From: Arctopsyche grandis
Taxonomy: Eukaryota; Arthropoda; Insecta; Trichoptera; Hydropsychidae
NCBI RefSeq assembly: GCF_051622035.1
Contig: NC_135364.1
Coordinates: 19,743,001-19,807,000, forward strand
Length of the DNA stretch: 64,000 nucleotides
Reading direction: 5' to 3'
The position numbers were made by a program, and so were the translations under genes. Shown one piece after another: positions 1 to 64,000 of the stretch (positions are counted from its first letter, which is position 1; each line of letters opens with the position of its first letter). The notes beneath the pieces are model-generated. The model had not been told where the DNA came from, ran no database searches, and worked only from the letters and a program-made list of their open reading frames with translations.

Positions 1-57
1 CTTCCAAGTCGAAGTGTTTTACTGAACTTTACTTCAAATCCAGTCAAAGGCCATATG

Positions 58-157
<100 letters not shown>

Positions 158-299
158 TATTTTTGACTCCTTAAAACGTTACATTAAAGCAAATATTATT
201 AAACATTAGTAACTAGTATTATATGCATAAAAATGAGAAATTATCATTTTGAAATATTTTTTTAATCGATTGTTTATAAAAAAATGGAATAAACCTCGA

Positions 300-3200
300 T
301 TAAGTATAAGTAAACAATCTAGTCATGGCGACACAAAATAGTGACATAGCTGATGGTAATTTATAAGTGCTGGTGATTGTCGGAGCTGTGCTGTTGCCTG
401 CTAGAATTTGCGCTGCTAATCTCAGCCTTTCGTGGTACTTGGGATTCTTCCCCGGGGGGTCGAGACATTCGAACTCACAGCATCTTTCACCGACTCGAAA
501 GTTTTCACAAAACTGTAACACAATAATACAATCAATAATTAAAACATATATATATATATATATAAACATATATTCCACAACATCAATAGAGTAAATAAAC
601 CGTTTATTGCTTGGCAAGAGAAATAATGGAGTGCAATTTAACAAAATTCTGCGCAATTCTCTGCTCTAGAGTTTTGCTGCATTCGATCGTCATAATGCGC
701 CACCGAAAGTTGCGGTTGAAAATAATGAGAGAAAAAAGTTTATTTCACAGAATTTACGCTTCAATTCCAATAAAAATTTATGCGATAACCGCTTTGATTT
801 AAATTTAAGTAGCTTTGATTTTTGGATTAATACAAAGGAGTCAATATAAGTTGTTAAAAGAAATGGCGTATGGGTAAAAATGGAACAACGCCAACTTTTT
901 CGAATAGGATTTTGGTAGGAAACCTTTATTTTAAATTTTCAACACATGCTCGTTTCCTGAACTTTTCAACCGCAGTACACGTTTGGGATTTGAAATTTAT
1001 TGACACATGCAAACTTTTCTCACAAATTAACAAAAATATTATATACAGACGTGTAATATATTGGAACATATTGATTACAAAGGCTTTCTAACGAACAATA
1101 AATAATAAGATTTAGCGAAAAATTCTGAAAATTTCCACATGGAGAAGTTTTGAATAATCGTACAAAATGGAGATGTTTTATTTATAGTTAAAAAGCTATA
1201 AACAAATTAGAATTTGTAATATTATTGTAAATATTGAAACCATATATGTATGTATGTATCGGTCTCCGTGACGAGCCAGAATGTTAAATTACAGAAAACA
1301 CAAATATCAGAAGGCAAAGATCTAAAATCGAAAGATCTTAGTCGAAAGATCAAAAAAAAGGGTGCATGGTAAACGGTACATACTCACTTAATTTGCGCGA
1401 GCAGGATACAACAGGAACAAGAGGAACAGGCTTTTCCTCCCATATTAATGTGCGCGCGCAGAATATGGGAGGAAAAGCCTGTTCCTCTTGTTCCTGTTGT
1501 ACCCTGCTCGTGCAAATTAAGTGAGTATGTACCGTTTACCATGCACCCTTTTTTTTGATCTTTCGATTTTCGATCTTTGCCTTCCGATATTAGCGTTTTC
1601 TGTCGTTTAACATTCTGTCTCGTCACGGAGACCGCTATCAATGATATGTCTATCTGACATATAAATTCATTGTTGAAAAGAGTGTTGAGATGATGTAAAT
1701 ATGGATACAAAATAAAAACATAGATAAAGTAAAAATAATGGTTGGTAGTTGTTATGAATAGAATAAGTGATCCCGAGAATGTACGTTGAGTGCATATTGT
1801 TTTCCCAGGGAGGCTGTTGGGGTAGGTGGAAGATCGTTACGTACGTATGGTGCATCGCAGTATATGGCTTTGCACCACTGCGGCTCCGAGTGGTAGCAAA
1901 CGCAGAGGGAGCAAACTCCTGGTCCGGGAACGTACAGGAGTCCGTGAGCTATGAAGTTGCCTTGGAAGTCCACACACTCTTCGCCTATGCAATCTGAAAA
2001 CATAAATTCCAAGGAGTTAGCAATGCACAATGTACATATGTACACACACACACACACACATATAATATATTCAAAACGAAAAAGTTATGAACACGGTTGT
2101 GAAAACTATGTATTCAAAATAAACGAAAATGGAAATACAAACTTTTGATTTAAGTTTTCCTTCGAGGTGATTCTACGAAAAATAGCCACTGTAATTTATT
2201 GGGACGTTACTCTGGTGGAATATTATACCAAATATACCGACATTTGTTGACTATTCTAACAAAAATTATATTGATAACTGGCTTACCTCGATAAAATAAA
2301 CGAACTTTTGTTATTAATCCACAAGAATAGTCGAAATATGATTTTTCTATTTCTTATGAAGTGGAATTTTATTTAATTCTCATATAAAGATAATTTAATA
2401 TATTATCCCTATTAATTCAATTCAGTTTCGTGTAAATACGAGTAAATACTAGTACGAGTTTTTTGTTCGCAATTTTACCGATTTAAAGTTCAGCACACTT
2501 CCAATTAACCCTTTTAAACGAAAACAAAAAATAGCGTGATCAGAACGCTATCCCAATAAACATGTTTCAATAGAAAAAACTCAATATAAAATAGTATTAA
2601 CAGTGGGAAAAAAGCTCAAATGAAAATACGTACTTTTGACTTTTGATACGAACTGTACGACTACTTAGGCAGATTTGAAAGCTGAAAAGTACTACAAATA
2701 GAAGATAAAATACCCGACTATAGATTACAATATTCGTTTTGAACAGGAAATTGACAGATTTTGAGACATCGACCGAACAACACCAAGATATAGAAAAATC
2801 GCGCGATTTAAAAAACACACATCTCTCCGAATCTCGAGCCAATCAACATTTTTTATTACCAGATTCATGTTTACTGGGCATAGATCTATAAGAAAAGTCA
2901 TATCTTGTCTCTGAACCATTTTTCGTGTCGAACAGTGTTATTAATATTTTATGTATGTATGTATACATATATATGAGCCGTTATATTAGAAAGTCTAATT
3001 TTCAGTTCCAAAAACACTATTTCTGTTTGACTTAAATCACAAATTGTTATTACTTATTTTAATTCGACATGTCCAGAATCTTGGAAAAGCAGAATAAACG
3101 TATTACAGGCCACCAAGATTAAAAGATATTGTTAAACGCAAAGCATTATATTTATTTAATGTTTTTCGAAATATTTCCCAAAATAAAGAAAAGTGGACTT

Positions 3201-6200
3201 ATGCCGCTTTCAAATATAACGGCTCATATATTGATGACGCGTTTCACAAGAGATAAAGTTTTCATGCATTCACGTGTCATTTATGTATGTATGTATTTTA
3301 TTAGATTATGCTTGCACAACAATAGTTAAATATTTACATTAATTAAGCTTTACATTTTTAAATTCAATCGAGAAAAGGTCAAAAAAAACATATGTATAAT
3401 ACTTTGAATGTAAAGAAGAAGGCAGATAACAGGGATATTGTCCTGGAGCATGCTTTTGACTAGTAAGTAAGCAGTAAGAGTAGCGTCTGGGTCACTAAGC
3501 TATCCGAACTTTTCGGTTTATTTTACCGGGTTGTGAAAAGCGGAAGAAGGAGAAGGGGGAGACCTCTGAGGATTCGGTTCATAGAAAATTTACGAGGCGC
3601 GTCTTACCCATAAATGCGACACTCGAGGCATCTCCCCCTTTTCCAAAAGACGATACGCCCTTAGAGGAGGGATGGACCGTCGGACAGAATCCCGAACTTA
3701 ACCCACTCTTTGGCGAAACAACAAACAACGAGAAAGCTCGTAGGTACATATGTATATTGTAGGTATCATGTGAACTCTTCCAACGTGTACTTTGAGACTC
3801 ATTTGAAAGGTCGGCAAATATTTTCCCTGTCGTACGTACGACACGAATACGAGTACATAGCATACAGCACGAGGGTAGCTAGCACTCGCACACACATTAT
3901 TATATTATTCATTTGCTAAATGTGAGTGCTCGACTTTATGTAGTTCAGGTGAAGTTACTGTTAGCAGCCTCCATTTCGAGTCACGGTTCACGTATTTCCG
4001 TTGAAAGATTGAAAAGTGTGATCGGCTGGATTTAAGCGTCTGGCTTTTAGAGGCTTTGTATGTAATTTTTTAATGAGTATAAGGTATATAATACGTTTTG
4101 TCCCTTGGATTTTGGTGGAATTTTTTTCAATACGTATTATTTTTACTAAGAAATTGTAATAACCTAATTACACGTCCATTTCACTCGATGTATTTAATGT
4201 TTCAGCTATCAGCGAAATCAGATCGTTTTATTCGGTGAATATTCAGATCATAGCATATGCAACGTCACAGCTACATATGTAGTATAATAGTGAAGTTATA
4301 AAAAATAGCCTTGTAAAAAAAAGTTTTTTAAAAACAAACCTCTTTTTTAGTTTTGTATATAATATTAAGATATATAAATTATTATTTTGAATAAAAATAC
4401 CAATAATTTTATTTTACTTCCACCATCTATGTATGTATAAAACTAAAGACTACATAGACGTCACCCAGATTTCGAATTTGCAAACTTCAAACGCGTCTTA
4501 ACCGCTTAGCTGCCCAAAGCGCCTTAAGGCGCAAACAGCCGTATCTATTATACGCTCAGCGCGTCGGCTGGGCGCCTAAGCGGTTAAACGATATTTTATC
4601 TCTATCGTAATGGCGGAGGATCCATTTACTTATATTGATGACCAAAATGAGCAATATGGCAAAGTATGAAAACGATCGGATAAGAGGCAATTTTTTTCCT
4701 GAATTTTAATCGTAAGTGTGATCGTATGTATCATTATATGTAATAATACATATGTAAGTTAATCTACTTAATGCATCATGTGAATGTTATCCATCTGTGT
4801 ATCCTAAGGGCTAATTTCGATGAAGTTAAACCGATGGGACCACGTGCAGTCTACTATGTATTACAGATTCGCCCCCCTAGCCACTAGGGTGAAATTACTA
4901 GTTCTTTCTGACTTGTCAAATTGAACTTTCCTGGCAACTTACAAGCGTACGAAAGTTCGCATATGTACATCTACAACCCTATCTAGTACTTGCGTCGAGT
5001 ACAGCTGTCAATATTATTCAAGCTTCCAGTCGGATTCAAAAATTAAAAATCCGTTAAAACAATACATCCACGCGTACATACGTGAATGCATGCTTATTAT
5101 TTTTTTTTAATTAAAATACCCTTAAAATGGAACGAAATATTAAAACGACAATTTCGCACAAAAAGGATAAATAAATTTATGTAAATTTGATAACGGTCCA
5201 ATTAGGCGCGCCCGACAGACGGAGGTATTCGAAATTTACATACACACTGTGTTTTGAATAACAAAAAGCGGCTTTAGTACGAAACAATAAGCGCACAGTG
5301 AAATAATTTTATTTACGCGTATTTTTAATTTCTTTTAATGAGCAAGAAACGCACCGTGACACAGATAAGTTGAAATTATTACGCGAAACAATTAATCAAA
5401 TTTGTGTCATGGCGCGCCCGCTATGTTAAGTGGCGCCCTCGCTAGTCCATGGTGATGAAGCTTTCGAATGGCGACCGATGACACGTCCACAACAGATTCA
5501 ATTTATGCTCTCCGGAAGTTTATAATTGTCAGGAAGGCTGTACTGTATATGTAATATTGTATAATATACGCATATCGTATGGGGGGGAGCATTAATGACA
5601 ATGCTAATGCCAGGATAAAGACAATCAGATAATGTTCATCCGGCTAGAATGAACCCTAGTATCAACTGGATATAGTCAACAATGGCGCACCATTGTCAGA
5701 AATCTTGTTGAAAGCTGCATTAACAACCAGTCGAGTGGAAGGCTTGAATACGGCACCATTGACAGGTCATATCCGTTCAGGTTAGAAATTAATAGATGGT
5801 GAACATTGTGGCGTATGTAGTACATATGCATGTCGAAACATGCTCTTAGAGTACACAGCTCTCCAACGTTCTCGTTCTCATCCATAATTTAAAACCTAGA
5901 TTGCGTTTTGCTTTGTCGGTGGGGAATATCGTGTTGACTAGACTTTATTTATATTTTTGCCACGGTGCCATTACATGTTGTCCCATAGCGACACCTATGG
6001 TTTCACATATATTTATAAATTTGAAATTATATTCAAATAGGTAGGTTGGTGTTGCCAATTTGGCAAGGAATCGTTTCAACAATGGAATCAGATATGTTGC
6101 CAATCTGATAGGAAACGATCGACAAATATCCAAGTCTGACCAGCAGTACTGCAAAGATACTTGGAATACATTATTTTCAATCGAGTTCAAATCGAACACG

Positions 6201-9200
6201 GACCTATCGGTGATTAGCATTAACGCAATCCCCGAGCAATACTACTGGCTATAAATGGATTAAATCCTCGTTGTAAATTCGTCAATCAACCAACATTATG
6301 TTTATAAAATCAGCAGCGCATCCTCCAACACGTACTTTACATACTACTATATCAAACTTTTTTTAGTCTTATTGCTTATTTTTGTTTTTTTTTTGATGTA
6401 CAAATATTATATAAAGGAACATAAGACTTTTCGTGTGTTTTTTTTTGTTTAATAATCTAATATTTCTATTGTTTTTTTTTAATATACTAATGGTTTTACC
6501 CGGCTTCGTACGGTATTTGTAATAAAAATCGCTTAAACATGGTTAAGTTAAATCGCTTAAACATTGTTTTTTTTTATTCCGGAACTGAAACAGAAATCCA
6601 GATCCGAAACTTAAAAAATAATCCGGAACCGGAACTGAAATAGAAATCGGGATCCGGAACTGAAAAAGGAATTGAAATCGAAAACGATATCGTCGGCATA
6701 GAAACTTCGATTTGTTCGATGACGTCACGGATTCTACGAATCAAAACTTACATACATACAAAGTCTCTTTTGAAATTGGGTGACCGTCACCGCACCGAAT
6801 ATTAAAAAATCGAAAATGTTCATTTACCATGCATACATATGAAAAACGGTTAGTATATATGTACATATATCAGTGGCGTGCGGTAAAAGTCTCTCTCCGC
6901 CCTTTGGGCGAGCAGGACACAAGAGGAACAAGAGGAACAGGTTTTTCCTCCCGTATCCTGCGCGCGCCCATTAAACAAGGCTGTATGAAAAAAGAGAGAT
7001 AATTTCACCGCATGCCAATGATATATATTATATATGCATAGTACCGTTTACCATGCACCCTTTTTTTTGATCTTTTGACTTAAGATCTTTCGACTTTCGA
7101 TCTTTGCCTTCCGACATTTGCTTTTTCAATCTTTTGACTTTCGGTGCCGTGAGGTAGACCCCTAATGTAATAGTAAACATTTTATTAATAATTTTATTTT
7201 AATTAGATTTATTTGAATATTCATTTGTTTTTTATTAAATTTAACGTCACGGATTCTATGAACCAAAATATACATACATACATACAAAGTCTCTTACGAA
7301 ATTATATATTAGATTAGAAGTTATTTTTAAATTCTATATTTATGTTTTTAAATGATAAACATTTTTTTTAAATTCACACACATTTTATGAAATGCTTGCG
7401 ATGAATGTGTTTTTTGTTTTATAAAATGCGCATTTAAATTGTCCCCAATTTAGTATGCTTATTGATGTCCACGCGGCAGATTTAAATCTAATAAAAAAAA
7501 TCGTATGAGATCGAAACAACGAATATAATTTGGAGTAGGCCTGTCGTCAACAGCCTGCAGCTCCGACCCTATTGGGCAATTGGGGTCCGAGTATTGTTAT
7601 TAGACAATGCTTCGGATACCTACGTTAATGTTAGTCGTAACACGTGTTTACGTACGTACGGTACATAATACAAAAGTGCCTTATCAGACTACGGCATAAC
7701 ATTGTGCGTATACCGAATCGTCTTCAGTATAACGTACTCGTACAAGTAGAGAGTGTGAATACGGGTTACTGCTAATACAAGTACATACATACATACATAT
7801 GTATTAAGTACATACATACATACATATATCGCATTGTGATCGAGTGATTTATTACAGCGAAAACGTTCATCTAGTGCGAAAACATACCATAGCATTAGGT
7901 GCTACGCCAACGTAGCATATTTACCACGTTGAAATTCCTCAGCCAAACAAAACGACGGGTCTGGATAATCATCTTTCAGGAAACTTTACCAAACAAACTG
8001 AGCCGAGATGGATGATATAGCTGTCTTGAATTCGCAAGGCGTGTCTACATAAACGATCAAACTCTTTTCTACTGCGTTTACATGGATTCAATATGAAGTG
8101 GAATTGTTTTGTTCAAAAGTAGACTAATCTCATTTGGGGGAGTGGAAGCTGGAATACTAAATAAAATGCCTGTCACTTTAGAGGGTGGGGGTATACTTTT
8201 TTTTAGATTTCTTCACGACAAACTTTATTACTATAATATGTATATGTATATTTTGAAGATGATTCGCACCAAAGAAGTTTTTGAATAATAACTGAATCAC
8301 TCAGCAATCCTCGGACTGGTGAGAGATGGAAAAAGTAAATAGTGGAACTTTTTAAGGTAATTATGTATGAAAAAGACCGATGCGGTGCAAACGATCGACA
8401 AGCGCCAGACAGACTGAACCACAGATTAACGACACGTGTACCTTATGCGTGCGCACTGCTCGCACTTACACTAAGCGAAATCTACCCGAAGTCCCGACAT
8501 ACCTACCCTGTATACGTTCTGTGCTTTTGATACCGATTTAGTTCCGAATTTCGCCTTATTAAACTCACCAGAAAGATCCAACTCAATTTTAATAATTGCA
8601 TCTGTGCACATCGAAAGGTTACTCGTCATCTGATGTGCAATCTATCATTCGTGAAGTCGAGAATTGCGGTTAAAGCAGCCATCTAGTTAATCTGTGGTTC
8701 AGTCTGTCTGGCGCTTGTCGATCGTTTGCACCAAACCCGAAAAATCTTATATATAAAACAAAGACCAATTGTTGTATGTGTGTGTGTGTATGATTAGCTG
8801 TTGTTAAATATTCAAATAAATTTAATAAAAATGCAAATGATTATTTACTATTAGATTAGTCATATTAAAAATAAATGAATATTTACTATTAGATTAGCCA
8901 TATTACAAATAACGAGCAAAGCCGGGTGAAATCACTAGTTATTTGTGAAAATAAGCATATTTTACTGCAAAAGTATGGTTTGACTTGAACAGATAACTTT
9001 ATTTGTAGGTGTTAACCTAATTTATAGGTTCAAATTAATCGAAATAGTAACTAGATACAATTATAAAATTGATGCACCACCTTGAATCCTCATGCGTGCC
9101 ACATTGTGGCACACAGGTCACAGTTTTGCGTTCGCTGCGCTGACATGAATTACACTAAATTATTTTTATGGATACTAATATGGGCTTGACCGGTTTTTTC

Positions 9201-12200
9201 AGTATGAAGCGGTTAGCACACCGTGTGATACTTTTTTTACAGTGGAAAACTTTGCGCTCAATCCGTCTGGGACGTATAAATTCAGAGCAAACGTGAAAAT
9301 ACTGTGACTTCGTGAATTCAAGCGTTCAGCCGATAAAGTATGCAAAAACATAGCGAGGCGAAACGGCATAATTTCAGTAAGAGGCGGTAAAAAACGCCCC
9401 GTTTCATAACAACGAGAAGCTGAAATTATAAATAAGACAATTCTGAAAGTGGAGACGACGTTCGAGTGAAAGAAAAATGTATGTATTCTAAACAGGGAGT
9501 AGGCTACAATTAAATTTTCAGTATTGTGTACATACATAATGTACATATGTATATATGTAGGTATATAATAATGTGTGAATAAATCTTTTGAACTTCTTCT
9601 TGTATGTTAAGAATAACTGGATCGCAGTAAGCTATTGCTTAGACAAAGTTTAGTTAATCCTCGGCTGGGAAATTTCTTACAAGTAGGAAAAACAACACTT
9701 GTATGCATTTACAAAGCATTTCCTAATCCTTGTGCATATACATATGTACATCATAAAGTATATATGTAGGCTAAAGATAATCTTAGTTTTAGCAGTAAAA
9801 ACTTTTTTGTCTAAACTTTATATTGCGAAAGGAAAATTTCACAATTTTCAGATTTTCCGTAATCTCGAATTTAGAAAATTTTTCGTTAGCAGTGACACAT
9901 TATTTTAGTGTTTATGTGAGAGCGTAGAAAAAATAAATGAAATATTTACTAATGGAGAACAGATAAGCTAAATAATATAAATAAGCCACAGCGTCGTGCA
10001 CTAGTATGTAGAATTATCGTAGAGATGTCGTGGGTTCAAGAGTGGCTATTGAAAAAAAAAATACAAGCTTAATTATTGTGACGGATCCATTAAATCTGTA
10101 TCCTCCCCCATAGTTTCGCAAATTTGCTTTGTTTAAAATAAATGTACTGTTGATGATCTGACCATATGGATAATTCCTATCATGGCATATACATACATAC
10201 ATATGTATGTTATACGTACATATATAAAAATGGCAAAGTATGAAAACGATCGGATAAGAGCCCAAATTTTTTTTTACTAGTGATCGTAAGTGAAAGTAAG
10301 AAGAGGTTAGTAATAAAAAAAATTTAAAATAAATGAATATACATATTAACAAAAATTTAACTCACTCATTTTCAAAAAAAATGTGATCGAAAATAAATAT
10401 ATGTATGTATGTATGTATTACAGTGAAAGCATATTTTCACCAATTGAAGCAGTGAAAATGTATCAAACAATGAATTTACAACGTTTAGCTTTATAAATTT
10501 AACCCTAACAACCCAATCTCAAATGAACAGGGCCAACCCTTACTTAACCTAACCTATCTTAACCCTTAAATAATACCAACCCTAACAATCTAATCTTAAA
10601 TGAATAAAACCAATCCTAAAAATGTAACTAGTTATGATTTCACTGTTTCACATCAGTGAAAATATATTTTCACTTGAAATATAATTTCACTGTGACATAC
10701 AAATGTATGTACATGTACAAACATATATGAACTGTGTATTTAAAAAATACCAAAAGTGTATTTGGAAATAGTCTCAGGTATTATATCTTTGATTTTAAAT
10801 TTAAAAATGATACGCCTTAGTATAGACTCATTCTACCACTAATAATTACAAATATGAACTAGTCGATACAAAGTTTTCTTCTGAAATCAAAACAGCTCAC
10901 CTGACATAAAAATGAAATTACATATGTGTGTATTTCGGTACTACCGATATTCTATGTACATATTTTTTACTACGAGTATATGTATGTAGTAAGTACTGAA
11001 AATCGAATTCTAGTCAAAAACCACTAGATTAATTTAGATAGCACCGGTATTGGATTCCCTAATGAGCATACATACATAAATTCAAACGTAAATAATAAGT
11101 CACAGACAGAGTTTTTAGTGACACCAGCTGGGATCTGAACAAAATCATTTTCTATTATTTAAAATTAAAAAAGTATACACAATCAGAAATTTCGTATAAA
11201 AATATTTGACGTTTCTCGAGAAAACCGCTTTCAAAATTGAATTTTTGTGCGACCAAAAAAAACAAAAGAAATGAATTCTATTTTTCCAAATACTTTTTAT
11301 GAAAATATGGTTTCTTATAGACGAATTCCGCAACTGGCTAGAGTTGTCTTTCGACATAACCTTCAGCCGATTTTTCCCCTCACGTCGCGATTTTTTCTGA
11401 AACTGTTTACAAACTCAGGATTTATTTGCTCGAAAGCTCGACCTACCACTTAAATAAAGACACAACCTTGGCTTAGATATTAGACTTAAATTATTTAGAA
11501 TATGAAACGAACGTCGTATTTGAACAGCGGATTGTTCCGTGCACATACGAGTACGTCGGCAATATTATATATTATAAACCGATACGCTCAAATTTATTAA
11601 TATTTCAGCGCCATTATGGCTGTATCAACATTTTGCTGTTTGCTATTCTAATGACGTCAGCATTATACACGCGATCTACCCCAGCGCATTTCATTTACAC
11701 TTTCCACAGTTTCGCATAGTTGGCGCAATTATTATTAAAATCAATATATTTTTTTAAAACAACTAAACATATTCATGAGTTTCATTCGAAATTCGAAATA
11801 TTTTCCCAAGATACTTTTATTAGTCTATGGTTCAAGAACCCCTTGCAGATACCTGGATGTCTGGAAAAACAATCCATTTTTATTTTCATTTTATTGACAT
11901 ATTATATGTACATATACATACATTTACATAGACAACAAATGCAAACATACAAACATTAACAATGCTAATAAGTAATTTAACTAATTTTTCTTTATCCTGT
12001 AGGGATATACTTACATACAAAATAATTCTTGAACTAGTAAAAAATACGCATTTGAAATGGTTTTCATTATATAAAATTTCTCAGCCCTGTAAAGAAGTAT
12101 TACAGTTCGGTTTATTTTAAAAATGAACGGTATCCAAATTGCCTCCAAAATATATACACAGACAGTGGCGGACTGGGACTGAAATTAGTGCATGCCAGGA

Positions 12201-15200
12201 TTCAAAGGGGGCCCACCCAGAGTTAAAAAAATTTGTCCCCCCCCCATATAACAAAATTTTCTTCTTTCCATCACGCTAAAAATGAAAAAAATAAGCTTAT
12301 TTTTGAAAAAATAATTACAAAAAAATATTATGTAAAAAGCGAAAAAAGCGCCGCAGTCGAAAATTTTTTTCCAAAAATCTTCACATGATCAACAAAAATC
12401 GACCATCTAACTGAGTCACTAAAAAACTATCTCAATTTCTACCGACTATCTTTTCACTTTATCTATGTACATATGTACATAATAACAATAGGTAAAGTTT
12501 GTGATCATGCGAAAATTTGAACTCAGAATCGATCACTGATCACGTTAATATACGAAATTTCCGAAAAATAAACGTTACACATCTATTTTTGAGACAAAAT
12601 AAAGTAAAGGGAACCTTTCTCGTGATTCACTCTATAGGATGAATAATTTCTAAGAATTTTACCCAAGGAATACCACTTAAAAACCAAAATATACTTGTTT
12701 CGAAATATTAAAATCTTTTTTTTTTCACATAGCAACGATTATTTTATTAGTTACCCAAAAGTAACATACATAAGAAATAAACGTAGATCCATAGTATCTC
12801 ATTAATCATTGAATTCATAATATTCACACTATTCCTTAATTTAGGGGGGCGAGTGTACTTAAATTTTGATCAAATTTAAGTAGGAGAGCCTTACTTCAAA
12901 AAGACAATTTTTTTAGTATTTTTAGATTAAAGAATATACATATGTACTATTTAGATAAAGTAATCCTTGTTCATAAGTACAGGAATATCCGTGTATATCC
13001 GTGGAAGTACATATAAGGATCCGTGAAGTGCAAAGGTTAAGAGCTACACACTACTGGTTTATATTTTAAGTCGTCCGAGTTTCAAAATATGGGAGCATAA
13101 TATCGATAGTAAAAAAGTACTACTTCGAATCTGGTTATTTCCTTGCGTTATTATTCAGGGTCGGCATACAGAGTAAAGACACTCATATGTCTCTCGAGGC
13201 AGATGTCGCTCCATTTGTCACATAAACTTGTGCAATATAACACGCCGGAACGAGCTAAGAGAAAAAACGCGAAGGAAATTTTACCAATTTTTACAAGGAT
13301 GTGGTCACATCATCGATCTCGTACCCTTCCTTCTAGAATGATTGAAGTTGATATCCTTTTCGATCCGGACGCCCACGCGTACTCAAACGGGAACAGTTAA
13401 TTTTTAAGAAATACGGTTACAATATATGTACATATATGAATATAGTTATTGTATATACATATAATACTATGTTTATGCATCAGTGGTTTTCAATCTGGTT
13501 GGATTCAACAAAGTCTTTTTCACAATAAAAAGTCAACGGCGTAGTGCACTGGTAGAGCTATTGCATATACGCTGAATTATTGCATGTGGCCAAATACGCT
13601 GCTGACGTTTTGTTTATCAAAACACAGATCGACCGTCTCCTGTTGCAATTTTCCAATTTTTCTAACTTAATTGTGCGACGGATATAATAAATCGCTATCC
13701 TTCCCTCAGTTTCGCGCAAATTCGAGTTATTAGAATCTCGAATTTGTTGAATCTTATAAATGCTACCCACATAATATATTTCTCACAAATTCACTATGTA
13801 TCAAAAATTTGTTGATTGCTCATAGATGTCGCTATTGTATTCTATGTACTGTTATATTTGAAAAATTGTTAGTAGGTACTTACATCTAATATATAATTTC
13901 GAAAGAGAATTTATAACTATGCAAGGTTTGAGTGGGAGCATCGAAAAGTTTCTTTGACGACGATATTAATATCGTTGAATATTATTTTTTTTCGATTAAA
14001 ATAAATTTAATAAAAGACAAATGAATGAGATTAGCCATTTTTAAGCTGTTTATATTACAAATACCGAGCGAAGCCGGGTAAAACCACTAGTAGGTATATA
14101 AAGTGACAAAAGCATATTGACTATATATGTATGTACATATGTACATACATACGTATGAATGAATGTGGATTATATGAAGGGAGAAAATAGCGATATTTTT
14201 ACAGAACTACCCGTGATTTATGTAAAAAAAATTAAAATCATTATATCTAAATATGTATATACAGAACTACTGTATCAGAAAACCGTTAATAATGCACAAT
14301 TGCCAATTTTTTTTATAAAAGTTGACATACTTTCCTTCAAAAATCGATTTCGATTTCATTATTTCTTATAGAAAATGATTTGACATGATCTGGAAAAATA
14401 AAATGATTTCAAACACTCTGAAATGTTTTACTACATATTAAAATACCATGTTAAACAATGTTCTCTACATATGGAGATAACCTAAAGCCATTTCAATATT
14501 TATGGTAAAACACCATAGACGCAAAATTATTAAATACAATAACGAATCACATATTTTAATGCGCCTTCCTGGCCAATTACAAATTACAATTACAAATACA
14601 AATGCACCATTTTTATTACAATAACGAATCACATATTTTAATACTAAATTGAGAAGCACTGCATTCTAGTTAAAAGAAAAAAATAGGGCATTGTATATGG
14701 AAAACTCGTCCTGAACGTTAAGGAATCACGTGCGCCCCGTATAAGTAAGCTTTCGCTACAAAGCCCGACTTCCACAGATCCTCGGTTCATTTAATCTGTG
14801 ATATTTATTTTATATATATAGCCCGACATTCATATGGAATACTTATTTATTAATTTAATCTTATTATCCATATTTTATCACGAATCATACAAATAATTAA
14901 TTTGCACAGTTAAATGTAGTCAAACTATCACGGAGGAAATTATTATATTCATACAATAAATAAGAAAATTCGCACATACATATGTATATACATACATACA
15001 TACATACGTATATGAACATACGTATAAAACGAACGTATTCGTAAATGCGACAAAAGAGGCGAGTCTACTAAAAGGATACACCTTGGGGTCTAAAAGAATA
15101 TACGAGTATATCGGACAAGTTAATGGAAAACGTGAGCGAAATGAAGCGGAAAAGAATAAAAAAAAACCTGCTGTTAGGATAAGTGATGCGTTAAGAAACA

Positions 15201-17604
15201 TCGAGACATGATTGATAATTCAAAGATTTCAACTACAATGATGTCACATTCGCAAATTATTATTGTTTCAATTATATAAGCGAAATATATTTGCGCTATT
15301 TGGAATATCGATGGAAATGCTGTCGGGAAAATTTTGCATAGTTGGTGTGGAGGTGTTTAAGCGCGACTTTTCCGTCGGAAAATACGGCAACGATTTATTT
15401 ATTTCTATTTAAGATCGACATTTACACGTTTACGTTTACGATGACGTTAAGGTAAAGCTTCGGAAAAACTGGCACGTCTAAATTGGCCGTGCACGTAAAT
15501 CGAAACGAAAAGAAAAACTCTCGATCGCGATATGAATGAATTAAAGATGTTATAGACGGTCGATGCTGCTGGGGGGTTTGACGTCTTTTTTCGCATTTGC
15601 ATATTTAAAACCGCGCTGGAATCTTTTAAGTCGAACCGAGAGTTTCGCTAAATGATGATTGTAAAATTAGTTTCAAATTAGAGACGAATGCTTCGCTTAA
15701 AATATATTTCGAAACGGATATAACGCGTAGATAATGCGACTTATGAAAATTTCCGCAACATTTAAATGCACAGATTATATCATTGTTTGTAAACAAAGCG
15801 AAGTAAATTTCAGTGTATTGAAAAGTAAATATAATTGTCAGGAAGTGATGATAATTTTTATTGCTGTTTAACAATAAGAAGATATGGGGTGTCGGGTGAA
15901 AATTCAGTTGATTCAATTTTCAGAATTGAAATTCGTGACGGTTTTATAAAATCTATTGATTTAACTTATTTTAACATTTGAAGCTTGTAATTTTTAAATA
16001 TTTAGTGCAAAAAAGTGAGCTGATCGAAGATCAGCGGGAGTAAAGCGGAAGGTGAGTTAGAATATTTACAGAAAGCAATATCAAATAAATAATCATCATC
16101 ATAATTTGCAGCCATTCACCATCCAATTTTGGATGAAAACCTCTGCGACACGCTTCCATTCGTCGCTGTTTTGCGCAAGTATCATCAATCTCACTCCACA
16201 CGTACATATGTATAATTTCGTCCATCCATCTTCCTTGCGGCTCCACTTTTTACCCTTTTACATTCTCTCGGGTACTATTTCAGCACTTCTTTTGTCCACC
16301 TTTTGTCTATTCTTCTAGCTACGTGACCCACTCATTGCCATTTCAGTCCCTTCACTATATCCGTCATACTCACCCACATATTCCGTTGTTCATCTCTCCT
16401 CGTTATGCTGAGAATACAGCATCCTATGTGTACTTCTTTAAGTGCAAGTGTAATATTTTGAGATTCTATGTCCAAGTTTTACATACGTGATCACCTTGAT
16501 TTTGAAGAATTGATTTTTGATTAATGTATCAAAACACATCGATCGAAGATCTTTTTCTTCAGACAAAGTGGCCTTTTTGATTTAAAAACAGGCGTTTATG
16601 GCCTTTAAAAACGCACATATATGAACCGTCATATTTGAAAGTGGCATAAGTCCATTATCCAAACATTAAATATAATGTTTTGCGTTTAACAATATTTAAA
16701 AATACTGGTGGCCTGTAATATGCTTATTATACTTTTTCAAAATTCTGGACATATCGAATTAAAAGAAGTGAAAAGAAGCAATTTTTTAATTAATTTAAAC
16801 ACAAATAGTGTTTTTGGAACTGAAAATTGGACTTCAGCCACTTTCAAATATAACAGCTCATATATATGAATAATATATTAGGGGTCATAATACCGGTTTT
16901 TTGTCAAAATTTGGCCTTCGGTACTTCAAATATAATGTAGGTATATGATACATATATATTTACATACATGTAAATGTTCAGATAATGGGTCGAAATTTTC
17001 AATGTAATACGTTTTATTGTACTTTACTTCAATACTGTATATATTTTGTTTAATTATGTACATATTATATTACATCGAAAATGAGTCAAGAAGCACACTT
17101 TTTCAAAAACGATTTTTTTCATATCGGTGAATCTTACTGTATTGAAAAAGTATTTTTTTTACCATATTAACAACGTTGAAAACCAATGTAGAAACCGTTT
17201 TATTCATAAAAAAAGAACTTGTGCTTTTCTTTCACACATAATGATACGTACTAACGACTTCTTCCATAACAACGACGATTTAATAAGAATCGAAAACAAA
17301 TGCGTGCGTACACAAAAAAACAATCGAATCGATTCGATCGCATAGAGAACGATTCAAATTTGAATAACGGAAAATTATGCGTTTTTCTTGCTTTGTTTGA
17401 GCGCGGAAAAGCGCGGAAAATGGGGATGGAGAGGTTATGTGCGCGGTAACAGAGGAATATGTAGGTGTCGAAGCACGGATGGGGAAGGAGAGCGGAATGC
17501 AGGAAGTTGATCTTACTTGCTGGAGTGACCAGAAGCAGGGCTGCGGCGGCGGCCAGCAGGGCGGGTGGGGGGCTCCGGGGGTGGGTCTGGGGGCGGAGGG
17601 CCAT
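300..17604 (-). CDS. Putative secreted single-VWC-domain protein, three exons
   Basis: Proposed CDS is complement(17517..17604, 1845..1993, 300..512), 149 codons plus stop. Exon 1 encodes a classic signal peptide beginning MALRPQTH, with an Ala/Leu-rich core, and ends at an A|GTAAGA donor (phase 1). Exon 2 starts after TTTTCAG in the matching phase, carries the first part of a VWC domain (CIGEECVDF, then CSLCVC, then a WCKAIYC pair) and ends TAC|GTACGT. Exon 3 starts after GTTACAG in phase 0 with [15 protein letters not shown], the typical closing Cys pattern of VWC domains, then a short tail with an NST sequon and a mildly hydrophobic end. VWC domains are extracellular and often bind BMP-type ligands; the actual role here is unknown. 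The exon 2-3 join is well supported. Linking exon 1 across 15.5 kb rests on phase match, strand and the signal peptide only. DGCR2/IDD-like or Brorin-like proteins are possible relatives. The frame is open upstream of the chosen ATG, so the start could differ. Confidence 0.6.
1260..1634. mobile_element. 375-bp palindromic MITE
   Basis: The two halves are near-perfect reverse complements from the tips (CGGTCTCCGTGACGAG at the left, its complement at the right) to the centre near 1450. Arms contain the recognisable blocks GCGAGCAGGATACAACAGGA and CCATGCACCC. It lies between VWC exons 2 and 3. A single arm of the same family is at 39880-40084, and pieces of it are inside two composite elements at 6778 and 60882. 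It has no coding capacity. Confidence 0.85.
2000..4490. other. Intronic or intergenic AT-rich sequence
   Basis: Lies in the proposed first intron of the VWC gene. Contains a (CA)n tract at 2042-2060 and scattered CATACATATGTA microsatellite fragments. Part of it (about 2970-3110) resembles 16600-16860 in inverted orientation (the shared wording includes CAGTTCCAAAAACACTATTT), so it is probably an old dispersed repeat. No convincing exon was found on either strand. Confidence 0.5.
4499..4590. mobile_element. Small foldback repeat with TTAACCGCTTAG tips
   Basis: A stretch of about 90 bp whose ends are inverted copies (TTAACCGCTTAG at the left and CTAAGCGGTTAA at the right). The GC-rich inner parts also pair imperfectly (CTGCCCAAAGCGCC with GGCTGGGCGCC). 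It is too short to code and is most easily read as a tiny MITE or a MITE remnant. Confidence 0.55.
6035..6255 (-). mobile_element. tRNA-derived SINE (family 1), minus strand
   Basis: Read on the minus strand it starts with AGCCAGTAGTATTGCTCGG, a tRNA-like head, followed by a B-box-like GTGTTCGATTTGA, the body words GTCAGACTTGGATATTTGTC and CCTATCAGATTGGCAA, and a truncated tail. These words recur in the copies at 28984, 33154, 33497 and 33991. Confidence 0.75.
6485..6777 (+). repeat. Dispersed repeat starting GGTTTTACCCGGCTTCG, with internal GGAACTGAAA minisatellite
   Basis: A multi-copy family whose left end reads GGTTTTACCCGGCTTCGTAC and continues into ATATAAACCGCTTAAACATG-like sequence. 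This copy contains a degenerate minisatellite built on CCGGAACTGAAA (6580-6680) and ends in the shared words GACGTCACGGATTCTACGAA and CAAAGTCTCTTT. Other copies are near 7140-7320, 8740-8940, 13905-14095, 19215-19640, 24670-24870 and 49140-49340. The class is not recognised. Confidence 0.6.
6778..7161. mobile_element. Composite nested MITE (copy 1)
   Basis: Outer ends GGGTGACCG and GGTAGACCC are imperfect inverted repeats. Inside, at 6871-7020, sits a second element with tips CAGTGGCGTGCGGTAAAA and TTTCACCGCATGCCAATG, which itself encloses part of the 1260-type palindrome. The same nested arrangement recurs at 60882-61260, so the composite moved or was copied as a unit. Confidence 0.7.
7140..8383. 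other. Gene-free stretch with repeat fragments
   Basis: 7170-7320 continues the TTACCCGGCTTCG repeat family (shared words GTAAACATTTTATTAA, GTCACGGATTCTATGAA). 7780-7830 is CATA microsatellite. The rest, to 8383, has no recognisable gene on either strand. Confidence 0.5.
8384..8732. mobile_element. 349-bp element with 47-bp perfect terminal inverted repeats
   Basis: Bases 8384-8430 (GGTGCAAACGATCGACAAGC and onwards to GATTAAC) are repeated exactly in reverse complement at 8686-8732. The 255-bp interior has no supported coding frame. No clear target-site duplication is visible. Perfect 47-bp arms point to a young insertion or to sequence conversion between the arms. Confidence 0.8.
8740..8945 (-). 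repeat. Dispersed repeat, minus-strand copy of the TTACCCGGCTTCG family
   Basis: Read on the minus strand it begins at ACTAGTGATTTCACCCGGCT near 8937 and runs to AATCTTATATATAAAACAAA near 8745. Includes a short TG-repeat tract. It has no coding capacity. Confidence 0.6.
9985..10150 (+). mobile_element. tRNA-derived SINE (family 2), fragment
   Basis: Starts near CACAGCGTCGTGCACTAGTA and contains a B-box-like CGTGGGTTCAAG, followed by GACGGATCCATTAAATCTGT and ATAGTTTCGCAAATT. The same order of words occurs at 13535-13770. The region 9000-9985 before it shows no gene, only AT-rich and CATA sequence. Confidence 0.55.
10160..12163. other. Gene-free intronic stretch
   Basis: AT-rich with CATA microsatellites (10190-10210, 10400-10420) and a short stretch with a TTAGG-like motif in reverse complement (TAACCTAACCTA near 10548). 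Words at 10230-10290 (GCAAAGTATGAAAACGATCG) recur at 4658-4710, so a small dispersed repeat is present. No exon found. Confidence 0.45.
12164..12515 (+). mobile_element. hAT-like element fragment, left end
   Basis: Begins CAGTGGCGGACTGGGACTGA and matches the left half of the complete copy at 54558-55821, through CTTCTTTCCATCACGCTAAA, down to TGATCATGCGAAAAT. No matching right end is seen nearby, so the copy is truncated or internally rearranged. It lies in the large VWC-gene intron. Confidence 0.7.
12516..13530. other. Gene-free intronic stretch
   Basis: AT-rich, with no recognisable gene or complete repeat. An open frame at 13143-13400 shows no domain or compositional sign of coding. Confidence 0.4.
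13535..13770 (+). mobile_element. tRNA-derived SINE (family 2)
   Basis: Head reads GGCGTAGTGCACTGGTAGAG (A-box-like), followed by CAGATCGACCGTCTCCTGTT, GCGACGGATATAATAAATCG and CTCAGTTTCGCGCAAATTCG. The last two words are shared with 9985-10150, and the GATCGACCGTCTCCT word with 39638-39830. No poly-A tail is preserved. Confidence 0.55.
13905..14095 (-). repeat. Dispersed repeat, TTACCCGGCTTCG family, minus strand
   Basis: On the minus strand it starts CTAGTGGTTTTACCCGGCTT at about 14090 and runs through AAACAGCTTAAAAATGGCTA to a CGAAATTATATATTAG-type end near 13885. It is non-coding. Confidence 0.65.
14100..16085. other. Gene-free intronic stretch
   Basis: Contains a 23-bp direct repeat (AATAACGAATCACATATTTT and following bases, at about 14541 and 14620), a SINE family 1 tail remnant around 14570-14625 (AATGCGCCTTCCTGGCCAAT in antisense), and CATA microsatellite at 14980-15010. 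Open frames here lack recognisable domains. Confidence 0.45.
16088..16610 (-). mobile_element. RTE LINE 3' fragment
   Basis: Matches the 3' part of the RTE copy at 52620-54515: an (ATG)n-like tail in minus-strand sense at 16090-16105, then sequence parallel to the copy's C-terminal coding region (shared words include ACACGCTTCCATTCGTC and CACATATTCCG-type stretches), ending around the TTTTTGATTTAAAAACAG word near 16585. It is severely 5' truncated and diverged, with no open frame. Confidence 0.75.
16620..17395. other. Gene-free stretch next to the VWC first exon
   Basis: AT-rich. 16600-16860 is related in inverted orientation to 2970-3110. No exon seen. Confidence 0.4.
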
Positions 17605-17900
17605 CTCGCGGCGGCGCTGCCGCTGGGGGCGCCGCCACCGCGACCACTGCGCCGCTCTACCGCGGACACACTGCGGCAGCACACACCCACCCACCCCCAC
17701 ACCCACACCCACACCCACCCCCACCCACATTCACCCACCCACCCACCCACGCGCCGGCCCGCAACACGCCCGATAATCCCCCCTCACCCTTCACCCTTCG
17801 CCCCCCGTTCTTCCGGCACCCGACCGACTCCACCGTCGCTCCACTGCCCTTCAAATTCTCGCCGTTTTCTTTCCGTAACCCTTTCCCTGGACGTAGAACT
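17400..17900 (-). promoter_or_regulatory. GC-rich island with (CCCA)n tract; likely promoter and 5' UTR of the VWC gene
   Basis: A sharp rise in GC content and CpG density within very AT-rich sequence. It contains the signal-peptide exon (17517-17604). Upstream of that exon in minus-strand sense, at 17683-17755, is a CCCA/CCCACA repeat, whose minus-strand copy is a run of GGG blocks able to form G-quadruplexes. GC-rich islands in AT-rich insect genomes commonly mark first exons. No TATA box or defined start site can be pointed to. Confidence 0.5.
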
Positions 17901-18179
17901 ACATCTATTAATTAAGGCAACTTTCCAAACGTCGCATTTAAAATCTTCAAGTTTATTGCCACTCAACTCAGTGTTGTACCCGATGAAATATCATCGCATG
18001 GGTGTTGGCATATTACAAAGTTATTAAATAAAATATATTAAAAAAAAAAGTAATGCGTCGCTCTTATGTTCGATCCGCACGCGGTCGAATTTTTTTCAAA
18101 TACTTTTTAAATATATTTATATTTAACTAGCTGAACGCCACAATAATGCAGTTCCCGTTGCGTTCCGAACACATTTGAT

Positions 18180-18965
18180 TTTTGATTTTTAAATGCTTTT
18201 TATTATTACGAAATTATGTTCACAACACATCTTATATCTATTTTAATAGCTACTGATCTACTGATCATTTTCTATTTTACAATTTAATTTAATTTGGTTA
18301 GTAATCACAGTATTATATTATTATAATGTTAATCTAAAGCATAATAGGAAAAAGAGCTCAAAAACCTATTTACAATCCTTATAAATGTTCATAATACATC
18401 TAATACATAATATTAATTAAAGACTCTCTAAAGTCGATGATCTAAAGCAGATTATGTTTAGGTAATCTGTGTTTATACCTGAAGGGTATAGACATTTTGT
18501 TGTACTGAGACTCTTCACAAGTGTGTTAGTATGGTTATTAGTGATTCTGTCATAGAATCTACTGGTTAGTTTGTTAGTAATGTCTGTAACAAACGGAATA
18601 TTATATATGGCATGCAGTTTTTTCAGGTTAGTATATATGGGTGTATTATAAATTATTTTTAGGGATTTATTTTGTATTACTTGGAGCTTGGAAAGGTTAG
18701 TATTCGAGGCGTTATTCCATACAGGTGAAGCATAGGTTAATAATGGTAATATGAGCGCGCGATTTAATTTTATTTTATTTAGCGTTGATAAAGAACTATG
18801 GCGATTAAATATTGGATATATTGAGGATATACCCCGCATAGCCTTGCATTTCACTGCCTCAATGTGAGGTGCCCATCTCATTCTTTTATCGAACGTTACT
18901 CCTAAATATTTTATTACTGACTGCCATTTCAGACTTTCTCCAGAGGGGATTTTCAGATCTGAACT
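18180..18965 (-). mobile_element. Jockey-clade LINE 3' end
   Basis: Minus-strand frame at 18417-18881 matches the C-terminal reverse-transcriptase region of Jockey-type elements: a YLGVTFDKRMRWAPHIE block, then LILPLLTYASPVWNNAS and LQVIQNKSLKIIYNTP. The reading frame extends a little upstream, to about 18965. A stop at 18417 is followed by an AT-rich 3' UTR ending in A-rich sequence near 18180. The endonuclease and the catalytic part of the reverse transcriptase are missing, so it is a dead-on-arrival 5'-truncated copy. Confidence 0.85.
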
Positions 18966-18969
18966 TGGC

Positions 18970-19210
18970 TTATGCTTTGAACATATTTGAAATTATTTTA
19001 TTGTTTGTTTATTTTATCCTAACAACGCAGGTGGCGACACAAAAACATTTGAAAGTATTGCGTTGCAATGCCACTTATTCCCGTTTTTGGATCATTTTTT
19101 TTACAGAAACCATCGCGGACAAACACACACTAACTCCTTGTGAGTTTCATCGCAATCAGTTGAATGGTATAGGAACGCATACGTGACAAACATACAAACA
19201 GACCTTTATA
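18970..19210. other. Non-coding stretch
   Basis: Nothing recognisable. An open frame on the plus strand overlaps the LINE end and has no domain. Confidence 0.35.
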
Positions 19211-19650
19211 TACATATGTACTAGTGGTTTTACCCGGCTTCGCTCGGTATTTGTAATATAAACCGCTTAAACATGACTAATCTAATAGTAAACATTTTAT
19301 TAAATTTATTTGAATAGTTTTATTTTATATAAATTTATTTGAATACTCATTTGTTTTTTTAATTAAATTGACTGTCACGAACAAACAAACATATATACTA
19401 AGTCTCTTTCGAAATTATATGTATACCAGAATTCGCCCCCCCCCCCCCGGCGCCCCTTGGGACCTCGCCCCCGGGGCTTTCGAATCCATTGAATCGAAAA
19501 AAATCGAATCGGCGTATATGAATCGAAAAAAAAATGGAATCATTTGTTCGATGACGTCACGGATCCACGAACGAACAACCAAGGATACATACATACATAT
19601 GTATATGCAAAGTGTCTCTTTCCAAATTATATATTAGATTACAGACAATT
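19211..19650 (+). repeat. Dispersed repeat, TTACCCGGCTTCG family, long copy
   Basis: Starts ACTAGTGGTTTTACCCGGCT (about 19219) and runs through ATATAAACCGCTTAAACATG and AAACATTTTATTAAATTTAT, then an inserted C-rich patch (19434-19485) and CGATGACGTCACGGATCCAC, ending with TATATTAGATTACAGACAAT. It is the best copy for defining the left end of this family. Confidence 0.65.
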
Positions 19651-20264
19651 ATTATTACTGTACCATAACGGAAAACTATTAAATGTCGTGAGAAGGAGTA
19701 CAAAATCGAGAAAATCCGACACACAATTTGGAGTATAAATTGAATTAGTGCTTTCATATTATTTATCTAAACTATAAATAATATAGTATAAACTTTTAAC
19801 TAGTCTTATGAACAATTTTAAGAAAATTTTTACGATGTGGCGACATGAAAACAAACTGCGACTGTCCCCACAGGGGGCGCAGCCCTATGAGGCTGCAGTA
19901 AATTTTTTATTGAAGAACATACATATTTAAAGGGTCGCAAAAAAAGTAGAAGAAAAATCGAACAATGTATTTAGACATTACTTGATATTTAGCTTAAACT
20001 TCTAGATAGGAAATTTTAGCTCAATACATCGAAAGGTTTCTGAGTAAAAGTACTACTTCCGGATTTTCAGAAGTAGTTTTCGGAGTTCGAGTTGCACTTT
20101 TATTTGACGATTAAGTATTCCTGGCTAAATTCTAATGATGTTCACGGATAAAATTTATAACATGTACAATGCTGACATAATATTATATGTATATACATAT
20201 ATAATGATAACTCGATTCAGCTCATTTCAACTATACTTATCTATGTACATATGTATGTATGTTG

Positions 20265-20300
20265 CCTTCTTAAGACTTGGTAAGCCAAGTCTTAAGAAGG
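20265..20300. repeat. Perfect 16-bp hairpin
   Basis: CCTTCTTAAGACTTGG at 20265-20280 and its exact reverse complement at 20285-20300 are separated by the four bases TAAG. No A/T tract marks it as a terminator, and the arm is too short and too perfect for a typical miRNA precursor. Confidence 0.8.
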
Positions 20301-20309
20301 ACTCGCATG

Positions 20310-22560
20310 AAGATACACGATTAACACCCCATCTTCCCTTCCTTTTCTGTGTAATCATTAATTTTCAAAAGATCTGATCGATTGTAATTTCTCAATGCAG
20401 CCTTCTGGTGAATTGATCGATTTTGAAACCCTTAATAGAGAAGACTATCAAAACACCAGCAGATCATAATATTTACATATTATAAAATCACCAGAATTGC
20501 AACTCGTTTGCTAATTTTTATTGAGACCATTTTTAGTAGTCATTGTTTTAATTAGAGCAGTGATGCAAAACCTTTTTGACAGATTGCCCAATTAATATAT
20601 TTTCTAATTATTCACGGGCCGCACTGCGCAAAACTGTTGAATGATAAAAAGCTTGTAAAAAAAAAATTATATTCAGACAGTCGGATTTAGATGAAGAAAG
20701 ACTCTAAGGCCTATAGGACCTAGGGCTAGGTTATTCCACTTGTGAGGAAAGCCTTGGGAAAACTATAACTCTATACCTTTTTATTGGGTAGGGGGTTTAT
20801 TTAAGAATTTTGAAATTACAATATTACCCTTTTTGTCATAATAAATAACTATTACAAAATTTATTATTGATAACTCTTAATTTTCAGATTATTTAAATGT
20901 CAAAAATCTATTTTAATATTTTCCGGTTGCACCGCAGGCAAAATTTCTTAAAGAAAGCTAATTTTTTGATAAAATATGATATTTTTGATAATAACAATTC
21001 TAAAATAGATTTCAATGTAGGATATGCATCGAGTAAAGATTCATTATTGAATTTGGATATTTCCAATGAAACACATGGTGATGAAGTAAATCATTTTGGT
21101 TTGCGACATATGTCATTTTGGGTAATTACACATATGTACATACATATCTACATTTTTTACATTCATAAATAAATTCTAAATATGCACCGTATTTAGAATT
21201 AAGAGAGTGTGAATCGATGACTCGATTTTTCCACAAGATTTTTTTTATTATTTTCAAAAATTGACAAGTACTGTTAACTGTCGGCATCTGAAAAGTAAAA
21301 TCTTATCATAAGCTAAGTAAGAAAAATTTCTATAGATAGAGAAATACATATATCATACATATGTAGGTCAAATCAAAGATCATAGTACGCCCTTCGAATA
21401 TAAAGCATTCTCAAAATTCTGCTAACAAATTTTGTAGCGTACTGAAATTAGGAAATCTTTAAAAGGGTTAAAATAAATATACTTTTCAAAATTGTTAAAT
21501 TATGTACTATGAATCTCCAAAATTTCGCTTCGACGAAACTTAATTACACAGTACGATTTATGTACTTAATACTTATGTACGTGTGTAGCCTCGTTTCTAC
21601 ATACATATTTAACACGTTAAGTGCCCGTCAACAATTTTCCGAAGATAATTCGAGCGTGGGCGACCGCAAAAGTCGAATTAAATATAAGTGTCCACCCATC
21701 GGCGAAACGATAACAATTCAAACGAACGACTCCATACGCAGTCTGTTTTGTGGAGATAGTTGCTTACTGCTAGTTTTAATGTCCCTTTGCTTGTCTCTCG
21801 AGAGACACCGACATTAGAGCAATTTTAACTTTAACGAGGCCTCATATTCGAGCGTTGAAGCTTTAATAGTTGTTGTTATTGTAAATTGATGGTGCGATTC
21901 GAGGCTAGAGCGCGTTGCTGTGTATGCATGTGTAAATACCATGTAATATTGTTAACGGGGTGAAGTTTTGATTGATGAAGTCTTTAGGTATGTTTACAAC
22001 GTGGGTATAGGCTTAGGGCTTAACAGGGGAAGAATGCTTTGTCGAAGCCGCATTAATGTGGTGACTTTGAATTTTTTATTCGATCGATCCTTTTTCAGCG
22101 CACTTGTTCGTTTATGTTCGTTTTGCTTGGCGACAATAAAACTGTTGGCCCAGTTAAAAGAAACTTTCTTACGTCAATCAATATTGAAAGACATATTAAA
22201 AAAGTTCATAATTGAATTTTAATCTCTTTTCACATAATGAATTGATGCCTTCGGATAAATTACGCTATTATATGTATGTATTTCCTTTAAAAAAAACCAT
22301 CAAGCTGACACGCAAACTTCTATTCAATTCATCATACATATTTAATCAGCTTAAAACATATACATATATCATATAAAAGCTTCACCCATATTTATTTAAT
22401 TGAAAATTTAAGAAGTGTTCAACACAATATTATTAAACATATGTATAATAAATAACAGTGTTAATATAACGACCTCTCCCTCCTTTTCCATAATATTATA
22501 TATTCACGATCAGCCTAGGATGGTTTTTATAAGCACATGCGGAAACAAGAGCTCGATATT
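20310..22560. other. Gene-free intergenic stretch
   Basis: AT-rich sequence without convincing exons. The open frames at 20897-21172 and 21509-21817 carry no recognisable domain, and no splice-compatible neighbours were found. Confidence 0.4.
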
Positions 22561-22584
22561 CGATATTGATATTGGTTCTAGGAC

Positions 22585-22746
22585 ACTTACCCCCTGGACA
22601 CACACCCCCCGGACATATACCCCCGGTCATTATTTATAAAATATTTTTATCCATGGCGGGGTTTTTTGCATGGGGGGTTAATGACCAGGGGGTTTTTGAC
22701 CGGGGGTATGTGTCCGGGGGGTATATGTCCAGGGGGTACATTTCCG
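22585..22746. repeat. C-rich/G-rich inverted repeat with short tandem units
   Basis: The left arm (22586-22632) is built from ACCCCC(T/C)GGACA units. The right arm (22680-22740) is its reverse complement, apart from an extra block of about 15 bp. The spacer is AT-rich. The G-rich strand has seven runs of five or more G in the right half. Confidence 0.7.
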
Positions 22747-22759
22747 GATACCATTGATA

Positions 22760-24660
22760 TTGACCATTAATTATGCATGTAATTGTATATATGTATGTAT
22801 ATATGTAAACAGATTTATTTGCAAACAATTTTTAAATGAAAAATAAACAAATGAATCTATTTTTGTACATAAAAAAAATCATAAAGCCATGTCCAGATTT
22901 AATGCGCACGGACAAACGGGGACACGCAAGGCGCTCGTTCACGAACACAAACGCATCAATCAGAAAGCTGTTTGATCGCAATTGCGAATCCTGTTAAATA
23001 TGCAGGATCATTTAACTTTGGAAAGTTTAATCTTGAATAGTTAAAGTAGACGTTGACAGTTAATTGGGCTGTGTGAAAGTCTAATTTTATGCTTACCAAA
23101 TTGTATACATGACTTGTTATTATACTTAAACTTGTAGATATGAAATTTCAGTTCAATAAACCAAAAGGTTTCGGAGAAAAACATAAAAAACCTCGATTCT
23201 CTAGAGTAAACGTACTATTTTCGATTCAGATAAAAATATTTAAAAAATATAAGGTTATAAAAAATATTATTTTTATCACATGTAAAAAAATTTCAGTCCG
23301 ATTCAGTTAGCGGTTTGGGAGATAATTGAATTCAAAAACTTAAAAAAAGGGGACACCTGTAAGGGGAGGTACCATTTCCGGTTAACTTAAAAATTTAAAA
23401 AATTACGTCGTGTCCACAAGAATTTCAGTAACAGATACTAAGTTTCAGTTCGATAGGACTACTGGTGTTCAAAAAATCCCCAAAATACACACACACACAG
23501 ACACACATTTTTTCTAGATCACGAAAACGTGATCAGTAATCGATTCCGAGTTCGAATCAGTCAAAATCTCGAGTTCGAATTTTCGCATGATCACAAAACT
23601 TCATCTATTGTTACTACGTACATAGATAAAGTAATTAGCCAGAAAAGCAGACAGAAAACCAAAACGTTTAGTTCTGAACAGGACCAGACGACAAGAGAGA
23701 CTGAACGTTTTCAAGTTCATTCATGAAAATATAGTGTTTTTACCACCAATCCCACATCTAGGACATTGTTCTTTCGATGACCAACCAATACTCAACATCT
23801 TTGAAGAAATACATCTAGCAGTCGCAAATATATAATAATAGAACATAAAAGACCTAGGTCTATGCGGACCGAAGCTATCTCATTATTTCTCCGAATTATA
23901 TAGTTCGAGTATGTTACAAGTTGTAGCTTGCAACAGCAATCCAAAAGTGTACAACAAGATAACTCAAATGCATTTTAAAAAGTACGATGTTGTGTTTCGT
24001 ATTTTTTAAGGAATATAATTTATTCGACTCTCATTTTTTTCAGCCGCCTTTATATTTCGACCGCCTGTGTGCGTTGCACAAATTTGTACATATGTATGGT
24101 AGGCGCGCCTTAAAAGAAGTAAGCTATTTCAAGCGAGATCTACATATGTATGTGTATATTCATTGTGTATATTATAACCACCCCTAATAAATTTCATTGA
24201 ATAAAGTATACATGTCGCTGTTAATTTTACTTAACAATTTTGAACAATAATGACCTTGGTCTAATTTCCAAGGGAGCATCCCTCCGCGGTCCACGGAGTA
24301 CTCCAGAATTTATTGGGGGGGATTTCCTCAGACATTACTGTAACGTTAGGTATTCCCATTGAAGTCGTTAAAGACGTTTTAATGTTGCGGCGGCACGGCT
24401 ACTAATATGCGAAGTGTGACGCTTTTCCATTTTCACTTTCGACGTTTTACGAAAAGAGAAAAAAGAGGGAAATATTGTATGCTAACGCTCTTCTACTATT
24501 CTATACATAATAAATAAAGCGAACCATCCGCGTCCCGCGTAATAAAATATTCATAAAACGGAGGCAATAATTTCCAGCCGCGTTCTTTCATTGTGTCATT
24601 ACATTATTCGACACACACTCATAATTTTATATATGAACATATGTATGTATGTACTTAAAT
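22760..24660. other. Gene-free intergenic stretch with an old dispersed repeat
   Basis: 23090-23640 contains sequence shared with other loci. The words TGATCATGCGAAAATT, in antisense around 23580-23592, recur at 12505 and 55232. 23100-23170 resembles 19990-20045. A (CA)n tract is at 23489-23506. No host gene found. Confidence 0.45.
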
Positions 24661-24667
24661 ATCTATA

Positions 24668-24872
24668 AATCTAATATATATTTTCGAAATACTTTGTATA
24701 TAAGGTTTGGGTGGTAGAATCCGTGACGTTAAATTTAATAAAAAAACAAAGGAATATTCAAATAAATTTAAATAAAATAGAAATATTGAAATAAATTTAT
24801 TAAAATGTTAGATTAGCCATGTTTAAGCGGTTTATATTACAAATACCGAGCGAAGCCGGATAAAACCACTAG
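24668..24872 (-). repeat. Dispersed repeat, TTACCCGGCTTCG family, minus strand
   Basis: On the minus strand it begins ACTAGTGGTTTTATCCGGCT near 24872 and ends near the ATATATTTTCGAAATACTT word at 24670. It is non-coding. Confidence 0.65.
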
Positions 24873-24907
24873 TTGTAATATATTTATGCGAATAATATGT
24901 TGGATGT

Positions 24908-24995
24908 TTAAGAGGGCTGTACACCCGAAACCTTAATTTTGTTGCCGTTCCTTTCTTCGATATATATATTGAGTGAATGCGACAATATATATATA

Positions 24996-25062
<67 letters not shown>

Positions 25063-25435
25063 AGTGAATTGACAAAATCGAGATTTCGTATTCTCCAATT
25101 TTCTCCTCCGAAATTGGACCAATTTTTAAAAAAATGTCATCATCGGTATGAGAAAGATATTTTCTACGCAACTGTGTGCATATTTTTTTTATAATCGACC
25201 GTTAAATAAGCACGCTGGACTCTTTTCGTGGGTGTAAAAAAGAGGCGATTTTATAGATGTTTGGCGGCTCCTAGCTCCTATAAAAAATAGCTAATCAAAA
25301 AAATAAAAGCACAGATGCATGCCAATGGTGGATATCCATAGCATATTAAAAAATATATTCTCTAGTACCATAATTGAGGAAGGGAGAAGTGTAATACGTT
25401 TGTATGGACAAGGCGTTGGTGTCCAGCCCTCTTAA
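24908..25435 (+). mobile_element. TTAA-flanked MITE, copy 1
   Basis: Bounded on both sides by TTAA, with terminal inverted repeats GAGGGCTGTACACC and GAGGGCTGGACACC (minus-strand reading of the right end). TTAA target duplication is the hallmark of piggyBac-type transposition. An expanded (TA)n tract (about 24993-25060) lies inside. A second copy in opposite orientation is at 26097-26612. No transposase is encoded. Confidence 0.8.
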
Positions 25436-26096
25436 TATTTATTTGAAAACAAATGAATTCGAGAAAAATATTAAATTTTCTCATTAATTTTATTGAAATT
25501 TACAATTAATTATAGATACAGTACATCAATATGTTTTCAGGCTAAAATAAATATTATCATTAGATAGTCTTCGGCAATAATTAACGCTTAAGGAATTATT
25601 CTAAATTCTAAATTCTCGAGTAAAAAATTCGAAAAAAAAATAATTTGTTCAACCGTTTCCGGCCATAATAACAATTCCTCGTTTGGTGACAATCGTATGA
25701 ATTTTTTATAACACTAGGGTGTGGAGTACACATGACCACCTCACACGGCAATGTGCGTGTTCCCACAGACTACAAAATATACAGTTTTGTATTTTTTAAA
25801 TGACAAAATGATTGAATTGCGGTGTCTGACCATTTACGAAGCATGAAATTCAATATCTACGGTATTAACCAGATATTGAATTTCATAAAGTAAAATTTGC
25901 TCAATATACCTAAATCGGAAAAAACAATATATGAACACAATTGAAAAACCATTCAAATTAGCACTGTAAATATTGTCAAGTCATGAATTTTCCCCCATTT
26001 TGGAAAACCGCGTACACCTAGGATATCATTCCAGTTATTTTTATATTATTATCTTGTTTTATGTTATTTAGGCTTTTTATATTATATTTTATTTTG
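25436..26096. other. Spacer between the two inverted TTAA MITEs
   Basis: AT-rich with no recognisable gene. A short inverted pair (TGAAATTCAATATCT around 25847 and AGATATTGAATTTCA around 25872) forms a 15-bp hairpin. Confidence 0.45.
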
Positions 26097-26612
26097 TTAA
26101 GAGGGCTCGACACCAGCGCCTTGTCCAGACAAACGTATTACACTTCTCCCTTCCTCAATTATGGCACTAGAGAAATTATTTTTTAATATGCTATGGATAT
26201 CCACCATTGGAATGCATCTATCGTTTTATTTTAATGATTAGTAATTTTTTATAGGAGCGAGGAGCCGCCAAACATATATAAAATCGCCTCTTTTTTACAC
26301 CCACGAAAAGAGTCCAGCGTGCTTATTTAACGGTCGATTTAAAAAAAAAAATACGCGCATAGTTGCACAGAAAATATCTTTCTTATGCCGATGATGAAAT
26401 TTTTTTAAAAATTGGTCCAGTTTTGAAGGAGAAAATAGGAGAATACGAAACCTCGATTTTGTCGATTTAAAATACGTATTATCTGGTCGAAGCGCAACTG
26501 TCGCATTCACTCAATATATATTGATATATATTGTCCCATTCACTCAATATATGTATATATCGAAGAAAGGAACGGCAACAAAATTAAGGTTTCGGGTGTA
26601 CAGCCCTCTTAA
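26097..26612 (-). mobile_element. TTAA-flanked MITE, copy 2
   Basis: Reverse-complement copy of 24908-25435 with the same tips and TTAA flanks. It keeps most of the internal sequence (GGAACGGCAACAAAATTAAG near the right end, AACGTATTACACTTCTCCC near the left) but lacks the long TA expansion. Confidence 0.8.
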
Positions 26613-27196
26613 TATAAGTTTAAAAAATACGCTTGAAAATGGATAATTTGAAAATCTTTCAATTTAAAATGTTCTTTGTGGACGCTGATATATTTTTGAA
26701 ATCGCCAACTCCACAGACATGAGATTTGCACGGTTGAATGACGAACATAAAATAAAACGATTGAAGATCAAAGCTCCGGTTTTATTGATAGCTCATTAAT
26801 TCGATTCGACATAAACCGCTGAGGCGTAAATTTTCGTCAAAAGAATTCATTCCTCTAAATTCTTAAAACTATGTATTATATGTACATATGTTGTATACAT
26901 TAGTTACAAATTTTCTCTCGTCTTTCGTCTGATTATTTTTTTATTAATATTATTGAAATGCGTATGAAAATGATCTTATTGCTAAATATTCGAACCATTA
27001 ATTGCACAAAATACTCGGAGAAAATCAACCCCTCGCTATTGACTTATTAAGAAACACAAACCCCAACAAGTTATATCGTAACCATAGAGATAATTTCACA
27101 GTATTCCAATTCACTTACATAGTTGCTTTCATATCTGATTAAAAATATATTTATTTAAACAGTGAATAGCAATTGTAAATAAAAAACTTGTAAAAT

Positions 27197-30150
27197 ATGA
27201 ACAAAGATGTGAAATCAAAATCGGTAGTAACTGGAACAGCAAAAGAAATGGTAATAAATAAAATTCGTTAGAAATAATTAAATATGTATTATATAAAAAA
27301 CATTAGAATCTAAAAATTGTATATTTAATATTACATTATTCCGCTATTTTATTATGATATATAAATAGCATAATTGTGTAACTTGATCTAACCTTATAAA
27401 AACTAACCTAACCTATTAACTTTATTGAACTTATGATATCAAAGTTATCTGTGATAAAGATAGTACACAGAAATACATACGTCTTTTGTATATATTATAA
27501 GTGTTCGTAAATTGCTTGCAATATTTCATATACATTTTATAATTTTGTTTTTTGTATTACGTACATACGCACTGACTGTTATGAAATTTTAATCTTCATT
27601 AGAATTGGTATATAATTACGTATATCTACTCGTGTTGTAAACATGCTTTGACCTTAATTAATGGTATGTTAAACGTAATTAATGACAGCATTTAAAATAA
27701 TTTTATTAAATTTTCACTAGATGTAAACTGACACGAATTCTAAAATAAACGAGTTGAATTCAAAATGTTTCATTAATATTTTGGAATTCGTTTATATTCC
27801 AGAAAGAAAATTCAATAAAATTGCGCAAGAAAAATATACTACACTTAGTGGTAAATTTTTTACAAAATGAAGGAATGTTAAAATCGGCAGAAAGTTTGAT
27901 TGTTGAAGCTCATTTGAGTAACGACTATAAAGTATGCGATAATATCGATTTGGAAATAGTATATCAGGAGTATTGTAATTATTTTCTATTGAAATACAAT
28001 AAACACCCTATGGTATGTAAAAAGATTGAACATTTTAACAACGGCGGATCAAAAGCTATTCCGAATTCTGAAAATAAAAATGATAAAAATCAACGAGTAA
28101 ATCAAATAAGTCGAAATACTACCGTAACTTCAGATCAAGCGAAAGAAACAAATATAGAAAGCAGTATGATAATCAATAAATTGCTTCAACATGTAAGTTT
28201 TACGTTTTTTATATGTAATATATACATACATATATACATACTGATATAGATTCCAAAATAATATATAGGACATGAATATTACAAACAATGCTATTGATTG
28301 CGATCATTCTCTAGTCAAATCGAAGTCTTTGGCTGATTTCCTGACCGAAATTCCAAAAGAGAGCAAAACATTAATTGAATATATTTATCGTCAATCAAAT
28401 ATAAACAATGAGGTTGTGAAGTGGGATGACATAATAGGTTTGGAAAATGCAAAAACATTGTTAAAGGAGGCTACTATATATCCCGTCAAATACCCAAAGC
28501 TCTTTACTGGTTTGACTTCTCCGTGGAGAGGAATTTTACTGTACGGCCCTCCTGGCGGTGGAAAAACCCTGTTGGCAAAAGCGATAGCTCATGAAAGCGA
28601 CAAAATGTTTATAAATATAACTTCAAGTTCTATTGTGAGTAAATGGCGAGGGGAATCAGAAAAAAATATCAAGGTTTGTTGTCTGCATAAATTTAGTCAA
28701 TAAATTGAAAATCATCAATAATTATTTTTTAATAAAAACAAATATAAAAAGTAAAATTACTTTAGATGCTGTTTGATTTTGCACATTATTATGAACCATC
28801 CATAATATTCATAGACGAAATTGAAGCGTTGGCTTCTAAAAGAGATTGTCCGACTGAACACGAGGCCTCACGTCGTATGAAAACAGAAATTTTCATAGAG
28901 CTTGACGGTGCTACTAGAAAAGCTGATAATATACTATTCTTGGTTACTTCAAATCTACCTTGGTAAGTTATAATATACATGTTTAGCCAGCAGCATAGCT
29001 CGGTTGTTAAGCTTCTGCTTAGCGTCGTGAGGTGCTGGGTCCGATCCCAGGGCCGGGCCTCGAGTGAAAATGAATATTTCAGAGTATGCTGCGGGTTAGA
29101 CCTTGATTTGTGAATCCAGGTTCCCGGTAAAAATTGGCCAAAATCCTTCCTATATATACACAATATGTCACCAATAATTTATGTTTGATTAATGTGCAAT
29201 AAATATGTTTGTGTACGATTTGATAGATGTCTCATTGATTTGCGAGTTTTTCCGTGTCTCGTAATTCACTTATAAAATGCTGCAATATTTGTAATTGGCC
29301 AAGAAGGCGCATTGGGGTTGCCTGTAAGGTAAACGGACTACTAGTCATATGTGAACCGGTCACAGGACAACCGGTCGCTCTAGATCGGTCACACGTGATC
29401 ACCCGTCACAGTAAAACTGGTCACACCCTAAAATTGGTCATGAGAAAACTGGTCACACCCAAAAATTCGACCAATTTTTAATTTTTGGGTGTGACCAATT
29501 TTCGGGTGTGACCAGTTTTCTCGAAACCAGTTTTAGTGTGACGGGTGATCACGTGTGACCAATCTAGAGCGACCGGTTCACTAATGACTAGTAATCACCG
29601 AACCGCCTGTAATGCCTTCCTGGTTTGTGTTATCATAAAAAATAATATTAACATACATAGATATCGTTTAAAACTGTAATTAAATTTGATTTCCATTAAA
29701 CTTCCAGGGAAATTGATCCAGCCTTGTTGAGACGACTAGAAAAACGCATTTATATTCCATTACCTCACTTTGAAGCGAGAATAGAGATGTTCAGACGTCT
29801 CATTACCATGTCTGGTGTTGCTTATGATAAACAAATCTGCTTTAGAAAACTAGCAGAAGCGACAGATGGATACTCAGGATCTGATATTCGTAACGTCTGT
29901 AGGGAAGCGTGCATGTCTAATATCAGAAAATATATAAATACGAAAGGTCTGATAAATCAAGTGTGTAGGACAGTAGCTAAAATATTTAAAAATACCATAG
30001 AATATTTATTGTGTTTTAGATATTGCCGAGTTGCATCGTCGCGAGTTGAATCAAATGGACTTTGATGTTTCAATAGAGAAAATTAAGCCGTCGTCAAAAT
30101 ATGACGTGAAGAAATATTTCGAGTGGTCTCATAGTAATGGAGCCGAGTGA
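27197..30150 (+). CDS. KATNAL2-like: Katanin p60-like AAA ATPase, KATNAL2-type
   Basis: Six exons: 27197..27250, 27803..28192, 28269..28673, 28766..28962, 29708..about 29964, 30020..30150; about 477 residues. The exon 5 donor is uncertain: GTGT|GTAGGA at 29964 or AAAG|GTCTGA at 29946 both keep the frame. The N-terminus carries a LisH motif (residues about 25-57, [16 protein letters not shown] then CDNIDLE), which sets KATNAL2 apart from other katanins. The AAA domain has Walker A GPPGGGKT (about 241-248), Walker B IIFIDEIE, a pore-type [10 protein letters not shown] segment, the [15 protein letters not shown] sensor-2 region, and arginine fingers in LLRRLEKR. The end KKYFEWSHS fits the VPS4/katanin C-terminal helix. 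The family severs or remodels microtubules. It is shorter than human KATNAL2, mainly in the linker between LisH and AAA. All catalytic motifs are present, so it looks functional. Confidence 0.9.
28984..29640 (+). mobile_element. tRNA-derived SINE (family 1) in KATNAL2 intron 4, split by a MITE
   Basis: Starts AGCCAGCAGCATAGCTCGGT (A-box-like), B box GGGTCCGATCCCAG, body words CTTGATTTGTGAATCCAGGT and AATGTGCAATAAATATG, 3' words AAGAAGGCGCATTGGGGTTG. The SINE is interrupted at CCTGTAAG and resumes at 29606-29640 with TGCCTTCCTGGTTTGTGTTA, exactly as in the uninterrupted copy at 33991-34400. Confidence 0.85.
29329..29605. mobile_element. Foldback MITE with GGTCACAC motifs, inserted in a SINE
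   Basis: Ends are imperfect inverted repeats (GTAAACGGACTACTAGTCAT at the left, CGGTTCGGTGATTACTAGTC when the right end is read on the other strand). The interior repeats GGTCACAC/GTGTGACC units in both orientations. It is flanked by CCTGTAAG and CCTGTAAT, an 8-bp target duplication with one mismatch. A second copy is at 49394-49638. Confidence 0.85.
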
Positions 30151-30172
30151 GAAATTAAATTGGGTATTATTC

Positions 30173-30178
30173 AATAAA
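30173..30178 (+). terminator. Poly-A signal of the KATNAL2-like gene
   Basis: AATAAA 23 bases after the stop codon. It is the first such hexamer downstream. Confidence 0.6.
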
Positions 30179-30179
30179 T

Positions 30180-32349
30180 ACAAATGTAAATTAGATTATT
30201 TTATTTGACAAATATACAAGATTTAGAGTGTAGTCTAGTTTTATCAAATATAATTACTAATATAATATATATAACTAAGTTTTCTTTTAGTATACATATT
30301 TTATTCATTTTTTTTTTTTTCAGAAAATACACTAGTGATATACATATGTATCTAATATGCATATAAAATAATATTTGTAATTGCGAGGAGAAAAAAATTG
30401 ATATAAATGAAATTTTACACAACATTAACATAGCACAAAATCGCAGACAATTAATAATATATAAATTTAATTCAACCCAAATATTTGTTAATCCTCAAAT
30501 AAAAAATATATGTATTTTTATTTTATGGCTATCACAGACAAATTTTAATTATTAATGAATTAATTTGATGCACCTCGAGATCGATTTTGTGACAATTAAA
30601 TCTTACAGTATTAAGAATAAGAAGAGAACTAAAAAAACACGTTTGTAAATATTAAATATGTTTTATGTAAGGGGTTTCATAGTGTATTCATAATTCTAAT
30701 ACATACATAGGACACTGAACAACAATTACATATTACTTTTTTAATTTTAAATATTGATATATACGATTTTTCAAAAGACATCAAATCATAACTAGTTTTA
30801 CTGTGATAGATCAAAGAATATGTTTTCACTATATGTAATACATACATAATAACAACAATTTCTGGTTGACTTTCGTGCCTCATTCGGAGACTCCTTTGGC
30901 CCCTGTGCATCTATCTGGTCACGATATTAACGTGTGTAAATGCTTAAGTGTCACTCGTGACATAATTTTTCTCACAAATAAAAGTAAGATAGATATTTAG
31001 AAAAACATTAAATTAAATTAAAAGAAACAAAACATATTCTTAGTGAAAATTCAGACTTGATAAACACTTTCAGAACGTTTGGATATCACTTCATAATTGA
31101 TTTTAATTTCAGTCTTTAAACAATATTATTGTATATTTTTAAAAATCGTTTATATTGTTATTTTACTTAATGTTCAGAGAACAGTTGAAAACAACTATTG
31201 GATTTGTATATGAAATAACATTAGTAACACAGCTTGTTAAATAACAAGTTCAACTGAATAAAATTATAAAACAATCATTTAACTTTACACAATTGTAATA
31301 TCACAAAAAGGAAAAATAAGATTAGGTACAAATTAATTATATAAATAATATTTATCTGAAATACATACATTTTATCAAATCAAAAATTAAAGAAATTATA
31401 TTTAAATAAAGTTTCAACCTTTTCAATAAATACGTATAATATTTTGTATATGTATGTTTATTAGGAACCAGCAATTATTACCATAGCGATTGAATAAAAG
31501 TTGTAGTACAATTTCAAAATATGTGTACAATTTAAAAAAAAGTAATCGGCAATTATATTATAAGAATCCATTGTATTATAAAAATAAACAAAAAGGCTAC
31601 CAGAACTTTGAAAAGCATTTTTAGTATATATTCATAAATTATGACAAGTTTATGCAAACTTAATAATTAACTAATCAAAATTACGTAAGAAAAATTCCTG
31701 TGTTCGTATAAAAAAAATCATAATAAATGCAAATGCGTATGTGCAAATACAAATATGTTTAATAAATTTGTGATATAATTTATCAATTAATTTCATATAA
31801 AGTGTACATTGCTTTTATGATCTTATATTGATTTTCAATCGTAGCATTACTGAAATGTTAACACAAATTGGGAATTAAAATACAAACGTTTGACTTCAAA
31901 TTTTGAAACGAATAATACCATAAAATATCACATATACATTTGCAGTAAAACCTATTGCAAAGTAGATTTTTGGAAAAAAATATATTGTCATTTGAAAAAA
32001 AAAAAAACAAAACATTTTGACCTCAGTCAGTTTCCAAGTATCATTATTTATGTAGTAAAAGATATTTATATTTTTATATATGTAACTTATAAAATGAAAA
32101 ATCATAACACTTAATGGATGTTTGGCTGTTTTTATCATTTTTAATATCATATCGTTTAACTGACTACATCAAAATGTTACAATTGTTTTTAATCATTTAA
32201 CTATTATTAAAAAAAAAAAAAGTAAAAACAACAAGATATAACATAACAAATTTTTAAAACAGAGCATACAAATTATGGTAACTAAAAACAATACAGCGTG
32301 CATATAATATACAAGTGAAAATTTTATAATAGACACACGCTCAGTATTT
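30180..32349. other. AT-rich space between convergent genes
   Basis: Lies between the KATNAL2-like stop and the BTBD1/2-like stop, which face each other. It probably holds a long 3' UTR of the minus-strand gene. Many T/A runs, no exon and no recognisable complete repeat. Confidence 0.5.
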
Positions 32350-35300
32350 TTACGTGTAAAATATTATTCCTGGTATTTGACCATCATCGGCAGATGTGCC
32401 GTTGTTATTGCCCGCAGCATACGAAAACTGGAAATTGATCCGTCCACCGTCAGGACAATAAACAACGACCCTCCTCAAACCCTTTGTACCATAAAACGAA
32501 TCAGATCCCTGAAATGAGACGACCAATAAATTAAATCCAAATCAATAATACAAGTCCTATCAATAAGAAACAAAAACAAACCTTCAAAGTAGCGCTGGCT
32601 ATATAAGTGGTATTAGGCGAGATGTCAATAGGTTCCTTGAACATTGCACGAAATATATCATCAGTACCGTCTGAGCTAAACGAAGTATTGTGTGATCCAC
32701 ACACTTTCTTAGTACCTGCATGTATGACCTAAAATTGACAATGGAAAAAATCAGCAAACATTTGAAAACAAACGATAAATTCTATACATTAAACTAAATG
32801 TTACTTGTATGTGAACTTCATATTCCGTGGATCCAAAAAATGAACCGTAAAGCCCAAAACCGACTACAAAAATTCGTTTATCAACCGAAAAGCGAATTCT
32901 GTCTGAAGTTCCACTATATCCCCATCGGCTCTCAGTGTGTATAAATCTGGAATAAAAACACACATTATTAAATATAATATACATTAAGAAATGCAAAATG
33001 TGAGGAAATTAAATGAGCAAAATTTTAAGTGAACATATAGAAGCCACGGTAAAGCTCAAAAATAAGTTCAAATCCTAGCAAAAATTTTAAAGTTCATTTG
33101 ATTACTCCCATCTTTTTTTTTTTTTTCTCTCTGACATCATCAAAATCATAATTAGCCAGCAGCATGGCTCGGCGGTTGCGTTGATACTAAGCACCGAGAG
33201 ATCGCCGAGTTCGATCCCGTGAGCTGACCGCGATTGAAATTTAATTTATTCCAAGTATAGTCTTTAAATGTTGCTGGTCAGACTTTCAGACAGATCCGTT
33301 TCCTACCAGAGTTTGCCAATTTATCTGATTTCACTGTTGAAGCGATTCCTCTTATCAAATTGGCAAAAACTATCCTACTCACCACTATTTGAATATGATA
33401 TCAAAAATTTATTATCTATAACATGTCTCGCTAATTTTCTTATATATATATAGTATTTGTGTTATGCTTATATTTATTTTATTTTACATAGATATATACC
33501 AGGAAGGCCTATCAGGTAAACCTCAATGCGCCTTCCTAGACAATTAATTAATTACAAACATTGCAGCATTTTTTATTAGATAAATAGCTGTATTTCGAAA
33601 GACTGAAGAACACGAAATTAACAATTAATTAATCTATAGACATGTATGGATTTAGACTTGTACATACATTTTTTTACATATTGTACATAAATCAAATTCA
33701 TATATTTGTGACAGCAGGTAGGATTGTTTTTGCCAATTTGATGGAGGAACCGTTTCAACAATGAAATCAGATTAATTTGCAAACTCTGATAGGATCAACT
33801 TGGAGTCACAAATATTCAAGTCTGACCAGCAGCATTAAATAGTAGCATGGGATCGAACCTGGTAACCTCTCGGTGCTAAACATAAACGCAACCACCGAGC
33901 CACACTGCTGGCTAATATATACTATATATCTGGTTACAGGGACGCGTTAGAGTATTCTGTAAAGTCACTGTGGTTAATATATAAATAAATAGCAGCATAG
34001 CTCGGTCGTTAAGCTTCTGCTTAACACCGAGAGGCGCCGGGTTCGATCCCACGAGCTGACCTCGATTGGAAAAGAATTTTTCCGAGTACATTTGTAGTCA
34101 GACTTGGATATTGTGACTCCAGGTCGATCGTTTCCTATCAAAGTTTGCCAATTTTCTCTGATTTCATTGTTGAAATAGTTCCCATTTAAAATGTCACCAC
34201 TATTTGTAGTATGATTAATGTACAATAAAATTTATATACAATTCATAGATGTCTCGTTAATTTGCGAGTTTTTCAGTGTCTCGTAATTCAACGACTTGTA
34301 ATAAAAATGCTGCATTGTAATTGTAATTTGCCAAGAAGGCGTATTGGGGTTTACCTGTAAGGCCTTCCTGGTATATGTATAAAAAAAATAAATAAATAAA
34401 TAAATAATCCAATCTCATTTTAAATGTATTGAAACCATTAGAGCTGAATTTAGTCCTTCCTAGTAAACTTCGCTTCATGGCAAATAATAAAAATGTTTGA
34501 TATAGAGAAGTCGGCTACGTTTAATATTTAGTATGCATTAAAAACATGAAATACCTTTGAGCCGTTTGTTCTATTCCCGTCATGCAGCACCTGGGTAGAT
34601 CCAGAAAACCAACGTTCGGTTTAGGATTGACGGTGAAGTATAAAAACAATTGAACAACTTCTCTGTCAGAGAGCAGGCCGCTTTGTGCGGGACCCATAGC
34701 AAACTCCTCAACTGACATGAGTGGAAAGCGTATATTGTTAAACGCTCGGCCAACTACTTCCCGTTGATTCACCGGTGTAACGGGTAGCTGCCTCCGGATG
34801 CACTCTGCCTCAGACCATCGTAGTACGGCCGCAAATATTTTGGTCTCCCTTATTCTCAACGTATCCCTGAAAACATGTGTGCGTTTATGTAATTGAACAA
34901 ATTTTTATTTTAAATACCCTTTCAAGCAAAAGAGGTGGCTTTCTTATTCAAGTATTAATTTGAAAATTTAGAATGCACCGGACAAATCTCGTAAAAAATG
35001 CTTTTGACTGTAAGTACCCAATATCTGAAACATCCACTAACTGCATCTCATCTTACTATGTATTATCCTATTGTTTAACCCTACTTTCTCTTCCTTGGCT
35101 TGCTTATTATTTGACAAAATACCTAATTGTCTAGTTTTTGGCTATGAAACCCTGAAATCCAGCTTCCTTCAGATGTCTTCCTACAGTTCGTGAAAAGAAT
35201 ATTGTATTTTACTTCTCCGACCAGCTCAGAATGTTCGTTTTTGGGATTTTTAAAGATATTGCAGAGAGAATGTTGCAATGAGATCTCGACACTGTTTTCT

Positions 35301-36483
35301 TTTCCATATTCTTATCGATTTTTTATAGAATCAATCTCAGTGTATCCTTTTAATGTCATTTGGACAGTACATTGCGATAATTTAGGTTGTTACAAAATTT
35401 CTATCAATTCCGATCCTTAAAAATGTATTTAAACAATATAACCCTTTTACTCAATTCCTGTATTTTTTGTCTTGTTTAATAAAAGATGCATTTATTAAAA
35501 AAAAAAAAAATACAGAAACGGGTTCGATTAAAATGAGATGCAACCACTTTTCTTGAAATACTCATTTGCGTTAAAAGGACATTTTCGTATTTTTCTTACA
35601 CCTATAATATATAAAATGTGGTTATTTTAAATACTTTGAGTATTTTCAGTCGAAAGAATTTTTTACAAGTGGCCTAATTAAATTTGTCCATGACTTTAAG
35701 TGCTTAATTAAGATTGGTTTTTGTTGATGAATTGGTAACTGGCGATTACCTTTCGAGTACAATTTGCAAAGTATCCTGATCGATATCGGTGAAGCCGTCA
35801 GCGACGAGAGCATCTGCTGTATTTTTATCGATCATATCGAGACACAGAGCGGCCAATTGCTGCTCGTCGAAGAGTCTCGCTTGTGTGAGGAGCAGGAACG
35901 CATTATCGCTGCCCAGATTGCTCTTTAAAAAGTCGACACAGTGCTCCTCAAAGGCGGAGACTGCATATTTCTTAGCGGTATAGAGGGTGGTCATGACGGT
36001 CTCGGGGCCGATCTGCACCTCGTCCGAATAGAGAAACTGGAGCAGATGCAAAAAGGCAGCCGGCTCGACGTCGGGGAGCTCTATCTCGTCGGCAGTGGTG
36101 GCCAGAGTACTGTTGAACATGGCGTCGAAAACGACACTGCCCACCGACAACAAGAACTTGTGAGCGGGGATGCGCTGTCGCTGAGCACCTTTACCCACTA
36201 AGAAGTGCACGTCGGCTAAGACTTCGCTGTTGAACAGGAAGGCGAATCTCTCTTTGAGAGTGGTCTTGGTGGCTTGCCAGTTGTATGCGGGGGCGATGCT
36301 GCTGCTGCCGATGCCACTACTATTGCAATTGTTGTTGTTGTTGGTGCTGGGACCGCTGTCGAAGATTCCGTCCGAGGGCTCCAGCTTGGGCTCTTCACCA
36401 CGCCGGTGGCCCGGTTGCATGTTTTGGGGCACGTCGTGCAGACGGCCTGCGCCCCCACCCCCGCCTACGTTGGAAGACGCCAT
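32350..36483 (-). CDS. BTBD2-like: BTB-BACK-PHR protein, BTBD1/BTBD2-type
   Basis: Five exons, complement(36483..35750, 34866..34555, 32946..32805, 32728..32582, 32508..32350), 497 residues; phases agree at every join. The N-terminus is low-complexity (Gly and Asn runs). The BTB domain starts near residue 82 ([34 protein letters not shown]). A BACK domain follows ([35 protein letters not shown]), then WSEAEC and [20 protein letters not shown]. The PHR domain begins near residue 353 ([20 protein letters not shown]) and runs to the end, FYT. BTBD1/2 proteins are CUL3 adaptors reported to bind topoisomerase I. Start chosen at MASSNVGG. An in-frame ATG at 36594 would add 37 residues translated from short tandem repeats, less like the family. 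The gene is intact. Confidence 0.95.
33154..33470 (+). mobile_element. SINE family 1 copy in BTBD intron 2
   Basis: Begins AGCCAGCAGCATGGCTCGGC, B box GAGTTCGATCCCGTG, then GCTGGTCAGACTTTCAGACA and CACTATTTGAATATG, ending around ATGTCTCGCTAATTTTC. It lacks the final CGCATTGGGG block. Confidence 0.8.
33497..33917 (-). mobile_element. SINE family 1 copy, inverted, in BTBD intron 2
   Basis: In plus-strand reading it runs from CCAGGAAGGCCTATCAGGTA (its 3' end), through AATGCGCCTTCCTAG and AACATTGCAGCATTTTTTA, to CACCGAGCCACACTGCTGGC (its tRNA-like head). It stands back to back with the previous copy. Confidence 0.8.
33991..34405 (+). mobile_element. SINE family 1, full-length copy
   Basis: The most complete copy: head AGCAGCATAGCTCGGTCGTT, B box GGGTTCGATCCCACG, body CAGACTTGGATATTGTGACT, 3' block AAGAAGGCGTATTGGGGTTT then CCTGTAAGGCCTTCCTGG, and a (AAAT)n tail at 34381-34407. 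It shows the unbroken sequence into which the 29329 MITE inserted. Confidence 0.85.
34880..35740. other. BTBD intron 1
   Basis: Intron 34867-35749. AT-rich, with no SINE and no second coding frame of note. Confidence 0.6.
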
Positions 36484-36539
36484 GATGTCAAAGAAGAACG
36501 AGGATGTCAAACGGGTGTGGAGTCCCGGCCGGGGGGCCG

Positions 36540-36660
36540 CCGGTCCCCACACTCCACTCCACTTGTCCACTTGTCCACTTGTCCACTTCTTCACACGAGT
36601 CGGGCTCTTCAGCCGCCCACCACCACCTACCGCCTACCGCCTACCGCCTACCGGCTGCGC
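36540..36660 (-). repeat. Short tandem repeats in the BTBD 5' UTR
   Basis: (CACTTGTC)n-type units at 36555-36590 and CCTACCG units at 36626-36655. They are GC-rich compared with the surroundings and sit directly upstream of the ATG, so they are probably 5' UTR. Confidence 0.7.
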
Positions 36661-36862
36661 CACCGGCCGAAACTGACACTAACCATCCACTACACCGCCA
36701 TATACCGACAAGTAAATAATGAGCTCGCACAGTTCTCTTTCGAATGTCTCCTGTTCCAAGATATGTATATTCAACATCTCCACGAAATTGCTTCTGTTGA
36801 GTCTGAATGTGATATTTTCCAACTAGTGAGCGTAAATTATCGGATATTATTCTAACCTATTG

Positions 36863-36985
36863 TAGGTCTATTCATACCTAGTCAGCACGTACCGACTTCA
36901 GCAGGTATCCGGCCGTACGAAAAGTATTCTTTGGTACATTTTGTATGGGTATATTCATACCAACCGTCACGTTTACGTGCCATGA
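36863..36985. mobile_element. Foldback element remnant upstream of the BTBD gene
   Basis: TAGGTCTATTCATACCTAGT, CAGCACGTACCGACTTCAGC and AAAGTATTCTTTGGTACATT parallel the left arm of the 59529-59732 foldback. The right end (TATTCATACCAACC) is only a partial inverse. Confidence 0.5.
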
Positions 36986-37309
36986 GTCTGCCGCTTTGCT
37001 GTTTTGGACCAATTATCGATAGTGACAGTTGAGAGCTGTTCAATCTTTCGACATGGTTTTGGCGCAAATATTATAAAAATAAATTATTCAAACAAACTCA
37101 ACAGTGTTTCGTTAGGCTGGGATACGGTCAACACTTCCTACCCACGCCTACAGTATTGTGCAATATTTACCGATGCTTGCCCATCTTGCAAGTAATATAA
37201 ACAAACAGAGAATTTTTTATCGGACATACGTCAAGCACCAAGCGTCAAATACGACTGATGCTAAAATTATTTAGATCTGTCCGTTGAAATCGTAACTACT
37301 TGCACTCGC

Positions 37310-37427
37310 CTTTACAAGTTATATTTTCCTCCAATGATAAGTTAACAGTTCCTGTTACAGTGTCTCCAAAATAAAGCAAACCAATTGGAAGATTATTAAA
37401 TGTAATATTACAATTATTTAATGTCAT
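37310..37427 (-). pseudogene. Isolated first exon of an alpha-arrestin
   Basis: Encodes 39 residues (MTLNNCNITFNN, then LLYFGDTVTGTVNLSLEENI), clearly homologous to exon 1 of the neighbouring arrestins, with an intact frame and a TATCTTATC motif 87 bases upstream at 37514-37522. No later exons follow before the BTBD gene. The donor reads AAAG|GCGAGT, not the GT found in its paralogs. GC donors can work, but with no exon 2 in reach it is best read as a gene remnant. Confidence 0.75.
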
Positions 37428-37730
37428 TATTTTCGAACGAATTTTCCAACATAGTGAACAAGGAACTACGATAAAATAATACGTACATACATACATATAT
37501 ACAAACTACCAAATATCTTATCAAAAAGACGAACAATACATATATGTATTGCGATTAGATAGAATGATAGAATTAGGGCAATAATGGTTTAGATGAGATA
37601 AATGAAGGAATGTCCTGTTGTGGTTCTTTAGAAAAAAATTAATATCAATTAATTAATAAAATAATAAAACTAATATAATTCAAAATCATATATTTTGAAA
37701 TTAAAATAGCTCGATACTTAAAATATATTG

Positions 37731-37736
37731 TTTATT
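37731..37736 (-). terminator. Poly-A signal of arrestin A
   Basis: AATAAA on the minus strand, 47 bases after the stop at 37783. Confidence 0.5.
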
Positions 37737-37782
37737 AATATGCATGTTCTATTCAGAGTCCAGGGTATTTTTTGCATTTAAG

Positions 37783-39370
37783 TCAAGTGGTATTAAATTT
37801 ATAAACTGGATACTTCGGAGAAAAATCACTGCTACGATCCCATTCCTCGTGAGTCTCTTCCATTCTTTTCTCTACTAATACTTCTTCATAAGTGGGAGGC
37901 ACTAAAATTATGTAATAATAATGCATTTTTTGCTTTATATATGTACATACATAAAATAGTTACTGTCAAGGTAAGGTCAAATATATTTTTCATACTCGAT
38001 TCATAAGCAGGAGGTCCACTGGGATCATACGATGACGTTGATTGTTCCACAATTCCTTGATAATTTGTGTGTATAGGAATAGTTCCAATTATTATTGGTG
38101 TTATGGATTTCAAATTAGCGCGAAATCCTGATACAACAGCAGTAGCCTTCCAATTAAAAACAAATAAATTATATATATGTATATGATGTATTATATGTTT
38201 TAAATAAATTTTAAATATCACACTGTTAGATCGTATTTAACTTCAACTATTGAGGATGTCATAAAGCTAGATGGAGGTAATGCTGGCACACAAAGAGGCA
38301 ATTCAAAAGATTTTTCTTCTCCACAGTCAGCTCCGCCACCTGAGCAGCGCGATACTTTCGAGATTTGCATCCTTTGATTTGTGTAAGGATACGTGGCGGT
38401 AAATAAAATTGTCTAAAATGTTTATTCATGATTTGGTGATAAAGGTTAAGTAAAATTTGATGGAATATTATTTAAAAAATGTCATTGATATATGTACTTT
38501 AACCAATCCAATTTTTACACTTTCAATTTTGATTTTGCTATTATTTTTTAAATTACAAATAACCGGTATACATTGCCCGGAAACAAAACCAGATGATGGA
38601 ATTTGTATTGTCATTAATAATGTTCCTTTTGACAAACACAAAAAGTAAAAATTCTTCAAAGATTCATTTAAAACAGACAGCTGAAAAATTTATGTTTTTA
38701 TTAATAACAATTTTTATTTATGCATCTAAATTTATGAATAAACCTATACGTTACATGTATGCTGTGCATCAGGTTGAGATCAGCATGCGAGAGGACGGTG
38801 AACAGAATTTTAAAACTGAGATCAATTCTAGAAGGTCGTATCAGTGTTACTGCTGCTGTGTATCTCACATATCCATACATACCCTCACAAGATGATGGCA
38901 GATTTGACGGTAGAATAATTGTAAACTTGAAAGTATGGCTACCCGCAAGTAGATCTGACATACCCGCTAAAAATATACGAACATGTTGTGTGATTTGTAC
39001 GATTAGTTTCCTACCTGTTACTAAATATTTATACATATGTACTTTGCATATGCTGATCAGCCATTAAGTTGTTGTGTGACGTGAAATATATTTCATTTCC
39101 AGAAAAGTAAATTGTTTTACGATTTTTTCCTGTTCCTTGTACTTCAGACCAACCACATTTGGACTCTCCAGATATTTTTAACATTAAAGCTGTAACGTTT
39201 ATTCTGTATCAACTATATTCTATCAAAATAAAATCATATTCGATACACTTACCTTTACATATTTTATTTCTCTCTAATATCAAGTTAACCGTTCCTGTGA
39301 CCGTTTCACCACAATAAAATACACCATTTGGACGATTGTCAAATTTAATACTACAATTATTTAGCTCCAT
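37783..39370 (-). CDS. Alpha-arrestin A (ARRDC-like)
   Basis: Seven exons, complement(39370..39253, 39189..39043, 38966..38755, 38680..38498, 38412..38224, 38146..37996, 37901..37783), 372 residues, all phases consistent. Exons 1-3 give the arrestin N-domain (FYCGETVTGTVNL, YGYVRYTAAVTL, FTVLSHADLN). Exons 4-6 give the C-domain (FVSGQCIPVICNLKNNSKIK, CVPALPPSSF, ITPIIIGTIPIHT). The tail has two PPxY motifs, GPPAYES and PPTYEEV, separated by an intron. Alpha-arrestins link membrane cargo to NEDD4-family ligases through PPxY-WW contacts; the cargo is unknown. It lies at the 3' end of the tandem cluster, and a TTATCTTATC motif lies 83 bases upstream of the ATG. It looks intact. Drosophila also has several clustered genes of this kind, so this is an arthropod-type expansion. 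Confidence 0.9.
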
Positions 39371-39452
39371 TCTACACTCAGAGAATTTAACAATGAAATA
39401 TAATAAGGAACTATATACAATGAAATAATCTGAAATGTGTACATTCCTAGTA

Positions 39453-39463
39453 TTATCTTATCT
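39453..39463 (-). promoter_or_regulatory. GATA-type motif upstream of arrestin A
   Basis: TTATCTTATCT, i.e. AGATAAGATAA on the coding strand, holding two overlapping WGATAR cores, 83-93 bases from the ATG. Equivalent motifs precede the other cluster members. Confidence 0.6.
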
Positions 39464-39637
39464 GAAAAATTTTACATTTTGTGATTAAATATCCAAATGT
39501 AATCTGATTAATATATTGAATGATTCATATTACAGATATTGACACAGGAATCTCTTGAAATACCAAACAGAGTTGCTTTTTATTATGCTTCTTAAGAAAT
39601 TGATAATATTAAAATGATCATGGAATTACATAACTAT

Positions 39638-39835
39638 TGCTAAGCGATTGTTTGATAGTATAAAGGTCGTGGGTTTAATTCCCAGGCGGGATCGAAAAAT
39701 TTATTCGATTTTCTCAATGAGTATGAATACATAAATTGTTGATAGCAAGATCTGGATGGTGATCCCGATCCAGATCGACCGTCTCCTATTACAGTTTGCC
39801 AATTTATCCAACTTGATTCCACGATCGTTGCGCGC
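39638..39835 (+). mobile_element. tRNA-derived SINE (family 2 or diverged family 1)
   Basis: Head TTGCTAAGCGATTGTTTGAT, B box GTGGGTTTAATTCCC, then GATCCAGATCGACCGTCTCC and ACAGTTTGCCAATTTATCC. Shares the GATCGACCGTCTCCT word with the 13535 copy. Lies between arrestins A and B. Confidence 0.65.
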
Positions 39836-39879
39836 TTAATAAAATCGCACTCGATCGTTAGTTAGTTAGCTTTAGTCGT

Positions 39880-40084
39880 TTCTGCGCGCGCACATTAATA
39901 CGGGAGGAAAAGTCTGTTCCTCTTGTTCCTGTTGTATCCTGCTCGCGCAAATTAAGTGAGTATGTACCGATTACCATGCACCCTTTTGTTTGATCTTTCG
40001 ACTTAAGATCTTTCGATTTTCGATCTTTGCCTTCCGATATTTGCGTTTTCGGTAATTTCACATTCTGGCTCGTCACGGAGACCG
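39880..40084 (+). mobile_element. Single arm of the 1260-type palindromic MITE
   Basis: Runs from GCGCGCGCACATTAATACGG to GGCTCGTCACGGAGACCGG and matches the right half of 1260-1634. The mirror-image half is absent. Confidence 0.75.
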
Positions 40085-40294
40085 GTTTATCTGTCGTGTT
40101 GTGTTGTTGGTGAGATGCTTGTAGTTAAGTGGTGTAGTGATACAAAAAAAGTTCTGGAGAGCCGAACTTATGTGTGTACATTTCTCCTCCCCCCTCTAAC
40201 TAAAATTTTTCGAATTGGTCAATATTGATTTTTCAAAACATTTTTATTTTTTGAAATGATTTTTGAAAATAAAAAATTAAATATGAGATAATAT

Positions 40295-40599
40295 TGTAAC
40301 GTAGAGATTAGGTGAGTGGCGCTCGTGGACAGATGGTTTACTAGCGCAGATCACCTGATCTTCCGTTCCCGCCAAAATGTTCTCTACGTATGAATGAGCC
40401 GTATGCAACGGCCAATGGGATCGTCCGACTCATCGACCAATAGTTATTGACCTCAAACATGTATAAATATGGGGCGCTCTCGAATTGGAAACCATTCCGA
40501 CCTGGAGCGCCGACGAGAGCAGACGAATAAACCGCTTCTACAAACCTCCTGCGTCTTTCTCTCCGATCCTGGAAGCCCCCTCTTCACGTCCACGCAACA
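40295..40599 (+). mobile_element. Solo-LTR-like sequence, 305 bp, probably Ty3/Gypsy
   Basis: Begins TGTAACGTAGAG and ends CACGCAACA, with a 4-bp direct repeat ATAT on each side (40291-40294 and 40600-40603). It contains a TATAAATA box near 40461 and an AATAAA near 40527, as expected for LTR promoter and poly-A signals. No internal retroelement sequence adjoins it. Confidence 0.7.
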
Positions 40600-40609
40600 A
40601 TATAAAGAG

Positions 40610-41440
40610 GCGTTTTTTTAGTTTAGTTTTCAGTTTTCTTCGAAAAATGTTAGCTAGGTACGAAAAACATATAACGAAAGCTTCCAATTTATGCTGATGT
40701 TCCATTTGAAAAAATTTCTAAATAGAGGTTGTATGTACGTCTATGTGGAGACTGGTGCAACCAGTTGTATGTAGATCAAGTATAGATGGGTGTTGGAGAG
40801 GACGATACACAGTAATTTTGACGAGGTTATTTATTTAATATTATAAATTGTATATGTAAGTTGAGCGAAGAAACGTAGCGTGAGTCTCTGCAGCTAACTG
40901 GTTCGACTGGAACACCGGTAGTTGAATAGGAATTCTGAGAAACTCTAGATATACCGAGAAAAACATTTGGTGCATGTAAGGGTCGTTTTTTGTTCTACAT
41001 TTTTTGTGGAATACACTTGTTCTATATTTTTACATTTTTAACAAAAGTTATATATTTTTATTTAAAAATACACATTATACATTTAAAAGGGGCGCACCGC
41101 ACCCGTCCCACTACACCACTGCGTTTCGCTGAGCACCCAATGATCGAGCGCGATTTTATTAAGCGTGCAATGGTCTTGTTACCAAAATATTAAATATGCA
41201 TACATTTTAATTAAAATGCACACAGGGCAAATTTTTAAGTGGAAAAACCAACCAATTGACGACTTTTAATAAAATTTTAATAAGGGTTCAGTTTTTTATC
41301 GAAATTACCCGAATGCCCAGTTATCATGATGGCACTGTCAATATTGGATGTATGTTTATCTAGAAATGTTAACTTTAATTACTATGAATCTCATTAAAGA
41401 TATGAACCTCATAATTTAATCATATAATAAAAAGTCAAAT
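40610..41440. other. Intergenic stretch between arrestins A and B
   Basis: AT-rich with no gene or clear repeat boundary. Confidence 0.4.
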
Positions 41441-41470
41441 TTATTTAATTTCATATATTAAGTCTATAAT

Positions 41471-43438
41471 TTATTTTCCTTTCTTCTCATTTGCATCAAA
41501 ACTATAAACTGGATATTTTGGAGAAAACTCGTTGCTATGATCCCATTCTTCGTAACTTTCTTCCAGTCTTTTTTCTACTAAGACTTCTTCATATGAAGGC
41601 GGCACTGAAATATATTCATATGTCAAAACTTTATCACGCTATATTTTATTAATGTTAAATTTAATTAAGAATTTAATATATTTCATACATAAATCATCAT
41701 AAGATGGGAGTGAATTGCTGGGATTGTGTGATGAGGTTGATTGTTCTGTATTTATTTGACGGTTAGTCTGCACTGGAATTGTTCCAATTATTATCGGGGT
41801 TACAGATTTCAAATTACCACGGATGCCTGATACAACAGCTGTGACCTATACATATTATAATGAAATAATTAAACATACATCCTACGTATAATAAATGAAA
41901 AAGTAAGTGGAATAGGAAAATACATATATTGGATGTTACATACATAGATTGGAATCAATTTCATTTGTATCCCTACAAGGGATTTTTAAATTGTTTTTAC
42001 AATAAATTTAAATGCTACTGAGGAGCAAATTTATACATGATTTAATATGAAGACTTTTATCATAATTAAATTTGAAATAGTTAGAAAATTATCAGTATTC
42101 CAAACATAAGTGATTCAGTCCTTACTATGTACATATTTTCAATTAAAAATGTAATAAGTGAATTATCTTCATACGTACATATATTTATATTTCAAATAAC
42201 TGACCTTTATATCATATTTAACTTCTATTACAGATGACGTTGTAAAACTAGTAGGCGGTAGTGGTGGTACACTCAATGGTAATTCCACAATTTTTTCCTC
42301 GCCACGCTCAGCTCCGCTACTAAGACAACGTGAAACTTTTAAAATTTGTTTCCTTTGCTTTGTATATGGAGACGTGGCAGTAAATATAATGGTCTATAAT
42401 AAATAAAATAACATATTTTTAAAAATGTGTAAAACAACATAATTTTTTAATTATAATATAGGCATAAATATTATATGTAAATTGAAAAAGTATATTTTTG
42501 TGTAAATTATTACAAAGAAATTTATCATACTTTGATTAAAACCACTTTTACGCTTTCGACCTTTATTTTACTGTTGTTTTTTAATTCACATATAACTGGT
42601 ATACACTGTCCGGAAACAAATCCTGAATATGGGAGTTTTACAGTCATGTGCAATGTTCCTTGTTTTGAAATTAAAGAGTAAAAATTCGTCATCGATTCAA
42701 TTACCATAGGCAGCTAAAATCAAGATTTCGCGAATTACCATTTCACAATATTTTTAATATATGTATGTTCAAAAGTATATTGTATATACACATTACCTTT
42801 ACATTGGGCATTACATTAAGATCGACATGTGATAAAACAGTGAATGATATAATGTAGTAGAGATTCCTTTTAAATGGTCTCTTCAGTGTCGCTTTAGCCG
42901 TGTATCTCACATACCCGTAGTTACCCTCACAAGACGATGGTAAATCCGGTGGTAGAAGAAATGTAAAATTGAATTTGTGATTACCTGCAAGGAGGTCTGA
43001 TCCACCTGCTGTAAAATATGTATGGTTTTTTGAACTGCAATTTGACAATATTAAACAAGTTCAAATTATTCATACTCTGCATATGTTGCTCTGACATCAA
43101 GTTATTATATGATTTAAAGTATGTTTGATTTCCAACGAAATGAACTTTTCTTCGTTTCTTCCCAGCACCACGTTTCTCAGACCACCTACACTTGGCCTCC
43201 CCAGACACTTTTAACATTAAAGCTGTAAAAAAAAGTTTAAAATTTTCAATCTATAAAAATTTTATACCCACATTTTCAACATTTAAATAGTAAAATCATA
43301 AGAAAATACATAGAACTCACCATTACATATTTTATTGCTCTCTAACAGTAAGTTAACAGTTCCTGTCACAGTTTCACCACAATAAAAAACACCATTTGGA
43401 CGATTTTCAAATGCGATACTACAGTTCCTTAACGACAT
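41471..43438 (-). CDS. Alpha-arrestin B (ARRDC-like)
   Basis: Seven exons, complement(43438..43321, 43222..43076, 43008..42797, 42713..42531, 42393..42205, 41845..41689, 41604..41471), 379 residues. Same exon layout and phases as copy A. Diagnostic blocks include FYCGETVTGTVNL, YGYVRYTAKATL, GFVSGQCIPVIC and TPIIIGTIPVQT. The first tail motif has lost its PPxY form (SLPSYDD in place of PPAY). The second (LPPSYEEV) is kept, so it should bind WW domains with a single site. Intron 5 (41846-42204) is longer than in its paralogs. A TTATCTTATC motif lies 100-109 bases upstream of the ATG. It looks intact. Confidence 0.9.
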
Positions 43439-43537
43439 AACGTACCTATATATAACTTTCTATGAATCTATGTATATTTATGTTAAAAAACGAGTAGCTA
43501 CAATGATTTTACGTGACACATAAATATTTTGTATGTA

Positions 43538-43547
43538 TTATCTTATC
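43538..43547 (-). promoter_or_regulatory. GATA-type motif upstream of arrestin B
   Basis: TTATCTTATC 100-109 bases upstream of the B start codon. The surrounding 110 bp is nearly copied at 48735-48845. Confidence 0.6.
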
Positions 43548-44397
43548 AAAGAGATTATATATTACAGCCCAATATCATTCAACGTCAACAAGATAATCAA
43601 TTCATAGGCACAATTTCAAGGCGAATTTTGAACCTGAGACAATAAAAAAAGATATTGCATTTACCAGTATGGAATTAGCAGAAATTTTCAATTTTTGATA
43701 ATCTAAACACAAAAACGATTGGACTTTAGAAAATATAGTATGTGCGATATAACAATAATATAAAAATAAAATAAGTGACTTTGATTGAAGTTTTGTAAAA
43801 ACAAACCAGATGATTCTATCATCATTTGGGATGTAGAAAATATACAGATAATATTATGTATAACTTTGACATAAAGCACCTTCCACCTCCACTCAGGAAC
43901 CGGTTTAATAGTTTACACCAGTTAGCCTTCAGGCGTTGACCTTCTGACGTACGTATATATGTATGTATACCAATAACTAATAATGGCAGAAACCAAATGT
44001 TTCAATCAAACAAAACACATCCTTATTTTTAATTCAAAATATTTTGTATTCCAAACTTTAAAACTATTGTACAGTTCATCGTTGCAAAAAGTTTAGATTA
44101 TGAATTCATACTTATTATGTAAACATCTGAGGAAATTCAGCAAATCTGAATTCTTTAAATTCAGAATAAAACAGATTGTTAATTGACTTTATAAAAATTT
44201 GTAAATTCTGTATGTACAAAAAGTATGTATAAAAATAAAGCATATAATAAAATATAGACATAATTTATCTAAGTACATATAGTATATAGTTTAATTACGT
44301 TTAACTAAGTATATAGTTTAATTAAGTACATATATTGTATTATTTCATAGTTATTAAGTATACTGTTATTATTTCATAGTTATTGAGTATATTGTCA

Positions 44398-44546
44398 TTA
44401 TTACTATTATATTACTGTTTTTACCTAAATAAATAAAATAACAAATTATCAAATAAATTATTTGGCATTAAAATTACTATTATATTACTGTTTTTACCTA
44501 AATAAATAAAATAACAAATTATCAAATAAATTATTTGGCATTAAAA
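44398..44546. repeat. 73-bp tandem duplication
   Basis: The segment from TTACTATTATATTACTG (44401) to GGCATTAAAATT repeats exactly with a period of 73 bases. It touches the last exon of arrestin pseudogene C. Confidence 0.85.
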
Positions 44547-45780
44547 TTATAAACCGGATATTTTGGAGGATATTTATTGCTATGATCCCAATCCTCAAGA
44601 CTTTCTTTCAATTTTTTTCCACTAAAACTTCTTCATAAGAAGGAGGCACTGAAATAATATTACAATAAAATTGTATTATATGCATACATTTATATTATAA
44701 ATAAAAAAATCAAACTAATAAGCTTGTAAATAAATACATGTTTTTGGTCATAATAGCATGTGTATACAAGTCGGAGGTATGCGTGCAGTTCCAACAATAA
44801 GCACACAATTATTATTATAAATAACAGAATGAAGATAATAAAAAGCTTGTAAAAAAATGAGGTAAACTATAGCATACTCAATTCATCATGAAGCGTGGGG
44901 TTCGCTGGTGGTGCGCTGGGTTCATATAATGATGTTGATTGTTCTGTAGCCCTTTGAAGATTCGAGCGTATAGGAACTATTCCAATCATGATTCCAGAAG
45001 AGCATTTTACATATATTCTAATGCATACCTGATACAATGGCTGTAATCTGTTATTTAAAATGTATAAACATCTACTGTTTTATGCTGAATCCATATATGG
45101 GTCAGTGGCACTCAGCTTCATATTGTATGTATGCGCATACATATGTACATATGTCTAGTACATTTAGCAAAGCCAAAATCAAAAGCATACATGTGAATTT
45201 AATTTATAAATATGTTTCTATAGTTACTGACAAGATTTATATTTAAATATATTACATGCCCGTTCTCTGTCATAATTTTTCTGATTATATCGTAATATAT
45301 GTAGTCGGATATATGTAGTTGTACAAAATTGACATCACCAAATATTAATCATATTCTTTGTTTATTTCCTTTAATATTTATTATATAGTCAGCTATTCCC
45401 AATGCAATTTCAAACCAATGATGAAATTATTCCCTGTGAAATTTCATTACATAGCAAACTGTAAAAAAGTTCATCACAATGAAGTAATTACATTTGATAT
45501 TGAATCTGCTATTGGAAGTTTATTATTTACACAGGGTACAAAACACAACAGTAAAACTACAGCACTCTAATTATAAAAGTTAACTAATGCTACGAATATT
45601 CACAGTGAAAAATACATTCAGGTAAAGCTAGAAACGAAAATAAATAATATATGTACCTAGTAAATGTGTACATTATATACATAGGTATAATGCAATAACA
45701 CACCATTAGTTCGTATTTGATTTCTACCATCGATATCATATAACTAGATGGAGGTAATGCCGGCAAAAACTGGTAATGTT
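44542..45780 (-). pseudogene. Arrestin pseudogene C
   Basis: Three degraded exons in gene order. An exon 5 end is at about 45703-45765 (LPPSSYMIS, VEIKYELM). An exon 6 remnant is at about 44880-45010, with the PPxY degraded to PPANP. Exon 7 at 44542-44648 reads PPSYEEVLVEK, then shifts frame in an A-run, then WDHSN and KYPVYNFN in the other frame. Exons 1-4 are missing. It lies between intact copies B and D. Confidence 0.85.
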
Positions 45781-45789
45781 TCAAGTATG

Positions 45790-46590
45790 TACATATAGTA
45801 AATAAATATGGTTTTGTAAAATCCTAATGAAAAACCATATACTGAAAAGCATGGTAAAAGTCGATGATAGTGTTTTCTTTTACTGAAATGGAGGCCTTAA
45901 ATTTCAAATGCGCTTGGGGCCCCCCATTTACTTGATCCGCCACTGCCGGGTTTGCAATCCCTAGTAATAACGCACAATTTTCAAATTAATTCTTACCATA
46001 TAGCGGAATCGAAGATATATCTTGAAGAATAGTCTTGAGGATCACATCCATCCAGCTTCTTTCAACAGATAAACTCAACCAGATATGAGTTCCTCGTCTC
46101 CGTTTATTTCCCCATTTGACTGAAACACACATTCGTTTTATCAAATCCAATTCTTCATTGTTCACTAGACGAAATATTGTTTTCGGATTCATGGATTGTA
46201 ATAAAATTTAAAAAAAAATGTACGAATGTATGGTAACGCATGTGGCAGCAGTTATTTTATTTTTTTAACTTATTTATTTATTTTTAAAAACATTGAAAAA
46301 TTCAATACATTGTAAATATCTTGTATATATTTAAAAATAATATAAAAAATATTGTTAATTAATATCATAGTATTAAGTCTTTGGAATTACATATGTACAC
46401 AGATAATTTTTATTCTAAATAAGCAAATAATCTGTAATCTAAATTGACTTCATAAAATACATAAATATTATAGATGTCGTTTTAAATGTCAATTACCCTA
46501 CAAATAAAAGTATATAGATAGAAAAATATGTTAAACAATATGCATATTTCTAATGCTTAAATTGTATATATGAAATATTTATTCTTTTTT
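45790..46590. other. Intergenic stretch, unidentified small frame
   Basis: A 68-codon minus-strand frame at 45986-46192 has protein-like composition (RRRGTHIWLSLSVERSW) but no family I recognise, and its neighbours are non-coding. 45890-45950 resembles hAT-like ends (GGGCCCC, CCGCCACTG). Confidence 0.35.
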
Positions 46591-46599
46591 CAGTAAAAT

Positions 46600-48433
46600 T
46601 CATTTCTCTTTCTCTTTTTCAATACTAAAATTATAAACTGGATATCTTGGAGAAAATTCGTTGCTATGATCCCACTCTTCGTAACTCTCTTCCATTCTCT
46701 TTTCAACTTCTACTTCTTCATAAGAGGGAGGCACTGAAATAATTTCACAACATTTTGTTACTTTATATTCAATCATTACTACAAAAGTGAGGTCAAATAC
46801 ATATTTCGTACTCAATTCATTGTAAGCGGGAGGTGCACTGGGATCATACGACGATGTTGATTGTTCTATGGTTGTTTGATAATTCGTGCGTATGGGAACT
46901 GTTCCAATTGTGACAGGGATAGTGGATTTCAAATCACTGTGCATACCCGAGACAACAGCTGTAATCTGTAAAGAAAATTTAGTTTTAGTGTTTTTGATTT
47001 CTTTTTTAAATATCTATATGATAATATCAGTTATTTAAAATATTACAATAACTTACTATTAATTCATATTTGACTTCTATTACATATGACGTCATGAAAC
47101 TAGAAGGAGGTAACGCTGGGACATACAATGATAAGTCAACAGTTTTTTCCTCTCCACGACCAACTCCATCACTTACGCGGCGAGCTACCTTTAAAGTTTC
47201 CGTTTTCGTTTTTGTTAATGGAGATGTGGCAGTATATTCAATTGTCTAAAATTGAAATACCAAATAATATAAATGTACTGTCAACCATAATATAAAACGC
47301 TGAATAACATCCTATAACTTTACGAAGATGTCAAAGCCTTCCAATTTTATAATAATATTTTATTATAAAATTGGAAGATTTAAGAATAATATTTTATTAT
47401 AAAATTGATGTCGAAGCCTTAGATAATTCTGTATTATAAACATAAATTAATGAGTAAATGTTTAAGTCATACTTTGATCAATCCTGCTTTCACGCATTCA
47501 ATTTTGACTTTACTATCATTTTTTAAATTGCACGTAAGTGGTATATACTGTCCGGAAACAAATCCTGAAAAGGGCATTTGTATTGTCATATACAACGTTC
47601 CCTTTTTAGCGCAAAAAAAGTAAAAATTCTTCTTAGTTTCATTTAAGATAGGCAGCTGAAATTTTTTAAGTTTATAAATAATACATAATTTCATTTCATT
47701 ATTAGATATGTACATATGTATATTTTGTACAAATTCTTACATGTAAATTTTACCTTTAGGCTGGGCATTCCATTGAGATCAATGTGCGACACAACTGTAA
47801 ATAAAGTTTTGTAGCACAGATCCATTTTGAATGATCTCTTAAGAGTAATTTTGGCAGTGTAGCGTACATATCCATAATAGCCCTCACAAGATGACGGTAA
47901 ATCTGATGGTAAAATAATTGCAAAATTGAATTTGTGATCGCCTGCAGTTAGATCCGATGTGCCTGCTAAAAATATTAAAATATTTTATGGGTTTTATATT
48001 TCAAAATCAAACATAACTTCAATGCATTAAAATATTCAATACTCTGCATATGCTGTTCTGCCATCAAGTTATTTAACGTTGTGAAATATTGTTGATGTCC
48101 GGAGTAACGAACTGTTCTACGATGTTTTCCAGATCCACGTGATTCAGTCCAGCTACAATGGGCCTTACCTGATATTTTTAACATGAAAGCTGTGAAGGGA
48201 AATCACCAAACCAGAATTGATTTAAAAAATAAGATGACAACGAATTCAATTGAATATCATGATTAATCCGTTTAATAACAACTATACAATAAAATATAAT
48301 TTGATCAATTCGACCTACCGCTACATACTTTATTGTTTTCTAATGTTAAGTTAACAATCCCTGTCACAGTTTCTCCACTGTAAAACACCGAATTTGGACG
48401 ATTAAATGTAATACTACAATTTTTCAATGACAT
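46600..48433 (-). CDS. Alpha-arrestin D (ARRDC-like)
   Basis: Seven exons, complement(48433..48319, 48189..48043, 47965..47754, 47655..47473, 47244..47056, 46965..46812, 46733..46600), 377 residues. Two PPxY motifs: APPAYNE at the end of exon 6 and PPSYEEV in exon 7. Key blocks are VFYSGETVTGIVNLTL, YGYVRYTAKITLKR, GFVSGQYIPLTCNLKNDSK, YVPALPPSSF and IPVTIGTVPIRT. Its last intron (46734-46811) is 78 bp and stop-free in frame, so retention would insert 26 residues between the PPxY motifs. It closely resembles copy E, including intron sequence, so the two are a recent duplicate pair. Upstream GATA-type sites are TTATCTAATC at 48537 and GATAATC near 48560. Confidence 0.9.
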
Positions 48434-48536
48434 GTTTTCTTGACAAAATTTTTCTATACATAAATCTCGGATGGATTTAATTAAACTGAAGCTAAAAAAC
48501 GATTTCACGTCATCTGGACATGTGGAATGAGTACAT

Positions 48537-48567
48537 TATCTAATCGGCAATATCACATGAGATAATC
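48537..48567 (-). promoter_or_regulatory. GATA-type motifs upstream of arrestin D
   Basis: TTATCTAATC, 104 bases upstream of the ATG, is a one-base variant of the cluster motif, followed by GATAATCT in the opposite direction about 15 bases further out. Confidence 0.5.
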
Positions 48568-48649
48568 TCATTGTATGTATAATAGAAAACAATAATATGT
48601 ATGTATGTATGTACAATATACTCAGTTCTGACGTAAATATTAGATACTT

Positions 48650-48729
48650 CTTCCTGTCACAGTTGCACCACAATAACATTCACCATATGGATGATTTTCA
48701 AATATGATACTACAGTTCCTTAATGACAT
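48650..48729 (-). pseudogene. Isolated arrestin exon 1 relic (B-like)
   Basis: Reads MSLRNCSIIFENHPYGECYC then GATVTG before homology is lost. It matches exon 1 of arrestin B, and about 110 bp of upstream sequence including the TTATCTTATCT motif (48831-48841) also matches the B promoter. No later exons follow before copy D starts. It is a duplicated promoter plus partial exon. Confidence 0.8.
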
Positions 48730-48859
48730 TACGTACCTAGATATAGCTTTCTATGAATCCATATATATTTAAGTAAAAAATGAGGAGCTACAATAACTTT
48801 ACGTGACACATACATAAATATTCTGTATGTTTTATCTTATCTATTATATATCCCTATTT

Positions 48860-49000
48860 CAGTTCCGGATACAGATTCCGATTTCAGTTCCAGTTACCTG
48901 TTTCAGTTTTGGTTCCGGATTCCTGTTACAGTTCCGGGTCTGGATTCTTTTTTCAGTTCCGGTTTTCCTATTTTAGTTCTGGATTCTATTCATGAACCGA
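48860..49000 (-). repeat. Degenerate TTTCAGTTCCGG minisatellite
   Basis: Repeated TTCAGTTCCGG-like units, the reverse complement of the minisatellite at 6580-6680. Both sit near copies of the TTACCCGGCTTCG dispersed repeat. Confidence 0.7.
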
Positions 49001-49137
49001 ATTCTTTAAACTCAGAATAAAATAGATTGTTGATTGACATAATAAAGTAATTAAATATATGAGAATATAAATTTAAGTATATGTATTATTATAATTTCAA
49101 TGAAGTACATATATATGTATATATAAAAATATAGCAT

Positions 49138-49340
49138 ACCAGTTGTTTTAGCCGGCTTCGCTCAGTATTTTTAATATAAACAGTTTAAACATGGCGAATC
49201 TAATAGTAAATATTCATTTGTTCAAATAGTAAATATTCATTTGTTCAAATAGTAAATATTCATTTGTTCAAATAGTAAATATTCATTTGTTCAAATAGTA
49301 AATATTCATTTGTTCAAATAGTAAATATTCAAACTCGATT
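49138..49340 (+). repeat. TTACCCGGCTTCG-family repeat with 23-bp minisatellite
   Basis: Starts AGTTGTTTTAGCCGGCTTCG and passes into about five and a half copies of a 23-bp unit (ATAGTAAATATTCATTTGTT followed by CAA) between 49202 and 49335. The unit corresponds to a single-copy segment of the family elsewhere. Confidence 0.8.
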
Positions 49341-49393
49341 CCATATTGCAAAAAGAGGAGGCTGTCACAGGCACAGCCTCCACATAGTAAACA

Positions 49394-49638
49394 TGGTTAA
49401 CGGACTATTAGTCATATGTGAACCAGTCACAGGACAATCGGTCGCTCTAGATCGGTCACACGTGATCACCCGTCACACTAAAGCTGGTCTCGAGAAAACT
49501 GGTCACACCCTAAAATTGGTCACGAAAAAACTGGTCACACCCAAAAATTAAAAAATTGGTCGCATTTTTGGGTGTGACCGATCTAGAGCGACCGGTTGTC
49601 CTGTGACCGGTTCACATTTGACTAGTAATCACCGAACC
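49394..49638. mobile_element. GGTCACAC foldback MITE, second copy
   Basis: 245 bp, ends TGGTTAACGGACTATTAGTC and, on the other strand at the right, GGTTCGGTGATTACTAGTC. It is flanked by perfect 8-bp duplications AGTAAACA (49386-49393 and 49639-49646). It shares its interior with 29329-29605. Confidence 0.9.
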
Positions 49639-49649
49639 AGTAAACACAT

Positions 49650-50540
49650 AGTAAAAGAGTGAAATGCAACACTAGCAGGCGTCTCCCTTTTTGGTTCACG
49701 CACACTACCGAGACACGTATTCTTCTTGTTTAACGTTTAACGTTTGCGACTTTTTTCATTGCGACTGACCCGACATTGAAACTGACAATCATTTCTATAG
49801 CGTCGATGACATACCAGATCTGGTATGTACTTATGTACATATGTACATATGTTACATAAGATTTTCTTGAAAATTTTATGAAATAATTCATAAGAGAAAG
49901 GAGGGGGCAAAATCTATAATTAGTTAAGTGGAGGCTAGTATTTAAATTAGCAAGAGAAAAAACACATTTTTTTACAATTTTTTCACATTTTTAAAAAAAA
50001 ATACAAGTTTTTCCACAAAACTAAAACAAGTCATTTTAGAATAAATACGACAACTTACCATTAGACGTCAACATGGTCAAAATTGTAGCATTTTTTAAAC
50101 TTGTCTTTAACGATTATTTTTATATACTGGCGCATTTGATTTTTTATACTGACGCATTTGATTTGAATATATGTTGTTGACCAAACCGAGCAAAATGCCA
50201 AAGTTTCAAAACGATCGGAAGAATGTAGGATATCAAAACCAAAATGTTTGTCAGACGAAAGAGCGAAGGCAAACATAGAAGAGGCTTGTAAAAAAATAAT
50301 ACTTTGATAAAAAAATAAAGTTGTATTTTATTCTATATATAATTTTTTACAATCACTTAATGAATTTTATTGACTTGGCAATAAAAATATTTTTACCCCC
50401 AAAATACATCCTAGGTGCGTCACTGAATCAAATTATGCCATCAACTTGCTAACATTCTTATTGGACGTGATTCGAAACAAATTCGTTAGGTAATTTTAAT
50501 AAAGCATCAGAAATTGCTCTTTTTTCATAAAATATTTTTA
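49650..50540. other. Intergenic stretch between arrestins D and E
   Basis: No recognisable gene. A small frame at 50061-50276 contains words shared with the AACGATCGG repeat (4655, 10235). Confidence 0.4.
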
Positions 50541-50552
50541 TTTTAGTTAAAA

Positions 50553-52304
50553 TTATATTTCTTTCTTCTTTTCCACATCAAAATTATAAACTGGATATCT
50601 CGGTGAAAATTCGTTGCTATGATCCCACTCCTCGTGACTCTCCTTCATTCTCTTATCTACTGCGGCTTCTTCATAAGAGGGAGGCACTGAAATAATTTCA
50701 CAACATTTGGTTACTTTATATTTAAACATTACTATAAAAGTGAGGTCAAATACATTTTTCGTACTCATTTCATTGTAAGCGGGTGGTGCACTGGGATCAT
50801 ATGATGATGTTGGTTGTTCTATGTATGTTTGATAATTCGAATGTATGGGAATTGTTCCAATTATGATTGGGGTAATAGATTTCAAATTAGAATGCATACC
50901 AGATACAACAGCTGTAATCTATAAAGAAAATTTAGTTTTATTGTTTTTGATTTTTTTTTTAATATCTATATTACAATATCAATTAATTACAATTCTACAA
51001 TAACTTACTATTAATTCATATTTGACTTTTATAACGGATGACGTTTTAAAACTAGAAGGAGGTAACACTGGTACATGCAATGTTAAATCAACAGTTTTTT
51101 CCTCTCCACGACCAACTCCATCACTTTCGCGGCGGGCCACTTTCCAGGTTTCTGTTTTCGTCTTTGTTAAAGGATGTGTGGCTGTATATACAATTGTCTA
51201 CGATTGAAATATCAGATAAATGTACAGTCAACCATACTATAATACGCTGAATAGCATCCTATAACTTTATGAAGATGTTAAAGCCTTCCAATGTTATAAT
51301 AATATTTTGAGAAGGCTTAGTTAATTCTGTATTATAAACATAAATTAATGAGTAAATATTTAAGTCGTACTTTGATCAGTCCTGCTTTCACGCATTCAAT
51401 TTTGACTTTACTATCATTTTTTAAATTACACGTAACTGGCATATACTGTCCAGAAACAAATCCTGAAAAAGGGATTTGAACTGTCATATACAACGTTCCC
51501 TTTTTAACGCAAAAAAAGTAAAAATTCTTCTGAGTTTCATTTAAGATAGGCAGCTGAAATTTTTGAAGTTTATGAACAATACATAATTTCATTTCATGAT
51601 TAGATACGTACATATATTTTGTACAAATTCTTACATGTTGATTTTACCTTTAAGGTGGGCATTCCGTTGAGATCAATGTGCGACACAACTGTAAAAATAG
51701 TTTTGTAGCACAGATCCATTTTAAATGATCTCTTAAGAGTAATTTTGGCAGTGTAGCGTACATATCCATAATAGCCCTCATAAGATGACGGTAAAGCAGA
51801 TGGTAAAATAATTGTAAAATTGAATTTGTGATCGCCTGCAATTAGATCCGATGTGCCCGCTAAAATTTTTAAAATATTTTATGGGTTTTTTATTTTAAAA
51901 TCAAGCTTAATTTAAATGCGTTAAATTAAAATATTCAATACTCTGCATATGCTGTTCTGCCATCAAGTTATTTGATGTTGTGAAATATTGTTCATTTCCA
52001 GTGTAAGTAACTGTTTTTTCATCGTCTCCAGTTCCTTCTGTTTCAGACCAGCTACAATGGGCCATACCTAATAAATTTATCATTAAAGCTGTAAAGAAGG
52101 ATCACCAGAGATTTTAATATATTGTATTTTTAAAATACTTAAAATAACTTAAATAATTTTTCAAAAAAATAATGATTAATTTTACTAACCATTACATAGT
52201 TTATTTTTGTCTAACGTCAAGTTAACAGTTCCTGTTATAGTTTCTCCACTGTAATATACTGCATGTGGGCGATCAAATATAATACTACACTTTTTCAATG
52301 ACAT
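50553..52304 (-). CDS. Alpha-arrestin E (ARRDC-like)
   Basis: Seven exons, complement(52304..52190, 52088..51942, 51859..51648, 51553..51371, 51197..51009, 50918..50765, 50686..50553), 377 residues, the same length as D. Two PPxY motifs, APPAYNE and PPSYEEA. The last intron is again 78 bp, stop-free and in frame. It differs from D mostly in exon 2 (the GTGDDEKTVTYTGNEQYF region), where D has basic residues (GKHRRTVRYSG). Blocks YYSGETITGTVNLTL, GFVSGQYMPVTCNLKNDSK and ITPIIIGTIPIHS are intact. A TTATCTTATC motif lies 73-82 bases upstream of the ATG. Confidence 0.9.
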
Positions 52305-52376
52305 ATTTTCTTGACAAATTTAGCTGACTTTGATTCAAATGAGGCTATACGTATTGTGATAGACATATGGTATTTA

Positions 52377-52386
52377 TTATCTTATC
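52377..52386 (-). promoter_or_regulatory. GATA-type motif upstream of arrestin E
   Basis: TTATCTTATC, followed about 15 bases farther out by AGATAAT in opposite orientation, the same paired arrangement as in D. Confidence 0.6.
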
Positions 52387-52619
52387 GGAAATATCATATA
52401 AGATAATTTGATTGTACATAAGAGCCCATTATTATGAAGTAGTTATAAGTTATAGTATACTAGTTTTTAAGAATTAATTTTGTAATTGAAGGTTTTTGGC
52501 ATTTTTAAACTTTATTTCAGTTAATACTTACAGATAGTCATAATTTACAACAACACTACTATGCTAAATATGTGAAAAAATAAATTAACATAAATATGGT
52601 AATTTGTGCAAGTAAAATA

Positions 52620-54507
52620 TATCATCATCATCATCATTTACAGCCATTCGCCATCCACTGCTGGATGAAGGCCTCTCCAACACGCTTCCACTCGTCTCTG
52701 TTTTGCGCAACACTCATCCATCTCATTCCGCACATTTTCCTAATTTCGTTCACCCATCTTCCTTGCGGTCTTCCTTTTACTCTTTTGCCTTCTCTCGGGT
52801 ACCATTCAAGCACTTCTTTTGTCCACCTTTCGTCCATCCTCCTAGCTACGTGACCCGCCCATTGCCATTTCAATCTCTTCACTCTATCCACTATGTCCAC
52901 TACCCTTGTCATATTTCTCACCCACGTGTTCCGCTTCCTGTCTTTCCTCGTTATGCCAAGCATACAGCGTTCCATACTTCTTTGAGTGCATTGGATTTTA
53001 TTTTGCATCTTGGCGTTCAGTGTCCAAGTTTCACATCCACACGTCATCACTGGCAAAACGCATTGATCAAAGATCCTTTTCTTCAGGCAGAGTGGCATTT
53101 TTGATTTAAAAACAGCATTCATCCGTCCAAATGCACTCCATCCTAATTTCATACGTCTCTTTATCTCTTCATTTTTACTACCAGACATGTCAATTATTTG
53201 ACCTAAATATAAATAATTATTTACTACTTCTACTGGTTTATCATCTAAGGGGATGCTATCAGGCATGCAATAACTATTGAACATTAGTTTAGTCTTATCT
53301 ACGTTAATTTTTAATCCTACTTTTCTACTTTCCCTGTCCAGCTGTGTTAGTCTGATAAGTAGGTCAGCTGAATCACGAGCTACTAAAACTATATCGTCTG
53401 CGAACCGAAGGTGACTCAAAAAGCGACCATTGATGCTTACTCCGGCTGTATCCCAATCCAATTTCCTGAAAACTCCCTCAAGCACCGCATTGAATAACTT
53501 GGGCGAGATTGTATCTCCTTGTCTTACTCCTTTTCCTATACTAAATCTATCTGTACCTGAAAAAATTTTAACCGAAACTGTGGCATTCTTATATATTGCA
53601 GCTAACAGTCCCACATAGGGATCCGGCACTCCCTTTGTTTTTAGAGCGTTAAGTACTACATTATGACTAACTGTATCGAAGGCTTTCTCATAATCGACGA
53701 AACCTAGGCACAATGGCCGTTGATATTCGTTGGCGCGCTCGATTAGTTCGCCAACTACTTGGAGGTGGTCCATTGTGCTGAAATTTGCCCTAAACCCTGC
53801 CTGCTCTATAGGTTGGTTCTCGTCGAGGATATTCTTCAGCCTTTCTGTAATAACCTTCGTGAAGAGCTTGTAGACCGCTGAAAGTAGACTAATGGGTCGG
53901 TAGTTCTTGATATCGCTTTTGTCGCCTTTTTTGTGTATTAAAATGATAGTTGCGTTATTCCATCCTTCTGGTATAGCTTGGTTCTGGATGCATTTGCTGA
54001 AAAGCCTAGCTAAGATATTAATTAGGGGGGGGGCCGCCACATTTTAGTAAGTCAATGGGAATATTATCTTCCCCTGGGGTTTTACCGTTCTTTGCAGTTT
54101 TTAGCGCGGCCTCTACTTCGCTAGGCAATACTGCAGGAACCCTTTGGCCGTATGTCGATTCCGGAACGGGAAATTGACCGTTGTTGTTCTCGTAAAGTTT
54201 TGCATAGAACGTATAAACTCTGTCTATGATCTCTTCTCTATTCCTAATTATTACTCCGCTCTCTGATCTGATTGCGATCATTTGGTTTTTGCCTAAGAAA
54301 AGATCTTGTTTGCACTTTTTCAGGCTACGGTTATTCTTAATGGTATTTTCTATTAGCTTGCTGTTAAAATCCCTGACATCCCTGACTATTCTCTTCTTAA
54401 TTTCCTTATTTACTAGATTGTATTCTTGCTTATTATTATCCCTATCTAACTTCCTTTTATGCTTAATTAGATTTTTGGTTTCCTCTGAAATTTTGCTTAG
54501 CTTAAGT

Positions 54508-54515
<8 letters not shown>
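52620..54515 (-). mobile_element. RTE-clade LINE, 5'-truncated
   Basis: The main frame at 52634-54040 has a reverse transcriptase (PISLLSAVYKLFTKVI, GFVDYEKAFDTVSHN, KGVRQGDTISPKLFNAVLEG, catalytic LRFADDIVLVA) and the RTE-type C-terminus (RLKWQWAGHVARRMDERWTK). Its upstream part continues in another frame (54018-54515), shifted at a G-run near 54026, so the copy is not translatable as one protein. No endonuclease domain is left; the 5' end stops at the TA repeat at 54509. A short (ATG)n-like 3' tail in minus-strand sense at 52620-52637 is typical of RTE elements. Confidence 0.9.

Positions 54516-54557
<42 letters not shown>
54509..54557. repeat. (TA)n microsatellite
   Basis: TA run between the truncated RTE and the hAT-like element. 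With the run at 55822-56063 it forms the two flanks of that element. Confidence 0.9.
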
Positions 54558-56067
<1,510 letters not shown>

Positions 56068-56083
56068 CTTTGACTTCACGGTA

Positions 56084-59064
56084 TCACTCTTTCATCTGAT
56101 CAATATATGAGGGGGGTGCTAAAATTGCAAAATAATAATTAATAAATTAAGTACTGATACCGAAAATATACAATAATAATCAAAATGTCCTACCAAATCT
56201 TTGACTAGTAGCAGAAATACGTGACGTTTCATCAGTATTGTTTAATGGAACTGTACCAATTACAATTGGTATATCAAAATCAAAGTTAGTGTGCATTCCA
56301 GTTACAACTATAGATACCTTAATAGATTTTATACATATACATATTAAATCAATAAAAAAATTCTATTTAATATTTACTAAATAAATTTTAAAAAAAATGT
56401 CTATTGTTACCTTTAATTCATAAGAAAAAACAATAATTGAGCATGTGTAACTAGTGGGTAATAGTTCGGGTATATCTAAGTGTGTTTCATATGTTTTATT
56501 TGCCTGTTTTTCTACTCCAGGACCAACCCATTTCGCTACTTTTATAATTTCCTTATTTTTCCGCTTAGAGGGAAAACTTGAATGATATACTATTGTCTGA
56601 AATTAAAAATATACACACATACATATATTATTACTAGACAATGCCAGTGTTGCTCCAGCTATTGAAAGTTGTAAAAAAACTGTAAAAAGCTTAATTGCCA
56701 AGAAACTTTGTAGTCTACATATGTATGTAGTCAAGTCACAGTACCGTGAGATGCTATACGAAATTTGGTTAGTGGCGTAGCTACCGCGCCCGCAGAACCC
56801 GCAATGCGGAGGGGCGCTGAGTCTTGGGGGGCGCCACAAAGCGGCGCGCCTTTTTTACTGATTTTTTAATTTGTTCTGTAATTTCTTTGTAATATTTTTT
56901 TTAAAAACCTCTAATTTTTCAACCTATTTGCATCTCGTTTTATTGTATGTACTATATGTACATACATTATTATATTTTGAATTCATCCTCATTGTGTAAT
57001 TGATCTATGCTAATAGGGCTAGAAGACTGTCGTCTTTTTCCATTTTTTGAACGTCAGTGCCATTTTTCAACCTATTTGCTGAGAATCCTCTCTTATTCTT
57101 GTATATTTACTTTATCTATGTTCGTAGTAACAATATATGAATATTTCTAATGAAATACAAGATGATGATCTTTACATATATATTGGACATGTGAAGCAGC
57201 TTCATGAGGATATGCAAGTTAGATTTAATGATATTATACATAAATCTAAATATTCCAAATAGGGTGATTGATCAATTTAGTGTGAATGTAATTGATATTG
57301 ATATCGAATTGCAAGAAATCAGAAACATCTGCAAGTCTAATATGAATGCACAAGTAAGATTCATATAAGAAACATCTAATATGAATGCACAAGTAAGATT
57401 TAAAATCAGTATAGATAATTTTTGGATCAGCACTGAAATAGCGAGTGTATTTCCACTTCTAGCTTACATCAGGCACAAAGATCACACTAAATTAAACTAT
57501 CTTTCAATTTATCACTTTCAATTTATTACTTATTTTCAATTTATTACTTTATTGACAATTTAATACTTATTTTCAATTTATTACTTATTTAACAATTTAT
57601 TACTTTATTATCAATTTATTACTTAAATCATTTTCTTATAACGAAAGATTGAAAATAATGAATCTCACTACATTGAAGACGAGAAGAATAAGAAGCCATT
57701 TAATCGTAGTCTTAAATATTAAATAATCATTATAATTGTCATATGTATGTCCAAACTTATTACTTTCAATGAAAAACTCATCTTAGAGGTCACTCCCTAA
57801 GACTCCAAAAAGAAAAAAAATGAATAAATTGATCAGAGATTCGTAAATAAGGTATGAATTATTAATTTGGAAAGTTATTTTGCTGTAAGGATAATAATAT
57901 AATATGAATATATGGGGGGGGGGGGGGGCGCCTGGAATTCGCTACGCCACTGAATTTGGTAGTTCTAAATATTGAAAACTGAAAATTTGCATAATGGACT
58001 AACAAACATTGATCTTCATATAGTAGATTTTCGTATGAAATGAAATGTGATTGTTTACTTACAATAATGATATTTACCTTAACGAGTTTTATTTTTACTG
58101 TTGCTATTTCAACTTTAGAATCATTCCGTAGACAATATTTTATAGGTAGTATTTGTCCAGATACATATCCCGAAACAGGAATTTCAAATTTAACGTCCAA
58201 AGAGCCTTTGTTCATCAGCAAAAAATTAAAATTTTTACTAAAAGCATTTTTAACGGGTAACTAGAACACAAGAATATTTGTACAATGCATATTTTCTAAA
58301 TTTTTAGATTTTGTATACAATATTTTAATATTACGTATACACAAGATTTATATTTTAGGCACATATACAACATTAAAATCATGTACATACTTGTACACTT
58401 GGAAGAGTATTCAAATCTACAACGGCGAGGACATTCAATACAAATTCACTCGTTGAATCAAACTTGAAGGGACGTTTTAGCACAATTTGTGCTTTGTATT
58501 TAACTTTTCCATGATTACCACGGAATGAAGAAGGTGCACTCCTTGGCAAAATGAATGAAAAAGGGAGACGGTGAACACCGGCTGTTAATTTTGCAGTGTC
58601 TAAAATCGAAATATATATAAGTATCACATATTTCTTCTAATATGTGTATAGTACAATATACATAGTTACAGTTTTCAGCATTAAATTTACCTGTTTGCTT
58701 TTGTATTAAGTTAGTTTGTGTTTCAAAGTATGTTTCTTTGGCTGTATAAGTTGTACTATCGTCATTAGAACCATCCGTCCACCTGCATTCAGCATATCCA
58801 AATATTTTTAATATGAGCTCTGAAATAAATTTGCAATATTTTTTATATGAATATATGTATTGTGGCAACAGTCAATATTAACAAACGTTTTAATAATGCA
58901 CAGGAAAATATTTTAGTAATACATTTAGTATAGGTCGACATGTTACCTTGTATTTTTTGTGATTTTTCCAAAGTTACAATTACATTTCCCGTCACCGTTT
59001 GACCTGCATGAATTACTCCTTTTTCGTAATTATGAAAACTTAGATCACACACTTTCGAAGACAT
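56084..59064 (-). CDS. Alpha-arrestin F, short-tailed
   Basis: Seven exons, complement(59064..58947, 58819..58691, 58599..58391, 58260..58078, 56596..56411, 56317..56194, 56118..56084), 327 residues. More diverged than the others: [20 protein letters not shown] in exon 1, [20 protein letters not shown] in exon 3, [20 protein letters not shown] in exon 4. The tail is short: exon 6 lacks a PPxY, and exon 7 is only 35 bp, [11 protein letters not shown] then stop, giving one PPxY. The usual acidic WD(H/R)S-PVY tail is absent, and a long TA repeat follows about 20 bp after the stop, so a repeat insertion may have shortened the tail. Intron 4 holds a hAT-like element (56770-57952). A TAATCTTATCT motif lies about 70 bases upstream. 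Confidence 0.8.
56770..57952 (+). mobile_element. hAT-like non-autonomous element in arrestin F intron 4
   Basis: Tips TAGTGGCGTAGC and GCTACGCCACTG with an exact 8-bp target duplication AATTTGGT (56762-56769, 57953-57960). Length is 1183 bp, with a G-run near the right end and several CAATTTATTACTTATTTT tandem units around 57500-57625. No intact transposase. Confidence 0.9.
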
Positions 59065-59132
59065 TGTTATTGTTATAATTCAACAAAACTGATTATTGAT
59101 ATACTGAGGTGTGCAACACGACCTTATTGGAA

Positions 59133-59143
59133 TTAATCTTATC
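59133..59143 (-). promoter_or_regulatory. GATA-type motif upstream of arrestin F
   Basis: TAATCTTATCT, 69-79 bases upstream of the F ATG; one base differs from the cluster motif and one WGATAR core remains. Confidence 0.5.
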
Positions 59144-59528
59144 TCGAATATGTATTATAAAAATTTTCCCCATCAGTCATACAGTCACCATATACATATG
59201 TGCATATATTCCAAGAAATGTTGAAACTTGTTTACAACTTCACAGCATAGTATTATTCATATCGTCACCGTTGCTTGAAGGTGAACGTGCGGTTGCGGTT
59301 ACTCATTATCGAAGTAAAACGTTACCCAAAGTAAAAACTTTTGTTTCGCGCACGTCAGTAAAATCTCGAACACGGAATATCTGGCACCTAAAAACTCCAT
59401 CAATCCACGCGAAATATTGTTCTAACGAGAACTCGAGTGTCAGAAATTCCGTATTCGTAATTTTTGTGGAACCATTTTTGCGATTGTGCGAATGGGATGT
59501 TTTCTGTACGACATTTTCCTGTGTAAAC

Positions 59529-59732
59529 GTCTGTTCATACCTATCCAGCACGACCCGAATCCTGCGAGTACGGACAGTATTCTTTAGTACAATCTATATG
59601 GACGCGCATGAATGCGTAAATGCGCATGGGCGAATGAAGTATGAATACGTCCATATAATGTATCAAAGAATACTATCCGCACTTGCAGGACACCTGCAGG
59701 ATACGGGTCGTGCTGGATAGGTATGAACAGAC
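59529..59732. mobile_element. 204-bp foldback element
   Basis: 28-base perfect terminal inverted repeats (GTCTGTTCATACCTATCCAG then CACGACCC) continue imperfectly inwards (CGAATCCTGC with GCAGGATACG). No clear target duplication. A related remnant is at 36863-36985. Confidence 0.8.
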
Positions 59733-59919
59733 CTTAACGAGTTTTTATGCGATAGGATACCGCGCGAGCGATTTTCGTAGCAGCGATTATCCTGGTAGTG
59801 ATTCACACCGAACTTTAGATACATATCCGAGTATATGTTTCGTTTTACTACATTTATAAATAAACATTTTTAAGAGTCTCATATCTTCAATCCTTTGATA
59901 TTTATCCCAATGCCAATGG

Positions 59920-60094
59920 CTACGTCCACACTACCGATATCTACACCCGATATTTACGAATTTTTCCATAACCAGTTCCTAAATAGCAACCACAGGTTGC
60001 AATATGGTAACTGGATATGGAAAATTCGAAAATATCGGGTGTAGATATCGGTAGTGTGTACGTAGATATCGGTAGTGTAGATATCGGTAGTGTC
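59920..60094. mobile_element. Foldback element with GATATCGGTAGTGT units
   Basis: The left arm starts CTACGTCCACACTACCGATA at 59920. The right arm is its near-exact inverse ending at 60065, followed by two further direct copies of GTAGATATCGGTAGTGT up to 60094. The central loop holds CAACCACAGGTTG. Confidence 0.75.
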
Positions 60095-60243
60095 GTCTCA
60101 GGTAATAGACGGCAATACAAAAAATAATTTACTTTTTATTTAATAGCAATCCATGACGATTCTAGCAAAACATTATACAAATTCTAGAGGAGAACCGAGT
60201 CTCCTTGAATACATTTTTTTTAATATTGTATTTATATCATGTA

Positions 60244-60513
60244 TGTGGGATTTTATGTGTGTGAGTGAATTATGTAATGAGTAATGTTGAGGAGTGATGT
60301 ACAAACAGTGGTACACGTGAGTGTACACTGTATGTGAGTTGGCAGAAGTGTGACGCCAACTGAGAGTTAGTAGACGAGCCGTTGGCCGGATGGCCACCGG
60401 TAGGTGCGTACGCGCACGTGTGTATACTTAATGTACAATAAACGTACATTGATGGACCAACATCGTCTTTCATTATCTCTCCCGCAATCCTCCCTATATC
60501 TTCGAACTCTACA
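60244..60513 (+). mobile_element. Solo-LTR-like sequence, 270 bp
   Basis: Begins TGTGGGATTTTATG and ends AACTCTACA, with 4-bp direct repeats TGTA at 60240-60243 and 60514-60517. An AATAAA is present near 60439. No internal retroelement sequence adjoins it. The family is not certain; 4-bp duplications and TG...CA ends fit Ty3/Gypsy. Confidence 0.6.
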
Positions 60514-60519
60514 TGTATT

Positions 60520-60880
60520 ATTCAGATTTTTTGAGATTCATAACAAAGCTTTTTCATTAAAAGGAATCGAGATTTAGAATTTGTCTGCTGCAAAAACTAT
60601 TGAAGTTAAATATGTTGTCAGTAAGACTATTACTTACATTATAGGAATAAACATGAAAAATCACAACCTGTGCATAATTTTTACATTGGAAACGAGGGAA
60701 TTCAGACGTTTATCAGTATTTGATGCCTTTTTTATTAACCTCTTCTTACTTTCACTTACGATCACTAGTCAAAATAAAGTAAAAAATTTGGCTATTATTA
60801 TGAATATATTCCGACAACAATTTTTCACATTGGCCACTGGCGTCAATATATATGGATTTAATAGAAGATATCAAGAAAAA
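60520..60880. other. Intergenic stretch between arrestins F and G
   Basis: AT-rich, with no recognisable domain in the plus-strand frame at 60581-60931. Confidence 0.4.
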
Positions 60881-60881
60881 T

Positions 60882-61260
60882 GGGTGACCGTGAAAAAGTC
60901 GAAAATATTCGTTTATCATGCATACATATGAAAAACGGTTAGTATATATATCAGTGGCGTGCGGTAAAACTCTCTCTCCCCCCGTCGTACATCCTCATTT
61001 AATTCGCGCGAGCAGGATACAACAGGAACAAGAGGAACAGGCTTTTCCTCCCGTATCCTGCGCGCGCACATTAAACAAGGCTGTGTGACAAAAAGAGAGA
61101 TAATTTCACCGCATGCCACTGATATACATATATTATACATATATGTATACATAGTACCGTTTACCATGCACCCTTTTTTTTTGATCTTTCGATTTTCGAT
61201 CTTTGCCTTCCGATATTTGCTTTTTCGACCTTTTCACTTTCGGTCCCATGAGGTAGACCC
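60882..61260. mobile_element. Composite nested MITE (copy 2) with 9-10 bp target duplication
   Basis: Outer ends GGGTGACCG and GGTAGACCC. It is flanked by AAGAAAAATG at the left (overlapping the first G) and again at 61261-61270, giving a 9-10 bp duplication. The inner element at 60952-61121 has tips CAGTGGCGTGCGG and CCGCATGCCACTG and contains part of the 1260-type palindrome. The right edge is 38 bp downstream of the arrestin G stop codon, so the element probably lies in that gene's 3' UTR. Confidence 0.8.
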
Positions 61261-61298
61261 AAGAAAAATGTATGTGTCTAAAATGAAACAATGCACAT

Positions 61299-63125
61299 TT
61301 AAATATTTCTTTTTATTGTTTTAAAAACTTCAGTGTTTTTTATTGACTCGACAATATTGTCTACTGCAGAAGTTTTAATTATTTCTGGTTCAGGTTCGTT
61401 TGTTGAATATTTATAAACGGGATATCTGGGAACAAAATTTGGAGAATAGTCCCACTCTTCATATTTTCCTTTCATCCTCTTCTCAACAACGACTTCTTCA
61501 TATGATGGAGCAACTTAAATTTAATTGAAAAGTTATATAATAATTTTAGTAAGTGAAAAATGTATGACTGTTCAATATATTTTTACCTATGTCTGTGTAT
61601 GCTGGAGGTGCTGTAGGATCTCTGGATGATGTTCCTTGATCTTGAAATGGGCTGAAAGGTACGGTGCCAATCGTAATGGGAACACTGAATTTCTTACTAC
61701 CATGAACTCCTGATCCCGTCACAAGAAACTAAAAATTAAAAATGTGAGTATCTTATAAACACCACAGATAAATAATTACGATTGAATTATTATAAAAACC
61801 TTAAGTTCGTATTTAACTTCAATAATAGAACACGTGAGAAAAGTCGATGGTGGTATAACAGGTATTTTCAAAGATATGATAATAATTTTTTCTTCTTCTT
61901 TCGCAACACCATCATTTTTGCATTGAGCTACATTTTTTGATTCTACCTTTTGATTACTTTGAGGACATGTGGTTTGAAATGTGGTTATCTGGAAATAATC
62001 GCTCAAATAATATCGTAAATAAATTTTCTGTAATATATAAAATTAGATTACTCACTTGCACTAGAGAAATTTTAACTTCTTCAATATTCACTTTGGATAA
62101 GTTTTGTAGATAACATTTTATAGGTATTTTCTGCCCTGGAACGTAGCCAGAAACTGGAGACTCGATTGTTATCTTTAAAGTTCCCATGCTTGCAAGCAAA
62201 AAATGAAAATCTTTCGATGATACGTGTTTGATAGGTAACTGAAAAAATATTATAATTATGTCAGAGTAACAAAATGAAAACAATAATTTGATACAACAAA
62301 AACTCATATGTACATATGTAGGACTCAATTAATGAAGGGACACGTAAAACAGGTGTCAATGAGACTCGTTCTGGTGAGCCATATTTATTCCTCAATGCCA
62401 TTGAGCTAATTTAATCATTTATACATGCACTTTTCTGGGTTTGAAAACTAAATCCCACGTGTATGTATATACAAATAACCATTGAAAAATACTTACACGG
62501 ACATAAGACAGAGAGTTGAGATTAATATTTGTGATAACCATAAAAGCAATTTTGTAAAATTGGTCTGGATAGTTTAATCTTTTGTAGATAACTTGCATAG
62601 TGTATCGTACACAGCCATAAGTGCCTTCAAACGATGATGGCAGATTTTGGGGAAGTATAAATGAAAATCCATAATCATGCTTTCCTGCCATAAGCTCCAC
62701 TTGCTCATCTAAATTAACAAAAAATAGCTTTAAAAAGTTCACTTTTTAGGGAAGTATTTATAAAAACTTGAACATAAAAAGTCATAGTTATCACTATTAG
62801 CTTGTGGAGATATCAAATCCATATTAAAATCCAAATATATTTCTCTTCCCGTAAACTCTGTCTGTCTTTTTGTTTTACCGCTACCATAGTTTTCCATCCA
62901 TTTGCAGTTAGTTTCTCCAGATACTCTCACTGTGAGCGCTATAAAATAATACATTTAACATTCGAATCTTTTTGTTGGTACAATTTACATAAAATTAAAC
63001 ATTATACCTTGACATTTTTTCTTTTTATCGAGTACCAAACTGACAAATCCAGACACATTCTCTCCATTATAGTAAACGTTTTGGGAACGGTTGTTGAAAA
63101 TTATACTGCACTTTTTTAATGACAT
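61299..63125 (-). CDS. Alpha-arrestin G (ARRDC-like)
   Basis: Seven exons, complement(63125..63008, 62938..62795, 62708..62497, 62238..62056, 61988..61800, 61728..61587, 61513..61299), 400 residues, the longest copy. Blocks: VYYNGENVSGFVSLVLDKKK, EGTYGCVRYTMQVIYKR, SGYVPGQKIPIKCYLQNLSK, VPITIGTVPF. The first tail motif is intact (APPAYTD), but the second has become APSYEEV, so one PPxY remains. Beyond the usual WDYSPNFVPRYPVYKY segment there is an extra tail of about 33 residues (EPEPEIIKTS and onwards to a basic end, TIKRNI). Exon 5 is rich in Lys/Glu. A TTATCTTATCT motif lies 60-70 bases upstream of the ATG. It looks intact and is the 5'-most cluster member in the window. Confidence 0.9.
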
Positions 63126-63184
63126 TGTGACTCAAATCTTGCGAACGAATTGCGCGACTAACATTAGGTACTGACATTCAACGA

Positions 63185-63195
63185 TTATCTTATCT
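63185..63195 (-). promoter_or_regulatory. GATA-type motif upstream of arrestin G
   Basis: TTATCTTATCT, 60-70 bases upstream of the ATG; a further AGATAAG occurs near 63221. Confidence 0.6.
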
Positions 63196-63398
63196 GTGTG
63201 AAAACGAAATTGGCTATCAAAAGATAAGTCTCTTTATCTAAAAATAATTCAATTAATCAGTCGCCGAATAAACACGAATTAACATGAACATTTAAATGGA
63301 AAGGGTGTCTATTGGTCATTTATAATTTCTTCCAATCGCATGTACGTATTGTACATACATGCTTACATACGTACATATATTTACTAAATGTGATCCTG

Positions 63399-64000
63399 TT
63401 GTGGCGACCCCATAGAAGAGGGAGCAACACCGGTCGCCATGGTTACGGCAGTGGAGCTGTCATTCGACCATTCGGCCCTAACTCGTGGGGGAGGAACTAC
63501 CCTGTTCCCCCGAGACCCACAGTGGTGACCCCGACGTGATAGACAGCGCGCACCCCCATCCCCCCCATTCTTCCCGACAATCTTGGAAACACGATGTCCG
63601 ACGGTGAAGCAGACAACGGCGCCGCCGAAGCAGGCGGGGAGAACAATGTGCAGAACAACATGGAGGAAAACGCGGAGAACAGCGACCGCAACCAAAGCAC
63701 GGTAAATCTTGACTTTTTGGGGGCGCCCGTGCCCCCCTTCCCCCCCTTTTGGGCCGAGAACCCCCAAATATGGTTCGCACAGATGGAGGCGAGCTTCGAA
63801 GCCGCCAGAATCACTAGCGAAAACACGCGATACTGCAGAACAATCGCGTGTTTGCCTCGCGAGGTGATGACGGAGATTTGGGACATCCACGTGGCCCCCC
63901 CGAAACTCAAGCGATATACCTTCCTGAAGAAGGAAATTTTGGAGAGGTTAGGAGTCGGCCAACGACAGAGACATCGCAGACTCCTCGAACGCGAGGAAAT
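63399..64000 (+). mobile_element. Start of a Ty3/Gypsy-type LTR element, cut by the window edge
   Basis: A GTGGTGACCCCGACGTGATA stretch near 63521 looks like the primer-binding region that follows the 5' LTR in insect Ty3/Gypsy elements. The LTR start is placed only tentatively at TGTTGTGGCGACCCC. A gag-like frame opens at 63594 (MSDGEADNGAAEAGG; then PPFWAENPQIWFAQMEASF) and is open to the window end. Whether the whole element is intact cannot be judged here. Age is not determinable without the 3' LTR. Confidence 0.75.

What the first reader, a model, noticed from the sequence alone, without database searches (positions are those of the whole stretch)
37310..63195. A shared GATA-type motif precedes every first exon of the arrestin cluster
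All eight arrestin first exons in the window (six intact genes and two isolated exons) have TTATCTTATC or a one-base variant on the plus strand (GATAAGATAA in gene sense) 60-115 bp upstream of the ATG: 37514, 39453, 43538, 48537, 48831, 52377, 59134 and 63185. The surrounding sequence is otherwise diverged in A, F and G, so the motif looks selected. Copies D and E also have a second, inverted GATA site about 15 bp further out. GATA factors bind WGATAR; joint control, for example in gut or fat body, is my inference.
Basis: partly seen in the sequence, partly recalled or inferred. Interest (0 to 1): 0.72.

Follow-up and report, generated by a model that had tools for sequence, protein, structure and literature searches.

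The report
Shared double-GATA box in arrestin promoters
A family of duplicated arrestin-type genes keeps the same ten-letter GATA-like sequence just before each first exon examined, even where the rest of the upstream DNA no longer looks alike, which suggests the copies are still switched on by the same kind of regulator; it is a solid but fairly ordinary example of a conserved promoter element.

Summary
All eight alpha-arrestin first exons in the window have GATAAGATAA (five exact, three with one change), in gene sense, starting 69-112 bp before the ATG. Exact copies are rare: 2,199 in 475.7 Mb, none elsewhere in the 144 kb scanned. Arrestin X and nine P450 upstream regions have no sense copy within one mismatch. 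F and G are saturated at synonymous sites against most members, and flanks are alike on both sides only for C-Dx and D-E, so descent alone explains it poorly. It is the single best shared 10-mer for nine, seven and six sequences; 0/100 shuffles and 0/400 neutral simulations match it, though smaller subsets are weak. Best reading: a promoter-proximal tandem GATA site under purifying selection. GATA binding is inferred; co-expression, tissue and start sites were not testable. Eight copies are not eight independent cases: C/Dx and D/E are recent pairs, A and Dx are relic exons.

The parts
37513..37522 (-). Double-GATA box of relic exon A (GATAAGATAT in gene sense), -95 from ATG
37311..37427 (-). 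Isolated first exon A; open frame, but GC instead of GT at the expected donor and no following exons found; relic
39453..39462 (-). Double-GATA box of gene B (exact), -92 from ATG
37789..39370 (-). Alpha-arrestin gene B, seven exon matches (splice junctions not checked one by one)
43538..43547 (-). Double-GATA box of gene C (exact), -109 from ATG
41480..43438 (-). Alpha-arrestin gene C, seven exon matches
44534..45766 (-). Orphan 3' half of a further arrestin copy (exon 5, 6, 7 matches); no first exon found
48536..48545 (-). Double-GATA box of gene D (GATTAGATAA), -112 from ATG, with inverted TTATCT 20 bp further out
46606..48433 (-). Alpha-arrestin gene D, seven exon matches
48832..48841 (-). 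Double-GATA box of relic exon Dx (exact), -112 from ATG
48652..48729 (-). Truncated first exon Dx; its upstream region resembles that of C, so a recent copy of it (inference)
52377..52386 (-). Double-GATA box of gene E (exact), -82 from ATG, with inverted TTATCT 20 bp further out
50556..52304 (-). Alpha-arrestin gene E, seven exon matches
59134..59143 (-). Double-GATA box of gene F (GATAAGATTA), -79 from ATG
56084..59064 (-). Alpha-arrestin gene F; last exon ends [15 protein letters not shown], 20 bp before a (TA)n tract
63185..63194 (-). Double-GATA box of gene G (exact), -69 from ATG; further GATA sites at -114, -102, -94
61401..63125 (-). Alpha-arrestin gene G, seven exon matches

Best explanation
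GATAAGATAA is a promoter-proximal regulatory element made of two overlapping direct-repeat GATA-factor sites (WGATAR, 5 bp apart). It was present before the duplications that made this alpha-arrestin clade and has been kept by purifying selection in gene sense, 69-115 bp before the ATG, in the seven genes found with an identifiable first exon in this clade (B-H), and still stands before two relic first exons. Most likely a GATA-family zinc-finger factor binds it close upstream of the transcription start and gives the copies a common expression domain. Shown: presence, position, orientation, rarity, conservation beyond the flanks. Inferred: GATA binding, activation, shared tissue.
For: 9 of 9 first exons found have it within one mismatch, all in sense. 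A genome search with an H protein made of exons 1-4 listed seven other first exons, all in the window. The exact word occurs 2,199 times in 475.67 Mb; 0 other exact copies in 144 kb or in 75 kb of P450 loci. It is the only word within one mismatch in 9/9, 7/7 and 6/6 upstream sets; 0 of 100 shuffles reach that in each set. Neutral simulation on an approximate tree: 0 of 400. F and G synonymous sites saturated against most members (pS mostly 0.71-0.83, F-H 0.66); flanks alike on both sides only for C-Dx and D-E. Each copy keeps at least one perfect WGATAR although A, D, F and H carry a change in the 10-mer and E has a non-W base just before it. Without a sense copy within one mismatch: arrestin X within 300 bp of its ATG; the upstream parts of the four other arrestin loci held; 9 P450 upstream regions.
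Against: No binding, expression or start-site data. Small sets are weak: B,F,G,H 10 of 100 shuffles reach 4 of 4 by count and 3 of 100 by rarity; E,F,G 4 and B,F,G 2 of 100, with shifted words best; F,G,H 40 of 100. Intron controls of the same genes reach 5 of 6 with AT-rich words, so the count alone is a modest signal. Four further flank pairs reach z 3-4 on one side (A-Dx, C-D, F-Dx, E-G). Relics A and Dx keep the motif, which shows that inheritance alone can preserve it for a while. X, which lacks it, is not resolved as outside F and G. Two of the four other arrestin loci (L015, L016) have antisense one-mismatch hits upstream. The search missed Dx and X's first exon, so a diverged first exon of the clade could have been missed. 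Six of the nine P450 controls are from one tandem cluster.
Confidence: 0.72

Rival explanations
1. The box acts as (or doubles as) the core promoter: a GATA sequence standing where a TATA box would be, about 30 bp before the start of transcription, bound by TBP and perhaps also by a GATA factor, as recalled for the chicken beta-globin -30 GATA box.
For: ATGs 17-32 bases after the box start in 8 of 9 copies (not F) suggest that transcription starts further downstream, between box and ATG (inference). A TCA lies 30-39 bases after the box start in 5 of 9 (B, C, Dx, E, F). No TATA-like word within 60 bp upstream in 6 of 9. Fixed orientation fits a directional element.
Against: The spacing to the first TCA is loose (18 to 68 bases) and TCA is common by chance. 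TATA-like words exist in C, Dx and F. No start sites mapped. The planned genome-wide test against initiator-like words did not complete by the server (last try).
Confidence: 0.12
2. Shared descent only: the copies duplicated together with their promoters and the motif is a leftover without selection.
For: C-Dx and D-E share flanks; D-E dS 0.18, other pairs among B, C, D, E, H 0.8-1.3, not saturated; the relics A and Dx keep the motif; subsets of only the most diverged genes are weak.
Against: F and G are saturated at synonymous sites against most members and each still matches within one mismatch; most flanks unlike; 0 of 400 neutral simulations; far-upstream controls of the same genes share only 3 of 6 (E's stretch there lies partly in an inserted element).
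Confidence: 0.1
3. A conserved element that is not a GATA-factor site, for example for another factor that reads an A-rich 10-mer, or an element read in the 5' untranslated RNA.
For: The word is conserved as a 10-mer, not as two free sites; no binding data.
Against: The changes keep one perfect WGATAR every time, and further WGATAR sites are about twice as dense upstream (16 in about 2.6 kb against 2.9 per kb; copies not independent). The G before ATAAG is not preceded by a constant AG, so it is not a 3' splice site.
Confidence: 0.06

Closest known systems
Upstream GATA words (TGATAAG / GATAAGA) of worm and fly genes
   Same: Same core near gene starts; in worms TGATAAG is ranked 5 with window 0-600 bp and an orientation bias, and the GATA word GATAAGA is the only significant overlap between the worm and fly lists (PMC551538, passages read).
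   Different: Here a fixed tandem pair with 5 bp period, 69-115 bp from the ATG, shared by a tandem paralogue family.
GATAe and a GST cluster in Helicoverpa armigera (PMC10587110, passages read)
   Same: Gene cluster; GATAe activates reporters of the two member promoters tested.
   Different: Many scattered predicted sites there (15 or 10 in one promoter); experimentally tested there, not here.
Insect alpha-arrestins: 12 of Drosophila, among them CG18744-CG18748 (PMC10945707, passages read); honeybee mKast (PMC5417555, passages read)
   Same: Alpha-arrestins with arrestin N and C domains; PPxY motifs given for the alpha-arrestin clan.
   Different: No promoter element in the passages read; mKast is almost entirely brain-restricted, so tissue cannot be carried over. 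Orthology to the window genes was not tested.
Chicken beta-globin -30 GATA box (recalled, from no call)
   Same: GATA word possibly in the TATA position.
   Different: No start sites or TBP/GATA binding shown here.

Membership tests
GATA-factor cis-element | WGATAR core | tested here: met
   9 of 9 copies have at least one perfect WGATAR in the box; both halves perfect in 4 of 9 (B, C, Dx, G)
GATA-factor cis-element | Conserved at these promoters beyond background | tested here: met
   weak for small subsets
GATA-factor cis-element | Bound by a GATA factor | not testable with these tools
   needs ChIP or gel shift
GATA-factor cis-element | GATA-factor genes present in this genome | not tested
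   PF00320 search not answered
Alpha-arrestins (ARRDC type) | Arrestin_N and Arrestin_C domains | tested here: met
   3 of 3 proteins given (E, F, H; exons joined by hand) above Pfam cut-offs; best solved relative of E is ARRDC3
Alpha-arrestins (ARRDC type) | PPxY motifs in the C-terminal tail | tested here: met
   By eye: at least one in each of the six window genes (B PPAY, PPTY; C PPSY; D PPAY, PPSY; E PPAY, PPSY; F PPSY; G PPAY). H: none clear
TATA-substituting GATA box | Located 25-35 bp before mapped start | tested here: inconclusive
   only initiator-like words as proxy

The most novel reading that the evidence does not exclude
The double-GATA box is a core-promoter element that replaces the TATA box for a whole paralogue family, tying start-site choice to a GATA factor, so that every new duplicate carrying 120 bp of upstream DNA inherits the same expression programme, including a copy 9 Mb away.
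Probability: 0.12. Interest if true: 0.5.

Novelty: new member of a known kind. Interest (0 to 1): 0.34.

Why it matters
It gives a compact, testable case of a minimal cis-element that survives while most of what surrounds it turns over in a tandemly duplicated gene family. It also points to the likely class of regulator and the approximate promoter position of alpha-arrestins whose expression was not examined here.

Tried and rejected
De novo search for a second shared 10-mer after masking the box: none in at least n-1 sequences. Idea that the box is a 3' splice site (B reads TTTTTCAG before it): rejected, most other copies do not end in AG there. Multiple alignment with MAFFT puts the box out of register for F and G and for B against C and Dx, so anchoring was used instead; the flanks carry too little signal. 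Window-wide enrichment with one mismatch is not significant. An ACGT word downstream of the box in six of nine copies was noticed after the fact and not tested. Literature: listings only, capped where noted: 20 of 72 shown; 20 of 40; 4 of 4; 7 of 7; 3 of 3; 4 of 4; 12 of 647; 5 of 5; 10 of 54; none of the titles shown was on this combination. Four of the listed papers were read in passages. The globin -30 GATA papers are recalled, not found.
Full report
Setting. The window is C10:19743001-19807000 of a 475.7 Mb genome in 189 contigs. The organism was not identified; I take it to be an insect by inference, not from a test. On the minus strand lies a tandem cluster of alpha-arrestin genes. Exon matches place six genes (B, C, D, E, F, G), two isolated first exons (A and Dx) and an orphan 3' half between C and D; splice junctions were not checked one by one. 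The exon blocks used have no internal stop. E, F and H proteins match Pfam Arrestin_N and Arrestin_C above cut-off (3 of 3 given), and E's best solved relative is ARRDC3.

Observation. GATAAGATAA or a one-base variant precedes 8 of 8 first exons in gene sense, with its first base 69-112 bp before the ATG. Five are exact (B, C, Dx, E, G) and three have one change (A, D, F). With one mismatch the window is not enriched overall (17 against 12.5 expected, 16 of 100 shuffles reach 17). In the 144 kb scanned there were 16 other one-mismatch hits (0.26% chance for a 47-offset span on one strand) and no other exact hit. Genome-wide the exact word occurs 2,199 times, the reversed word 3,337 times. Five exact copies within 23.7 kb compare with 0.11 expected, a figure that treats duplicated copies as independent.

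A genome search with the arrestin domain gave 12 matches (the tool says such counts are lower bounds): the six window genes, X, H, and one each on C8, C1, C4 and C9. H lies 9.3 Mb away on the same contig and has GATTAGATAA at -115 in sense. A protein search with H exons 1-4 listed seven other first exons, all in the window; it missed Dx and also X's first exon, so a diverged first exon elsewhere could be missed. X (6 kb beyond the window) is the one other arrestin whose first exon I could place; its 300 bp upstream has no WGATAR. For the other four (L013-L016) the first exon was not found; on the upstream side of the held 10-kb stretches there is no sense-strand hit within one mismatch, but L015 and L016 each have an antisense one. 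Of 20 P450 loci fetched, nine have N-terminal matches; taking the first in-frame Met, 0 of 9 have a hit in either orientation within 300 bp. Six of these nine are from one tandem cluster, L024's start is uncertain, and L020, L022, L025 and L027 have more than one candidate Met.

Is it only common descent? Synonymous divergence: D-E 0.18; the other pairs among B, C, D, E and H 0.78-1.33; F and G saturated against most others (pS mostly 0.71-0.83, F-H 0.66). Flanks anchored on the box are alike on both sides only for C-Dx and D-E; four other pairs (A-Dx, C-D, F-Dx, E-G) reach z 3-4 on one side. So the nine copies represent about seven lineages, of which A is a relic, as is Dx beside C. De novo, GATAAGATAA is the single best shared 10-mer for nine, seven and six sequences, and 0 of 100 shuffles reach it each time; for B,F,G,H alone 10 of 100 do. 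Control stretches from the same genes: introns reach 5 of 6 with AT-rich words, far-upstream stretches 3 of 6 (E's far-upstream stretch lies partly in an inserted element). With words weighted by rarity, seven and six lineages give 0 of 100 each, but smaller sets are weaker: B,F,G,H 3 of 100; E,F,G 4 and B,F,G 2 (shifted versions of the word best); F,G,H 40 of 100. A neutral simulation without indels, on a tree set by hand from the dS values with A placed by guess, gave 0 of 400. The tree does not settle whether X lies outside F and G, so loss in X is possible.

What it may be. The word is two WGATAR sites in direct repeat, 5 bp apart. Each of nine copies keeps at least one perfect site: both in B, C, Dx and G; the first only in A and F; the second only in D, E and H. 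Other WGATAR sites in the nine 300-bp upstream regions number 16 (about 6 per kb against 2.9 per kb in the 144 kb), 14 of 16 in the opposite orientation; copies are not independent. This fits a GATA-factor site with redundancy between the halves. ATGs 17-32 bases after the box start in 8 of 9 copies suggest that transcription starts between box and true ATG (inference), so a core-promoter role is possible; initiator-like words are too loosely spaced to decide. In six of nine copies (A, C, D, Dx, E, H) an ACGT lies 33-38 bases after the box start; seen after the fact, possibly inherited, and absent in B, F and G.

What is known. GATA words are among the conserved upstream words of worms and flies (PMC551538, passages). 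GATAe activates reporters of two promoters of a moth GST cluster (PMC10587110, passages). Drosophila has 12 alpha-arrestins in the set of PMC10945707 (passages) and honeybee mKast is almost brain-restricted (PMC5417555, passages), so gut or fat body cannot be assumed here. No paper on this promoter element appeared in the listings I saw (several lists were capped).

On re-reading the calls I mended: ATGs after the box in 8 of 9 copies, not 7; the shuffle result for B,F,G,H; the one-sided flank similarities; the limits and of the P450 control; the end of gene F (56084).

Verdict. A real, apparently selected, promoter-proximal double-GATA element of one alpha-arrestin clade; a new member of a known kind. 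Joint regulation is likely but untested.

Noticed in passing
window 44534-45766 (-): Orphan 3' half of an arrestin gene (exon 5-7 matches) between C and D, with the first exons missing; with A and Dx this makes three gene fragments in the cluster.
   Followed up: partly
window 55822-56063: A 242-bp (TA)n tract begins 20 bp after the stop of gene F, whose tail is shortened to a single PPSY motif.
   Followed up: partly
L012 6543-6800: Gene H, 9.3 Mb away, lacks a clear last exon; its tail after exon 6 looks degenerate, so H may have lost the PPxY tail or be decaying.
   Followed up: no
window 52634-54040 (-): An open frame of 468 aa that looks by eye like a reverse transcriptase, about 250 bp beyond gene E's GATA box.
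   Followed up: no
upstream regions of A, C, D, Dx, E, H: An ACGT word lies 33-38 bases after the start of the GATA box in six of nine copies, not in B, F or G; seen after the fact, too short for the 10-mer search, and may be inherited.
   Followed up: partly
genes D (46606-48433) and E (50556-52304): D-E dN 0.11 against dS 0.18, a high ratio for a recent pair, by eye concentrated in exon 2; relaxed or positive selection not tested.
   Followed up: no
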